Assembly (NCBI RefSeq): GCF_964204645.1
Contig: NC_134030.1
Span: forward strand, 20,775,110 to 20,839,109
DNA length: 64,000 bases
Origin: Tubulanus polymorphus
Taxonomy: Eukaryota; Nemertea; Palaeonemertea; Tubulaniformes; Tubulanidae
Reading direction: 5' to 3'
Of this stretch, positions 1 through 64,000 are shown in pieces; positions within the stretch are counted from its first letter, which is position 1; every line of letters starts with the position of its first letter. The translations under genes and the position numbers were made by a program. The notes under the pieces were generated by a model. That model was not told the DNA's origin. It saw only the letters and a list, made by a program, of their open reading frames with translations, and searched no databases.

Positions 1-163
1 ATCATTGGCAATTGAAGGATTCAATGACAGATGGTGTTGTCATTGAATAGTGTATTTGGTAATCACTCTCTACATCTCTACTTTTATCAATAATTCCCGA
101 TGACTGTTATACCAGTCATAAGAAAAGACATAAGGTGGAATTGCGACTTTAATTCGGGATACT

Positions 164-664
164 CTAGCCTTTATAGCTCTCCTCGTAGGGTGTATAATCA
201 TAGCTCTCCTCGTAGGGTGTATAATCATAGCTCTCCTCGTAGGGTGTATAATCATAGCTCTCCCCATAGCCGTCATCATAGCTCTCCTCGTAGGGTTTAT
301 AATCATAGCTCTCCCCATAGCCGTCATCATAGCTCTCCTCGTAGGGTTTATAATCATAGCTCTCCCCATAGCCGTCATCATAGCTCTCCTCGTAGGGTGT
401 ATAATCATAGCGATAATCACTGTAATATCCTGTAAGGAAAATCCGCTCTTAATAAACGTAAAATTTAAGAGAATGAAATGGTTTCCTGGCTTTTAAACAT
501 TACTCTTGATTAATTACAATGAATCCGACTAATATGCGTTCTGCACACAGTTCGATCTTCTAGGCTCACCTTCGAGGGATTGAGAGTCTTTAAACGCGAT
601 ACTTACCTGGAGCGGCGGCAGCCACGGCCACAAGGGCCATCACGACAAGGAAAACTAACTTCAT
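164..664 (-). CDS. Gene A: secreted Tyr/Glu-rich repeat protein (107 aa, two coding exons)
   Basis: Exon with the start codon is 664-607 and the body exon is 429-164; the joined CDS is 324 nt and stays open to TAG. The first 19 residues (MKLVFLVVMALVAVAAAAP) form a signal peptide. The leader exon ends in phase 1 at a G|GTAAG donor and the body begins after TTTTCCTTACAG. The mature part is almost only Y, E, S, D, G, K, T and P, made of tandem YEESYDDGYGESYDYKP and YEESYDYTP units. It has no cysteine and ends in YEESYKG. A secreted structural or adhesive role is inferred from composition; no known family is recognised. The body lacks the Cys-containing ends of genes B and D, and its 3' end is fused to sequence matching the tail exon of gene B. 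Confidence 0.8.
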
Positions 665-764
665 CCTGTAGACAACAAGAAATATATTCCTTACACATTT
701 CCATTACATTTAGGCGTACACAACTAACGAATCGTACTAGCGACAAGAAACGTACGTAAGACGA

Positions 765-1012
765 CAGCGGCGGATCCAGGATTTCAGGGAGGGGTGCACA
801 AATTAGGCAGAGGGTCTGGGCGTCCTCCCCTAGAAATTTTTCAAAAATAAATGCGCGGAGACGCGTTCTAGACACGATTATAATACCGCAAATTGAATAG
901 CGATTTTACCCTAATTTCACTTCATTAGTTGTGGATAACAAATCCCTAAATAGCGAGAACTTTAGGAGGGGTGCACGCGTACCCTGTGCACCCCTGGACA
1001 CGCCGCTAAATA
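765..1012. mobile_element. hAT-like MITE in the gene A intron
   Basis: An insertion of about 245 bp relative to the matching intron of gene B. It begins CAGCGGCGGATCCAGG and ends CCTGGACACGCCGCT, an imperfect inverted pair. CAG-GGCGGATCC ends are common in hAT-type non-autonomous elements. A clean target duplication is not visible, so the class is tentative. Confidence 0.5.
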
Positions 1013-1122
1013 AGAAACAACTCACGCGAATTCGATCGGGTTTTCTGTACCCTGAATTTCGTTTAAATTGAAAATAGATTTCAGATGTAACAGTACAGGA
1101 TTCCACAATGACCAACACGTAC

Positions 1123-1160
1123 CTGATAATAACAGGGCGGCTCTTTTCCGAGATAAGACG
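1123..1160 (-). other. Gene A non-coding first exon (5'UTR)
   Basis: The region between a TATA box and a CAG|GTACGT donor at 1123/1122. It contains the block CTTTTCCGAGATAAGACG (plus-strand reading), which is repeated in the same place in genes B, C and D. The start is estimated from the TATA spacing and is approximate. Confidence 0.6.
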
Positions 1161-1181
1161 CTGATCTGTTTTCGAGTTTGG

Positions 1182-1188
1182 TTTTATA
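1182..1188 (-). promoter_or_regulatory. TATA box of gene A
   Basis: TATAAAA on the minus strand, about 30 nt before the conserved first-exon block. The same arrangement occurs before genes B, C and D. Confidence 0.6.
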
Positions 1189-1389
1189 CGCGTTTTGCGG
1201 GATATGAATCATTTCCACAGGTGAACTTAATTTCTTATTTTCAAGTATTGCATAATAGATTTTTTACGTTGAATTCGATCATAAATCTGTATTGTATCAC
1301 TTGCAACTGTCCTCTACCCGTAATCTATGTATGAATCGGCTAGACGATGACATAGTTCGAAGTCGCAAATTTGCATTCAATAAATATAA

Positions 1390-1600
1390 CATTCAAATCC
1401 ACGTTAGTGCTTTAGTAAGCGTTAAAGCTAGATTATAGTGAAACGCATTGTTCTTCATTACTAATGCATCCTCGCTTGCCAACCTCACTCGCAAACCATT
1501 CATCGGTCTATTGATGCCCCCAAAACATTGTGGGCGGCAACCTGTCCGCCCAGGAATTTTTGGCGTTACAGGAAAACTTGCGGCACAAAAGTTCAAGTTC
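1390..1600. repeat. Segmental-duplication edge upstream of gene A
   Basis: 1390-1480 matches 12170-12260 upstream of gene B, up to the shared CATCCTCGCTTGCCA. 1470-1600 is a diverged copy of the 12240-12600 repeat. Confidence 0.5.
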
Positions 1601-2079
1601 ATTCATTTCATAGAAGAGAACATACTATGTACATATATGCTACAATGTTTACAATTAGGCCTAGGGGATTGCCTGTATACAATCACTGAAGCAAATTTCA
1701 CGAATAAACTATATACAGGCCTAAACATCGTCACCCGTCAAGGGATTCGAACCCACTACGCTAAAGCTGTTCCCGAACCCCTATAGATCTCACGAGTCGT
1801 TGGAGTCGTTACTAGCCGACCAGAATCCAATCGTACCAATCACAGCGCTTGTAACAAACAACATGAGGCTTCTGTTTGTTTTCCCGTTCGGTTTTTCCGT
1901 TCCACTCAGACGCGAGGAATAAGTAACACCAACTATTCTAAGAAGTTGGAACGAAATTTAGTGATCGAACCAAAAATCAAGAAAAACAAGTCGTTTCGGG
2001 CGCGCTGTATATATTAGATCAATGCTAACGCGATTCGTAAAGAAACGTCGTGATTACATCGTGAGACACTGTCACGTTC

Positions 2080-2370
2080 CGCCTCACAGAGATTCGAACC
2101 TGATGACATCGAGAGACTTTGCTGCGTTCCGCCCTCACATGGTTTCGATCCTGATTACATCGTGAGACTTGGTCAAGTTCCTCCCTCGCAGGAATTCGAA
2201 CGTGATGACATCGAGAGCTCTGCGAGGTTCCTCCCTCGCAGGGATTCGATAGTGTTTCAATTGTGAAGTTCCACAGTTGTGTGGGTTTGATCTGACTCTT
2301 GACCCAATTCCACAGTTGTTTGGGTTTGATCTGACTCTTGACCCAGTTCCACAGTTGTGTTCAATTATTT
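2080..2370. repeat. tRNA B-box-like repeats and short tandem unit
   Basis: 2080-2250 has three diverged copies of a GATTCGAACCTGATGACATCG-like unit also seen at 13360, 28690, 45120, 48320 and 63600. 2262-2360 has three copies of a unit of about 50 bp containing CCACAGTTGTGTGGGTTTGATC. Confidence 0.5.
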
Positions 2371-2728
2371 CGATTTTCAAATACATGTAGTAATGAATTC
2401 AGTTCTCTTTCCATCACCAATATATTTACTGAACTGAACACGTTATGTAAATATTCGGCAGTTGAAAATGAAAATTTATCGCAGCGAAATCGACGTGTAT
2501 ATGTTTAACAAACGTCGGTAATTACTGGAAAATCGACTCGGATGAATAATTAAAAATCTTGCAAAACTGGATGAAAATTTGAAATATATCAGAAATAATT
2601 GCAGCAGCAACGAAAAATATCTATTTCAAAGAATTCGCTGCAAATTTTCTGATTGGACGAACTGTAATCTGTGTCGATTTCGTAAAGATATGCAAGTTTT
2701 GATTATTCAGTAGAGATTGTTGTTCGGT

Positions 2729-5700
2729 ATGGATCGACTGAGAGCGCTGTTTATAGCGTCGCTGATCGTCTGGCGAGTTAACATCGCACACGCTGATCTG
2801 TCTGACTCTGTGACGGTCAGTTCCTCTTGTAACAACAGTTGGTACCCCATCGATTCTACGTCCGGTTACATCGTTTCACCGAATTACCCGTCGTTTACGC
2901 GCGGTGTTGAATGTCGTTGGTTCGTCAACAGCTCTTTACCGGGAACTTTCAACATCGAACTATACTACGACATCGAGCCGTCGATATTCTGTAGTGATAA
3001 TTACCTTCTCGTCGGTGAGTCCGATAACAGATTCTGCGGCGAAGGAAAACACGAAATCCGCCGTAACGATTCGATGTCGTTGATGTTTAGAAGTAACGTC
3101 GATGGTGCGCGGGGTAGTCGGGTTTATATCATATATCGTTTAGAACGGAACAATTTGAAATTATTTCATAACTGCATGAAAACATTTCATAGAATAAACA
3201 AATTACAAACATCGACAGGATACAAATTCGCAATATATTTAAATCGTTGTCAATTGTATTTGGAATGGATCGGGATCCCAGATGGTTTTGCTATGAATTT
3301 TACGTTTACACGGATACATTTCAGATTATCTCCTGGCGCTGATTCTGCAACAACTGTTCAAATTTACGACGGATGGAACACCACCAGTGAACCTATAGCT
3401 GTTATACCAGAACAAACCGGGCATCCACCTTCATCGTTTTATACTAAAACTAACAATGCTATTTTCAGTTTGCAAACCCAAAGCATCAACTCACAACTAT
3501 CAGTTCAGGTGTATAGAATATCTGATTGGAACGTCTCTAATCCGTTAATTCAAATCTCTAATAACGAGTCGGGAGTGCTCATTCCTGATGACAACAGTTT
3601 ACACGTAATAACTCGATCAAAACACTTACACTGCTGGTCTATCACAGTGCAGGTGTTACAGTACGTCGTCTACAACTGGACACGTGATCTCAGCACACCC
3701 GGTGACGTCATCGGTGTATATAAACTAGAAGGGTTACGCGTTGTAGGAACTGATATTTTACTCGGTTACAACTACCTGGAATCACTGAGTGTTAAATCTG
3801 ACGGCTTTCTCGTCATACTGTGCGTTTTAATAAGACCAGGTGTTTTACAATCGAATGTAAAAATTGAATTTGAAGTAAAAGCTATTTCTATGGGAGACGT
3901 ACAAGTCCGCAAACCCAGGGTGAGTAAATTAGATGAAAGGTAACACATTTTTTGAACCACAGATAATAAAATGAAATAGGAAATGTGAAACATAGAAACA
4001 AAAATGCCAGAAATAATTCTAAAAGGACTTTTTATGGCACATATTAAAAATCCGATACGAAAAAAAGCTTGTCCCGGTTTTGGATAAGATGCTGTTTGTT
4101 AGATTCATTTCAACAACATCTTTTATGTTTTTAGAATATAGTCTTTTTTAAATGATGATTTATTTTGTAGATATCTGGCTTCGGTGCCACATTACCTTCG
4201 TTTGATATGTTCCCGTCAAAGAAGACAACATTTATGTACCGTATAAATACATACGAATTCAAACGGAAAGTTGATATCTATGAGAATGGATTGAAACTGA
4301 CAGTTTTATCAGAGACGTGCGAGAGAGCTGGATTTTATATATATGATGGTGGTAATTTTACAGCTAGACGCTATGGTCCGTATTGTCCTGGTCAGTGGTA
4401 CGATCATCACGTCGTCAGTCTGATTACATCAGGAGGACCGGTTACTGTAGTAGGGTACGCTTATAACTGGGACGATTGGGTCCCAGTGCGAGGAGTCGAT
4501 CGAATAGAGTCATTAACAAGAGGTTATCTCAGCTTCATCCCTTCTGACTGCAACGGGTATATTTTACGGGATGGAGAAAATCAGATCAATATGACGTCAC
4601 ACTGTCTGGTGATTACACCTGAAAACCGGCGCCTTCCTCTAGAAAATATAGATATATTATCAGAATATGAATATCAAATTGACGCGTGTCTTGTGCGATA
4701 CACGAGTAGATCATGTGACAGGCAAATGAGTTTATCAAATCAGTTTCTCAATAACAGTTTTGTATTAAACACTGTGAAATTGTTCTACAAATATCAATTC
4801 TGGAATGATAGATTGATAGTTAAACTACGTCGTAAATGTCAGGGAGCGAAAAAACCTTCACAATCTAAATCTGGTGTTTCATTTTTCCCGGATAGGGATG
4901 AATGTGGAATCGTACAATCACCGAACTATCCGGGATCAGCGGGATATACTTCGAAATCTTCTTATTATCGCTTTGAAAATCTGATTGAAAATGATCGAAT
5001 TCAATATTACAGATTTATAATCAAATTTATTCAGACTTTACCGTGCAATAAATTATCAAGATTTGACAAAGATCCAATTCTATTCAAACAACAAATACAT
5101 GACTTTTACGATAATGGAGTAGTTATTTCAGGAAGCGGAACCGAACATCAAACTAAAATATGCGGAACTATTGCTAAACGCGGAAGTGTATTTCATAGTT
5201 TGATCGACAATGATTTGCAATTTGAGATAAAGGATCTCGTTCCCACATTTCAAATACAATATAATTTTAAAAAGTCGTTACCAATAAAACAGTTTGATAA
5301 AATCGGCTGTAAACCAGGATTTCTAGATTCGGGAATTTCCTGCGTCAAATACATCAAAAATGAACGTCTGGATTGGGAGAACGCTGAAATGTACTGTCAA
5401 CACAAATACGGAGGACATCTTCTCAGTATCAACTCACAAGATGAAATGATTTCTGTCAAAAGATTATTCGCCACGAAACTGCTTAGAAAGGGATATACCC
5501 AGGAGGCGCTTATAATGATGATCGGGCTAAAATTCAAGGTAACTTACACTCGACAAATGATAAAAAAACATCGACATCGAATAGAACTCAAAGAGATTCC
5601 AAATTGATGTGTCATTTAATGGCATTAGAATATTTAAGTTTATATCACTTCTATATAGGACTTATGTTAATTTTCATGGTCTTGGTGAAAAATTTGAAAA

Positions 5701-8700
5701 TTCTCGAATTCTTTCTTTTCGGCCGAATATTGAAAAAGATCAATTTGGCATCCAGTCACTTAACACTCTTGCAAATCAAATATCTTTAAAATTATACGGA
5801 TTAACTTCAATAGATTAATTATGAAAATGGAAATAATGCATTTTTGCGGTCGATGAATGAATATGAATTAAATTTTAAACAGAATGATGGTTATTACACG
5901 TGGACTGATGGTAAACCATTGAGCTACACAGAGTGGTTTAAACCTGCTATGATAAACGAAACGATACCAGAAGTTATTCAAGGACTGATATCTCCTCTAC
6001 GAAAACAACCGATAAATGACGTCAATATGCCGTGTACGGCGATGATACTGAATAATCCACGAGGATCAGCGAACTGGGTTCGATTCCCGTGTCAAATCGA
6101 GGAGACTCGAACAACTTTCATTTGTGAATCGGATAGAATTGACGTCGATTCAGAACGCGTGGATAATTCGACAATTAAAATTCAAAATACAACGACTATC
6201 CTAGAAATAACTGATACTAATAACGATATCGCATTTCTAACAGGAAACAAAAATGATCTAAATTCCAATACATATAACTCGACTTGTAAAAAAGGCTGGC
6301 AAAATGTAGACGGCAAATGTTGCCAGATTCTCACCGATTGGAACAGCAATCGATGTTTGAATATTCGAAGTGCTACGCAATTGTGTCGTGACCTTCACGC
6401 TGAAATAGGTATTGTAACTTTCCATGTGGAAAATGATATAAAAGCATTAATTGATGAGTTTAGTTTTAAACACCAATATGGCGCTATACTGACTATGGGT
6501 GCGAGGAAATTGTTTCAAGTGATCGAACCAGTTTTGACACGGGATGAAATCACTTTTATCGAGTCGTTGAACTGGTCGATAAAACCATGGAATAATCTGA
6601 CAAACAACGTTCATTCCGTGCTATGTTCCTATAATGTAACTGATGAAGAGTTAGCTTCTATAAGCGGTTGTAAATCGTGGCAGTTTAAATGTAACGATCA
6701 ACGATGTATCAGCGACCATCGCGTATGTGATAACAGAAACGACTGTCAACACGGTGAAGATGAACTCGATTGTTCGGGTTTAAACTTACAAAGTCAGTTC
6801 CACTGTTCAGATGGACGGGTTATATCAATAAGTGGATTCTGTGATTTCATTAAGGATTGTTTGGATGGTTCTGATGAGAACTCGTGTATTCATCCCCCGT
6901 GTTTGCCCCAACAATTCCGCTGTACTAGTGGTCAATGTGTCGATAGATCGTACCGATGTGATGGAATCGTTAACTGTAAGGACGGCTCCGACGAGCGGGA
7001 GTGTGGTCCGCAACTTTGCAACGGGTTTCTGTGTAACAACGGTGAATGTATCAGTTCTCTATTGTATCGGGATGGTGTTGTAGATTGTAGCGGAAGCCTC
7101 GAAGAAGATGAACTTTTAACATCGAATGTAACAGTGAATCCTACTGTTCACTGTAATAGTGATAACTACTGTACGACTAATTTCACAAACCTTTGTACAG
7201 AATCTGATGAACAAAGATGTTCTTTCGATTCTCCTCATTGTTATTCTAGACGTCATAGATGTATTTTAGAAAGGATGCCGATTGGTTACCCGGTATGTAG
7301 AAGGCTCGAACATATACAAGGTTGTACTGATTTCAAATGTCCAGCTGGTACTGTTAAATGTCCAGCATCTTACTGTATACCGATGGGACAGGTGTGCGAT
7401 GGTCGATCAGATTGTCCTAATTCAGAAGACGAGCGAAACTGCGAGACTTTGTCGTGTCCCGGCATGTTCAAATGTGGCCAGGAAAACCGATGTATACCTC
7501 AATCTGAGGTTTGTGATGGTGTCACAAATTGTAAACATACCACTGATGACGAGTCTTACTGTGACGTCACGTGTCCTAAATACTGTAAATGTCAAGGTCA
7601 TTTAATTGATTGCGACGATGCTGGTTTAGTAGAAATTACTGATCTTTTCTCGGCATCAACTCGAGTTCTGATTTTATCAGAAAACCGAGTTGTATTCAAT
7701 GAGTCCACGTTTTCTTCTTACCTCTATCTACACCTTCTTAATATTTCACGTAACAATTTGTCTTATATTGTTCCAAACTCGTTCTCAAACCTGCATAATC
7801 TACATACATTAGATCTTACATATAATCGCTTAATATCATTGTCCGCGAATACATTCGCCGGTTTGTATAGTGTGAAAATACTTCTGATGTTTGGGAATCC
7901 AGTAAGATATTTAGAAGAAGGCAGTTTTCAAGGTTTAAAGTCATTAAGCGATCTCGATCTTCACGGACTTTCCTTGTCGTTACTCGTTGGAAATGTGTTC
8001 AGTCGTTTATCCGCTTTAGAGTCGTTAGATGTCAGCAATAACAGAATCAGTTATATTTCACCAAACGCATTTGTCGGATTAACAAAACTTAAAAGTCTGG
8101 ATCTAACCAAAAATTCAAAAGTCATATCCGTAGAAAAAAACGTTTTTGACAGTCTTACATTAATAAGTACCTTGGCTTCTGACGCGTACAAATTTTGTTG
8201 CATGGTTCCGAATGTTGACCAGTGTCTCCCGGAAGCCGACCAATTTTCATCTTGTTCCGACCTGATGGGTAACACTGTTCTTAGAGCAATCATTTGGGCG
8301 ATCGCTTCATTCAGCTTTTTTGCAAACATCACCGTAATTTTACTTCGCGTTCAAGCGTTACGCATTTCATCCTCTGAATCACGTAACACATCCTCTGATA
8401 TCCTAATCATTAATGTTGCCACCTGCGATTTTCTGATGTCGATTTATCTGTTTCTGATCGCAGGAGCCGATTACGTCTATAAAGGTGTTTATTTCCTAAA
8501 TTCTGAAAGTTGGACGGATAGTTCATTGTGTCGACTCGCTGGGATTATAGTGACTCTTTCCTGCGAGGGATCTTTGATTTTTCTCCTCATTCTTACCCGT
8601 CAAAGATACTCGAATATCGTCGATCCATTTTCTGCAAGCCCAATTATATCATCGAATTCTGTATCCGGGATTTGTTGCATATGTTGGATCAATTTAAGCA

Positions 8701-9179
8701 TCGTTTCAATGCTGCCGCTGTCGTCATCTTCTTATTTCGGAAATAACTTTTACGGCACAACTGGTGTTTGTCTACCTATGAATTTACTATCCATCAATGT
8801 CCACGCCTGGCAATACTCATTCGCTATATTTGCCGTGTTTAACTCGGTCGTACTTGCTACAATAATGATGACGTATGCACAGATGTATAGACTCGTATCT
8901 GGAAGCAGGTCCGGCTCGGGTAGAGCTGATCCTACCGAATTGGTTCTGGCGCGTAGGAGTTTAGTGATAAATCTGTGTAATCTATTTTGCTGGTTACCGA
9001 TAATTATCGTTCAGTTTTGCGCTGTATTGCGAGTAGAAATACCGAACCAAGTGGCGGCTTGGTTGGCGGTACTTTTCCTACCGATCAATTCGTCACTGAA
9101 TCCACTTCTTTACACAATCCTCACTATCGATGTTAAATCTATTCGGGCCAGAAATAAACGCGTTTTGAGAACCCGCTGA
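2729..9179 (+). CDS. GRL101-like receptor: CUB/C-type lectin/LDLa/LRR/7TM (1951 aa)
   Basis: Three exons: 2729-3919, 4171-5538 and 5883-9179, all phase 0, with donors AGG|GTGAGT and AAG|GTAACT. The joined CDS is 5856 nt. The N-terminus is a signal peptide (MDRLRALFIASLIVWRV). CUB-like domains lie at about aa 34-137 (SPNYPS) and 638-756 (SPNYPG), with degenerate ones between. A C-type lectin domain at about 777-933 is split by intron 2, and a degenerate second one lies at about 987-1110. Six LDLa repeats (CDGxxDCxxxSDE) occupy about 1116-1413, then a Cys-rich LRR cap, seven LRRs and a rhodopsin-like 7TM from about 1650. TM3 ends TRQRY in place of DRY; TM6 has FCWLP and TM7 NPLLY. This order matches snail GRL101 and other type C LGRs related to relaxin receptors. 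It is expected at the plasma membrane; the ligand is unknown. The cytoplasmic tail is very short. Confidence 0.9.
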
Positions 9180-9358
9180 AACATTCGTCAGTCGATATTA
9201 ACCTTGTCGAACTCTAATCAGAATATGAGAACATATCAGATGAAATCGATAAACATGAAGGAACTAATTGCGATGTAGTTCAATGCGGCGTTTAATCTTA
9301 TTTCACGTAAATTGATTGTAAATTCTTTTATGATTCACTTGTTCCGTTTTGTTGCATG

Positions 9359-9364
9359 AATAAA
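9359..9364 (+). terminator. Polyadenylation signal of the receptor gene
   Basis: AATAAA 180 nt after the TGA, in the expected orientation. Confidence 0.6.
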
Positions 9365-9604
9365 AATCGATTCAACATTGAAAATTTTTCTGTCTATGTT
9401 ATATTCAATATTTTCATAGTTCGAATATTGAAATCTTTGGGAGGCACTTGACGTTTAAATGTTTCTTACTAACTTATGATTAGCAGAATGCAACATTAAT
9501 TATTCCAACTATTTCACTTCATAAGCGTTTATTCTATGCTCTAGTTCATCTTATGGGTGTCTTTATTTACTGACAGTGAATGGAGCATGACAATCGGCCA
9601 TAGA

Positions 9605-9785
9605 AATTAGACTGGTCACCGCAGCCGAACGGTAACCCGTTAAATATTCAAGCCTCACCAGTTCTGCAGTCGATCGATTGATTAGCGCATAATGCTAACT
9701 CCGAGTTCGAGACCTGATTATGGGTTAATTCATTCTATTTAGCGGGTATTTCCCTCCTTTTTGGAAGCTCATCTTGCGTAAAAAA
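9605..9785. mobile_element. tRNA-derived SINE-like copy
   Basis: Shares CTGGTCACCGCAG, a TGATTAGCGCA A-box-like motif, a GAGTTCGAGACCT B-box-like motif and a TTTCCCTCC tail with 18329-18510. It is a diverged pair of one family. Confidence 0.5.
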
Positions 9786-9804
9786 AGAACGAGAATAAAG
9801 CTGA

Positions 9805-9975
9805 AAATCATTGGCAATTGAAGGATTCAATGACAGATGGTGTTGTCATTGAATAGTGTATTTGGTAATCACTCTCTACATCTCTACTTTTATCAATGAT
9901 TACCGATGACTGTTATACCGGTCATAAGAAAAGACATCAGGTGGAATTGCGACTTTAATTCGGGATACTCTAGCC
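9805..9975. repeat. Duplicate of the gene A 3' flank (window start)
   Basis: Nearly identical to 1-170. The match stops at the shared GGCTAG stop codon of gene A and of the tail exon at 9970-10147. Confidence 0.85.
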
Positions 9976-10147
9976 ACCATTGTGCCAATATCCATCGTTA
10001 AACAATGGTCGTGGAGGGATGAATCCGTAGTGTTGACCATGAGTGGAGTATGGAGTATATACATCCTTGTATCCACTTTTGTAGGTGTTCTTGCTGTAGG
10101 TGTCCTTTGCCTTATAGCTCTTGCCTTTATCGTAAGTCTCGCCGTAG
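9970..10147 (-). CDS. Lys/Tyr-rich tail exon of gene B (likely alternative last exon)
   Basis: Open from a TTTTTCTCTTC...ACAG acceptor (exon starts at 10147) to TAG at 9970-9972: 1 nt plus 58 codons and a stop. The frame reads YGETYDKGKSYKAKDTYSKN, then YKSGYKD and an aromatic/Pro end, closing HNGG. The phase-2 entry cannot follow the leader exon (phase 1). It does fit an AG|GTATGG site inside the gene B body exon at 10780/10779. That splice gives a 204-aa protein with SYGET at the join. The 19657-19882 exon is a clear homologue in the same frame, which supports coding. The splicing itself is inferred. Confidence 0.6.
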
Positions 10148-10319
10148 CTGTTCGTGTTTCATCGAAGAGAAAAATTAAAATAGAAATAACAATTTTCATC
10201 CATTCTTTAGTCGGTTTAGACATTGTTGTTTCACATTTAGTACACGGATCAAGGGGCAGTTTGTACACCCAGGTCTAGCTGGTCCGATAGCATTGATCAA
10301 ACAATGTCATAGTCAATCA

Positions 10320-10510
10320 TAGTCACGAGGGTGTAATTTGTTGAATTAGTTACAGCTGAAACGAGCTTTTAGAATGATCTCGCTTAGGTTTCTAGATTAG
10401 TTATAGAACCGAAATGCGCTAAGACTGGTCTTAAGTGGTTAGATTAGCTATAGAACCAAAACTGAGAACCCAAATGAGCTTAGACTGGTTTTTAAATTCG
10501 CAGAATTGGA
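10320..10510. repeat. Degenerate GGTTATAGAACC-type repeat
   Basis: Several copies of TTAGATTAGCTATAGAACCxAAATGAGCTTAGACTGG, the core of the MITE family at 58000. A matching block lies at 20040-20215 in the gene D locus. Confidence 0.5.
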
Positions 10511-10733
10511 TGCGCAGTTGCCCAAATGGTTCTTACCTACCGTTCGCCATGGTAGCCTATCGGTAACAGGTATTAGAAATTGTGAAAACAAGCTTTGGCT
10601 CATTCAATAATGTAAGAAGGAGATGATATTTTGACAGAGCGAAAAGTAGCCGGGCTAAGGGATAATATCCATGATGATGTTCCATTACGTAGATTGCGTC
10701 CTTCTTTAAAATGCTTCATGCGTAGTTTAAGCT

Positions 10734-11679
10734 TTAGCAAGTAGGTGTCCCATTGTTACAGTAGACACCAGTGCCATACCTATCATCCTCGTAGCTTTCT
10801 CCATAGCCATCATCATAGCTCTCCTCGTAGCCATCATCATAGCTCTCCTCGTAGCCATCATCATAGCTCTCCTCGTAGCCGTCATAATTTTTCTCATAGC
10901 TTTCATCATAGCCAAAATTATAGCTTTCTTCTTCGTTACCATGACCATAGCTTTCACCATCATCATCGATCTCCCCGTAGCCATCATTGTAGCTTTTCTC
11001 GTAGCCATCATAATTTTCACCATAGCCTAAATTGTAGCTATCTTCTTCATAGCGGCTGTAGTCTTCTTCGTGATAGGTGCCTTCATTATCGTAAGCGGTG
11101 CAGTGGTCTCCACAATATTTCGGCGGATCAGTCGGATAGCGATAATCACTATAATATCCTGTAAGGAAAATCCGCTCTTAATAAACGTAAGATTTAAGAA
11201 TAAAATGGTTTCCTAGCTTTTAAACGTTACTCTTGATTAATTACAATGAGTCCGACTAATACGGCGGATCGTTCGGTTCATAGCGATAATCAGTATAGCC
11301 TGTAAGCAAAATTAGTCTTTAATTCTTAATACTTAGGGGCCAGTTGCACAGTCGTGACTTAAGTCCAAAAGTGGTCTTAAATCGTAAGACTGGTGTTAAG
11401 TTGTTAGATTGGCTATAGAACTAAGTTGGTCTTAGACTGGTCTTAAGTCTAAGCCATGACTATGAAACCGGCCCTAGGAGTTAAGAGAATATGATGGTTT
11501 TCTAGATTTTAAACAATTCTCTTGGTAACAAATGAGTCCAACGAATACACGTTTTCCACGTAGTTAGATCGTCCCGATTGCTAGGACCTTTTGAGAAATT
11601 GCGAGTACACGCAATACTTACCTGGAGCGGCGGCAGCCACGGCCACAAGGGCCATCATGACAAGGAAAACTAACTTCAT
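10734..11679 (-). CDS. Gene B: secreted Tyr-rich protein with four cysteines (160 aa)
   Basis: The leader exon is 11679-11622 (signal peptide MKLVFLVMMALVAVAAAAP, donor G|GTAAG) and the body exon 11158-10734; the CDS is 483 nt, in frame. The body exon has no ATG. It starts GYYSDYRYPTDPPKYCGDHC, followed by Tyr/Glu/Gly/Asp repeats such as YEESYDDG and YGESYEDD, and ends in CNNGTPTC. Two cysteines near each end could pair across the repeat block. The leader, 5'UTR and both ends of the body match gene D. An extracellular structural, adhesive or matrix role is inferred only from the signal peptide and composition. An internal AG|GTATGG donor may link to the 9970-10147 exon. Confidence 0.8.
11256..11299 (-). 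pseudogene. Truncated gene D-type body exon inside gene B
   Basis: A complete GCTTACAG acceptor followed by YTDYRYEPNDPPY and an immediate TAG. The sequence matches the start of the gene D body exon and breaks off into gene A/B-type intron sequence. It lies between the gene B leader and body exons, so it is a leftover of recombination. If used, it would give leader plus 14 residues (33 aa, in frame). Confidence 0.65.
11336..11475. mobile_element. GGGGCCGGTTGCA-type MITE in gene B intron
   Basis: Ends GGGGCCAGTTGCACAGTC and CATGACTATGAAACCGGCCC are inverted. The interior has GACTGGTCTTAAGT blocks. It is the same family as the four copies at 57998-58583. Confidence 0.65.
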
Positions 11680-11903
11680 CCTGTAGACAACAAGAAACAA
11701 GAACATATTCCCAACATATTTTTACCATATTCAGTACGTACGCAACAACCGAATCGTACAAGCGATAAGAAAGGTACGTAATATGAGGAACAATTTACGC
11801 ATAATTCGATCGAATTTTCTGTACGCCGAAATTCGTTTTGATTGTGAATAGATTTCAGATGTAACAGCACAGGATTCCACAATTAACCAACAGACACACG
11901 TAC

Positions 11904-11940
11904 CTGATAATAACAGGGCGGCTCTTTTCCGAGATAAGAC
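11904..11940 (-). other. Gene B non-coding first exon (5'UTR)
   Basis: Ends at a CAG|GTACGT donor (11904/11903) and carries the CTTTTCCGAGATAAGACG block shared by genes A, C and D. The start is estimated from the TATA box. Confidence 0.6.
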
Positions 11941-11962
11941 GCTGATCTGTTTTCGAGTTTGG

Positions 11963-11969
11963 TTTTATA
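11963..11969 (-). promoter_or_regulatory. TATA box of gene B
   Basis: TATAAAA on the minus strand in a promoter nearly identical to that of gene A. Confidence 0.6.
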
Positions 11970-12239
11970 CGCGTTTTGGAGGGATATGAATCATTTCCAC
12001 AGGTGAAATTAATTTCTTATTTTCAAGTATTGTATAATACATCTTTTTACGTTGAATTCGATCATAAATCTGTATTGTATCACTTGCAACTGTCCTCTAC
12101 CCGTAATCTATGTATGAATCGGTAGGCGACGACATAGTTCGATGTCGCTGAAGTTGCCGCTGAATGAAATATAACATTCAAATCCATGTTAGAACTTCAG
12201 TTTGCGTTAACGATTTCAGTAAAACGTATTGATCTTCAT

Positions 12240-12600
12240 TACTAATGCATCCTCGCTTGCCAGGGTTTGATTGCCGCCCGCCTAGCTCACGCCAACACAA
12301 ACCCTGGCCGCAAAACCTTAATTGGTCTATTACACCGCCCAAGATTTCTTGGGTGGGCAGGTTGCGGCCCGTCGCCACCACGTCTACGTATATGTCAAGC
12401 CAATCAGATGCATTTTTTCACCATCCTCGCTTGCCAGGGTCTGATTGCCGCCCGCTGTGAGCTCATGCCTATGCAAACCCTCGCCGCAAACCCTTCATTG
12501 GTCTATTTCACCACCCACGATTTCTTTGGAGGACGGGTTCCCGCTCAGCGCCCGCCAGTCTATATATCTAACCAATCAAATGCGTTTTTACCGGCACGAC
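12240..12600. repeat. Two-copy repeat of about 175 bp
   Basis: Units begin CATCCTCGCTTGCCAGGG and contain GGTCTATT and AAGATTTCTT/ACGATTTCTT with GC-rich flanks. A diverged third copy is at 1470-1600. Confidence 0.6.
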
Positions 12601-12659
12601 GTTTGCCCTATAAATACCACGTATCTGATAGGCTAGATAAATAGACCGAGCGAGAACCA

Positions 12660-13440
12660 TGGCAAGCGAGGATGTTTTTCGCCGGTAGATTCGTAGACTG
12701 GTCGCCTGTCCAATTCTGCGCTACCTGCATTCGCAGTTTGAATAGTCTAACTGAAGGTAGAGACCGGTGACCAGTCTAGTAGATTCGTTCAATACAACGC
12801 AGCTGATTGGCTAGATATAAAGACTGGTGGCCGCTGATTATCTGCTCACAACTCGTCGAGTTGGTACGAACTATGATCTGGAAAAAGTTTCTGGTCCTGA
12901 AAGTCCTGAAAATCGTTGTAATGCACCATGTTATGCTCATTGATGGTAGACGAGTGTGAAATTGGATATCTTCAATCAATGAGGATTTCGTGCCAACAGC
13001 TATCCCGCTAGATGGCGTGCGTAACAGTGCGACAACCCCGTCAAAATCTGGTTCATTCTCAATGAACTTTCATCTAGATTTTTAGCCTCCCTCATCAGAA
13101 ATTAGGCAAATCTTTATAAACTCAGATGATCTTTAGCTAGTTCATATATAAGGTGGATTTTTACTAATCATCATTCAAAGAATTTGAGAAATTATGGATA
13201 GACTTTAATTGAATATGAGAAGAAATCCGGGAGTCGTTGTCTGAATGCACACTAGCGAACCTGGTGGATCCTCGCTTGCCACATTCGAACGTAGGGGTGC
13301 GTACGGCTACTTCGGTTTTGTCTATAGAGCTTGCCGAAAGCTGCTTACATCCTACCTAGACTGGAATCGAACCCGATGGCATCGAGACTCGCCACGGTAC
13401 GAACACCTGCCACACTAGCCCAGGTGCCCAGCTATACACA
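12660..13440. other. Gene-free stretch with foldback and tRNA-like remnants
   Basis: 12685-12785 has inverted GACTGGTCGCC / GGTGACCAGTC ends. 13345-13400 has the GGAATCGAACCCGATGGCATCG motif of the foldback family. 13262 carries a half unit of the 77-bp repeat. No exon is supported. Confidence 0.4.
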
Positions 13441-13899
13441 GGATGATGGCGGTGACGATGAGGACGGACGCGAGACCTGAAGTAAATAGACATGGCGTCA
13501 CAGGACCTGGTTCCGTGTGTACACTAGACAGCAGAACGATTGCACACGCGCTCACAACTTCGCTTGAGAAACAAAACATTTCACCATTTCTTTCAAGATT
13601 GCACCAGTGGAATCGTATTTTTTCAACAGACCCTATCACGTAACACCATATTAAACAAGATTGCAAAAAAAATTAGGCCGTTGGGACTAATCCGGGAATG
13701 CTCAACTACATGCGCTGAACCGGCTGATTTACTATATGCTGAATTTCGACAAAACCTTGGCATCATACAGTATCAATGGTACACGTGGGCGAAGTGTCAT
13801 ATTTATTAGAAACAAAAGCTACAACAATATCTACCTACGCCGGTTAAAAAGACATTACTGACACCTGCCGGTCAAATGATTAATCATCCTGTTTTACCG

Positions 13900-13906
13900 T
13901 ATAAAA
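13900..13906 (+). promoter_or_regulatory. TATA box of the Gly/Arg/Tyr peptide gene
   Basis: TATAAAA 67 nt before the ATG, placing transcription start near 13930. Confidence 0.55.
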
Positions 13907-13966
13907 ACACTCACAAAGATACAACGATCAATTTACTGATAAAAACAAGAAGCTCGTGAACTAACA

Positions 13967-14519
13967 ATGCTCAGGTAAGTGCACGGGGAGCTATCACAAT
14001 TTTTTCATTTCTAACTCGGGCGAGCTTTAACGTAGACGCAGGGCCCGGTTATTTGTTCTATTTTCACCAAAACGTTTGCCTCATAGCACCACAGTATAAG
14101 TCGCGTGATAAGTTCCATAGTTCAGTGCAATTCGAGTTCAATCGCAAATATGGTCATTTAAACCTACAGCGCTCAAATCTAACTGAACTGTATATGGAAT
14201 TGGATCCTCGTAGTAGGATAAACAAAATATATTTTCGTTTTTTTTTTTATACAGAATTAAGTTGTTCGCCATTTTGCTGGTATTGTTGATTGTTCTTGTG
14301 GTTGCAACCTCCGCTTGTAAGTTACATTAATATATGTGCCAGCTCTCCCCTTCCCCGAAAACCGGATTCTAACAGTTCGACGCAATTGAAATTTCAGTCT
14401 TCAGAGGCTTTGGGGGTTATAGAGGTGGTTATAGAGGTGGTTACGGGCGGCCGTATGGCTATGGTGGTTATAGAGGTGGTTACGGACGGCCGTATGGCTA
14501 TGGTGGATACAGAGGCTGA
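13967..14519 (+). CDS. Secreted Gly/Arg/Tyr-rich small peptide (63 aa, three exons)
   Basis: Exons 13967-13974 (ATGCTCAG|GTAAGT), 14255-14316 (after TTTTTTTTTATACAG, ending at T|GTAAGT) and 14398-14519 (after ATTTCAG, ending TGA). The joined CDS is exactly 192 nt. Residues 1-23 (MLRIKLFAILLVLLIVLVV then ATSA) are a strong signal peptide. The mature peptide is tandem GGYRGGY and GRPYGYGGYRG units. It resembles the general class of GGY/GRY secreted peptides found in cuticles, shells and antimicrobial families; which of these applies cannot be told. It lies on the opposite strand between genes B and C. The leader sequence is unrelated to that of genes A-D. Confidence 0.75.
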
Positions 14520-14559
14520 TTTATTTACATGATATTTCATTCCGTCGGATAAACGTCAT

Positions 14560-15140
14560 TCTTAATGTTTAGGAAAATTATTTCTTGATGTATGAATTCA
14601 TTGTTTAAATTTTGTTATCTCGAATGCTTCAATTATCATAACGGTTGTGTCAACGTGTAAACCTGGAACAACTACAACGTGTGCAGGATCTATCGTATAA
14701 TACAATAGCCTATTTCTCAAGAAGTTCATTTGTTTCTTCCTTTTTGTCTTTCAATACAGTCTTATGTGTAGCTTTGAGCCAGGTTTTTATGAATCGACTT
14801 CACCCGAAATGAACACTGGCATAATCTCATAAGAAATCAGAGTTTGTAACCTAAGCCCATTTTAAAAGATTTAGTCGATGTACCAGGTATTGCAGGATTT
14901 CACGCAAGCGACGATCGATGATCAATATCATGCACAGTGATTAGCATGGGAAGAGTCTTTAGCTCAATTCCAACCATAACTTGACCAAATTTTGAAGTCG
15001 AAGCGCAAACTACTAACAGAGTATGCTAGGCTCTGGTGGTCATTGCTCCTGAAGGGCTGACCGGTAAGATCTCCCGGATTTATTTGCGATAACGAACAAA
15101 ATGAAAACGAAAGCAACAAAACGTCTATATTTTCAAGAGG
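14560..15140. other. Spacer without recognised gene
   Basis: AT-rich sequence between the peptide gene and the gene C poly(A) site. No repeats or splice-framed ORFs were recognised. Confidence 0.4.
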
Positions 15141-15141
15141 T

Positions 15142-15147
15142 TTTATT
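15142..15147 (-). terminator. Polyadenylation signal of gene C
   Basis: AATAAA on the minus strand, about 60 nt after the gene C stop codon. Confidence 0.6.
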
Positions 15148-15205
15148 ACGGTATCCTGATGACGACTACAAATCAAGTGTGTACAGTCGGTACATTGACA
15201 GAAGA

Positions 15206-16527
15206 TCAATAGTAGTTGCCGAAGCCTCCGTATCCGTACTTGTTGTTGTACTTGTTGTTGTACTTGGCGTACTTGGCGCGGTACTTAGCTAACTTTTTGG
15301 CGAGTTTTTCCGCCTGCTTTCTGGCGTACTTTTCGTACTTGTACCTGTACTTGTCATTGCCATATTTGCTGTACTTGCTATATTTGTCGTAATCATCATC
15401 ATAGCTGTTTTCATAACCGCTATAACCTCCATCGCACTCATAGCCTCCACAAGACGGAGCGACATAAGCATCTTCGTCATAATAATCGTTCTCTTCATAA
15501 CCTATAAACAAAGGTTGAGTACATCAGAAATGCATCCACGATTTTAGACATCGTTAGGGGAATACAGTTGAACCTCGGTTATAGTACGATTCGGCTTACA
15601 ACGAAAACCTCAGTAATTCGATGAATCTAAAAATTCCCATTTTCCCATAAAAATATTTGCTTGTTACGATCGTATGGTGGCCGATAAGGGCCATAGCGTA
15701 AAATTCCTGGTATGTAAATGAGGGCGCCAGAACGCCAAAACGAAAAAAAAAACGTCCAATTTTCTCTGAAAGTTCCGTTTTGGCGCCCCCGTTTTGTTAC
15801 ATAATCAATTCCCCTTTTTTTAAGTTGGTCCCGTACAAATTGTTTATGCGCCGTCTGACCTATACATTAAAAATGCATAAAAAGGATCCACTGACTGGTG
15901 GCGCGGTCACCTGAGACATTTTAAATTGAAAATGAACTACAAACACCAGATATTAGACATTTTATCAGCACACTTTCAAAAACTGATCGTCCACACTTCA
16001 CATGTGTTCAGTGCTTCACCTGAGACATTTCTAATTGAAAATGAACTACAAACACCAGATATTAGACATTTTATCAGCACACTTTCAAAAACTGATCGTC
16101 CACACTTCACATGTGTTCAGTGCTTCACCTGAGACATTTCTAATTGAAAATGAACTACAAACACCAGATATTAGACATTTTATCAGCACACTTTCAAAAA
16201 CTGATCATCCACACTTCACATGTGTTCAGTGCTTCACCTGAGACATTTTTAATTGAAAATGAACTACAAACACCAGACATTAGATATTTTATCGGAATAC
16301 TTTCAAAAACTGATAGCTGAGACTCGACAGTGGCTCCAGTCTGCATATATGCCCTCATCCGGCGTTCAAAGTGTAGACTTTTTTCATATCTAATTATGGT
16401 TAATGAAGATTTATTTGTATATAAAACATATATATGATGGACAAAACCTAATATCTAAACATCACTTACCTCTACCAGCGATAGCCAAGGCCACAAGGGC
16501 CATCATGACAAGGAAAACTAACTTCAT
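15206..16527 (-). CDS. Gene C: secreted Tyr/Lys-rich protein (117 aa)
   Basis: The leader exon is 16527-16470 (MKLVFLVMMALVALAIAGR, donor G|GTAAGT) and the body exon 15501-15206, entered in phase 1; the CDS is 354 nt. The body opens acidic and Tyr-rich (GYEENDYYDEDAY), has two cysteines (PSCGGYECDGG), then YDKYSKYSKYG. It turns strongly basic with KYARKQAEKLAKKLAKYR, KYNNKYNNKY and a GGFGNYY end. The acidic-to-basic switch and Tyr/Lys content suit a cross-linking extracellular matrix or adhesive protein, by inference. The leader exon and first-exon block match genes A, B and D while the body is unrelated. The intron carries a 109-bp minisatellite. Confidence 0.8.
15571..15660. mobile_element. 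Possible pogo/Tigger-like element end
   Basis: TA followed by CAGTTGAACCTCGGTTATAG, similar to the starts of the 71-bp arrays at 21473 and 47238. Only one end is recognised. Confidence 0.35.
15909..16314. repeat. 109-bp minisatellite, array 1 (gene C intron)
   Basis: About 3.7 near-identical units beginning ACCTGAGACATTTCTAATTG and containing AACTACAAACACCAGATATT and CACACTTCACATGTGTTCAG. Confidence 0.9.
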
Positions 16528-16712
16528 CCTGCAAACAACAAGAAACAAACTCTCTACACGCAGGAATAGAATATACGATTTTGAAACTGATTTTCATTTG
16601 CTTATTTCCGTCGAAAGGACCAGTTTTGTTCACGAAAGCTGATGATGAATAGCTGATTCTGAATTTATTCGGTATAATTCTAAAATGCGCATTACACTAA
16701 CTCCACACTGAC

Positions 16713-16752
16713 CTGAAGCTTGAAGGACCGGTTCTTTTCCGAGATAAGACGT
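16713..16752 (-). other. Gene C non-coding first exon (5'UTR)
   Basis: Ends at CAG|GTCAGT (16713/16712) and holds the CTTTTCCGAGATAAGACG block found in genes A, B and D. The surrounding promoter has otherwise diverged. Confidence 0.55.
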
Positions 16753-16773
16753 CAAGTTGGATTTCATGATGGT

Positions 16774-16780
16774 TTATATA
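16774..16780 (-). promoter_or_regulatory. TATA box of gene C
   Basis: TATATAA on the minus strand, about 25 nt before the conserved first-exon block. Confidence 0.55.
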
Positions 16781-16989
16781 CTTATACTGAGACACAAATC
16801 ACTCCAGCAGGTGTCATTTATATGCTTTTTAATGTGACAGCAATTCATCTTTTCCGTAAAATCACTAACACTTGTCTACTGTAGGTCCGTTTGCTATGTG
16901 TCTCAAGCATAAGGTATTTTATTAACCTGCAATAAAACTGGAGACATCGAACGTCAACGCACCGGAACTTGAGATTCAGTGGACGCTCG

Positions 16990-17490
16990 TCGAGTTCATT
17001 TTCAGTTACTTCAACTCTACAGTCAAAATCAGTTCATTTTCGATTACTTTAAGTCTACATTCAAAATCAGTCCATTTTCAATTACTTTAAGTCTACATTC
17101 AAAATCAGTCCATTTTCAATTACTTCAACTCTACATTCAAAATCAGTCCATTTTCAATTACTTAAACTCTACAGTCAAAATCAGTTCATTTTCAGTTACT
17201 TCAACTCTATATTCAAAATCAGTCCATTTTCAATTACTTAAACTCTACAGTCAAAATCAGTCCATTTTCAATTACTTAAGATCAACAGTCAAAATTCGTT
17301 CATTTTCAATTACTTGAATTCTACAGTCAAATTCAGTTCATTTTCAGTTACTTCAACTCTTTATTCAAAATCAGTCCATTTTCAATTACTTTAGATCAAC
17401 AGTCAAAATCAGTTCATTTTCAATTACTTGAATTCTGCAGTCAAAACCTGTTCATTTTCAACTTTTACGGACAAAACGAGCTTATTTTCA
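16990..17490. repeat. 38-bp minisatellite
   Basis: About 13 units of AATTACTTCAACTCTACAGTC plus AAAATCAGTCCATTTTC with scattered substitutions. Confidence 0.85.
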
Positions 17491-17905
17491 ATTACATGTA
17501 CAACAATTACGTTCTAGGGTTGAATTTTCAACGTGGACCAATAGATCAACAGGACAATGTAGTAATTTGTCATCAAACTCTTCATCGTAAACATAATGAA
17601 CATATAAGACACGTGCTTCCTTGCATGAGATATCAACAACATATGGGGCCAATATTGTACCAGATCAACAATGTTGGCATGAATGCCTCTTGTTAATTCA
17701 TAGTTACACCAATGTTATTCGAAAATCATTGTTTCCAAAATCATCGTATCTAATCATTGTGCCCACGTTGTTTGCGTTATGGGTGGTTTTATTCGACGGT
17801 AGTGATTAGAGCTTGACATATTCCGGTTACGACATATGTGATAAGATAAAAACCTACTACTAATTAAAAGAATCTAAAAAAAAAGAAATTTATTTCAATA
17901 ATCAA

Positions 17906-18030
<125 letters not shown>

Positions 18031-18069
18031 AAGACCCGACGTTACGAACTCTCAATATATATCATGATC

Positions 18070-18310
18070 GTCAGACCAGGGAAAGTTTGAGACTTCGAAA
18101 TCAATTTTCTAGCTTCTGGTACGATAACCACACTCAAACGTGGTGAACGGATAAAAAGATTAAAACCCACTATTTACAGATTAAAAGAATTTAAAATCAA
18201 GAATTTATTTATTCGAACAATCTAAAATACATGAAATACGCGACGTTTCGATCTCACCCTAGAGATCATCGTCAGGTGTGAGGTGTCAGGTGTGACCTGA
18301 CGATGATCTC
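18070..18310. repeat. Inverted GAGATCATCGTCAG motif
   Basis: CACCCTAGAGATCATCGTCAGG at 18256 is followed by CCTGACGATGATCTCTAGGGTG at 18296, giving a short perfect hairpin of about 60 bp. The flanks are unremarkable. Confidence 0.6.
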
Positions 18311-18328
18311 TAGGGTGCGACATATGTG

Positions 18329-18510
18329 ACTGGTCACCGCAGCTAAGTGGCCACCACACTGACCTATCAAACGTTTTAACCTAATCTGTTGGTTAGTGCA
18401 TTTGTCTATCAGATGGTCGCCCCGGGTTCGATACCTGACTTTTTAAATCCTTCCTAATGGCTTTTTCCCTCCCTTTTGAGAATGACTTTTGGTATTAAAA
18501 TCTTCTTTTT
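18329..18510. mobile_element. tRNA-derived SINE-like copy
   Basis: GTTGGTTAGTGCA and GGGTTCGATACC are close to RNA polymerase III A and B boxes, spaced as in tRNA-derived SINEs. The copy is homologous to 9605-9785. Confidence 0.55.
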
Positions 18511-18519
18511 GCTTCTCCT

Positions 18520-19300
18520 TTACTTGGACGATTTGCGAAACAAAAGAATGACATGAAAAGAAATTAATAAGATTAAGTTGAAAATCATATCGTTCTTGAC
18601 AAGGAACTGTTGTAGTCAGATAATGACAGATCTAAACCTCATTCTTTTTCATTGTCTTTTCTATCCTTTTGTTGTTTTTATCTATCTTCTTTTTTTCTTT
18701 TCAAGGGTGCTTGCTTGAGCAGCCCTTTGGCCTTCTCTTGGACTTCATACGAAAGCCTTCTCAATTTCATTCTTGTTCTGTTTGCAAATTATCTTATAAC
18801 ATACTCAATGAAAAAAATTGAAATTCAATTGAAATTGAAAGACGATATTTTTATTGAATAGCACACATTTGTTAATCAGTCAATCGGACTACTGTGAGCT
18901 GCGTTCACACCACCACTAGTTGATTACTTAGACCGGTCCAAATGGTTCCGTACCTGGAACGAGCCAAATTTGGAACGGACGAAATCAGTGTGCGGTCACG
19001 CACGCGTCGCTAATAAGCTACGTAGAGTTATGATTTGCCCCGCAAGATGTCGCCGTGGGTATTCTAATCCGTGAAAACATTTTTAATTTCAACTCATGGC
19101 TATCTAGATATTCTAAAAAATCCTACAATCAACTTTGCAAAATACATCAAAAAAGGTCTCCCTCTATATACCATAGAAATGGTTGGAGTGTAAATTTCCT
19201 AATCCTAATCCCGAGGTAAACATTTATATGATAGATTAATGAGTCCATGTCTGCTATTTATCTTACAAATTGTGATGACTGCAGTTGATTCTTATATCCG
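18520..19300. other. Gene-free AT-rich stretch
   Basis: No splice-framed coding sequence or clear repeat was recognised. Confidence 0.35.
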
Positions 19301-19317
19301 GAGACATCAATCTATCG

Positions 19318-19440
19318 TAAAACAAACCATACCAATCAATACCATCACAATCTATGGGATGTATATACCAATCAATACCTTCACAATCTACGGGATGTAT
19401 ATACCAATCAATACCATCACAATCTATGGGTTCTATTGAC
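19318..19440. repeat. 39-bp tandem repeat, three copies
   Basis: ATACCAATCAATACCATCAC followed by AATCTATGGGATGTAT, repeated three times. Confidence 0.8.
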
Positions 19441-19626
19441 AGTGCTATGACTGTTATAACAAGAAAAATGTTTGAAGACATCAGGAGAAATTGCAGTTCT
19501 GATTCAGGAGTCGCCCTTTTAGACCCTATGAACAATTTTCTACCACTCATTTTCTTGGACCTCTTACCAGAGAAAAAACAAACAATAAAACGAAAATAAA
19601 GTCTATTTTCTACGATAGTTTTATGA

Positions 19627-19632
19627 TTTATT
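19627..19632 (-). terminator. Polyadenylation signal after the gene D tail exon
   Basis: AATAAA on the minus strand 25 nt after the TGA of the 19657-19882 exon. It supports that exon being a true last exon. Confidence 0.55.
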
Positions 19633-19656
19633 TCTACTTCAGGACAAGGACAGTGA

Positions 19657-19882
19657 TCAGTAGTGATAACGGTGTCCGTGGTAACGCGGGTAAGCATGAC
19701 CGCCGTGGTAATATCCACCGCCAAAGAATGGAGGAGGCGCGATGAATCCGTATTGTGGACCATGGGCGTGGTACGGAGCATATCCATCCTTGTATCCACT
19801 TTTGTAGGTGTTCTTGGTGTAGGTGTCCTTTGCCTTATAACCTTTGTCTTTGCCATAACTGTCTTCGTAACTCTCTTTGTAG
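19657..19882 (-). CDS. Lys/Tyr/Gly/His-rich tail exon of gene D (likely alternative last exon)
   Basis: It begins after CTATTTTCTTTTCTTTCAAACAAAAACAG, a good acceptor, and runs 1 nt plus 74 codons to TGA. It reads YKESYEDSYGKDKGYKAKDT, then TYKSGYKDGYAPY and a Gly/His/Tyr tail ending HRYHY. The first half aligns closely with the 9970-10147 exon; the tail is longer and His-rich. Its phase-2 entry matches an AG|GTATGG site in the gene D body exon (20435/20434), giving a 182-aa protein that replaces the Cys-containing end. Coding status is well supported by the paralogue; the splice is inferred. Confidence 0.6.
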
Positions 19883-20388
19883 CTGTTTTTGTTTGAAAGA
19901 AAAGAAAATAGTACTAAAATGTGTAATCATTAGTCAGTTTATACTGTGTCGTTTCACATTACAGTACACTGATCGAGGAGCCATGTCTTAGTCCAGAAGA
20001 CTAGTATTAATCTAGACTATTCACGAGGTTGTTACATCGGTTATAGAGAATCAGCTTAGACTGGTCTAGAATTGATAGTTTGGTTGAACCAAAATGAGCT
20101 TAGACAGGTCTCAACTTGTTACTTTTGTTATAGAAACAAGTGGCCCTGGTCAGATTGGTTAGAGAACCCAGTAGAACTGAAATGTACTCAGACTGGTGTT
20201 CAAATCGCAGAACTAGCTCCGCAGCTGGCAAAATGGTTCTTGTCTACCGTTTGCCACGGTAACGCCACATGAAATAAGTTGTGGAAACAAACTTTGGTTC
20301 ATAAATGTAAAAAAGGGATCGCGTTTTGACTGAGCCCTGATAGTACCGGTATTTATATACTACCTAGAAGTCTAATATTTGCTAAGCT

Positions 20389-20930
20389 TTAGCAAGTAGG
20401 TGTCCCATTGTTACAGAAGACACCAGTGCCATACCTATCATCCTCATAGCTTTCTCCATAGCCATCATCATAGCTCTCCTCGTAGCCATCATCATAGCTC
20501 TCCTCGTAGCCATCATCATGGCTTTCCTCGTAGTCATCATAGTTTTTCTCATAGCTTTCACCATAGCCATCATCATAGCTATCTTCTTCTGAGCCGTTGT
20601 AGTCTTCATCGTAATAGGTGCCTTCATCGTCGTATGAGGTGCAGTGGTCTCCACAATATTTCGGTGGATCGTTCGGTTCATAGCGATAATCAGTATACTC
20701 TGTAAGCAAAATGAGCAGCGTCTTAATACGTTAGAGTTAAGAGAATTAAGTGGTTTCCCAGATTTTAAACATTCCTCTTAGTAACCAATGAGTCCAACAA
20801 TTACACGTTTTCCATGCGAAGTTCGATCCTCTAAACTCACTTTGAGAAATTGGGAGTACACGCAATACTTACTGTAACTGGCGGCAGCCACGGCTACAAG
20901 AGCCATCATGACAAGGAAAACTAACTTCAT
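20389..20930 (-). CDS. Gene D: secreted Tyr-rich protein with four cysteines (122 aa)
   Basis: The leader exon is 20930-20873 (MKLVFLVMMALVAVAAASY, donor A|GTAAGT) and the body exon 20699-20389, entered in phase 1; the CDS is 369 nt, in frame. The body reads YTDYRYEPNDPPKYCGDHC, then acidic Tyr/Glu/Asp repeats (YEESYDDG three times in varied form), and ends CNNGTPTC. It is the closest relative of gene B and lacks B's central expansion (EIDDDGESYGHGNEEE). A secreted structural or matrix role is inferred from composition. The internal AG|GTATGG site may splice to the 19657-19882 exon. Confidence 0.8.
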
Positions 20931-21136
20931 CCTGTAGACAACAAGAAACATATTCCCTACACATTTTTACCATATTCAGTACGTACGCAACAACCGAATC
21001 GTACAAGCGATAAGAAAGGTGCTGAACAATTAACGCATGTTCGATCGAGTTTTCTGTACGCCGAAATTCGTTTTGATTGTGAATAGATTTCAGATGTAAC
21101 AGTACAGGATTCCACAATTAACCAACAGACACGTAC

Positions 21137-21175
21137 CTGATACTAACAGGGCGGCTCTTTTCCGAGATAAGACGC
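21137..21175 (-). other. Gene D non-coding first exon (5'UTR)
   Basis: Ends at CAG|GTACGT (21137/21136) and contains the shared CTTTTCCGAGATAAGACG block. The start is estimated from the TATA box. Confidence 0.6.
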
Positions 21176-21196
21176 TGAACGGTTTTCGTGTTTGGT

Positions 21197-21203
21197 TTAT
21201 ATA
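21197..21203 (-). promoter_or_regulatory. TATA box of gene D
   Basis: TATATAA on the minus strand. The flanking promoter is highly similar to that of gene B. Confidence 0.6.
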
Positions 21204-21472
21204 CGCGTTTTGGGGGGATATGAATCATTTACACAGGTGAAGTTTATTTCTTATTTTCGCGTGGTTTATTTATTACGACTTCTACGTTGAATTCGGTCAT
21301 AAATCGTTTTGTATCACTTGCAACTGTCCACTACCCGTAATCTATGTATGTATGTACCTGTAAGTAAACGACGTGAATGAACTGGTTCGATTTCGCAATG
21401 TTGCCGCCGTTGCGCTTCTCGGTGAAGTAGAACATCAAAATCCGTTTAACTATATGTACTTAAGTTATACAG

Positions 21473-22120
21473 TGGAAGCTCGGTTACAACGAACATCACG
21501 GGACCAGAAAATCTGTTCGTTATAACCGATAGTTCTATATACAGCGTAACCTCGTTACAACGAACTTCACGGGACCAGAAAATCTGTTCGTTATAACCGA
21601 TAGTTCTATATACAGCGTAACCTCGTTACAACGAACTTCACGGGACCAGAAAATCTGTTCGTTATAACCGATAGTTCTATATACAGCGTAACCTCGTTAC
21701 AACGAACTTCACGGGACCAGAAAATCTGTTCGTTATAACCGATAGTTCTATATACAGCGGAACCTCGTTACAACGAACTTCAGGAGACCAGAAAATCTGT
21801 TCGTTATAACCGATAGTTCTATATACAGCGGAACCTCGTTACAACGAACTTCAGGAGACCAGAAAATCTGTTCGTTATAACCGATAGTTCTATATACGGC
21901 GGAACCTCGTTACAACGAACTTCAGGAGACCAGAAAATCTGTTCGTTATAATCGATAGTTCTATATACAACGAGACCTCGTTACAACGAACTTCAGGAGA
22001 CCAGAAAATCTGTTCGTTATAACCGATAGTTCTATATACAGCGGAACCTCGTTACAACGAACTTCAGGAGACCAGAAAATCTGTTCGTTATAACCGATAC
22101 TTCGTTATATTCAGTATGAA
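21473..22120. repeat. 71-bp CGTTACAACGAAC satellite, array 1
   Basis: About nine units of 71 bp with AACCTCGTTACAACGAACTT, GACCAGAAAATCTGTTCG and TTATAACCGATAGTTC. It ends in ATTCAGTATGAAAT, as the other two arrays do. The outer sequence CAGTGGAAGCTCGGTTACAA resembles a pogo/Tigger-like transposon end. Confidence 0.9.
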
Positions 22121-22129
22121 ATATTATTT

Positions 22130-22780
22130 ACAAGCTGCAGATCGAAGATATTGTCTGGACCTGGAGGAGAGTTCTTGTCCCTTTTCGTAATTAAAGTTGT
22201 TACCGATTACATACAGATTTCGTATCGAAAGAACATGCGACCGTTAATACGAATCAACCAATCAGCGAACCGCCAGATAAAACTACTACGTCAAATCATT
22301 TTTTCTTTAAATCTATAAAGCAACGAATCTTTGTCTTTTATTTTCATACAAAATCTACAAAATGTTTCTTAACCCGTAGTTACGTGATCGACATACACAA
22401 GCTCATACAGTATTACAAAACAATTTAACGTAAATCAAATGAATTCATAGAAAAAAAAGAATTTCACAATGTATTTGATATATACAGAATTGAAGCCATT
22501 TTCTTGTTTACGCGTTGAAATACATGTGTCACATAATGTTTATTCTACGTCGATTTGAGACATTTGTTACGGAAGAGAAGAAATAATTGATTTCACGTAA
22601 AAGCTGCCTTCGAAGGAATTTACTATCACACGTATAATACGGTACAACAATTCCGTGGAGTAGGTTTTTTGGGGGGCCATTACACGGTACCTATTTCTGA
22701 ATTGGATATGATATCTATTACGATTCATGGATTTTGACAGTTCAGCGATAACGGTATGGGAATTAATGGGGTAGTGGCAA
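22130..22780. other. Gene-free stretch between gene D promoter array and LINE fragment
   Basis: AT-rich; no coding or repeat structure was recognised. Confidence 0.35.
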
Positions 22781-22789
22781 GCGAAATTT

Positions 22790-22975
22790 CATCATCATCC
22801 ACCGCTAGGTGTCGCTAGTGTGCAGTACGACCCGCAATATTTGTATATATTGTTCAAGTTATTATCAGTTTTACTTTATAGACGATGATTTAATTTTTGT
22901 TAATCCTCTATGTACCAAAAGTTTTGGTTAGAATGTAATAAACTAACTTATCTTATCTTACGTCGATGCTGGATT
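22790..22975 (+). mobile_element. Probable non-LTR retrotransposon 3' end
   Basis: Ends in TTGTTAATCCTCTATGTACC, then GTAATAAACTAACTTATCTTATCTTA: an internal AATAAA and a short TTATC tandem tail, as in truncated LINE copies. No reverse transcriptase coding sequence is present. Confidence 0.45.
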
Positions 22976-23460
22976 TCTTCTCAAACTCAACTAACAGTAA
23001 TTTCTCAAATACTATGCATGATGTACCCAAAATTGTGCCACGTATGAACTCTAAACACTAATACGAGTTTATCTAGACTGAAAGATCAAAGTTACTTGAA
23101 AATGAACTAATTTTGATCGAGTTGATATCTCAAAAGGCGCCATCTGACGGGATAGCTGATGTACCGGTACCCCATCGGAACTGTTGTGTAGATAGTTGAT
23201 CGGTTACCATACCATGTAATTAACAATATCAGCAACTTGCTAAAATGCTTTCAGACATTTAACACCAAAGCCGCGATCCCGATTCAGCCCGGGAAAATTG
23301 GCGCGATTTTGCCAGTGCCTAATTAGAGAGCGCGTTCACACGTAAACCACTCACTCGGTACTAAAGAATAATTCAATTCGCTTAATCAAAGCGAATTGAA
23401 TCAATTCCGGAACCTGCAGCAATTCATGACGCTCGTCTGAACGCAGCTTTAGTGTATGAA

Positions 23461-23600
23461 GTGTGCACGACCAGTTTTGAAAAGTGTGCTGATAAAAAGT
23501 CTAATATCTGGTGTTTGTATTTTCAATTAGAAATATCTCAGGTGAAGCACTGAACAAATGTGAAGTGTGGCCGATCAAAACTTGAATGTTGATAAAGTAT
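23461..23600. repeat. 109-bp repeat, diverged single copy (inverted)
   Basis: Contains TCTAATATCTGGTGTTTGTA and TCAGGTGAAGCACTGAAC, the reverse complement of the 15909-16314 unit. Confidence 0.75.
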
Positions 23601-23832
23601 CAAAATTTCCGAGATGTAGAGGTGGTTCTGATACCTGCACGAGTTCTGCCATATTTCACACTACCAGCGCGTATGTTTACATAATGTACATTACGATATA
23701 ATAAAAAAGAGAATACAGAAAAAAAAGTTCATCCGATTTTGCTCTGACATCAGGTGTTTATCCGATATATCAACCGACTGTCGATGAATTTATAGTTGGA
23801 ACACCTGTCGTCGGACGCACGGCACCACCTGA

Positions 23833-26800
23833 TCAACTGAACGGCAACTCGGTCGCTATATAGTCATCGGTCTCTTCGACGAAACGCGTCGGAGCAGCCC
23901 GGTTCGAGTCGGCGGTCGCCTCCATTTCGACCGCTTTCAAAAGCATCTGAAACATACTCGGCTGCGGTTCGGCCGGTTTGTTAGCGCTATAGGCGACGCC
24001 CAGCGGCCGAGGCACGGGCGATTCCGTACGGCCGACGAACGACAACTCGCTATCGGAGCAATCCTCTTCCGCGTCGTAATACTCGTCGTCGCCGTCCTCG
24101 TCATCGTCGTCGGTGACGTCATCGTTATTTGCGCGCTTGCTCGCCGAGTGGATGGCGTTTAATCGCATTTTGTAATGACGAAAGCCGATCGGGGCGTTCG
24201 GCATTCTCACCGCGTAGTTATTCAAAGCGCAGCGGAAGTTTGCCTTCCATTTTTTCGGATTCTCATTTTTGCTGTCGTATTTATCTGAAATAAACAGAAA
24301 CACAAACAATTCAGTAAACTACGAATACAGATCGTATCAGTCGGCACCAGGTGTTTTATCCACCGAAGCCACAATACGGTATAAGTAAGAATACAGCATT
24401 GTACAAGACAGCACTTAACTATATACAAAAAATACCCCTTTCTAGAATCACAGGGAAAATTGTGCTTTCGTTTTTACAGAAATTGCCCTCTCCAGATGGA
24501 AAGTCTTGATTACGATAGCCTCTTAACACCCAGGGCCCAGTTCCACAGTTCTGAGTTAAGATTTAGCGCTGAGTTAATTCATTGAAAATGAACTGATTTT
24601 AACTCAGAGTTAACTCTAACTCACAACTGTGGAACTGGATCCTCATGGACAATCATATGGCTCAGATTCATGACCGATCTAAGACCGACTTAATCGCTAT
24701 ATCCTTGATCGCTATATACTTAATCGCTATATCCTTGATCGCTATATACTTAATCTACTATAATAGCCGATCTCAAAACTAAGACTAGTCTAAGCTTATT
24801 TCAGTTCTACATGTATAACCAACCTAACAACTTTGGACTAGTCTAAGCTCATTTTGGATCTAACAGCTTAATACGCTAAAGATTGAAGACCACTTTTGGA
24901 CTTTTCACCTGAACTCAATCTTAGTCCAGTCTAAGCTTCGTGCATTGTCTCAAAGTTGAAGCTGGTTCCACTAGTTCCCGCCTATACTTACTGGTATGAA
25001 TCGCCCATCGCTTGAAGATGACCGCGTCGTCATTGATCCAATTGGCAGCGCTGCGATGACGCCACGGCAACTGTAGAATCGTTCTATCCCTATCGACCCA
25101 TTTCAATCCGGGAATCTCCCTGGAGTTCACCTGTACGGCCAGCCAATCGGGCATCCGGAATTGCTTCCTTTTCCGCAGCTTAATCGGAAGTTTCGTCGAA
25201 GAGGCGGCGGATGCTTGGTTGACTACCGTCGGTATGGCCGATCCGTCATCGTCGTCGTCAGAACTGCCTTCGAAATCTAAGTCCGAAATTTTGCTGATAG
25301 GGGGCGCCCGGGTACACTGTTCGGGTTTTCCCCGTCCTAAGATACGTATTCGTTTACTCGGCTTTCGCGGCGAATACTGACGTCGTTTCGGCCACCGACT
25401 CGAACAGGCCGCAGTCCCCATAATTCGCTTTTCACCGTCGGAATTACTATTTGAAACGGCTTCAGCCGGCGCGGAAGACAAACGTAAATTCCGGACTCTA
25501 GATGGCGTCGTAGTCGATTTAGAAGGTATATTGTGGTTTGATTTGCTAGTTTTGTCGCGTGTAAACCCGCTTGGCTGTGGTTTAATGACAGTACGCACAG
25601 TCGATCGGATTCCACGGGAGGTATTTCCGTATTTCGACGTCGATTCGCTTACACTAGTCATAATTTCGAATTTAACGGCGCTGTCTACCGGCGTCGCGGT
25701 AGGCGGCGCTCTTTCGACGCTGACGTCAGAACATTCGTCGTCTGCCGGTTCTGATTTAATAACGACGGGAAAGTTCGTCTGCACTAGAATCGGCGTGAAC
25801 GCTTCGGTTTTACCCTCGAGCTCATTCTCGGTCTCCTGAGCCCGGTCAGTGACGTCGCGCGTATCCAATAAACGCGACATAAGCTCAGCCGAACGCGACT
25901 GGCCAGGTTGCGAAAACTCGCGTTTTCTCGCAAAATCTCGCGCGTACGCGATTTTCAACGCCTGCGTACCGGTTCGACCGGTCGTTAGGACGTTCCCGCT
26001 ATCCGAGTTTCTATCCGTATGTCGTGAGACGGCGGTCGAGTCGGGACGAGTCAATACGGGGCGAGGTATGTCCGACGACAAGGCGGGACTCGCGACGAAC
26101 GGGTTAACCGACGGCGTAGAAACTCGAATGATACCGCCAGCAGCCGGGCGCGGTATACTCAATCCGAGATTAGCCGGGGAGGGTATTGTTAGTCTCTCCT
26201 CTGCTGTTGGAGACATATCTACCGGTTGAGATTCGGACCGGCGGTCAGTTCGTTTACCGGCCAGGTACGACTTCAACGCGTGCATGCCACTGGTCCCTGG
26301 CGAATCGAGCGAACCAGGCCGGATAGGCGCGTCGACAACGGGCACCGGGATCGTGAACGCATCCGACGATTGCGAATCGGTGCCGGTAGATGACGCTACC
26401 GGTGTCGGTATTTCGCAGTCTTTACCGCTGGTCTTGCTTTCCACGCTCAGGTCGAGCGGCAACTCGTCGGAGTCGACCAGAAACTGGTCGCAATTTATAA
26501 CCGACGACCGGCGCGCCACGTCGGCATGCGCGCCCTCTATAACCGGGCTACTATCCGACAAACTCAAACACGACCCCCCGCTAAGCTGTAAATAATTCAA
26601 GCTATTCGCGTCCGCTTTAAACACGGGGGGTGAAGATAATTTCAACGGCGCCAGACCGACCGGCTTCGAGCACGGGATGTCCAATTTGACGACGGCGGCG
26701 CCATCTAGCGACTTAGTAGACGCGGGTTTGATTCTGGCGATGGACGCCATCGATCGAATGACGGCGTCTGACGACGGCTGTAGTGGATCTAGCGGAATAA

Positions 26801-27203
26801 CCATCGGACCATCCGGGTTGTGCACGTCGACTTTCATATTCTCGACCGGTACGGGAATATTCAAACGCCGTATGTCATCGTCGATGGATACGTCACTCAA
26901 CACGGCCGCCGCGTCAGTAAGCTCCTCCTTCTTTATAATGGCGTCGTAATAGTCCGCCCCGCCCACTTCGCGTATCGTCTGCTGTAGCTGCGGTACGGGT
27001 AGAATCTTTATCTCGAACAAAGCGTCGGAAGTGTTGGCAGATTCATCGTTAACGCGTCGACCGATATCTGTCGGGTTCGGCTCGGTTTTGAAGAGTTTAT
27101 CGTCGCTTCTAGTTTCGGCAGCGATCGGTGCCGCTTTATCCCTGCTCTTGCATCGACGACCGACTCGGCCAGCGCGGCCAGAATCTACGAATTTCTTTTC
27201 CAT
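23833..27203 (-). CDS. IRF: Interferon regulatory factor with long N-terminal extension (887 aa)
   Basis: Exon 1 is 27203-24992 (CCA|GTAAGT, phase 1) and exon 2 is 24284-23833 (after TTTATTTCAG); the CDS is 2664 nt. Residues about 684-790 are an IRF DNA-binding domain: MPDWLAVQVNSREIPGLKW, LPWRH, WAIHTNKY and KKWKANFRCALNN, with the family's tryptophan spacing and the recognition-helix R and C. The intron cuts the domain at WAIHT|NKY. IRFs are nuclear transcription factors that bind GAAA repeats in innate-immune promoters. In known IRFs this domain is N-terminal; here about 680 Ser/Pro/Asp-rich residues precede it in one unbroken ORF, with SUMO-type sites (IKKE, IKSE, VKFE). After the domain comes an acidic run (DDVTDDDDEDGDDEYY). 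No IAD was recognised. A shorter product from an internal Met is possible. Confidence 0.85.
24537..24643. mobile_element. Foldback MITE, CAGTTCCACAG ends
   Basis: GGGCCCAGTTCCACAGTTCT and ACAACTGTGGAACTGG are inverted. The interior repeats GAGTTAA/TTAACTC. It lies in the IRF intron. Related copies are at 31233 and 32078. Confidence 0.75.
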
Positions 27204-27324
27204 CTTCGATCAACGTTCGTCATTACTAAAAATATAAACCGATAAGAAATGTTACCGATCAGAAATCGCAATCAACGTTTCAAAATATCGTTGGCCGCCA
27301 TATTGGGTTTCCGTCTTTAATGCG

Positions 27325-27745
27325 ACCAGCCAGGATCCACCAGGTGCCGCTAGTGAGCAGTAGGGCATCAAATACTGCGGCAATAGTGGATTCCACTTGT
27401 GGCAAATAAGGATCCACCAGATGTCGCTAATGTGCAGTAGGGCATCAAATACTGCGGCAATAGTGGATTCCACTTGTGGCAAATAAGGATCCACCAGATG
27501 TCGCTAGTGTGCAGTAGGGCATCAAATACTGCGGCAATAGTGGATTCCACTTGTGGCAAGTGAGGATCCACCAGGTGCCGCTAGTGAGCAGTAGGGCATC
27601 AAATACTGCGGCAATAGTGGATTCCATTCGTGGCAAGTGAGGATCCACCAGGTGCCGCTAGTGAGCAGTAGGGCGTCAAATACTGCGGCAATAGTGGACT
27701 CCACTTGTGGCAAGTGAGGATTCACCAGGTGTCGCTAGCGTGAAG
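27325..27745. repeat. 77-bp minisatellite, array 1
   Basis: About five units of 77 bp with GGATCCACCAGGTGCCGCTA, CAGTAGGGCATCAAATACTG and ATTCCACTTGTGGCAA, immediately upstream of the IRF start. The same family is found inverted at 41036 and 56585. Confidence 0.9.
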
Positions 27746-27749
27746 TAGG

Positions 27750-28675
27750 ACATGAACAGTAGAATGGCAGTAGACTTGACGAATGAGGATGCACTATAGT
27801 AGGCCTATATACTAATGAAGAATGATCTAGAATCTATCTGTATCTTAGAATAGGCCCGATACACGTCACTCTCGGCCTAACGTGATTGACATACAGATAA
27901 TTATTATAATCAAATAGTTGATAAGTTTTATCCGTATGAGCAAGTGAATTATGGTAAGCATGATAAACTCTCTCATTTCTGGGAGATGAACATATCATCG
28001 GGAATAGCTCAACATCATGATTATGTTCAGGGAAAAGCGCATCCCCCCGTGGTGCGGGAAAAAAAGCCTCTCAACTGAAAGAAGCCGGTTACAAAGTGGC
28101 ACAAATATCGAACCATAATGACTTAAGAATTTAGGTTTTAAAAGGAATGTGAAATATGTTCCCTAATGATGAAAGCATAGGGAGTTGACATATAAAGCCT
28201 CCAGTAGCAGATAAGATAGGACCCAGGTCCCCGAGGTACACGGCTTTACAAATGTGTTCTTACAAATTCATTAAACACTTTGCATACTGCACTGTTGCAG
28301 ACTTATTCTTTAAATTCATAATAAGTCATAGTACCCGCCCTGAGCTAAGCCAGGTGTTTGATCCCTGTAAGGGGTCACCCCTCTCGGGGGTAACATTTCA
28401 ATCATAACTTGTACGTATGTGTCTATCGCTTTAACTCTAGTCGTATTATAATCGATATTGGCAGTCTACACCCATGCGCCATCTATCCGATTTGGCTGTC
28501 ATCGACGTTGTGTCTTAAAGGGTTTAGAGGTCGCTGGGCACCGTAACAATTCGGTATATTGTAAATTCATTGCACTGTGGCAAGTGAGGATCCACCGGGT
28601 GTTGAAGGGCGTGTAAGTGGAGGAAAACCTTCCTCGGGCATATTCATAAGAACCTTTAGAGTTTACGGGGCGATA
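27750..28675. other. Gene-free spacer
   Basis: No gene was recognised. A single 77-bp-family half unit (GTGGCAAGTGAGGATCCACC) lies near 28575. Confidence 0.4.
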
Positions 28676-28677
28676 CT

Positions 28678-28830
28678 ATCGGGACATCCTCCTCCGGCAG
28701 GGATTCGAACTTAATCGCCGAATTGCCAAGGTACAAAAACCCTACCACACTAGACCGAGCTAGGTAGTGTGGTAGGGCTTCGTGCAGTGATGCCATCAGG
28801 TTCGAATCCCTGCCTGGGAATAATGAGGAA
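28678..28830. mobile_element. Compact foldback element with tRNA-like arms
   Basis: The left arm is GGCAGGGATTCGAACTTAAT and the right arm CATCAGGTTCGAATCCCTGCC; CCCTACCACACTA and TAGTGTGGTAGGG form an inner stem. GGTTCGAATCCC matches the RNA polymerase III B box, but no cloverleaf is present. Confidence 0.6.
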
Positions 28831-28839
28831 CCCTGTAGG

Positions 28840-30565
28840 TGGCGCCCTCTAGGAGCGGATTTAGAGGGGGCGCAATTGTGTCCTTCAAATTTTCATTATT
28901 AATTTCTAAACCGTAACATTCGGTCACCAGAATCCAGGAAATGCAATCTAAGAGGGGTCCGATTTAAAAGATTTCTAAAAATGTCAGTCCCCGGGCGTCA
29001 GTGGCACCCTCATCGGGAAAGCTGTGAACCTCTTGAGTTCTAAATATGATCCACCAGTGGGTCCACTTGTCAATCGGTGGCGCCCTCAGTGGGGAAATTA
29101 AGAACCTTCAGTCAATGGTGCAGTGAACCTCTAATGTCAGGAGTCTTAGTCAATGTCAATTGATCCATCAGTGGTGCCCCCTGTCTGGGAACTGAGAACC
29201 TCTTCGAGCCAAGGGAGGTTCATTTCTGATCCACCTGGCCTCGGCAGAAGACAGAGAGAAACCTGTTGTTAGTAAATCAGTGTAGTGTGTCAGTAGTGTC
29301 TGTTAGCTGGAGGAGTAAGGAGTATCAATCACTATTGCGTTCATAATTTGTGTGCGAATCAGAAGATATTTAACAAAACTGTTTCATAATCGAGTTCCAT
29401 ATGTGTATATATATATATATATACTCCAAACTACTCATCAAACTATCAGAGATTACGACAACAACATTACACACATTTATAACAACATTTAACCACTGCT
29501 GACTTAGCATAGAGATACTGACCCCTCATTGTATAGCGGACAAAATCTCATAAATTTAGATCCAAATTGAGGAAATAATTTCTTTTCTTAAATACACTAA
29601 CTTGACCCGAACATGAAGGAACCTACTTACTAGCAACTTTCAATTTGACTTATTCAGTTGGGTTAAAATTGGACTTCGAGTTAGTCCTGGTAGAGGTCTA
29701 TTTCAAGTCTATTTAGTCAAATTGTAACCCACGCTAACTCTGTGCCCAGTTTTTGAGCGCAAATTCAACTTCAAGACTTGCGATTAGCTGATATTTAATG
29801 TTTAGAAGTCAAACACTAATCTAAGATCATCGAAAATATCAAACTTTTAAACTGATAGTGGAACTAGGCTACGCAAAGATCATTGAAAATGAACTAAATT
29901 CAGTTCAGGTCAAATTTAGCGCATAAGATACCGACCGATTTCGACAATTATTGCGCCCGCTTTATAAAGTGGTCGCGCTTTCTAAAAAAAGTCAGCAGTG
30001 GTCGCGACATCCGATCGATTTAGAAAACAAAACACAAATAACGATATCGATTGTTGTTCGGTATTTTTTTTTCTTCAATTTTCTCGCTATATCATTTGAC
30101 AGCAAAACACACGTATGCATCGTAAAATCATGCGTTTATAGAGAGAGAGAGAGAGAGATAGAGGATACTCGCGAGTTTGAATATTTCGCGGTATAAAAAA
30201 TAATTTGTCATCTCCGACAATCTAATCTTCACCGCGCCCGGCATTTTTTTCATTTCTTCACATTTCGCCGGTTTTCGAAAAAAACTATATCGCTCGTGAA
30301 GCTTTTGATTACGACGGAAATTGGCGACGATTTCGAGGTGGTTAATATACACACATGGAACTGGATAGTACATCGAGTATATTACAATATTTGATAAATC
30401 ATGTTTTTTGTTTTTCGTTTACGAATCTCGTGGTAACGTTTTTTTTTTTTCGACGCGATAAAAAAATATTCTACCTTCGCGACGATTCGTGCAACTGTCA
30501 ATCCGCAGCCTGGAGGAGGACCCTAGGACCTCAGGTATTCAATACACTTACGCTATTCTTCTGAG
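28840..30565. other. Gene-free spacer with short low-complexity tracts
   Basis: 28850-29240 has several GGTGGCGCCCTC-like phrases (decayed repeat). (TA)n lies at 29404-29423 and (GA)n near 30140. 29940-30500 is richer in CG pairs and has a palindromic CTTTATAAAG; it could be a promoter region for the IRF gene, but no exon can be shown. Confidence 0.35.
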
Positions 30566-30566
30566 A

Positions 30567-31040
30567 TATTTCATATCAGACATTTTATCAGAACACTTTC
30601 AAAAACTGATCATCCACACTTCACATGTGTTCAGTGCTTCACCTGAGACATTTCTAATTGAAAATGAGCTACAAACACCAGATATTAGACATTTTATCAG
30701 AACACTTTCAAAAACTGATCGTCCACACTTCACATGTGTTCAGTGCTTCACCTGAGACATTATTTAATTGAAAATGAACTACAAACACCAGATATTAGAC
30801 ATTTTATCAGAACACTTTCAAAAACTGATCGTCCACACTTCACATGTGTTCAGTGCTTCACTTGAGACATTTCTAATTGAAAATGAACTACTAACACCAG
30901 ATATTAGACATTTTATCAGCACACTTTCAAAAACTGATCACCCACACTTCACATGTGTTCAGTACTTCACTTCAGAGATTTCTTTTATGTCAATGTAAAT
31001 GAACTACAAACACCAGATATTAGACATTTTATAGCGAAAG
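30567..31040. repeat. 109-bp minisatellite, array 2
   Basis: About 4.3 units matching 15909-16314, same orientation. Confidence 0.9.
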
Positions 31041-31232
31041 TAAGTTGCGAGTTCCAGGCTGCAGATTGACACCTGTTTATTACACCAAAAATGCGATTCA
31101 TTTCGAACCTGTATACTACATCACTACACAACTATATTTGTAACCTAATATTTACACGAAAATTAAGTCGAACGTGGTTAACAGTAAGTACATACTTACT
31201 ATTGATTTGAACAGAATAATGACCGTAGCTGT

Positions 31233-31346
31233 AAACCAGGCCCCAGTTCCACAGTCGCGAGTTAGAGTTAACTCCGAGTTAAAGTTAGTTCATTTTCAAT
31301 GAGTTAACTTTGAGTGAAACCTAACCTCAGAACTGTGGAACTGGCC
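31233..31346. mobile_element. Foldback MITE, CAGTTCCACAG ends
   Basis: CCCCAGTTCCACAGTCGCGA against TCAGAACTGTGGAACTGG; interior GAGTTAACTC. Same family as 24537 and 32078. Confidence 0.75.
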
Positions 31347-31496
31347 ACAGAACCACTAGAATTTTCTACGCGATAACAATAAAATTAAAATTACGTAAGA
31401 CAATATTATTCTCGAGTTATGTACAATCGTTTGTCGAAGTCATAATCAGGCCTAAGCGAAGAAAGAAAAACTGTGAAAATTAGGCGAAAATAAAAC

Positions 31497-31692
31497 GATG
31501 CCTTTTTTCTCCTAATCGGCTGCTGTGTCATTTTGTAAACTGGCAATGAAATTTGTAATCAGTTCATTTCTACAACTGTCGTCGGGTCTGTTATGGTTAT
31601 GACCATGATAAAAAATAGAATAAAAGAAATTTACAGGATTGATAGGCGGCCAGCCGGGTCAACGTTTAAGCTCAGCAGAAATAAGGAATCAT
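31497..31692. mobile_element. MITE, GATACCTTGTTTCTCC family, inverted copy
   Basis: Reverse-complement match along its length to 39962-40146, including GGCCGCCTATC and GTTGACCCGGC blocks. The terminal repeats are worn. Confidence 0.65.
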
Positions 31693-31699
31693 CGAAATG

Positions 31700-32070
31700 A
31701 GAAGGTATCGATTTCTTTCACGTTAATTGAAACTATTCTCTAAGCCTGTTGCTATATACTTGGAATGATTTTTGTAAGCGAGTATTATAGAGATTGTACT
31801 AAAATTTTGTGAAGCGAAGTTACCAAAATTGTAAGCGTCATATGTACAGGGAAAATTGGCCAATAATTTTGAACCCCACCCGACCTTGCGTTCATAAGAA
31901 TTCGAATTATAAATCGGCCTTTATAGATATTATCGGGCTATATAAAAATACACATAATTTGTTTGTTTAATCATCATTATATTTTCTAGCGGTGAGCAGG
32001 TTTTTTTTCAATCATTTCATGATTCAGTGAAGAAAATTCTGCTTTGTACCAGCTTTGAACAGTCGATATC
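31700..32070. other. Gene-free AT-rich spacer
   Basis: Nothing recognised. Confidence 0.35.
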
Positions 32071-32077
32071 TAATTAT

Positions 32078-32194
32078 CAGGACCCAGTTCCACAGTTGCG
32101 AGTTAGAGTTAACTCAAAAGAGTTAAAATTAGTTCATTTTCAATGAGTCAACTCAGGGTCAAATCTTAACTCCGAACTGTGGAACTGGACCCTG
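32078..32194. mobile_element. Foldback MITE, CAGTTCCACAG ends
   Basis: GGACCCAGTTCCACAGTTGC and CGAACTGTGGAACTGGACC are inverted. Third copy of the family. Confidence 0.75.
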
Positions 32195-32199
32195 GATTC

Positions 32200-33050
32200 T
32201 ACCATACAAACATGGCTGAATCCATCATCCCCCCAATGACATCAACAAATTACCTACACTATCAATAATTCAATATTCAGAACCTTCGATAGAGCTTTCA
32301 AAATGCTCTCGATGACATCATCAAATTGCTACTGATAAAATCTTCGAGATGACAAAGCCGAAGACATCCGCAAAATAGTAGTCACTTTGATGATGTCATA
32401 GGGTGATTTCCGGACGACTTATGAACACAATAGTGATATACGAACGATACTCTCCTCCAGCGCTAGAAATTTACACGCGTCATCTTAAAAATGAGACTTT
32501 AAACATTAAATGCAACATCTGAAATTACGAACACAAAACGACCGCCGCATGAAACTCGGTCAATTCGATTAATCTCACGCGCGCCGTGAACAATTCTAGC
32601 CGTCCGCTAACTCTGGGCACGCGTCGCCATTCGAGAATTTCCATTTCGCCCAATTCTCAATCGTTTGTCAACTCTTCGAATGGATGTATACGCGACCGAA
32701 CCGTTTTACCGTGTGTACCCCGCGGTGCCGCGTATTAATCTACCCCCTTAAATTGCGCCTACCCAACCGTGCGATGTATGACATGATTCGTCGATCTCAA
32801 CTGAAAGATGGCAGCACCCGTCAAACATTGTAAATATAAGCGACTAACCACATGTCTTACTACAGGTTATGTGATACACCGCACTGAGGGAAAACTTAAT
32901 ATATAAGATAGCAGTAACCCGTTAAAAACGTAGTCCTACAACATCTGACTAATTTTCCAAATATCTTGTAGAATTTTCTACAGCACCTTCGGAAAAGAAT
33001 TTGTCAATGCTGACAGTATGATTTCAAATCAACCGAGATGATTATCCCTG
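32200..33050. other. Spacer downstream of the zinc-finger gene
   Basis: Contains GATGACATCA-type phrases (32220-32420) and a piece resembling the piggyBac-like MITE interior (32680-32960: GGCAGCACCCGTCAAACA and TACACCGCACTG). No exon was recognised. Confidence 0.4.
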
Positions 33051-33051
33051 A

Positions 33052-33289
33052 TTAACCCTTTCAGTGCTGATGCTGGAGATATTTAAAGATTTAAAAAAAA
33101 TTCCGCTCTAGTGTCCAAAAACGGGCATTGTGCAGTCGTGTATCGTAAGTTACTGTTAGACAGGTGCTGCCATCTTTCAATAGAGATAAGAAATGATAAC
33201 TTTAATACACCGCAATGCAGTGTACTATAGCAAAGTCCATCACCGATGTATACACCGCACCGCGGGGTAGATGCATTGAAAGGTTTAGG
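33052..33289. mobile_element. Degenerate piggyBac-like MITE
   Basis: Starts TTAACCCTTTCAGTGCTGAT and ends GCATTGAAAGGTTTAG. The inside has TGCTGCCATCTTTCAA and TACACCGCA blocks of the 55003 and 57213 elements. Confidence 0.6.
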
Positions 33290-33303
33290 CCGATCGCTGG
33301 CAT

Positions 33304-36300
33304 TTAATCCGGGGAATTATCGGTGTGAGCTAAACTGATAATGCTATCCATCACTTCGTCCATGTGTTGCTCTAGAACGGACGGCCGGGCGGACGAGGCC
33401 GACGAACTGGCGGCGGCGGGGGTATCACCGGTATCCGCGTTGCTGTATCGATGCGTGTGCGGGTTCGTGCGCATGTGCACGTTCATACCGCATTCGCTCG
33501 GCGACTGAAACAAACACCCGTCGATCGGGCACAGGTAAAACGTGGCGGCGCCGTCCGGACCGCCGCCGTGCGCGAATATCATCAAGTCCGTTTCGGTCGG
33601 GTGGTGGAGCTGCATGTGGCGTTTCGCTTTGGCGATGTTCGCGTGGTTCAGTTCGTTCATCGTTTCGAGCTTGTCGCAGTAGAAACAACTGTACTGGCGC
33701 TTCTCGGCGTCGCCGCCGCCGCCGCCCGTGTCATCGACTACGGGTACGACCTCGAGCTCCGCAGTCGAATCGGCGCGCGCAAACTTCGGCACCGGCGCCA
33801 ACGAGCACATGCTCACGTGCGTCTCCATCGCGGCGACGTCCGTGTTGAAATACGCGCACTCGACGCGTTTGCATATGAACACGCGCGCCGGTTGACGGTT
33901 GGCGCGCGCGCGGATGTTCCACGCGATCACGTAGTTGGACGTCTCGGCGGCGGTCGCGTGCGCCGCGAGGCAGTGCGCGCGCACGTCGGCCGTGCGCAGG
34001 AACCGCTGGTTGCAGCTGAAACACTGCAGCATCCCGGGGAAGTAGTCGTCGGTCTGGTCGGCCGAGCGATGAGCCACGGCGTACGGCGGCGCGTTCGATA
34101 TGCGCGCCGCTCGTTTACTTTTGCGACTGCGTTTACGGAATCCCGACGTCGCCGAGTCATCGGTAACTAGGTCGGACTCGTTACCGGCATTCTCGTTGTA
34201 GTTGATGCGTTTACGCCGGCGCAGACTCCGCGAGCCCGGAGACGTCGATAAAGCGCCCTCTAGATCTAAGTCTTCATCGTTGCGGTTGATCGCGTCGTCG
34301 TCCCGTGACGAATCCGCGACGACTCGAGGCGTGACTGACGACTCCGCGATGACTTCACGCGCCGACGACGAAGACTCCTTGATGGCCCGATCGACGATCG
34401 CTCGGTCGAGAACTACACGCGCGACCGCTTTCCCGACAGCGCCACTTTCGTCCGTCTGCGACGACGCGACTAAATCCTCGTCGTTTTCCTCTAAATCATC
34501 GCCGCTATCAGGATTAACGTCATCATCCCTCTCATCATCGACGGTTTCCCCGTCGTCGTCGGCTACGGCTTCGTATTTCACGTGCCGCGGATGACGCGTG
34601 TAATGCTGCTCGAGACCGGTCGCGAACACGTACAACGCCGGACATTTCGGATGCGCGCACAGATAGCAGAGTTTGCGACGTTTTTGCGACTCGGCGCGAC
34701 AGTCGACGACCACGAGCGGTTTACCGGGCGCGCATCGTTTCAAGTGTTCTTTAATCGCCGGCAAACTGTCGCCGGTGAACGCCGAGCCGTTCGGACAGTA
34801 CGAACACCGGTATTTCACAGTCCGGTCGACAGACGCCGTCTTTTTATGTTTCGCGCGACGCATGATCGTCACCTTGTACCGCGTCGACTCGACCGACGTT
34901 TCGCAACAATCGTCGTCGACCGGCGGCGGGTGCGCGTACGCCAGGTGGTCGCCGTGTACGCGATAGTGATCGTTCATCTGGTCCTCGTCGCGCGTTGCCA
35001 CCGCGCAGTCCGGATGCCGGCAAATGTAGACGATCTTACGACGTTTCAGCTGCTCCTGACGCAGATCGACGACGAAGAACGACTTCGTGTCCGGGTGTTT
35101 CTCGATCAGGTGGCGCTTCTGCACGGCGAGGTCCGGGTTGCCGTAGCAACATATCTGACACTCGTACATCACGGGACTGCGATGGACGATCTCTTTCTCC
35201 GCGCCGCCGCCGTTTTCATCGTCGCCGTCCTCCTTCTCGTAGTCGTATTCCTCCTCGTCGAAGTCCAACTCGATGTCGGTTACGACTAAATCGCGGTCGG
35301 GATGCTCGAGTCGGACGTGGCTGGCGACGCGGCTACGTTTGCTCGACTCGTAGCTACAATACGGACAGCCGAACCGCTGCGCGCCGAGGTGTATGTTGAT
35401 CAGGTGTTTCAGAATGGACGTCTTGTCGTGCGCGTTGTACTTGCACCGGCGGCACATGTACACTTTCGCCGAATCGCCGCCGGCGCCCGAGTCCTCGCGC
35501 GTGATTTTAATCACGACGTTCGGATCGAGTTTACGCGAGCCGACCGTCAACACGCGACACTGCGCCGGGCCCGACGCGGCGTCGCGCTCCTTCAACCGTT
35601 GCTGCACGATCTCGTAGTCGTCGAGCGGTTCCTCCTTGACGACGACGGCCGGCGTCGGAGCGGTCGTCACCGATATGACTTCGCTCGCCGTCACGACCGT
35701 CGGAGCCGGTGCCGGAGCGTTCTTCTCCATTATGATGCGACCGTTACGGAAACGAGGCACGTACGCCACCTGTCGACCGGCTGACTGGTCGACGCCGCCG
35801 CTGATAATCGCGCGCATCATTAACGCCGGACTAGCCGTTGTGGTCGACTGCGCGACCGGACTAGCGATCGTAATCGGCGCGCATAGTCCGGCGGTGCGTA
35901 TCGAGGGACCTACGGCGCCGGCTGGAGCGCGCATCACGGTGCGATCACCAGGTGGCGCCGCCGAGCTACGCTGCGTGAATATCTGCGAGTTCGACGAGTT
36001 GAGTAGTATGGGTATCGCACCGGGACTGTTCGCCGGTGGAGTCCCCGCGACGAAGCAATAGCGAATCTGTCCTTTATTCGCCGAGTTCGGTATCGGTAGC
36101 AAGTAACCCTTATTCGCCGGCGAATTAGCCGTCGACGGGGCGTTGAACGTCGACGGCGCGTTGAAGGTCGACGGCGCGTTGAAGGTCGACGGCGCTACGC
36201 TCGGATTCAACGCGCAGTTGATCCGCGTCGTTGCGGTCGTCGCGGCGACTCCTGGCGAACGCACCATCAGTATCTGTTTATTGCCGGCGCTCGTCAGGTT

Positions 36301-39300
36301 GAACTGCTGCGGAGAAACGATACGCAGTATCGGAGATTGAGTCGAGGATGGCACGGACGGTTTCGGCATCGAGACGATCGACGTTAGTCCCGTGCTCATG
36401 CATCTAGTCGTCGTAGTGACCGCACCGGCGCCGCTGCTAGTCATTCGCAACGCGTCCATCGGGCTAGCGGTGGTCGTCGATCTAGTTGCCGCCGGCGGAA
36501 CGACCGTGCGTATAGTCACCGCGGCGGTCTGAGTGGTCGTAGCGGGCACCGCAGCACGCGTCGGTTGAGGGTTCGAAGCGCCGTCGCAGTGGAACGCACG
36601 TTCGTCGACCGGCAATATCGACTGGTTCAAATCGCCGTGACGACGCTGACAATGCGCCTCGACGTTCGAGTAGTGGTCGGACACGTGGTCGCACAGGCCG
36701 CACCGGAAAAACATGAAGTTCTGCGTCAACATCGACACGGAGTCGTACGCGCGTTTGCACCGCGGAACCGGGTCGACGCGATAAACGACCGGTTTCGCGT
36801 CGGCGATGTCGACGACGAGCTTACGCGAATTCGAGTGCCGCATGTTCGCGTGTCGCATCACCGACGACGGCGCTGCGGCGACGAACTCGCACTGACTGCA
36901 GCGCCATCTATTAGCCGTCGATGGCGTTAAACCGGCGTCGTCGCGCAGGTCGTCGGGCACGTCCAATTCTTTGCGCAGGATCTCGTGCGTCGCGTCGGTC
37001 GCGTTGAAAAGGCGCGCGTCGACCGGCGACTCGGCGTCGAGGTAGTGGCCGGCGAGGTCGACGTCCTCGCAGCTGATGTGCACATCGTAGCACCGGTTCA
37101 ACGCGGCGACCAACCACGCCGACAGCTTCTTATAGCAGATGATCAAACGCGTGTTCAACGCGCTGCGCGAGTGTTTCACGTTCATGTGGCCGATCATCGT
37201 CGACAGGTAGCGCGTTTTGAAGACATCGCCGCGTCCCTGATAGCGACAGTTGCTGCACTCCCACAATTTGCCGACGCCGCGATGCGTGAAAACGTGCCGT
37301 TCGATCAGAGTCCGTTCGACCGCGCGAAAGCTGCAGTAATAGCAGAAATAACGACACGCGCCGACGGTCGCCGCGTCGGCGAGCGCCGACGACGGGTCCA
37401 CCAGCTTACGCAGCTCGAACAAATCGGCGTTCGTGTAATGGTACTCGGGCGACGACGCAACGCCGTCCGGTTTCCGAGCGTCCAATACGAGCAGCATGTG
37501 GCTGTCGAATCCGACGCCGTGCGCCGACTGGTGGTGCGCCAACAACGCTTTACGCGTCAACGCCTGGTAGCGACATTTCGTGCAGAGGAACACGTGGTTC
37601 ATCGTGTGTTCGACGAATTTCGCCTTGCTCGACGTCGAGTAGTTGCAGTGGTTGCACATGAACAACGCGACGTCCTTGGCGCGGCCGCCGCGCCACAACG
37701 TCGGCACCTTCTGCACGAAGCCGCACAGCCGCGACGCGTTCACCTTCGTTTGCAGCTCGTCCTGAACGACGAGCAGGTTCAAGTTGACCGTTAGGTTCGC
37801 GTTCGGCGCCGCGCTTGCGTCGATTGTGCGCCCCGTGTCGTGATCCGCCTCGCGCGTCGACGGCGCCTGCTTCTCAAAATGCTCGACAGGCGGCGTCACG
37901 ACAGGGTCGAGGTCGTTGTTTAACAACGCGTCGTCGGCGAGGCTACAAACGCTTTCGATTTGTATGAACTGATCATCATCATCGTCATCATCATCCACTT
38001 CATTGTTATTCCGATAATCCGAATTCGTAGACAAATCGATCTTATCCTCGTTCTTCTTCTCTTCGTCTCTCTTATTCTCGTCCTCGTCGCTCGTCTTCGA
38101 CGGAACGTGCGCGATCGAGCGAACCGAATCGATCGAGATATCGTTCTCCGTTGCGCTTTCAATTATTTCCACGTCCGCGCTATCCGTTTCCATGGCGACG
38201 TTTGCGCTCTCGGCAACGTCACCGGTTTCTATAGCGATGACATCCGCGTCGTCGGTTACTATAGTTACGTCGTCGTCATCATTAACCGACTCCGTATCCA
38301 TAGCGACGACTTCGTCAGTCTCAGTTTCTATAGCAACGATATCCGCATCGGCGCCAGTATCGTTATCGATAGCGACGCAGTCTGTTTCTATGGCGACAAT
38401 ATCCGTATCGGTTTCTATAGCGACTACATCGGCATCTGTTTCATCATTCGTTTCTATGGCGACATCGGTACTACGCTCGGTAACCACCACAACCGGATCC
38501 TTTTCTGAAGCACCAACGTTCGTTTCTATAGCGACAACATCCGTATCCGAGTCGTTATTTGTTTCTAAAGCAACGACATCCGCGTCGGTTTCTATGGCGA
38601 TGAGATTATCGTCAGTTTCCTGGGTAACGTTATCGGTCTCTATAGAGATATCATCGGCATCACAATTCGTTTCTATAGCAACAACATCTGTATCCTTTTC
38701 TATAGCAACACGATCAGTTTCTATAGCAACATTGTCTTCATTTTTAGCAACATCATCGGAAACGTGTGCTGTATCCGTATTGGTATCCATAGCGACTACA
38801 TCGTCGTCGGTTTCGCTGACCTTCGGGTCATCGGTCGCTGTAGCAACGACCTTCGTATCGTTGTCATTGGTTTCTTTAGCAACGGAATTCTGGTCGCGTT
38901 CTCGTAGCGTTTTCACGTCGGTTATAACGCACGTTACATCATCACTTTCATCATCGTCCTCATTCAAGCCCACCTCCACTTTCTGCTCAGCGACTGACGA
39001 ATTCAGATTTTCGTCGACATTTTCATCGGCATTTTCATCTTCTTCATCAGCATTTTCATCTTTTTCATCGGCATTTTCATCTTTTCCATCGGCATTTTCA
39101 CATTTTTCGCCAGCATATTCACATTTTTCGTCGGCATTTCCATCTTTTTCGTCGGCATTTTCATCTTTTTCGTCCATGTTTTCCGTAATCTCCTCGTTCC
39201 CGCGTAACGACACGACACTATCCAACCGGATCTCCGGAAACTTCGACGAACTTTCTGCGACCGGCGGCGCCCCCTCGCCTGAACTACTACTACCGCTGCG

Positions 39301-40946
39301 GTCGGAACCTGCCGCGATCGTCTGATCTTCGCGTGGACCAGCTTTCGCACGAGCAGTACTGTCACATTTCGCGATATCGTCCGTTCCTTTCAGGTATTTG
39401 CCGAGACGCGTTATTTCCTTTTCGGAATGTCGGTCTCCATTTTCGATCGAAGCTACGTATTTAGCAAAGGCGTCATCTTTGGAGGTCGGATCCGCGCGAC
39501 TGCTGCTGTTAGCGATAAGCCTCGCGTCGTCTTCTTCCGTCCTCGTCTCCGTCAAGCTATCGACCGCGTCGATCGAGTGTTCGAACCGGTCCTCGCGAGT
39601 GTCGCTCCCGCTCGGCCCTACAAGTGAAAAACATCGAATTCAATGCTCGACAGTACGACAAAATTTGCAAGCGTTCTCAATTCGTGTTCGCAAGTCGAAT
39701 TCTAAATCATGGCTGCTGAAGTAGCAAGGCTTTCAATCCCCCAAATATACGAAAAATTCAAATTAAAAAAATTAATTCAAATGAGCTTTCGTGTAATCTT
39801 CTTTCATTTTTACGTCAGCTCAATTATATATTTCAAAGCGATGAGCAGCATTGATAGAATATCAACATTCACTAAGGTAGGCGCAGAAGATATCTTACAA
39901 GGGGCGCCTGATTTTCAGAGGGATGGCTGTCCATCTAAACCTGTTAAGGCTAAAAAAAATTGATACCTTGTTTCTCCGCTCTGCTGAGCTTAAATGTTGA
40001 CCCGGCCGGCCGCCTATCTACCCTATACATTACTTTTTTTTTAAATCGTGATCAATTTTACCATAACAGACGAAGAAATGAACTGTTTACAAATTTTATC
40101 ATATTTTACAAAAATGACCCGGCCGCTGCGGAGAAACAAGGTATTATTTTTTTTTTCGCCTAATGCGGGGATATTGTAATGTTTTTATCTTAAAGCATTT
40201 GACTTCCAAACCGTCGGAACTCAGGTCACGTATCAACATATTGCTTTTCGCTTCACCAAAAATCTATACCACGACATTCCGATATCACATATGCTGGTTA
40301 TTCATTCGGTTTCTCGTCATCCCAAAATATACGAACCTGTTCAGTGCCGACTAATTCGTACCCTTAAAGTGCTGCAAATAATTCGATAAGTTCAAATAAC
40401 TGCTCGTTAGTTACAAAAATTCCGCCGTGCTGCCATCTTCCATTTGAGATAAAAACTAATAATAAACCATCAAAACACCACGCAGAAAGTGCTGATCAAT
40501 TTATAACATGTCGTTGCTTTATGAAATAAATCGATTGATGTGAACATTTACATTTTTCGGAATTAAAGCTAGCCACCAGTCAGCCATCTTGAAAGCAAAA
40601 TAACCTCCAAATAAAATAGTGTTCATCTTCATGCATAATTACCATAAAGATTTAAGGATTCTCGACATGGTATCCGAGTTGTCGCGGTACAGCCAAAATC
40701 ATATTTAATTCCCCAACACCCCGGACGTTGTCCAGGGGATATGAAAGATAAAATAAACTCACCAGAATCAGGACTTTTTTCATCGCTGTCTTTTTGATTT
40801 CCGTTACATTTCGCTTCGAAGCAATCGTCTTTATCGGATGACGCCGGCTTTATATCAGATGGTGTTGGAGAAGTTAGTTCCCACCACCTCGGCACCTGAC
40901 TGGTAGCTGCTGCTGCTGCTGCTGGCGGTGCCTCTGACTGACTCAT
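33304..40946 (-). CDS. Large multi-C2H2 zinc-finger protein (2165 aa)
   Basis: Exon 1 is 40946-40763 (MSQSEAPPAAAAAATSQVP; TCTG|GTGAGT, phase 1) and exon 2 is 39617-33304 (after TTTTTCACTTGTAG); the CDS is 6498 nt. From N to C: a low-complexity acidic region with KDENADEKDENADE repeats; about aa 301-541 of DVVAIETD/VAIETD repeats; a Cys2His2 block from about aa 712 (CNHCNYS, CYYCSF, CSQCEF, CGLCDH); a Thr/Ala/Pro linker with PSTFNA repeats; a second finger block from about 1440 (CRRCKYN, CPYCSYE, CQICCYG); and a last block to about 2110. Roughly 14 fingers, many of them CxxCxY types, suggest a nuclear DNA- or chromatin-binding regulator like the large REST/ZNF462-style proteins. The exact orthologue is not recognised. 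Confidence 0.85.
39962..40146. mobile_element. MITE with GATACCTTGTTTCTCCGC terminal inverted repeats
   Basis: GATACCTTGTTTCTCCGC at the left and GCGGAGAAACAAGGTATT at the right, 185 bp in total. It lies in the zinc-finger gene intron. A second copy is at 31497-31692. Confidence 0.75.
40350..40510. mobile_element. Decayed piggyBac-like MITE fragment
   Basis: TTCAGTGCCGACTAATTCGT, GTGCTGCCATCTTCCATTTG and AAAGTGCTGATC phrases match the family. No clean ends. Confidence 0.4.
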
Positions 40947-41795
40947 GTGGCCTTTCTACTACCATTCAAACCTACACGACAAAACTGGTACAAAAAGGTC
41001 AAATAAAAAAAATTCCCCAATTCATGATGATGTATGATGGATCCTCACTTGCCACAAGTGGAATTCGTTATAGTAGCAGTTGATGTCCTATTGCACACTA
41101 GCGACACCTGGTGGATCCTTTATTGCTACAAGTGAAATCCCCTATTACCACAATATAAGATGATGTCCCACCTCATACTAGCGACACCTGGAGGATCCTC
41201 ACTTGCCACAAGTGGAATTCTCTAATGCTGCAGTTGATATCCTACTGCACACTAGCGACACCTGGTGAATCATCACAAAAAGTGGACTCCTTTGTTGCCG
41301 CAGTAGTTGATGTCCTACTGCACACTAGCGACACCTGTTGGATACTCACTTACCACATTCAATAAATTTATTGAGATATATTTATTCAGATGTTTTTAGG
41401 TGGTCATTAGGGTCTAACTGCAGTTTGGGTCACCTATCCAATGGGTGGCGCCAAAGTGTTAATAAAGATTAGTGTTATGGGTAGGTCGGGTACATAAACC
41501 ATTAGGGACACCTAAACTGCAGTCATACAAGCTCGAATGCACTTAATTCATTGCTGAATCTCAATTCATGTTTACTAGGTTCGTATAAAATAACGGGTCG
41601 TGTAGTACTATACAAATAGTAATTTCACCCGCCGCCATTTCTAATAAACATTGCCCGTAAAGTGTCGCCACCTACAATGCATTTTCTATCTATTTACGGT
41701 CGAAAATACACGATTTAACTCGAAATCGCGAATTATTTCGATTGAAAATATATTCCAATAAATCTTCGTTGTCGGCACTTACCTAAGAACGACAT
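40947..41795 (-). promoter_or_regulatory. Spliced upstream ORF abutting the zinc-finger start codon
   Basis: A 5' exon ending at 41783 (TTCTTAG|GTAAGT) joins an exon starting at 40971 (after TTTTGTCGTGTAG). The join makes a 13-codon uORF (MSFLGLNGSRKAT), starting at ATG 41795 and ending in a TGA that overlaps the main ATG as ATGA. Such overlap permits termination-reinitiation control. The 5' exon is inferred from good splice sites and the nearby promoter motifs. Confidence 0.5.
41036..41355. repeat. 77-bp minisatellite, array 2
   Basis: About four units in the orientation opposite to 27325-27745 (GATCCTCACTTGCCACAAGT, CTACTGCACACTAGCGACAC), in the 5' intron of the zinc-finger gene. Confidence 0.9.
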
Positions 41796-41865
41796 TTTGT
41801 GAAGATTCGACGTCGTGAAACGGGTCTAAAATCGGGTTTTAGCTCGAATTATTCACCCTCTATTT

Positions 41866-41880
41866 AGCCGCCATTTTCTT
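41866..41880 (-). promoter_or_regulatory. YY1-like motif at the zinc-finger gene promoter
   Basis: AAAATGGCGGC on the minus strand, 70-90 nt before the candidate 5' exon donor. YY1 motifs in this orientation are common just downstream of TATA-less transcription starts. A second GCCGCCATTT lies near 41631. Confidence 0.45.
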
Positions 41881-42099
41881 TAACTGCGTCGAGTCCATTG
41901 TCGGTATAGGGGTGGTAGATACGACGGAGTTCGGCGGAAATATCCGAACGATACCGAGATATGCGAGTGGTGCGATATCCCGATGAGTGGAATTTCACGG
42001 AAACGTCCGAACGATTCCGGCCGGTAGATCGGAGACCCAATCTCTTACAGGTGTAGGTGATCGTCGAAACACTGAAAATGAAACTCGATAGGCCAAACA

Positions 42100-43190
42100 A
42101 ACTTCGAAGAACTTATTCTCTTTTTCTCGAACTTATTGTCGTTCCGTTTCCAAAGGCTCCAACTGATTTCGAATTAAAAGAAAGACCCGCCCTGTCAAAA
42201 AGACTATGTTTTGAAAATTCATAAACCGGCGCTTTTTGTGAGTCAAAAACTTCAGTTGACCTAATTAATCCTGGCAGGTGTTTTAGCGTCTCCACCAGTG
42301 ACAGCGACGTTGCTCCACGATCCTCAGCCCTAGTGTACGCAAGAAATGTGGTCAGGACACTAGGTTCTTAGTAGTCGGAAAAATCTTTGATTCTAGGTTA
42401 AACGGCAAAACTGCTTCTAGACTGGTGTCAATACCACTGCTAGTTGCCTGCAGAGTGGGTTTGTGACGTTTTATGAATGAAATTCTGCAAAAATCGTCAA
42501 ATTAAATTTTTAAAATGTCCGTCTTGTTTTCAATCTATTAACTTTGTAAAAAGTTTTGTAAGTAAAAGTTAAAATTTCATCTCAATTTTCAATTTTACGA
42601 TTTGCAAAAAAAGTTTCTCCAATCATTTGAAATTTTACTCCTTTTTAATTTTTTTCTGAGGTTCTATATTTACACAAATTTTCATTTTTTCCCTTCTCAC
42701 TTCCCTTCAATTTTTAAAGGCCTATCAAATTTTCTTTTCATTTTCATTATTTCCCTTCGCCCTTCCACTTTTTTCTAGATATACCGCCTAACAATGTTTT
42801 AATTGTTAAGTAAAGTTTTATCCAGGTCCAGAGTTAGAATTTGACCTGGATTGGTAGTTAGCCAATCAAATAACATGTTTAAGCGATGGAATCCTTTTCT
42901 AAGACCCTTGCAACCGGGTTCATGAAACAATTAAAGCTTAAAATAGTTAAATTTGAATTTCTTCGTCCTCAGTTCCAGGTTATGTGGGCCACGATATTTC
43001 ATGGGAAATTAATGAAAATCCAAATCGAGCGAGGTCTAACTGTAACGATTACACCTAAAAATTAAAGTTTCTAACCTCGAAACCGATCCGGACCCATCAC
43101 TCGCTGAAAATCTCGATCGAAACAAAAAGAAACTCGAAACAAACTCGACATTTTATTGGAGCATGATAAAACTCTTTTTCTTTTATTACA
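42100..43190. other. Gene-free spacer
   Basis: AT-rich, with homopolymer-rich sequence at 42490-42780. No coding or repeat structure was recognised. Confidence 0.4.
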
Positions 43191-43192
43191 GG

Positions 43193-43195
43193 TAT

Positions 43196-43231
<36 letters not shown>

Positions 43232-43505
43232 ACTCGATGATTACTGTACAATGACACAAATCAAGGGGGGTACGTTTAATGTGTATGTGTGTGTGTGTGT
43301 GTGTGCGCGCGCGATGATGTCATCCGATCAATTTACCATTGTTATATTCAATATATCGATCATTTATCTGTACACATCTACAATATAACTAATAATCATC
43401 ATCATCCTCATTAATAATAATAACAATAATAATAATAATAATAATAATATTAAAATTATTATCAATAATAATCATATAAATAATAATGATAATATCTTAA
43501 CTGAA
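43193..43505. repeat. Cluster of microsatellites
   Basis: (TA)n at 43195-43230, (TG)n/(CG)n near 43280-43312, and (AAT)n at 43400-43500. Confidence 0.9.
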
Positions 43506-43705
43506 AAAGGATCGATGGATAATTTTAACCTTGCTTTTTACAGTTATCAAAAATGCCGATCGGCAATTATAGTTATGGGTTCATCTAAATTTATTAAATG
43601 TTGCAATAGGGTGGAAGAAGGGTTTTAAAGAATATTAGACCCAACTGTCTGAAGTATGGGTATCCGTTCGGTTGTTTGGTAGGCTACTGTTGTCGGGAAA
43701 TGTAC

Positions 43706-43965
<260 letters not shown>

Positions 43966-44049
43966 AGTTTCTAATGTAGGTATCAATCTGCAGCCTCGAC
44001 CCTGCACCTTAGCTAGAAATGTGATATCTCATCGCCAACTTTCGAAATA

Positions 44050-44465
44050 CAGTCATGTCTAAACATCACATGTGTCCAGAACTTCATCACAGACATTTCC
44101 AATTGAAAATGAACTACAAACACCAGACATTAGACATTTTATCAGCGCACTTTCAAAAACTGATCGTCCACACTTCACATGTGTTCAGAACTTCACCTGA
44201 GACATTTCTAATTGAAAATGAACTACAAACACCAGATATTAGACATTTTATGAGCACACTTTCAAAAACTGATCGTCCACACTTCACATGTGTTCAGTGC
44301 TTCACCTTCTAATTGAAAATGAACTACAAACACCAGACATTAGACATTTTATCAGCACACTTTCAAAAACTGATCGTCCACACTTCACATGTGTTCAGTA
44401 CTTCACCAGAGACATTTCTAATCGAAAAATGAACTACTATTTCGCACTTTCAAAAACTGACCGTC
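44050..44465. repeat. 109-bp minisatellite, array 3
   Basis: About 3.8 units, same orientation as 15909-16314. Confidence 0.9.
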
Positions 44466-44499
44466 GAGGCCTCGCAACTAACATGAAAGAAAAGCGCTA

Positions 44500-45100
44500 G
44501 GTTCCAGGCTTATCACAAATTGATACCCACACATGAAAACGAACATTTTTCTCGAGAGAAATATTTCCCCCGGAATCACAGTCAGCGTCTACGAACCATC
44601 GGATTTCTACGAATTAAGATTCTTTCTACGTTTTTTAAGCCATTAAGATAAGATCAAACGAACCTCATCGAATTCAATCAATTACAACAGTTACCAAAAA
44701 AGACACGCTTACATCCCCCCCCCGAAAACCTTAAAATCGGGACGAGTTCTAGGCATACGCACACACAAAAAACCATTCAGAACACATTACTCGTTTCTTA
44801 AACACGTATTTTCTGTACATATAAAAACATACACAATTCATAAATAAAATCTATATTCATTCGTTCAAATTAGAATAAATTTCATTTATTAATTTCAAGC
44901 CACACGCTCGATACTCGTATTAACACGTATATATATATACTCTGTCGAGAAGGATTGGCACCTAGAGCCAGTTGTTGGTATTAGTAAAACCGTTCGAAAC
45001 TCTTGGTGACAATTGATAAAACTGCATGCATTGTTATAAAGCGGTACTTAATACGAACTGGTCAAAACTGAAACCGACTTTTCAACTACTAGGCTCCGAC
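44500..45100. other. Gene-free AT-rich spacer
   Basis: Nothing recognised beyond short homopolymers and a (TA)n near 44928. Confidence 0.4.
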
Positions 45101-45104
45101 GACA

Positions 45105-45350
45105 TCTGCCACGTTCCTCGGCGCACGGATTCGAACCTGATGACATCGCGAGAATCTATCAGGTTTGTCCCTTGCGGAGATTTGAACCCGACGGCATCGA
45201 AATGCTCTGCCTCGTTTTTCCGTCGCAGGGAACCCGATGACATCGTGAGACTCTGCCATATTCTTCCTTCGCAGGGATTCGGACACCGAAGAACGCGGCA
45301 AAGTCTCGCGATGTCGTCAGGTTCAAATCCCCGCAAGGGAGGAACTTGGC
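45105..45350. mobile_element. Foldback element with tRNA-like arms
   Basis: CGGATTCGAACCTGATGACATCG on the left and CGATGTCGTCAGGTTCAAATCC on the right, with two further diverged units between. Confidence 0.55.
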
Positions 45351-45359
45351 ACAGTCTCG

Positions 45360-46140
45360 TAGAGGCCATAGCTGAAATTATTATCTTTTTACGAATTCGA
45401 ACCAAATCTTAGTAGGGTAGGGTTTAGTAGCACGGCAGCAACTATGCACCACAGTACGTTCATCATCATACACCACCACTGCAAACATTTGGCTTCGAAA
45501 GAGAACGTCAAAAATCTTTACAACAATACGACATTTCAGTGACGACCAAGTCCTCGCGGACATTGCCGAATTACAATCTGATTTCTAAAAAATTTCCATT
45601 AGTTTTATTAAGAACATTGCCGTTGGATAGTTAAAAATAGTGCCGCTCGAAATCGGCGAAAATATACAACTGATGAAAATAACTTGTCAAAACGCGCGCC
45701 GCCACCTACTGGTAGACGGATGAATGACAGCAGCAGACGCGGGCCAGGGAGAATAACTGTATAAATAATTGATTATAATGTCCGATCTAACTAATGGGGT
45801 ACCGGCACACCAGCTATACCCATCAGATGGCGCCACTTAAGATACCAGACAAACTCGTCTTCAAAATTAGTTCGTTTTCAAGTAACTTTGATCTCAATTA
45901 TCGGTCTTCCAATCCTAAAATTAGGCAAATCAAGCAGCGAAAAAAACTTTGATTGGACTTAAAGAGTTCATATGTGGCACGATTTTCATAGATGTTAGCG
46001 ACACCTGGCGGATGATGCCGGTAACCCATTATATTTGACTGTTTAGAGGGAGAACTTATCAATGACTATATATTCTATCAAACATCTATAATATTCGTAA
46101 TGAAGAATACCCGTAATTAACATTACTGGTATGAACACAT
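45360..46140. other. Gene-free spacer
   Basis: No supported exon. 45780-46000 resembles 23080-23200 (both have ATGGGGTACCGGCA/ATGTACCGGTACCCC-type and GGCGCCATCTGA phrases), so it is probably an old interspersed repeat. Confidence 0.35.
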
Positions 46141-46149
46141 TCGCAGCCG

Positions 46150-46465
46150 ACTGCCGAGATATCTCGAATCTCCAGTTCTGCCACCATTGCAACTATGAGA
46201 TATCTCGAATCTCCAGTTCTGCCACCATTGCAACTACGAAATATCTCGGAATCTCCAGTTCTGCCACCTATTGCAACAGCGAGATATCTTGAATTTCTAG
46301 TTCTGCCACCATTGCAACAACGAGATATCTCGATTATCCAGTTCTGCCACCATTGCAACTACGAAATATCTCGGAATCTCCAGTTCTGCCACCTATTGCA
46401 ACAGCGAGATATCTCGAATTTCCAGCTCTGCCACCATTGCAACTATGAGATATCTCATAGCTGAT
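46150..46465. repeat. Minisatellite of about 43 bp
   Basis: About seven units of GAGATATCTCGAATCTCCAG plus TTCTGCCACCATTGCAACTA. Confidence 0.9.
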
Positions 46466-46469
46466 CCTC

Positions 46470-47230
46470 TAATTCACTGTTTGATATACGCACTCAGGCA
46501 CACGGGGAATAACAGAGTTCCTGATTATTGGCTGGCAATTGGCTGAACGAACTCGGCTTCAGGCAGCGAACGTGTTAAAATAAATAAATGACAGGATGCT
46601 GTATAAGAAATATGACGATATAACTAAAGGCGACACAATTTTCTCTTCGCCCCGAGAATCTCTGCTATATCCATTCGACTTACTGATTAAAAACTGTGGA
46701 GAATTGTTGGTACTACGAAGGCACCAATCCGAAAAATTGCCCACTTCGACCAGCCACAGTGCGCATAAGCTTAAAATTTCATACCGAAGGGGTGAAAATC
46801 AGCCAACTCTCGCGTTAACGACTTATGTACCTTAAAGAACGGCTCAAAGCCCCACAGGCCCCGATCCCACAAAGATTTTCAACACGGAATAAACATTTTT
46901 CAGACGTCGAAATGTAATCTACATATCCACTACGAAATTCGAAGCTAATTTTTACAAAGCATTTTATAAATTCCACGACGTGCTCCGGGACACAAGCGCG
47001 CATTCGACAAAGTGAAATTCATAAAAAATTTTGGCATTTAGTTCATTTTTAGTAATACATACAACCGCGGGACCGATGAATCCGTTACGAGCAAAAAGGG
47101 AATTGCGATGGGTCATCCATCTCGTGAACGGGAGTAGGAAGATTTTTAAAATATCGACGGGGCACGCGACAACCTGTGGCAACTCAAGACTACTCATGGA
47201 TGCATTAACGTGAGATACGCCCGTGGTCTA
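46470..47230. other. Gene-free spacer
   Basis: Nothing recognised. Confidence 0.35.
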
Positions 47231-47237
47231 TTGAACC

Positions 47238-47550
47238 GGTATAGTTCTATATACGGCGGAAGCTCGTAACAACGAACTTCAGGGCACCAGAAAATCTGTT
47301 CGTTATAACCGATAGTTCTATATACAGCGGAACCTCGTTACAACGAACTTCAGGAGACCAGAAAATCTGTTCGTTATAACCGATAGTTCTATATACAGCG
47401 GAACCTCGTTACAACGAACTTGAGGAGACCAGAAAATCTGTTTGTTATAACCGATAGTTCTATATACAGCGGAACCTCGTTACAACGAACTTCAGGAGAC
47501 CAGAAAATCTGTTCGTTATAACCGATAGTTCGTTGTATCCGGTATGAAAC
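47238..47550. repeat. 71-bp CGTTACAACGAAC satellite, array 3
   Basis: About 4.4 units matching 21473-22120, ending in the shared TCCGGTATGAAA. Confidence 0.9.
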
Positions 47551-47589
47551 TTAATAAATTGTCCCCCTAAACTTGAAACTAAGACAGTG

Positions 47590-47848
47590 CGATGTATAAA
47601 TCGGTAATGGCTTGTACGCCGCATAACGGTGTACTGATGTTATCAGTAATTACCGGGTAGTTACTCATATGTGTCGAGCGATGGCAACACCTGTCAATAA
47701 TGTTGAAACATTAGTTACTAAAAATACACCGCACCACGGCACAGATGCATCGAAGAGGTGTGCTAGCTATACATCGCACCGGGGAGGAAAATGTTAAAAT
47801 TATCGCCAGCATTTTTGGGTATTAATTAGTCGGCACTGAAAGGGTTAA
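47590..47848. mobile_element. piggyBac-like MITE, partial
   Basis: Right end GGCACTGAAAGGGTTAA is intact, with the GGCAACACCTGTCAA and ACACCGCACC interior blocks. The left end is not found. Confidence 0.6.
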
Positions 47849-47968
47849 ACATGTTAGGATGAGGTTTTGCTGTATTTGGCTATTTTTGCAGGGCATTCAT
47901 AAAACAATACTAGGCTCGGTCCCTCCCTTATTTTCTTCAAATTAAAATCTCAAAAAGAAAACTAAATG

Positions 47969-48043
<75 letters not shown>
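47969..48043. repeat. (TA)n microsatellite
   Basis: About 75 bp of pure TA. Confidence 0.95.
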
Positions 48044-48044
<1 letters not shown>

Positions 48045-48299
48045 CAAACATACGTTATATCCGCACGCAGGGGCCGGAAAATTAACCAACTAAGAAATTC
48101 ACCGTTACGAAACTTTATCGTCTGTACATTTTGATTAAATAAAACCACCAAAAAAAAATGACAATCACCATTTCGCGCCCCCTCAGATCATATTTGACTA
48201 GAACTCTTTCGGGAACAGCTCCGTGTAAAACAGGGGAACGAAGGGCGAGGGTTTTCTTTCGAGGAAAACCCTCCGATGGCTATGGACTGCGCGATCGTC

Positions 48300-48812
48300 T
48301 AAATAAAACCCATCCCCCACGCGGCAGGGGCTCGAACCTCGTGGCATCGCCAATCACCATCTGTTTAAATATCCCACGCGCACAGCTTAGATGATGTCGT
48401 TATCTGGGCCAATCAGAAATCGCTTTTTATCTTAGCCCGGTCGTCCAAAAATAAAATCATCCGCGAATTTGCCTCAGCAATTATTCAACAGGCAATCTGA
48501 TCGGTCAAATTTTTACCGCCTTACCAAAGAAAATTAACGGGCAATTTTTCAAAAGAACTTTCCAGAAAATACTCAATGCATACGATTAAATATCCGAAAC
48601 AGCACTCAGGATCCCGAGGAAAAAATTGTTTGCGGCAAATCCTCATGAAACTTAACCTGATAAGACGTTTGAAAAATTTTTTTTTCGAATTTTTCCCCGT
48701 CTTTCCAAGAAGGGCATTTCGGATATTTTGGGTGCCTCACGACGCGAGGCATGCGAGGTACCCTCTGGGGTTTCGAGACACCATCGGGTTCGAATTCCTG
48801 CCGATGGAGGAT
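48300..48812. mobile_element. Foldback element with tRNA-like arms, about 510 bp
   Basis: CGGCAGGGGCTCGAACCTCG on the left and GGGTTCGAATTCCTGCCGAT on the right are inverted. The interior shares GCGCACAGCTTAGATGATGT with 63670-63690. Confidence 0.6.
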
Positions 48813-48888
48813 GAATAAAACCTGAACTGAAATTTCTCAATTCGCTTTCCATCGCGCTGAGAAGAATTTCAGATTTTAATCATTTTCT

Positions 48889-49000
<112 letters not shown>

Positions 49001-49009
49001 TCATATATA

Positions 49010-50465
49010 CGTAATTAAATATAATCTTCGTATTATACACAAGTGCTGCCACCTATACAAAAACTTGCGGTCGTCACCAAAAAAAAAAAAAAAAAAAAAA
49101 TCAAAACCAAAATAAACGCGGCAGTGAGCAACAACGATGCGATTCCGGGACGCGCCGAGCCCGCGATTCACATTTCCGTGGCAACAACAAACAGACACAA
49201 TTATCATAATCGAACGCGCGTGCATACCACGTACGAGTACATAAATTATGTAAATCAGTATAATTCGCATTAACGACGCCTCATTATAATAATAATAATC
49301 ATAATATCAATAATTATAATAATAATTTACATTTTTCCCCCCTGTTTGTTTAAAAAGCACCGATGCCCGACGACAACTTTTTACGCGAGTCATCGACCCC
49401 TCCGTTATTTTTTTTCTCGCTAAGATAATTAATATTATTTCTTCTTCAATTTCAATAAAAACGACTTTCATTAATAATCTTTTAACTCTTTTTTTTTACT
49501 AATTCATTAATTTAAACACACGCGCAGTATATACGCAGTAGTAGTAGTAGTAATAGCATATATTCACATATCACAAAATTCGGTCCAATCCGAGATGAAC
49601 GTTTTCGTTCGTTCGTTTCGTCATCTCGACCTCACACGAGTTAAAAAAAAAACAAAACAAACAAAACCCGGCGAAATTATCGTCTGGCGCCCGGTTTTAA
49701 TTCGTTTTTTGCGTCGTATGTTTATTTTCTTCGTAATAAATATCCGAGTATCATCTGAACCGCGCGCGACTCCTCGGCTGAACGCGACGATTTCTCCCGA
49801 GCCTGTCTCGCGACGGCGTCTCCGCGCACCCGCGTAAAAAAAAAAAAAAAACTCGACACAATTAACAAACGCATGATATATAAAACTTTTTCGCCATCTT
49901 GAAAACTCGGCACACGCGTAACTCCACCGAGTGCGCACGTCGTACTTTACGACATCATTTTCGACTATGACTCAATAATTCCGGCGTCGTCGTCAGCGTC
50001 GCGTGTCTACCGTCGAATCGCGATCACTTCTTAAAAACCTGACATCGTTAAAAATTTCCGGTCACGTCGTTAATTCCGCACGGCGTCGCATTTGATTCCG
50101 CTCCGGCGATTCCGCATTCAACTCCGCGGTTGTATTTCCGAGCTGCGGTTGTTTATTCCGACGCGCGATCGCTTAAAATCCGAATAAATCCTCACGCCGC
50201 GAGTCGCCGAATCTAAAATCTTCCGGCGCCGCCATCGCGATATCGGCGCCGTCGCGAGCGCCGCAAAAACGTACGCGTCCGCAAGATTTAGTTTTAGAAT
50301 CACCAGAACTTCGACGGGTAGAGAGGTAGGGGGCGTCTCTCGCGTATTCCTGTAGTCCCGAAACCCGTAGTTCCGATAACAGTTCGCTTTAAGTGATTAC
50401 GCGCCCCCCCCCCCCCGCGAGCGAGTTCATGCTCAAATTTTTTTCGCTTCGTAAAATCGTTTAAT
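49010..50465. other. Region downstream of GSK3, possibly distal 3'UTR
   Basis: Homopolymer-rich with A runs at 49079-49100 and 49837-49852, (AAT)n near 49285 and a C run at 50405. 49980-50300 has many CG pairs. Whether it belongs to a long GSK3 3'UTR cannot be told. Confidence 0.35.
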
Positions 50466-50466
50466 T

Positions 50467-50472
50467 TTTATT
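50467..50472 (-). terminator. Candidate polyadenylation signal of GSK3
   Basis: AATAAA on the minus strand 43 nt after the TGA. Distal sites are also likely, given the family's usually long 3'UTRs. Confidence 0.4.
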
Positions 50473-50514
50473 CTCTATAAATAAGTTGTTTTTTTTTCCG
50501 CGTTCGCGTGGCTC

Positions 50515-57088
<6,574 letters not shown>

Positions 57089-57212
57089 CTACAAAAAAAA
57101 AAAAAAATTGCAAAAATCTTAAAAACTTAAGAAAATGTGATCAAATTTTTTTTTGCGACTAGACTGTTAGATATCAAGCGATAGGGCAAAAATACGTGTT
57201 ACAAGAAATGCA

Positions 57213-57508
57213 TTAACCCTTTCAGCGCATCTACACCGCAGTGCGGTGTACGAATCAGTGATGAATTTTGCTAGTACACTGCACTGCGGTGTATTGATTT
57301 AATTAGTAATTACTTATTATCTATCTTGAAAGATGGCAGCACCTGTCAAACATAGTGAAATATTAGTAACTAATGATACACCGCGCTGCTGTGTAGACGC
57401 ACTATAGTGGTATTCCCGTTATTTAACACACTAGGGTGGAATTTTTCAGAATTTTCAAATTATCTTCAGCACTATAGAGTATTAATTAGTCAGCACTGAA
57501 AGGGTTAA
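57213..57508. mobile_element. piggyBac-like MITE, 296 bp, upstream GSK3 intron
   Basis: Same length and nearly the same sequence as 55003-55298, with TTAA at both ends and different flanks, so this is an independent insertion. Confidence 0.85.
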
Positions 57509-57514
57509 ACGCAT

Positions 57515-57990
57515 CTCAAAAATCAGTTTCCTGAGTTAAATCTCAATTGAAGGCGATTATATTCTCTGAACATTCGATGATTCCAGTAGTGATGATCATA
57601 ATTAAACCGCAGTACAGATCGATTAACCCTCCCCGCTCCGACCACCATACCAGAGATGTAGATAGAGGCTTTAATTCGAATAATATCGATGAGTATTCTC
57701 GCGAGGTTGACCGTTATATCGACACCCGGCTCGAGGTACAGACATCTCTTATGTCGATACCCTCTCCCCTCGCGGTGACACTAACGGCATTTTATACAAC
57801 GTAGAACCTTTCATTCCTTAGTTCATCAATCAGATATCAATTACAGGACACTGAGGGAGAGAGAGACTATTGATATAAAGTGATTGCCTCTGACCGGTTC
57901 AGCCACGTACAGTGCAGTCTACTAACACTGACCTCAACTAGCAGCACACACCAACCACCGAGTGTAACATCTGTCCTAGTTCAACTCTAG
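57515..57990. other. Gene-free stretch (probably GSK3 intron)
   Basis: No repeat or exon was recognised. Confidence 0.35.
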
Positions 57991-57997
57991 AAAGTCT

Positions 57998-58583
57998 GGG
58001 GCCGGTTGCAGAGTCATGACTTAAACTTAAGACCAACTTGACGTCTAAGACGAACTTAGTTCTAAAGCCAATCTAACAACTTAAGACCAGTCTTAAGATT
58101 TAAGACCACTTTGGGACGTAAGTTCCGACTATAGAACTGGGCCCTGGTTTCAAAATATAGTTGCATAGCCATGGCTTAGACTTAACACCAATTCAAGACC
58201 AGCTTAGTTCTATAACCAATCTAACAACTTAAGACCAGTCTTAATATTCAAGACCATTTTTGGACTTAAGTCTCAACTAAGGAACCGGCCCCTGGGGCCG
58301 GTTGCACGGTCACGGCTTTAACTTAAGACCAGTCTAAGACCAACTTAGTTCTATAGCCAATCTAACAACTTATTAAGACCAGTCTTAAGATTTAAGAGCA
58401 CTTAAGGAGTTAAGTCACGACTGCACAACTGGCCCCTGGGGCCGGTTGCATAGTCATGGCTTAGACTTAATCTAAGACCAATCTAAGACTATCTTAGTTC
58501 TATAGCTAATCTAACCAGCTTAAGACCAATCTTAAGATTTAAGACCACTTTTGAACTTAAGTCTAGACTATGGAACCGGTCCT
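57998..58583. mobile_element. Four head-to-tail GGGGCCGGTTGCA MITE copies
   Basis: Units of about 146 bp each begin GGGGCCGGTTGCA and end GGAACCGGCCCCTGG or similar. The interior has GACCAACTTAGTTCTATAGC and AACAACTTAAGACCAGTCTT. Adjacent ends are shared. Confidence 0.85.
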
Positions 58584-59094
58584 CTGGTAAGTGACTGCAC
58601 CCTGTTGATATAGACCAGTCTCAAATTCAAACCGGGTTGAATTGATAATAACCTACGTCGCAATTCAGGTAATTAAGGGAAAGACTAATTAATAGCGACG
58701 AGTTGGGACAGCGGAAAAAAGTAAGGCAATGAAGGCGGGACATAGCAGAGATGATTCAGTCAGCGCTGGATGCTGCAAACTGTTGCTGCAACGGTTTATC
58801 ATCATCTCAATATATAAAACTAGAAAAAATCAATACGAGAAAATTCCACCAGTCATCGCAGCGATATACGTACGAACGAACGTACATGAACGTACGTGCT
58901 GTACTGGTGCTATCCAGCTTCATCTCTCTCCTCTCTTCTCTCTCTCCTTATTCTTAACTCAGTGAATGATTCATTCGCGCAAAATTAACTTCGCAAAAAA
59001 ATATCAAGCTTCGATCGGATTATGGAAATGCATATATTGCTAAACCGACGAGTCCTCGGTCCCAGGACCCTTACACTGTATAACGGTACCATAG

Positions 59095-60045
59095 ATATTG
59101 ACCGTAGAACCAAAATGAGCTTAAACTGGACTTAAGTTTAGGTAGGCTTATTAACTCTTAAGTTGTTAGATTGGTTATAGAACCAAAATGAGCTTAGACA
59201 GGTCTTAAGTTGTCAGAGTGGTTCTAGAACTAAAGTGAGCTTAGACTGGTCTTAAGTTGTTAGATCGGTTATAGAACCAAAATGAGCTAGACTGGTCTTA
59301 AGTTGTTATATTGGTTATAGAACCAAAAATGAGCTAGACTGGTCTTAAGTTGTTAGATTGGTTATAGAACCAGAATGAGCTAGACTGGTCTTAAGTTGTT
59401 AGATTGGTTATAGAACCAAAATGAGCTTAGACTGGTCTTAAGTTGTTATATTGGTTATAAAACTAAAATGAGCTAGACTGGTCTTAAGTTGTTAGATTGG
59501 TTATAGAACCAAAATGAGCTAGACTGGTCTTAAGTTATTAGATTGGTTATAGAATCAAAATGAGCTTCGGCTGGTCTTAAATCTAGATAGGCTTATTTAA
59601 TCAAAATGGGCTTAAGACTGGTCTTTAGTTGTTAGATTGGCTATAGAATTAAAATGAGTTAAGACTGATCTTAAGTTTAGATTTAAGCTAATATAATCAC
59701 AATGAGCTTAGACTGGTCTTGAGTTGTTACATTGGATATAGAACCATGAGTTTAAACTGGTTTTAAGCTGTTAGAATGGCTATACAATCAAAATAAGCTT
59801 AGACTGGTTTTAAATTGTTAAATTGGTTATAGAACCAAAATGAGCTTAGACTGGTCTTAAGTTGATAGATTGGTTATAGAACCAAAATGAGCTTAGACTG
59901 GTCTTAAGTTGTTAGATTGGTTATAGAACCAAAATGAGCTTAGACTGGTCTTAAGTTGTAAGTTTGGCTATCGAACCAAAATTAACTTATGACTGGTCAG
60001 AAGTTATCACATTGGATTTAAGTAGAACCAAAATGAGCTTAGTAG
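59095..60045. repeat. Tandem array of about 47 bp derived from the MITE core
   Basis: About 20 units of GGTTATAGAACCAAAATGAG plus CTTAGACTGGTCTTAAGTTG. The sequence is the reverse complement of the interior of the 57998-58583 elements. Confidence 0.9.
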
Positions 60046-60049
60046 ACTG

Positions 60050-60720
60050 GCTTTACAGAGAAACCACAGAGGCACTCCATTACACAAGATCTGGATTTTT
60101 CTTGCCATATCAAATTCTATTTTCAAAAATACCAATGCAAAATCTGGATTCAGCAGGCAATACTCATAAATAGTTCATTGCGCCGTAAACAATTCTTGCT
60201 CACATTGAACCCGAAACGTATCGCTCTAATCAAACGGAGACCTGAATTCAGCACGAGGAATAATATCAAACCGGCGAACTTTGACCGCGACCTAGAATTT
60301 GATTCCTGTTCGGGGCAGCGATGATGAAATTATAAGCTTTCCGCGATCACCAGCGCTTCATATTTCTAACTAACTAAGTTTGCGAGTAGAAAAACGCGAT
60401 AAAATCTCCAAAATATACGAATCGAAAATTCTACTATAGTAACAATTTTTCGTCGCCGATATCGGAAATTATCTTATCACGACTTCATGGTATGGCACTA
60501 CGACTTGTGAACGCATTTCTTTCATAATGCAGAACAATGACCTCCTCGCACGAGTCGTGTATCATCGTCCGATGATAACGTGATTTCGTCCGTCAATTTA
60601 CACCGTTCTGGAAAAGACGGCTGCTATTATCGGGGACGAAAACGGCCCATATCGAAAAAATCGGAAAATATTCCGAATTAAGAGCCGCTTTTCGAATCAG
60701 GCGCCGTATTGGTTTCTCCG
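60050..60720. other. Gene-free stretch
   Basis: No exon was recognised. It could contain GSK3 5' sequence, which cannot be shown. Confidence 0.35.
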
Positions 60721-60730
60721 CCAAAAACCG

Positions 60731-60802
60731 TCTTAAGGAGCACTCCTAACTATGGAGCGCTCCGATGTTAAGGAGCACTCCTTACTACGGAGCGCTCCGA
60801 TG
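60731..60802. repeat. Duplicated palindrome pair
   Basis: TTAAGGAGCACTCCTxACTA and GGAGCGCTCCGATG, repeated twice in 72 bp. Each GGAGCxCTCC is itself palindromic. Confidence 0.7.
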
Positions 60803-60829
60803 TGAAATTCGATCCAGAAATTGAACATC

Positions 60830-61365
60830 GACAGCCATTTCGCGTAGATGGCTGCCCTTATGGATCCCCCTATGACATCACGAAACAAGTCTACTGGGGA
60901 TTTGAAATATTTCTAGAAAAGATGACTGGCTCTATAAATCCCCCTATGACATCACAAAGTTGAAAATCCACAGCTATTTCGCATAGATGGCTGCCCTTAT
61001 GGATCCCCCTATGACATCACGAAACAAGTCTACTGGGGATTTGAAATATTTCTAGAAAAGATGACTGGCTCTATAAATCCCCCTATGACATCACAAAATT
61101 GAAAATCCACAGCCATTTCGCGTAGATGGCTGCCCTTATGGATCCCCCTATGACATCACGAAACAAGTCTACTGGGGATTTGAAATATTTCTAGAAAAGA
61201 TGACTGGCTCTATAAATCCCCCTATGACATCACAAAATTGAAAATCCACAGCCATTTCGCGTAGATGGCTGCCCTTATGGATCCCCGCTTTGACAACAGT
61301 CTACTAGGGATTTGATATATCTCTAGAAAAGATGACCGCCTCCATAAATCCCCCTATGACATCAT
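60830..61365. repeat. 138-bp minisatellite, about four copies
   Basis: Units with GGCTGCCCTTATGGATCCCC, CTATGACATCACGAAACAAG and TATTTCTAGAAAAGATGACT. The second half repeats CCCCTATGACATCAC. Confidence 0.9.
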
Positions 61366-61369
61366 CAAA

Positions 61370-62050
61370 TTAGTAAGAAAGCGACATCTATGCGGTTAAT
61401 AATTATACATCGAAAACACCACATGCTACAATCACTCCTCGCATGCCAGAGCTAAAGAGAGCCTGAGTAAGAAATTAGTACGAAAATCAAATCAAAATAA
61501 TAAAACTACGACATCGGTGCAGGCTACGCGGGTTAGAGAGAAAACAAGTTAAAAAACAGATCCGAAATAAAAACGATTAATTATCTACGATGTACAGTGT
61601 AAAAAGAATAAAACTTTGTCGCGATATATACTAAAACGACTTCAAATTTCTTCAGATACAATTTAAGAAAATCGAAAAGAAATTGAATTCTTACGAAAAA
61701 CATTAAATTCGAAATTTAAAAAAAAAAATTATCATCAGATTCTTCATACATTTGAAATGAAATGATTTCTTCAAAGAAAATACATACAAAAAATCGTCCG
61801 AAAATAATTTCGACGGGAATTTTTTTCGTCGCACTTTGATTCGTCCGATCAATTGAATATTCGCGAATAAATACGAGCCCCGAAAAAAAAAAAACGTAAT
61901 AATTACGAAACAATCCAACGAAAGAATATTTTCCCCCAGATTTTTTTTCTCGTAAAAGCAATACGATGATCTAGCGTTAAAATGAACGTGACGTAAATAA
62001 ATGAATAACAATGCTACTGCACACTTCGACTATAATTCTAAATACACTGC
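61370..62050. other. Gene-free AT-rich stretch
   Basis: Homopolymer runs only. Confidence 0.35.
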
Positions 62051-62056
62051 ACATAC

Positions 62057-62063
62057 CTGACAT
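62057..62063 (-). CDS. GSK3: Candidate 7-nt first coding exon of GSK3
   Basis: ATGTCAG|GTATGT on the minus strand ends in phase 1, exactly as needed for the exon at 57088. The join reads [11 protein letters not shown] and gives a 386-aa protein. This is weak evidence, because such short matches arise by chance. The true N-terminal exon may lie outside the window. Confidence 0.2.
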
Positions 62064-62359
62064 GTTTTACTTCACAGTTTTTTGTGTTTTGTTTGTGTTT
62101 TTTTTGTGTTTTAGTTTTGTTTTTTTACGGAAGACCCAATTTACAAACCTGCAGAGACAAACACAAGCAGAGATGAAGACAAAAAAAAAAAACGTTAAAA
62201 ATTCAACCGCAAATTTTGATTTCAATATTTCAGCTAGTTCTTTTTTTAAGCAAGAAATACGTGCATTTTTGTCAGCTACAAGGTCGGCCAGGGTTATTAC
62301 AGACCAGGGAATCCAAAATTGCCGGATGTTGGTAGAGCCCGGACCAAAAATCTCCTGGA

Positions 62360-62775
62360 TTTAAATTATAAGAACCTCAGTGAGGGCTGTTTCTTATCAA
62401 GAGGTTTCTCGTGCCACTCGTCACCAGCAAGAACAACAAGACACCAAAAATTCAAATTCCCTGATTAAATTATAAGATATCCTCAGTGAGGGCTGTTTCT
62501 TATCGAGAGGTTTCCTCAGTGAGGGCTGTTTCTTATCGAGAGGTTCCTTTTGCCACTCGTCACCAGCAAGAACAACAAGACACCAAAAATTCAAATTCCC
62601 TGATTAAATTATAAGATATCCTCAGTGGAGGCTGTTTCTTATAAACAGGTTCCTTGTGCCACTCGTCACCAGCAAGAACAAGACACCAAAAATTCAAATT
62701 CCCTGATTGAATTATAAGATATCCTCAGTGAGGGCTGTTTCTTATCAAGAGGTTCCTTGTGCCATTCATCCCCAG
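62360..62775. repeat. Tandem repeat of about 110-150 bp, about four copies
   Basis: AAGATATCCTCAGTGAGGGC, TGTTTCTTATCGAGAGGTTC, GCCACTCGTCACCAGCAAGA and AATTCAAATTCCCTGATT recur with one partial unit. Related single copy at 52470. Confidence 0.85.
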
Positions 62776-62779
62776 CAAA

Positions 62780-63400
62780 CATCTGTGCATCTTGATTTAC
62801 CGGTGAAAAATATATCTTGAATTCCCTAATTTTCCTTTTTATATGCAAAAACCCTGCACTATGTACCCGTAGATGAGGGCCAATATCCGTGCTTTGCAAC
62901 TCATGAGGGTAAAGATCCTCGATATGAAGGTTGGTACCCCAAACCTCAAATAGCAGGTTTCAATTGATGAACGTTTACCAATTCCCGAAAAACTCTTCAC
63001 CGGTCGTTTTTTTTCCCCAGGTTTACGCTATCCCAGAATAGGTAGAGCGTATATTCAGGTCGAAGGGAACACGCGAAGAGAGGTGCAAAAAGCGAAACCG
63101 GTCTAGTCTTCAGGAGAGTCCAAACTGGTATCATATGATTTAGTTCTCTGGGAATCTAGAAATGATATTTTTCTACGTAAATCAACTGCAGCTAAGGTGT
63201 TAGCTCCATGTACAGACAGAATACCAGACTACCTGATATTTCTAATTTCACAAAAAAAATCAGAGAAATTTGACGTCGAAAGTTGGCGTTTTAAAAATGC
63301 AGATTTCCAGATCATATCAATATCTCTGCGAGAAGCAGAGCTCTAGTACGGGGCAGAGACAATTCGGAAATAGCAAGTAGTCAGGTCTGCATGTAGCGAC
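62780..63400. other. Gene-free stretch
   Basis: Nothing recognised. Confidence 0.35.
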
Positions 63401-63424
63401 TACTGAACTGCAGTATGAAGGCGG

Positions 63425-63590
63425 GTAGCTGAGAAGAGACAGGTCAGGGACAGCACCAGCTGAGAAGAGACAGGTCAGGGACAGCACCAGGGAGGGGAGG
63501 CCAGTCAGGGAGAACACCAGGGGGGGAGGCCAGTCAGGGAGAGAACCAGCTGAGAGACCGGTCAGGGAGAGCACCAGGGAGGGAACATCC
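63425..63590. repeat. GC-rich minisatellite of about 36 bp
   Basis: GAGACAGGTCAGGGACAGCACCAG and GGAGGCCAGTCAGGGAGAAC variants, about five copies. Confidence 0.8.
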
Positions 63591-63925
63591 TCCCCCGGCA
63601 GGGATTCGAACCTAATGGCATCGAGATTGCCACGGCACGAAACCCTGCCATAATCGACCGTGTGCGCAGATACATGCGCAGTTCAGATGATGTGATTTTT
63701 AGCCAATCAGAAATCCCGTTTTATTTTAACCCGGGTTTTCCCATTTATAGTTCTTCCTTGAAATTCGCCTCAACGATTATACGAGCAATCTGATTGGTGC
63801 CGCCAGTTTTCGTTCAGAAAGCTACGCATGTTCCTGGGCACACGGTCTACTGATGCAGGGGTTCGTGCCGTGCCTAAGTGTAGCGATGCCATCAGGTTTG
63901 AGTCTCTGCAGAGGGAGGATGGGGA
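63585..63925. mobile_element. Foldback element with tRNA-like arms, about 340 bp
   Basis: CGGCAGGGATTCGAACCTAA on the left and GCCATCAGGTTTGAGTCTCTG on the right are inverted. GGCACGAAACCCTGCCA and GGGGTTCGTGCCGTGCC continue the arms. Same family as 28678 and 48300. Confidence 0.65.
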
Positions 63926-64000
63926 GGGAAGGTCGGTCAAGTAGGACAAGGTTTGCGCTATAGCCTAGACAATCTTTTATGCTAGGCAGGATGCGGCAAC

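Follow-up and report, generated by a model that had tools for sequence, protein, structure and literature searches.

A tandem array of genes for predicted secreted tyrosine-rich proteins with a shared promoter and a codon-frozen leader exon in the nemertean Tubulanus polymorphus

The four tyrosine-rich genes (A to D) identified within the window, the whole 64-kb stretch of Tubulanus polymorphus DNA that was analysed, are probably (at a rough probability of 0.75) members of a 20-gene tandem array encoding secreted low-complexity Tyr-rich structural proteins. The array extends over 147 kb with 12 predicted genes on the forward strand followed by 8 on the reverse strand, and genes A, B, C, and D (G17, G18, G19, and G20) form its right-hand end. 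At the level of sequence each gene has a common core promoter and 5′ exon, a phase-1 signal-peptide exon and an open Tyr-rich body, with the secretion of the 20 gene products being judged by the leader sequence. The first-pass annotation had described four genes headed by such a cassette, and while the genes are real their number was too low, as the array holds 20 of them.

All four genes in the window lie on the reverse strand. The TATA boxes are at 1183..1188 (A), 11964..11969 (B), 16775..16780 (C), and 21198..21203 (D), and the 18-bp block GTCTTATCTCGGAAAAGA, which is exact in all four, starts 29–30 nt past the start of the TATA box, at 1142..1159 in A, where it falls in predicted exon 1, 11923..11940 in B, 16733..16750 in C, and 21156..21173 in D. 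The leader exons (607..665 in A, carrying MKLVFLVVMALVAVAAAAP; 11622..11680 in B; 16470..16528 in C; 20873..20931 in D) are each 59 nt long with 58 coding nucleotides and end in phase 1, such that the originally proposed combination of TATA box, exact 18-bp block, 58-nt coding leader and phase 1 in A–D is borne out by the coordinates and by the genome counts given below. Across the array all 20 genes retain a TATA-like box, a roughly 20-bp block close to where transcription is expected to start and a phase-1 leader exon, with the block (at most three mismatches) located 112–496 nt upstream of the leader in 20/20; a by-eye count in the promoter alignment gave a TATA-like box in 20/20 and TGATTCAT in 17/20. 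Of the 20 models, 14 have 58 coding nucleotides in the leader and 6 have 52, a second GT at the other position being present in 7 of the 14 longer and 1 of the 6 shorter leaders, with phase 1 retained both ways. Every leader ends in phase 1 and can be joined at a GT/AG pair to an open Tyr-rich body, and the body exons start in the identical splice phase in 20/20 models. A phase-1 intron close to the signal-peptide cleavage site is described as common (PMC1626468). Pairing of the 5′ block with the leader in an RNA stem was also considered, a similar pairing being seen in most of 12 representatives and part of the 20 MFE folds, and is not supported: random synonymous leaders paired at least as strongly as the real ones in 1112 of 2000 cases with local codon usage and 991 of 2000 with uniform codons, and 286 of 2000 shuffled blocks reached the real consensus pairing.

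Searches of the 267.8-Mb genome, in which pattern counts of repeats are lower bounds, placed the exact 18-mer GTCTTATCTCGGAAAAGA at 5 sites, every one inside the array, and at 8 sites when one mismatch was permitted, 7 of them within the array, against 1 for the reversed-pattern control; this concentration indicates that the shared block is not due to chance. The block pattern with at most two mismatches gave 17 matches, all in the array, while exactly three mismatches gave 3 in the array and 32 elsewhere (reversed-pattern control, 18 with at most three mismatches). Some of these 32 are identical repeated strings. For the leader, a 28-nt pattern with at most three mismatches returned at least 20 matches, all at C6:20.65–20.80 Mb and none elsewhere in the 267.8 Mb, with 0 for the reversed pattern. 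A looser 21-nt pattern with at most two mismatches gave 1070 matches against 528 in the control and is informative only for exact matches, and the leader pattern with AAA at codon 2 had no match in the genome. As far as these searches reach, the promoter–leader unit does not occur outside this one tandem array. Rfam at the gathering cut-off identified no family within the 64-kb window, and a literature search with six leader and repeat strings matched only the seven-letter MKLVFLV, in unrelated contexts. In the genome at large a let-7 20-mer is present once, at a locus where Rfam identified only a mir-10 family member; a miR-1992 20-mer occurs twice exactly and four times with one mismatch (control, 1), a miR-1990 20-mer is absent at up to one mismatch, and a COX1 family search had no match. 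This microRNA content points, with low certainty, to a lophotrochozoan.

Interleaved with the A-type genes are six tandem copies of a receptor gene that lies outside the family, one of which is at 2729..9179 on the forward strand (CUB, LDLa, LRR, and 7TM domains, with a C-type lectin match below cut-off). The receptor-plus-gene units U2–U6 (U2–U5 with G14–G17, U6 with gene B) are 93–97% identical, with unit U1, which carries G13, 87–88% identical to the remaining units, and recent duplication is visible in the array. The tree of promoter–leader sequences groups G4–G7 (support 0.999), G10/G11 (1.000) and G13–G18 with G20 (0.969).

The most surprising feature of the array is the codon-frozen leader. 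Leader codons 2–13 are near-invariant over the 20 genes, with the exception of codon 8, and the silent positions in this stretch are also frozen, with 86% third-base identity. For toxin superfamilies with a conserved signal, position-specific codon conservation was reportedly described by Conticello et al. in 2000. Conservation begins where the leader exon starts and fades inside the exon past approximately codon 13, while similarity in the introns and far-upstream DNA is at or near the random or shuffled level. The identity of the leaders could in principle be maintained by gene conversion among copies rather than by selection, as the 20 copies lie inside 147 kb and the high identity of units U2–U6 indicates that the array is dynamic; however, conversion would have had to produce, time after time, tracts that share their boundaries while the flanking DNA lacks homology, which makes it distinctly unlikely as the explanation. 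It is possible, if tentative, that the leader exon is doubly coded, specifying both a signal peptide and a DNA- or RNA-level control element of about 40 nt that acts with the promoter block to regulate 20 structural genes as one unit. Such an element may be a transcription factor site, a splicing enhancer, an export or translation signal or a small-RNA target. A doubly coded leader would account for the freezing of silent positions despite intron turnover, and for acidic as well as basic components of a single material being driven by one promoter family.

The bodies that follow the leaders are mostly Gly/Tyr/Asp/Glu repeats, giving total lengths with the leader of 77–601 amino acids. In the 20 main predictions Tyr makes up 15–31% of the mature part and the net charge is negative in 18, being positive only in G2 and G19 (gene C). 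Cys is absent from 16 of them, with one residue in G7, two in G19 and four each in G18 and G20. A conserved signal with a variable mature part is the pattern of the conotoxin and spider Shiva toxin superfamilies (PMC4029134, PMC3823881), and as the signal sequence is likewise conserved here (codons 2–13 in 20 genes) the bodies might be taken for a secreted repertoire of hypervariable defence or venom-like proteins. This is very unlikely, since toxin bodies are described as short disulfide-rich peptides, with the codon-level conservation reported for cysteines (PMC4029134, PMC3823881), whereas the present bodies are Tyr-rich repeats of up to 601 amino acids with the leader, in which the mature part shows no conserved framework of cysteines and 16/20 main predictions have no Cys at all.

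Within the window the body exon of gene A, with its YDYTPYEESYDDGYGES-type repeats, occupies 164..429 with the stop at 164. The body exons of genes B and D extend to an alternative donor (10780..11158 and 20435..20699, respectively), beyond which each gene would have another end if the last intron is retained (10734..10779, consisting of YGTGVYCNNGTPTC and a stop, in B; 20389..20434 in D). The original models of B and D missed a further predicted alternative last exon, at 9970..10147 in B (Tyr/Lys, basic) and 19657..19882 in D (Tyr/Lys/His, basic), which would provide each gene with a second, basic C-terminus. The stop and 3′ flank of gene A align with the end of the last exon of gene B, such that gene A may be a deletion product. 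The presence of an in-frame stop within the repeats of G13 could be taken to indicate that most of the array has decayed and is not expressed. This is barely credible given that the leaders are intact in 20/20 and followed by open bodies, and that the retained end of B and D is identical at 45 of 46 nt, against 65% over the aligned sites of the remainder of that intron.

The promoter and signal-peptide unit thus heads differing Tyr-rich bodies 20 times over, as the idea of a reusable module had it, but the proposed capture of bodies by that module fares less well. Capture would mean that promoter and leader constitute a mobile or shuffled module that has acquired new body exons, at least in gene C (G19) and possibly in G2. 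The body of gene C (15206..15501), which is acidic and then Tyr/Lys-rich and basic, was said to leave little but the leader parts in common with the other genes, and in comparisons with spliced G20 and G18 the scores were reached by 23 and 22 of 500 composition shuffles, a marginal excess. Corresponding values were 80 for unspliced G20, 104 for G9, 154 for G12, 184 for G17, 302 for G1, and 355 for G2, so that homology of this body to the others is not convincing, yet the upstream region of G19 is related to those of other genes (best G12, scoring 96 against a maximum of 25 in 30 shuffles). With the body only marginally above shuffles, and with leaders conserved and introns not, capture keeps some probability for gene C. 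Nevertheless, the layout of gene C, acidic and then basic, resembles that of the B/D isoform using the missed last exon, and the G2 body exceeds all 500 shuffles against G1, although shuffling also destroys the Gly–Tyr alternation and 413, 412, and 80 of 500 shuffles reach the scores against G3, G19, and G20. Moreover, the promoter–leader unit is found within one array only and repeat proteins are able to diverge fast without capture, making capture unlikely overall. A YGRS junction is common to 9/20 bodies, with differing tails, and together with the single splice phase of all body exons this fits divergence in place, with body capture unnecessary for those nine genes.

The conclusion that no described family is recognised is borne out by Pfam scans of three proteins, there being no family in G2 or G19 and two matches in G20, both below cut-off, but the kind of array has been described in Hydractinia (PMC11876637). 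There, shematrin-like and Prisilkin-like clusters of genes for Gly-rich repeat proteins are reported, with 9 tandem genes, of which 7 are predicted to encode a signal peptide, and a further 8 close by, most of the first cluster being expressed in one stolon-enriched cell type (PMC11876637). Both systems are tandem clusters of secreted repeat-containing genes (here, 20 models in 147 kb). A shared core promoter and codon-frozen leader characterise the present 20 genes, the accessible part of the Hydractinia account being silent on promoters and codons. The present repeats also differ in being strongly acidic and rich in Tyr/Asp/Glu, with no XGnX motifs (X = I, L, V, Y) in the A-type bodies G13–G17. 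Such motifs number five or more in 8/20 (G1, G3, G4, G5, G7, G8, G10, G11), one to four in 6/20 and none in 6/20 (G13–G17 and G20).

Shematrins, which occur in the mollusc shell matrix, have XGnX repeats behind a signal peptide and a basic Arg/Lys–Tyr C-terminal motif. A basic run followed by Tyr within the last 12 residues was found at 0 of the 20 C-termini, and unlike shematrins the present proteins are mostly acidic. Molluscan shematrins and lysine-rich mantle proteins (KRMPs) are described as fast-evolving, lineage-specific, duplicated, secreted and of low complexity (PMC4897951), and gene C is likewise Tyr/Lys-rich, a likeness of description rather than alignment. In sabellariid cement, sets of secreted Gly/Tyr-rich and basic tube-worm proteins are accompanied by a strongly acidic partner (PMC12621633). 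Compared by description, the cement has basic Pc-1 and Pc-2 proteins and, in Pc-3, an acidic partner rich in phosphoserine (PMC12621633), whereas here the Gly/Tyr proteins are acidic via Asp/Glu; basic Gly-rich repeats of the sabellariid type, which there contain DOPA, were not found, 18/20 main predictions being net acidic. By analogy with the shematrins and the Hydractinia clusters, the array would best be read as the product of tandem duplication with fast repeat turnover.

Following duplication, internal repeats would expand, contract and be deleted, which is proposed to account for the differences between bodies, while promoter and leader would remain under purifying selection. The common promoter would direct co-expression of the 20 genes in one secretory tissue and the signal peptide would direct export, after which Tyr residues, together with Cys in B, C, and D, could form cross-links. 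The many acidic proteins may pair with the small number of basic ones (G2, the basic half of gene C and the alternative C-termini of B and D), and this association might yield a cohesive extracellular material, at a guess a tube, cuticle, cement or periostracum-like layer. Judged from the DNA, co-expression for an extracellular material, as originally proposed, may reasonably be inferred.

The array offers a clean natural case in which promoter and leader stay constant while fast-evolving structural bodies diverge. The freezing of silent sites provides a direct and inexpensive way to test for an additional role of signal-peptide exons as control elements at the nucleotide level. Should the products make one material, its acidic and basic components would all be listed at this one locus.

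The leader exon, the TATA box and the 18-bp block of genes A-D lie where the first-pass annotation placed them, and the four genes (G17-G20, in that order) belong to an array of 20 predicted genes, with G1-G12 on the forward and G13-G20 on the reverse strand of C6 (contig NC_134030.1). The window covers C6:20775110-20839109. Searching the whole genome (267.8 Mb in 77 contigs, 12 of them large) with a 28-nt degenerate leader pattern at up to three mismatches, repeat counts being lower bounds, gave at least 20 matches, 19 of them exact for this pattern and the other differing at a single position. Every match lies on C6 between 20,649,522 and 20,796,039, and the reversed pattern used as a control had none genome-wide. 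The gene models rest solely on consensus splice sites and open reading frames, and the leader was judged to be a signal peptide from its sequence.

All 20 leaders can be joined to an open body, giving total lengths of 77-601 aa with a tyrosine share of 15-31% in the mature part, and 18 of the main predictions carry a negative net charge, G2 and G19 (gene C) being basic overall. In nine genes (G3-G11) the Gly/Tyr repeat is followed by a shared YGRS motif, after which comes a tail that varies by group, and the models of G1-G12 may omit further 3′ exons. In G13 an in-frame stop within the Tyr repeats (C6:20735551) cuts the predicted protein to 77 aa; a Tyr-rich open frame with no leader lies 3′ of this gene (C6:20724445-20724655, reverse strand) and may be what is left of a last exon.

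When up to four mismatches are allowed, a 204-kb region contains 24 matches to the block, 20 of which (three mismatches or fewer) sit 112-496 nt 5′ of a leader, while the other four have four mismatches and no leader, three of them sharing the same surrounding sequence from copies of a receptor gene. Genome-wide, all 17 matches at up to two mismatches fall inside the array; at exactly three mismatches three are inside and 32 outside, the latter exceeding the reversed-pattern control (18 matches in total). Part of this excess comes from strings that recur in identical form among the 32. By-eye counts in the 20-gene alignment place a TATA-like box 5′ of the block in all 20 genes and TGATTCAT 5′ of the TATA in 17, G8, G12 and G19 being without it. 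In A-D the box and the block start 29-30 nt apart, and the block would begin at about the expected position of transcription start. Within it, CTTATCT reads on the opposite strand as a putative GATA-type site.

The leader ends in phase 1 in all 20 models, as had been claimed for A-D, with 52 coding nt in six genes and 58 in 14. Among 12 representatives (the close copies G5-G7, G11 and G13-G16 left out), mean identity was 0.92 over leader nt 1-40 (shuffled 0.25), 0.59 over its remainder (0.27), 0.56 in the promoter (0.21), 0.20 in intron 1 (0.15), 0.18 in intron 2 (0.12) and 0.19 in DNA 200-500 nt upstream (0.19). In the four-fold boxes of codons 2-13, third-base identity was 363 of 421 (0.86), against 0.28-0.42 expected from body codon usage (0.50 for CTN, based on two codons only) and 0.27-0.32 from three long open frames in the window. 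Leu3 is TTA, Val4 GTT and Val7 GTC in all 20 genes and TTA makes up just 16% of Leu codons in those frames, so the leader codons are frozen position by position and not through general codon preference. Codon conservation may be a by-product of amino-acid conservation and shared ancestry, a warning given in one study (PMC3823881). The randomised introns, compared within one genome, argue that silent sites in the leader would have had enough time to diverge.

Gene C had been described as sharing almost nothing with the others except the leader parts. Its upstream 420 nt outscore every one of 30 shuffles in comparison with each of the 19 other genes, the highest score being that with G12. The scores against G13 and G17 are marginal (27 against shuffle maxima of 25 and 24), the block there lying more than 420 nt from the leader. 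The body is weakly above shuffles against B and D when these are spliced to a predicted further last exon (23 and 22 of 500 shuffles reach the score) and not above shuffles against A, G1 and G12. On so weak a signal, C may have captured a new body or may have diverged in place. A 109-bp repeat (3.7 copies, window 15907-16314) lies in the second intron of C and a 38-bp repeat (12.3 copies, window 16993-17461) upstream of it.

B and D would be spliced to this further in-frame exon through a common, mediocre donor (AG|GTATGG) and a common acceptor (AACAG|CTAC). Between the two genes, 45 of 46 nt are identical in the end read when the last intron is retained, 86% in the body part, 65% over aligned sites in the remaining intron and 77% over aligned sites in the last exon (dN 0.22, dS 0.34, from a short sequence). 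The last exons alone are basic (pI about 9) and the whole spliced proteins still acidic. The end of B's last exon aligns with the stop and 3′ flank of A, which suggests that the intervening part was deleted from A. Just upstream of D is a 71-bp tandem repeat in nine copies (window 21466-22103).

Six copies of a forward-strand receptor gene (window 2729-9179 and five upstream copies at C6:20.727-20.774 Mb) are interleaved with A-type genes, forming units some 10 kb long, and the final unit ends in B. The five units carrying G14-G17 and B are 93-97% identical to one another and 87-88% identical to the first, which carries G13. In the one copy scanned, CUB, LDLa, LRR and rhodopsin-type 7TM domains exceeded Pfam cut-offs and a C-type lectin fell below; in the copy at 20737557-20738772, the ORF listing shows a stop that splits the first part. 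A small Gly/Arg/Tyr-rich secreted gene (window 13967-14519, forward strand; MLRIKLFAILLVLLIVLVVATSAFFRGFGGYRGG...) has its own signal exon, which ends in phase 1, with a leader unlike that of the array, and a 1977-codon open frame (C6:20700304-20706235, forward strand) lies between G11 and G12. Elsewhere, C1:25379119-25379415 holds two exact copies, less than 300 bp apart, of a 20-mer that we take to be miR-1992.

The simplest account would be that tandem duplication produces the array, with promoter and signal peptide held under constraint and the repeats of the bodies turning over fast. A phase-1 intron close to the signal-peptide cleavage site is described as common in PMC1626468. A search of a largely open-access library found neither of two complete leader strings and none of three repeat strings. 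The nearest described case found is the Hydractinia clusters (PMC11876637), and shematrins and KRMPs (PMC4897951) and sabellariid cement (PMC12621633) are functional analogues of the array proteins. From their composition and this analogy, we infer that the products would form a cross-linked extracellular material.
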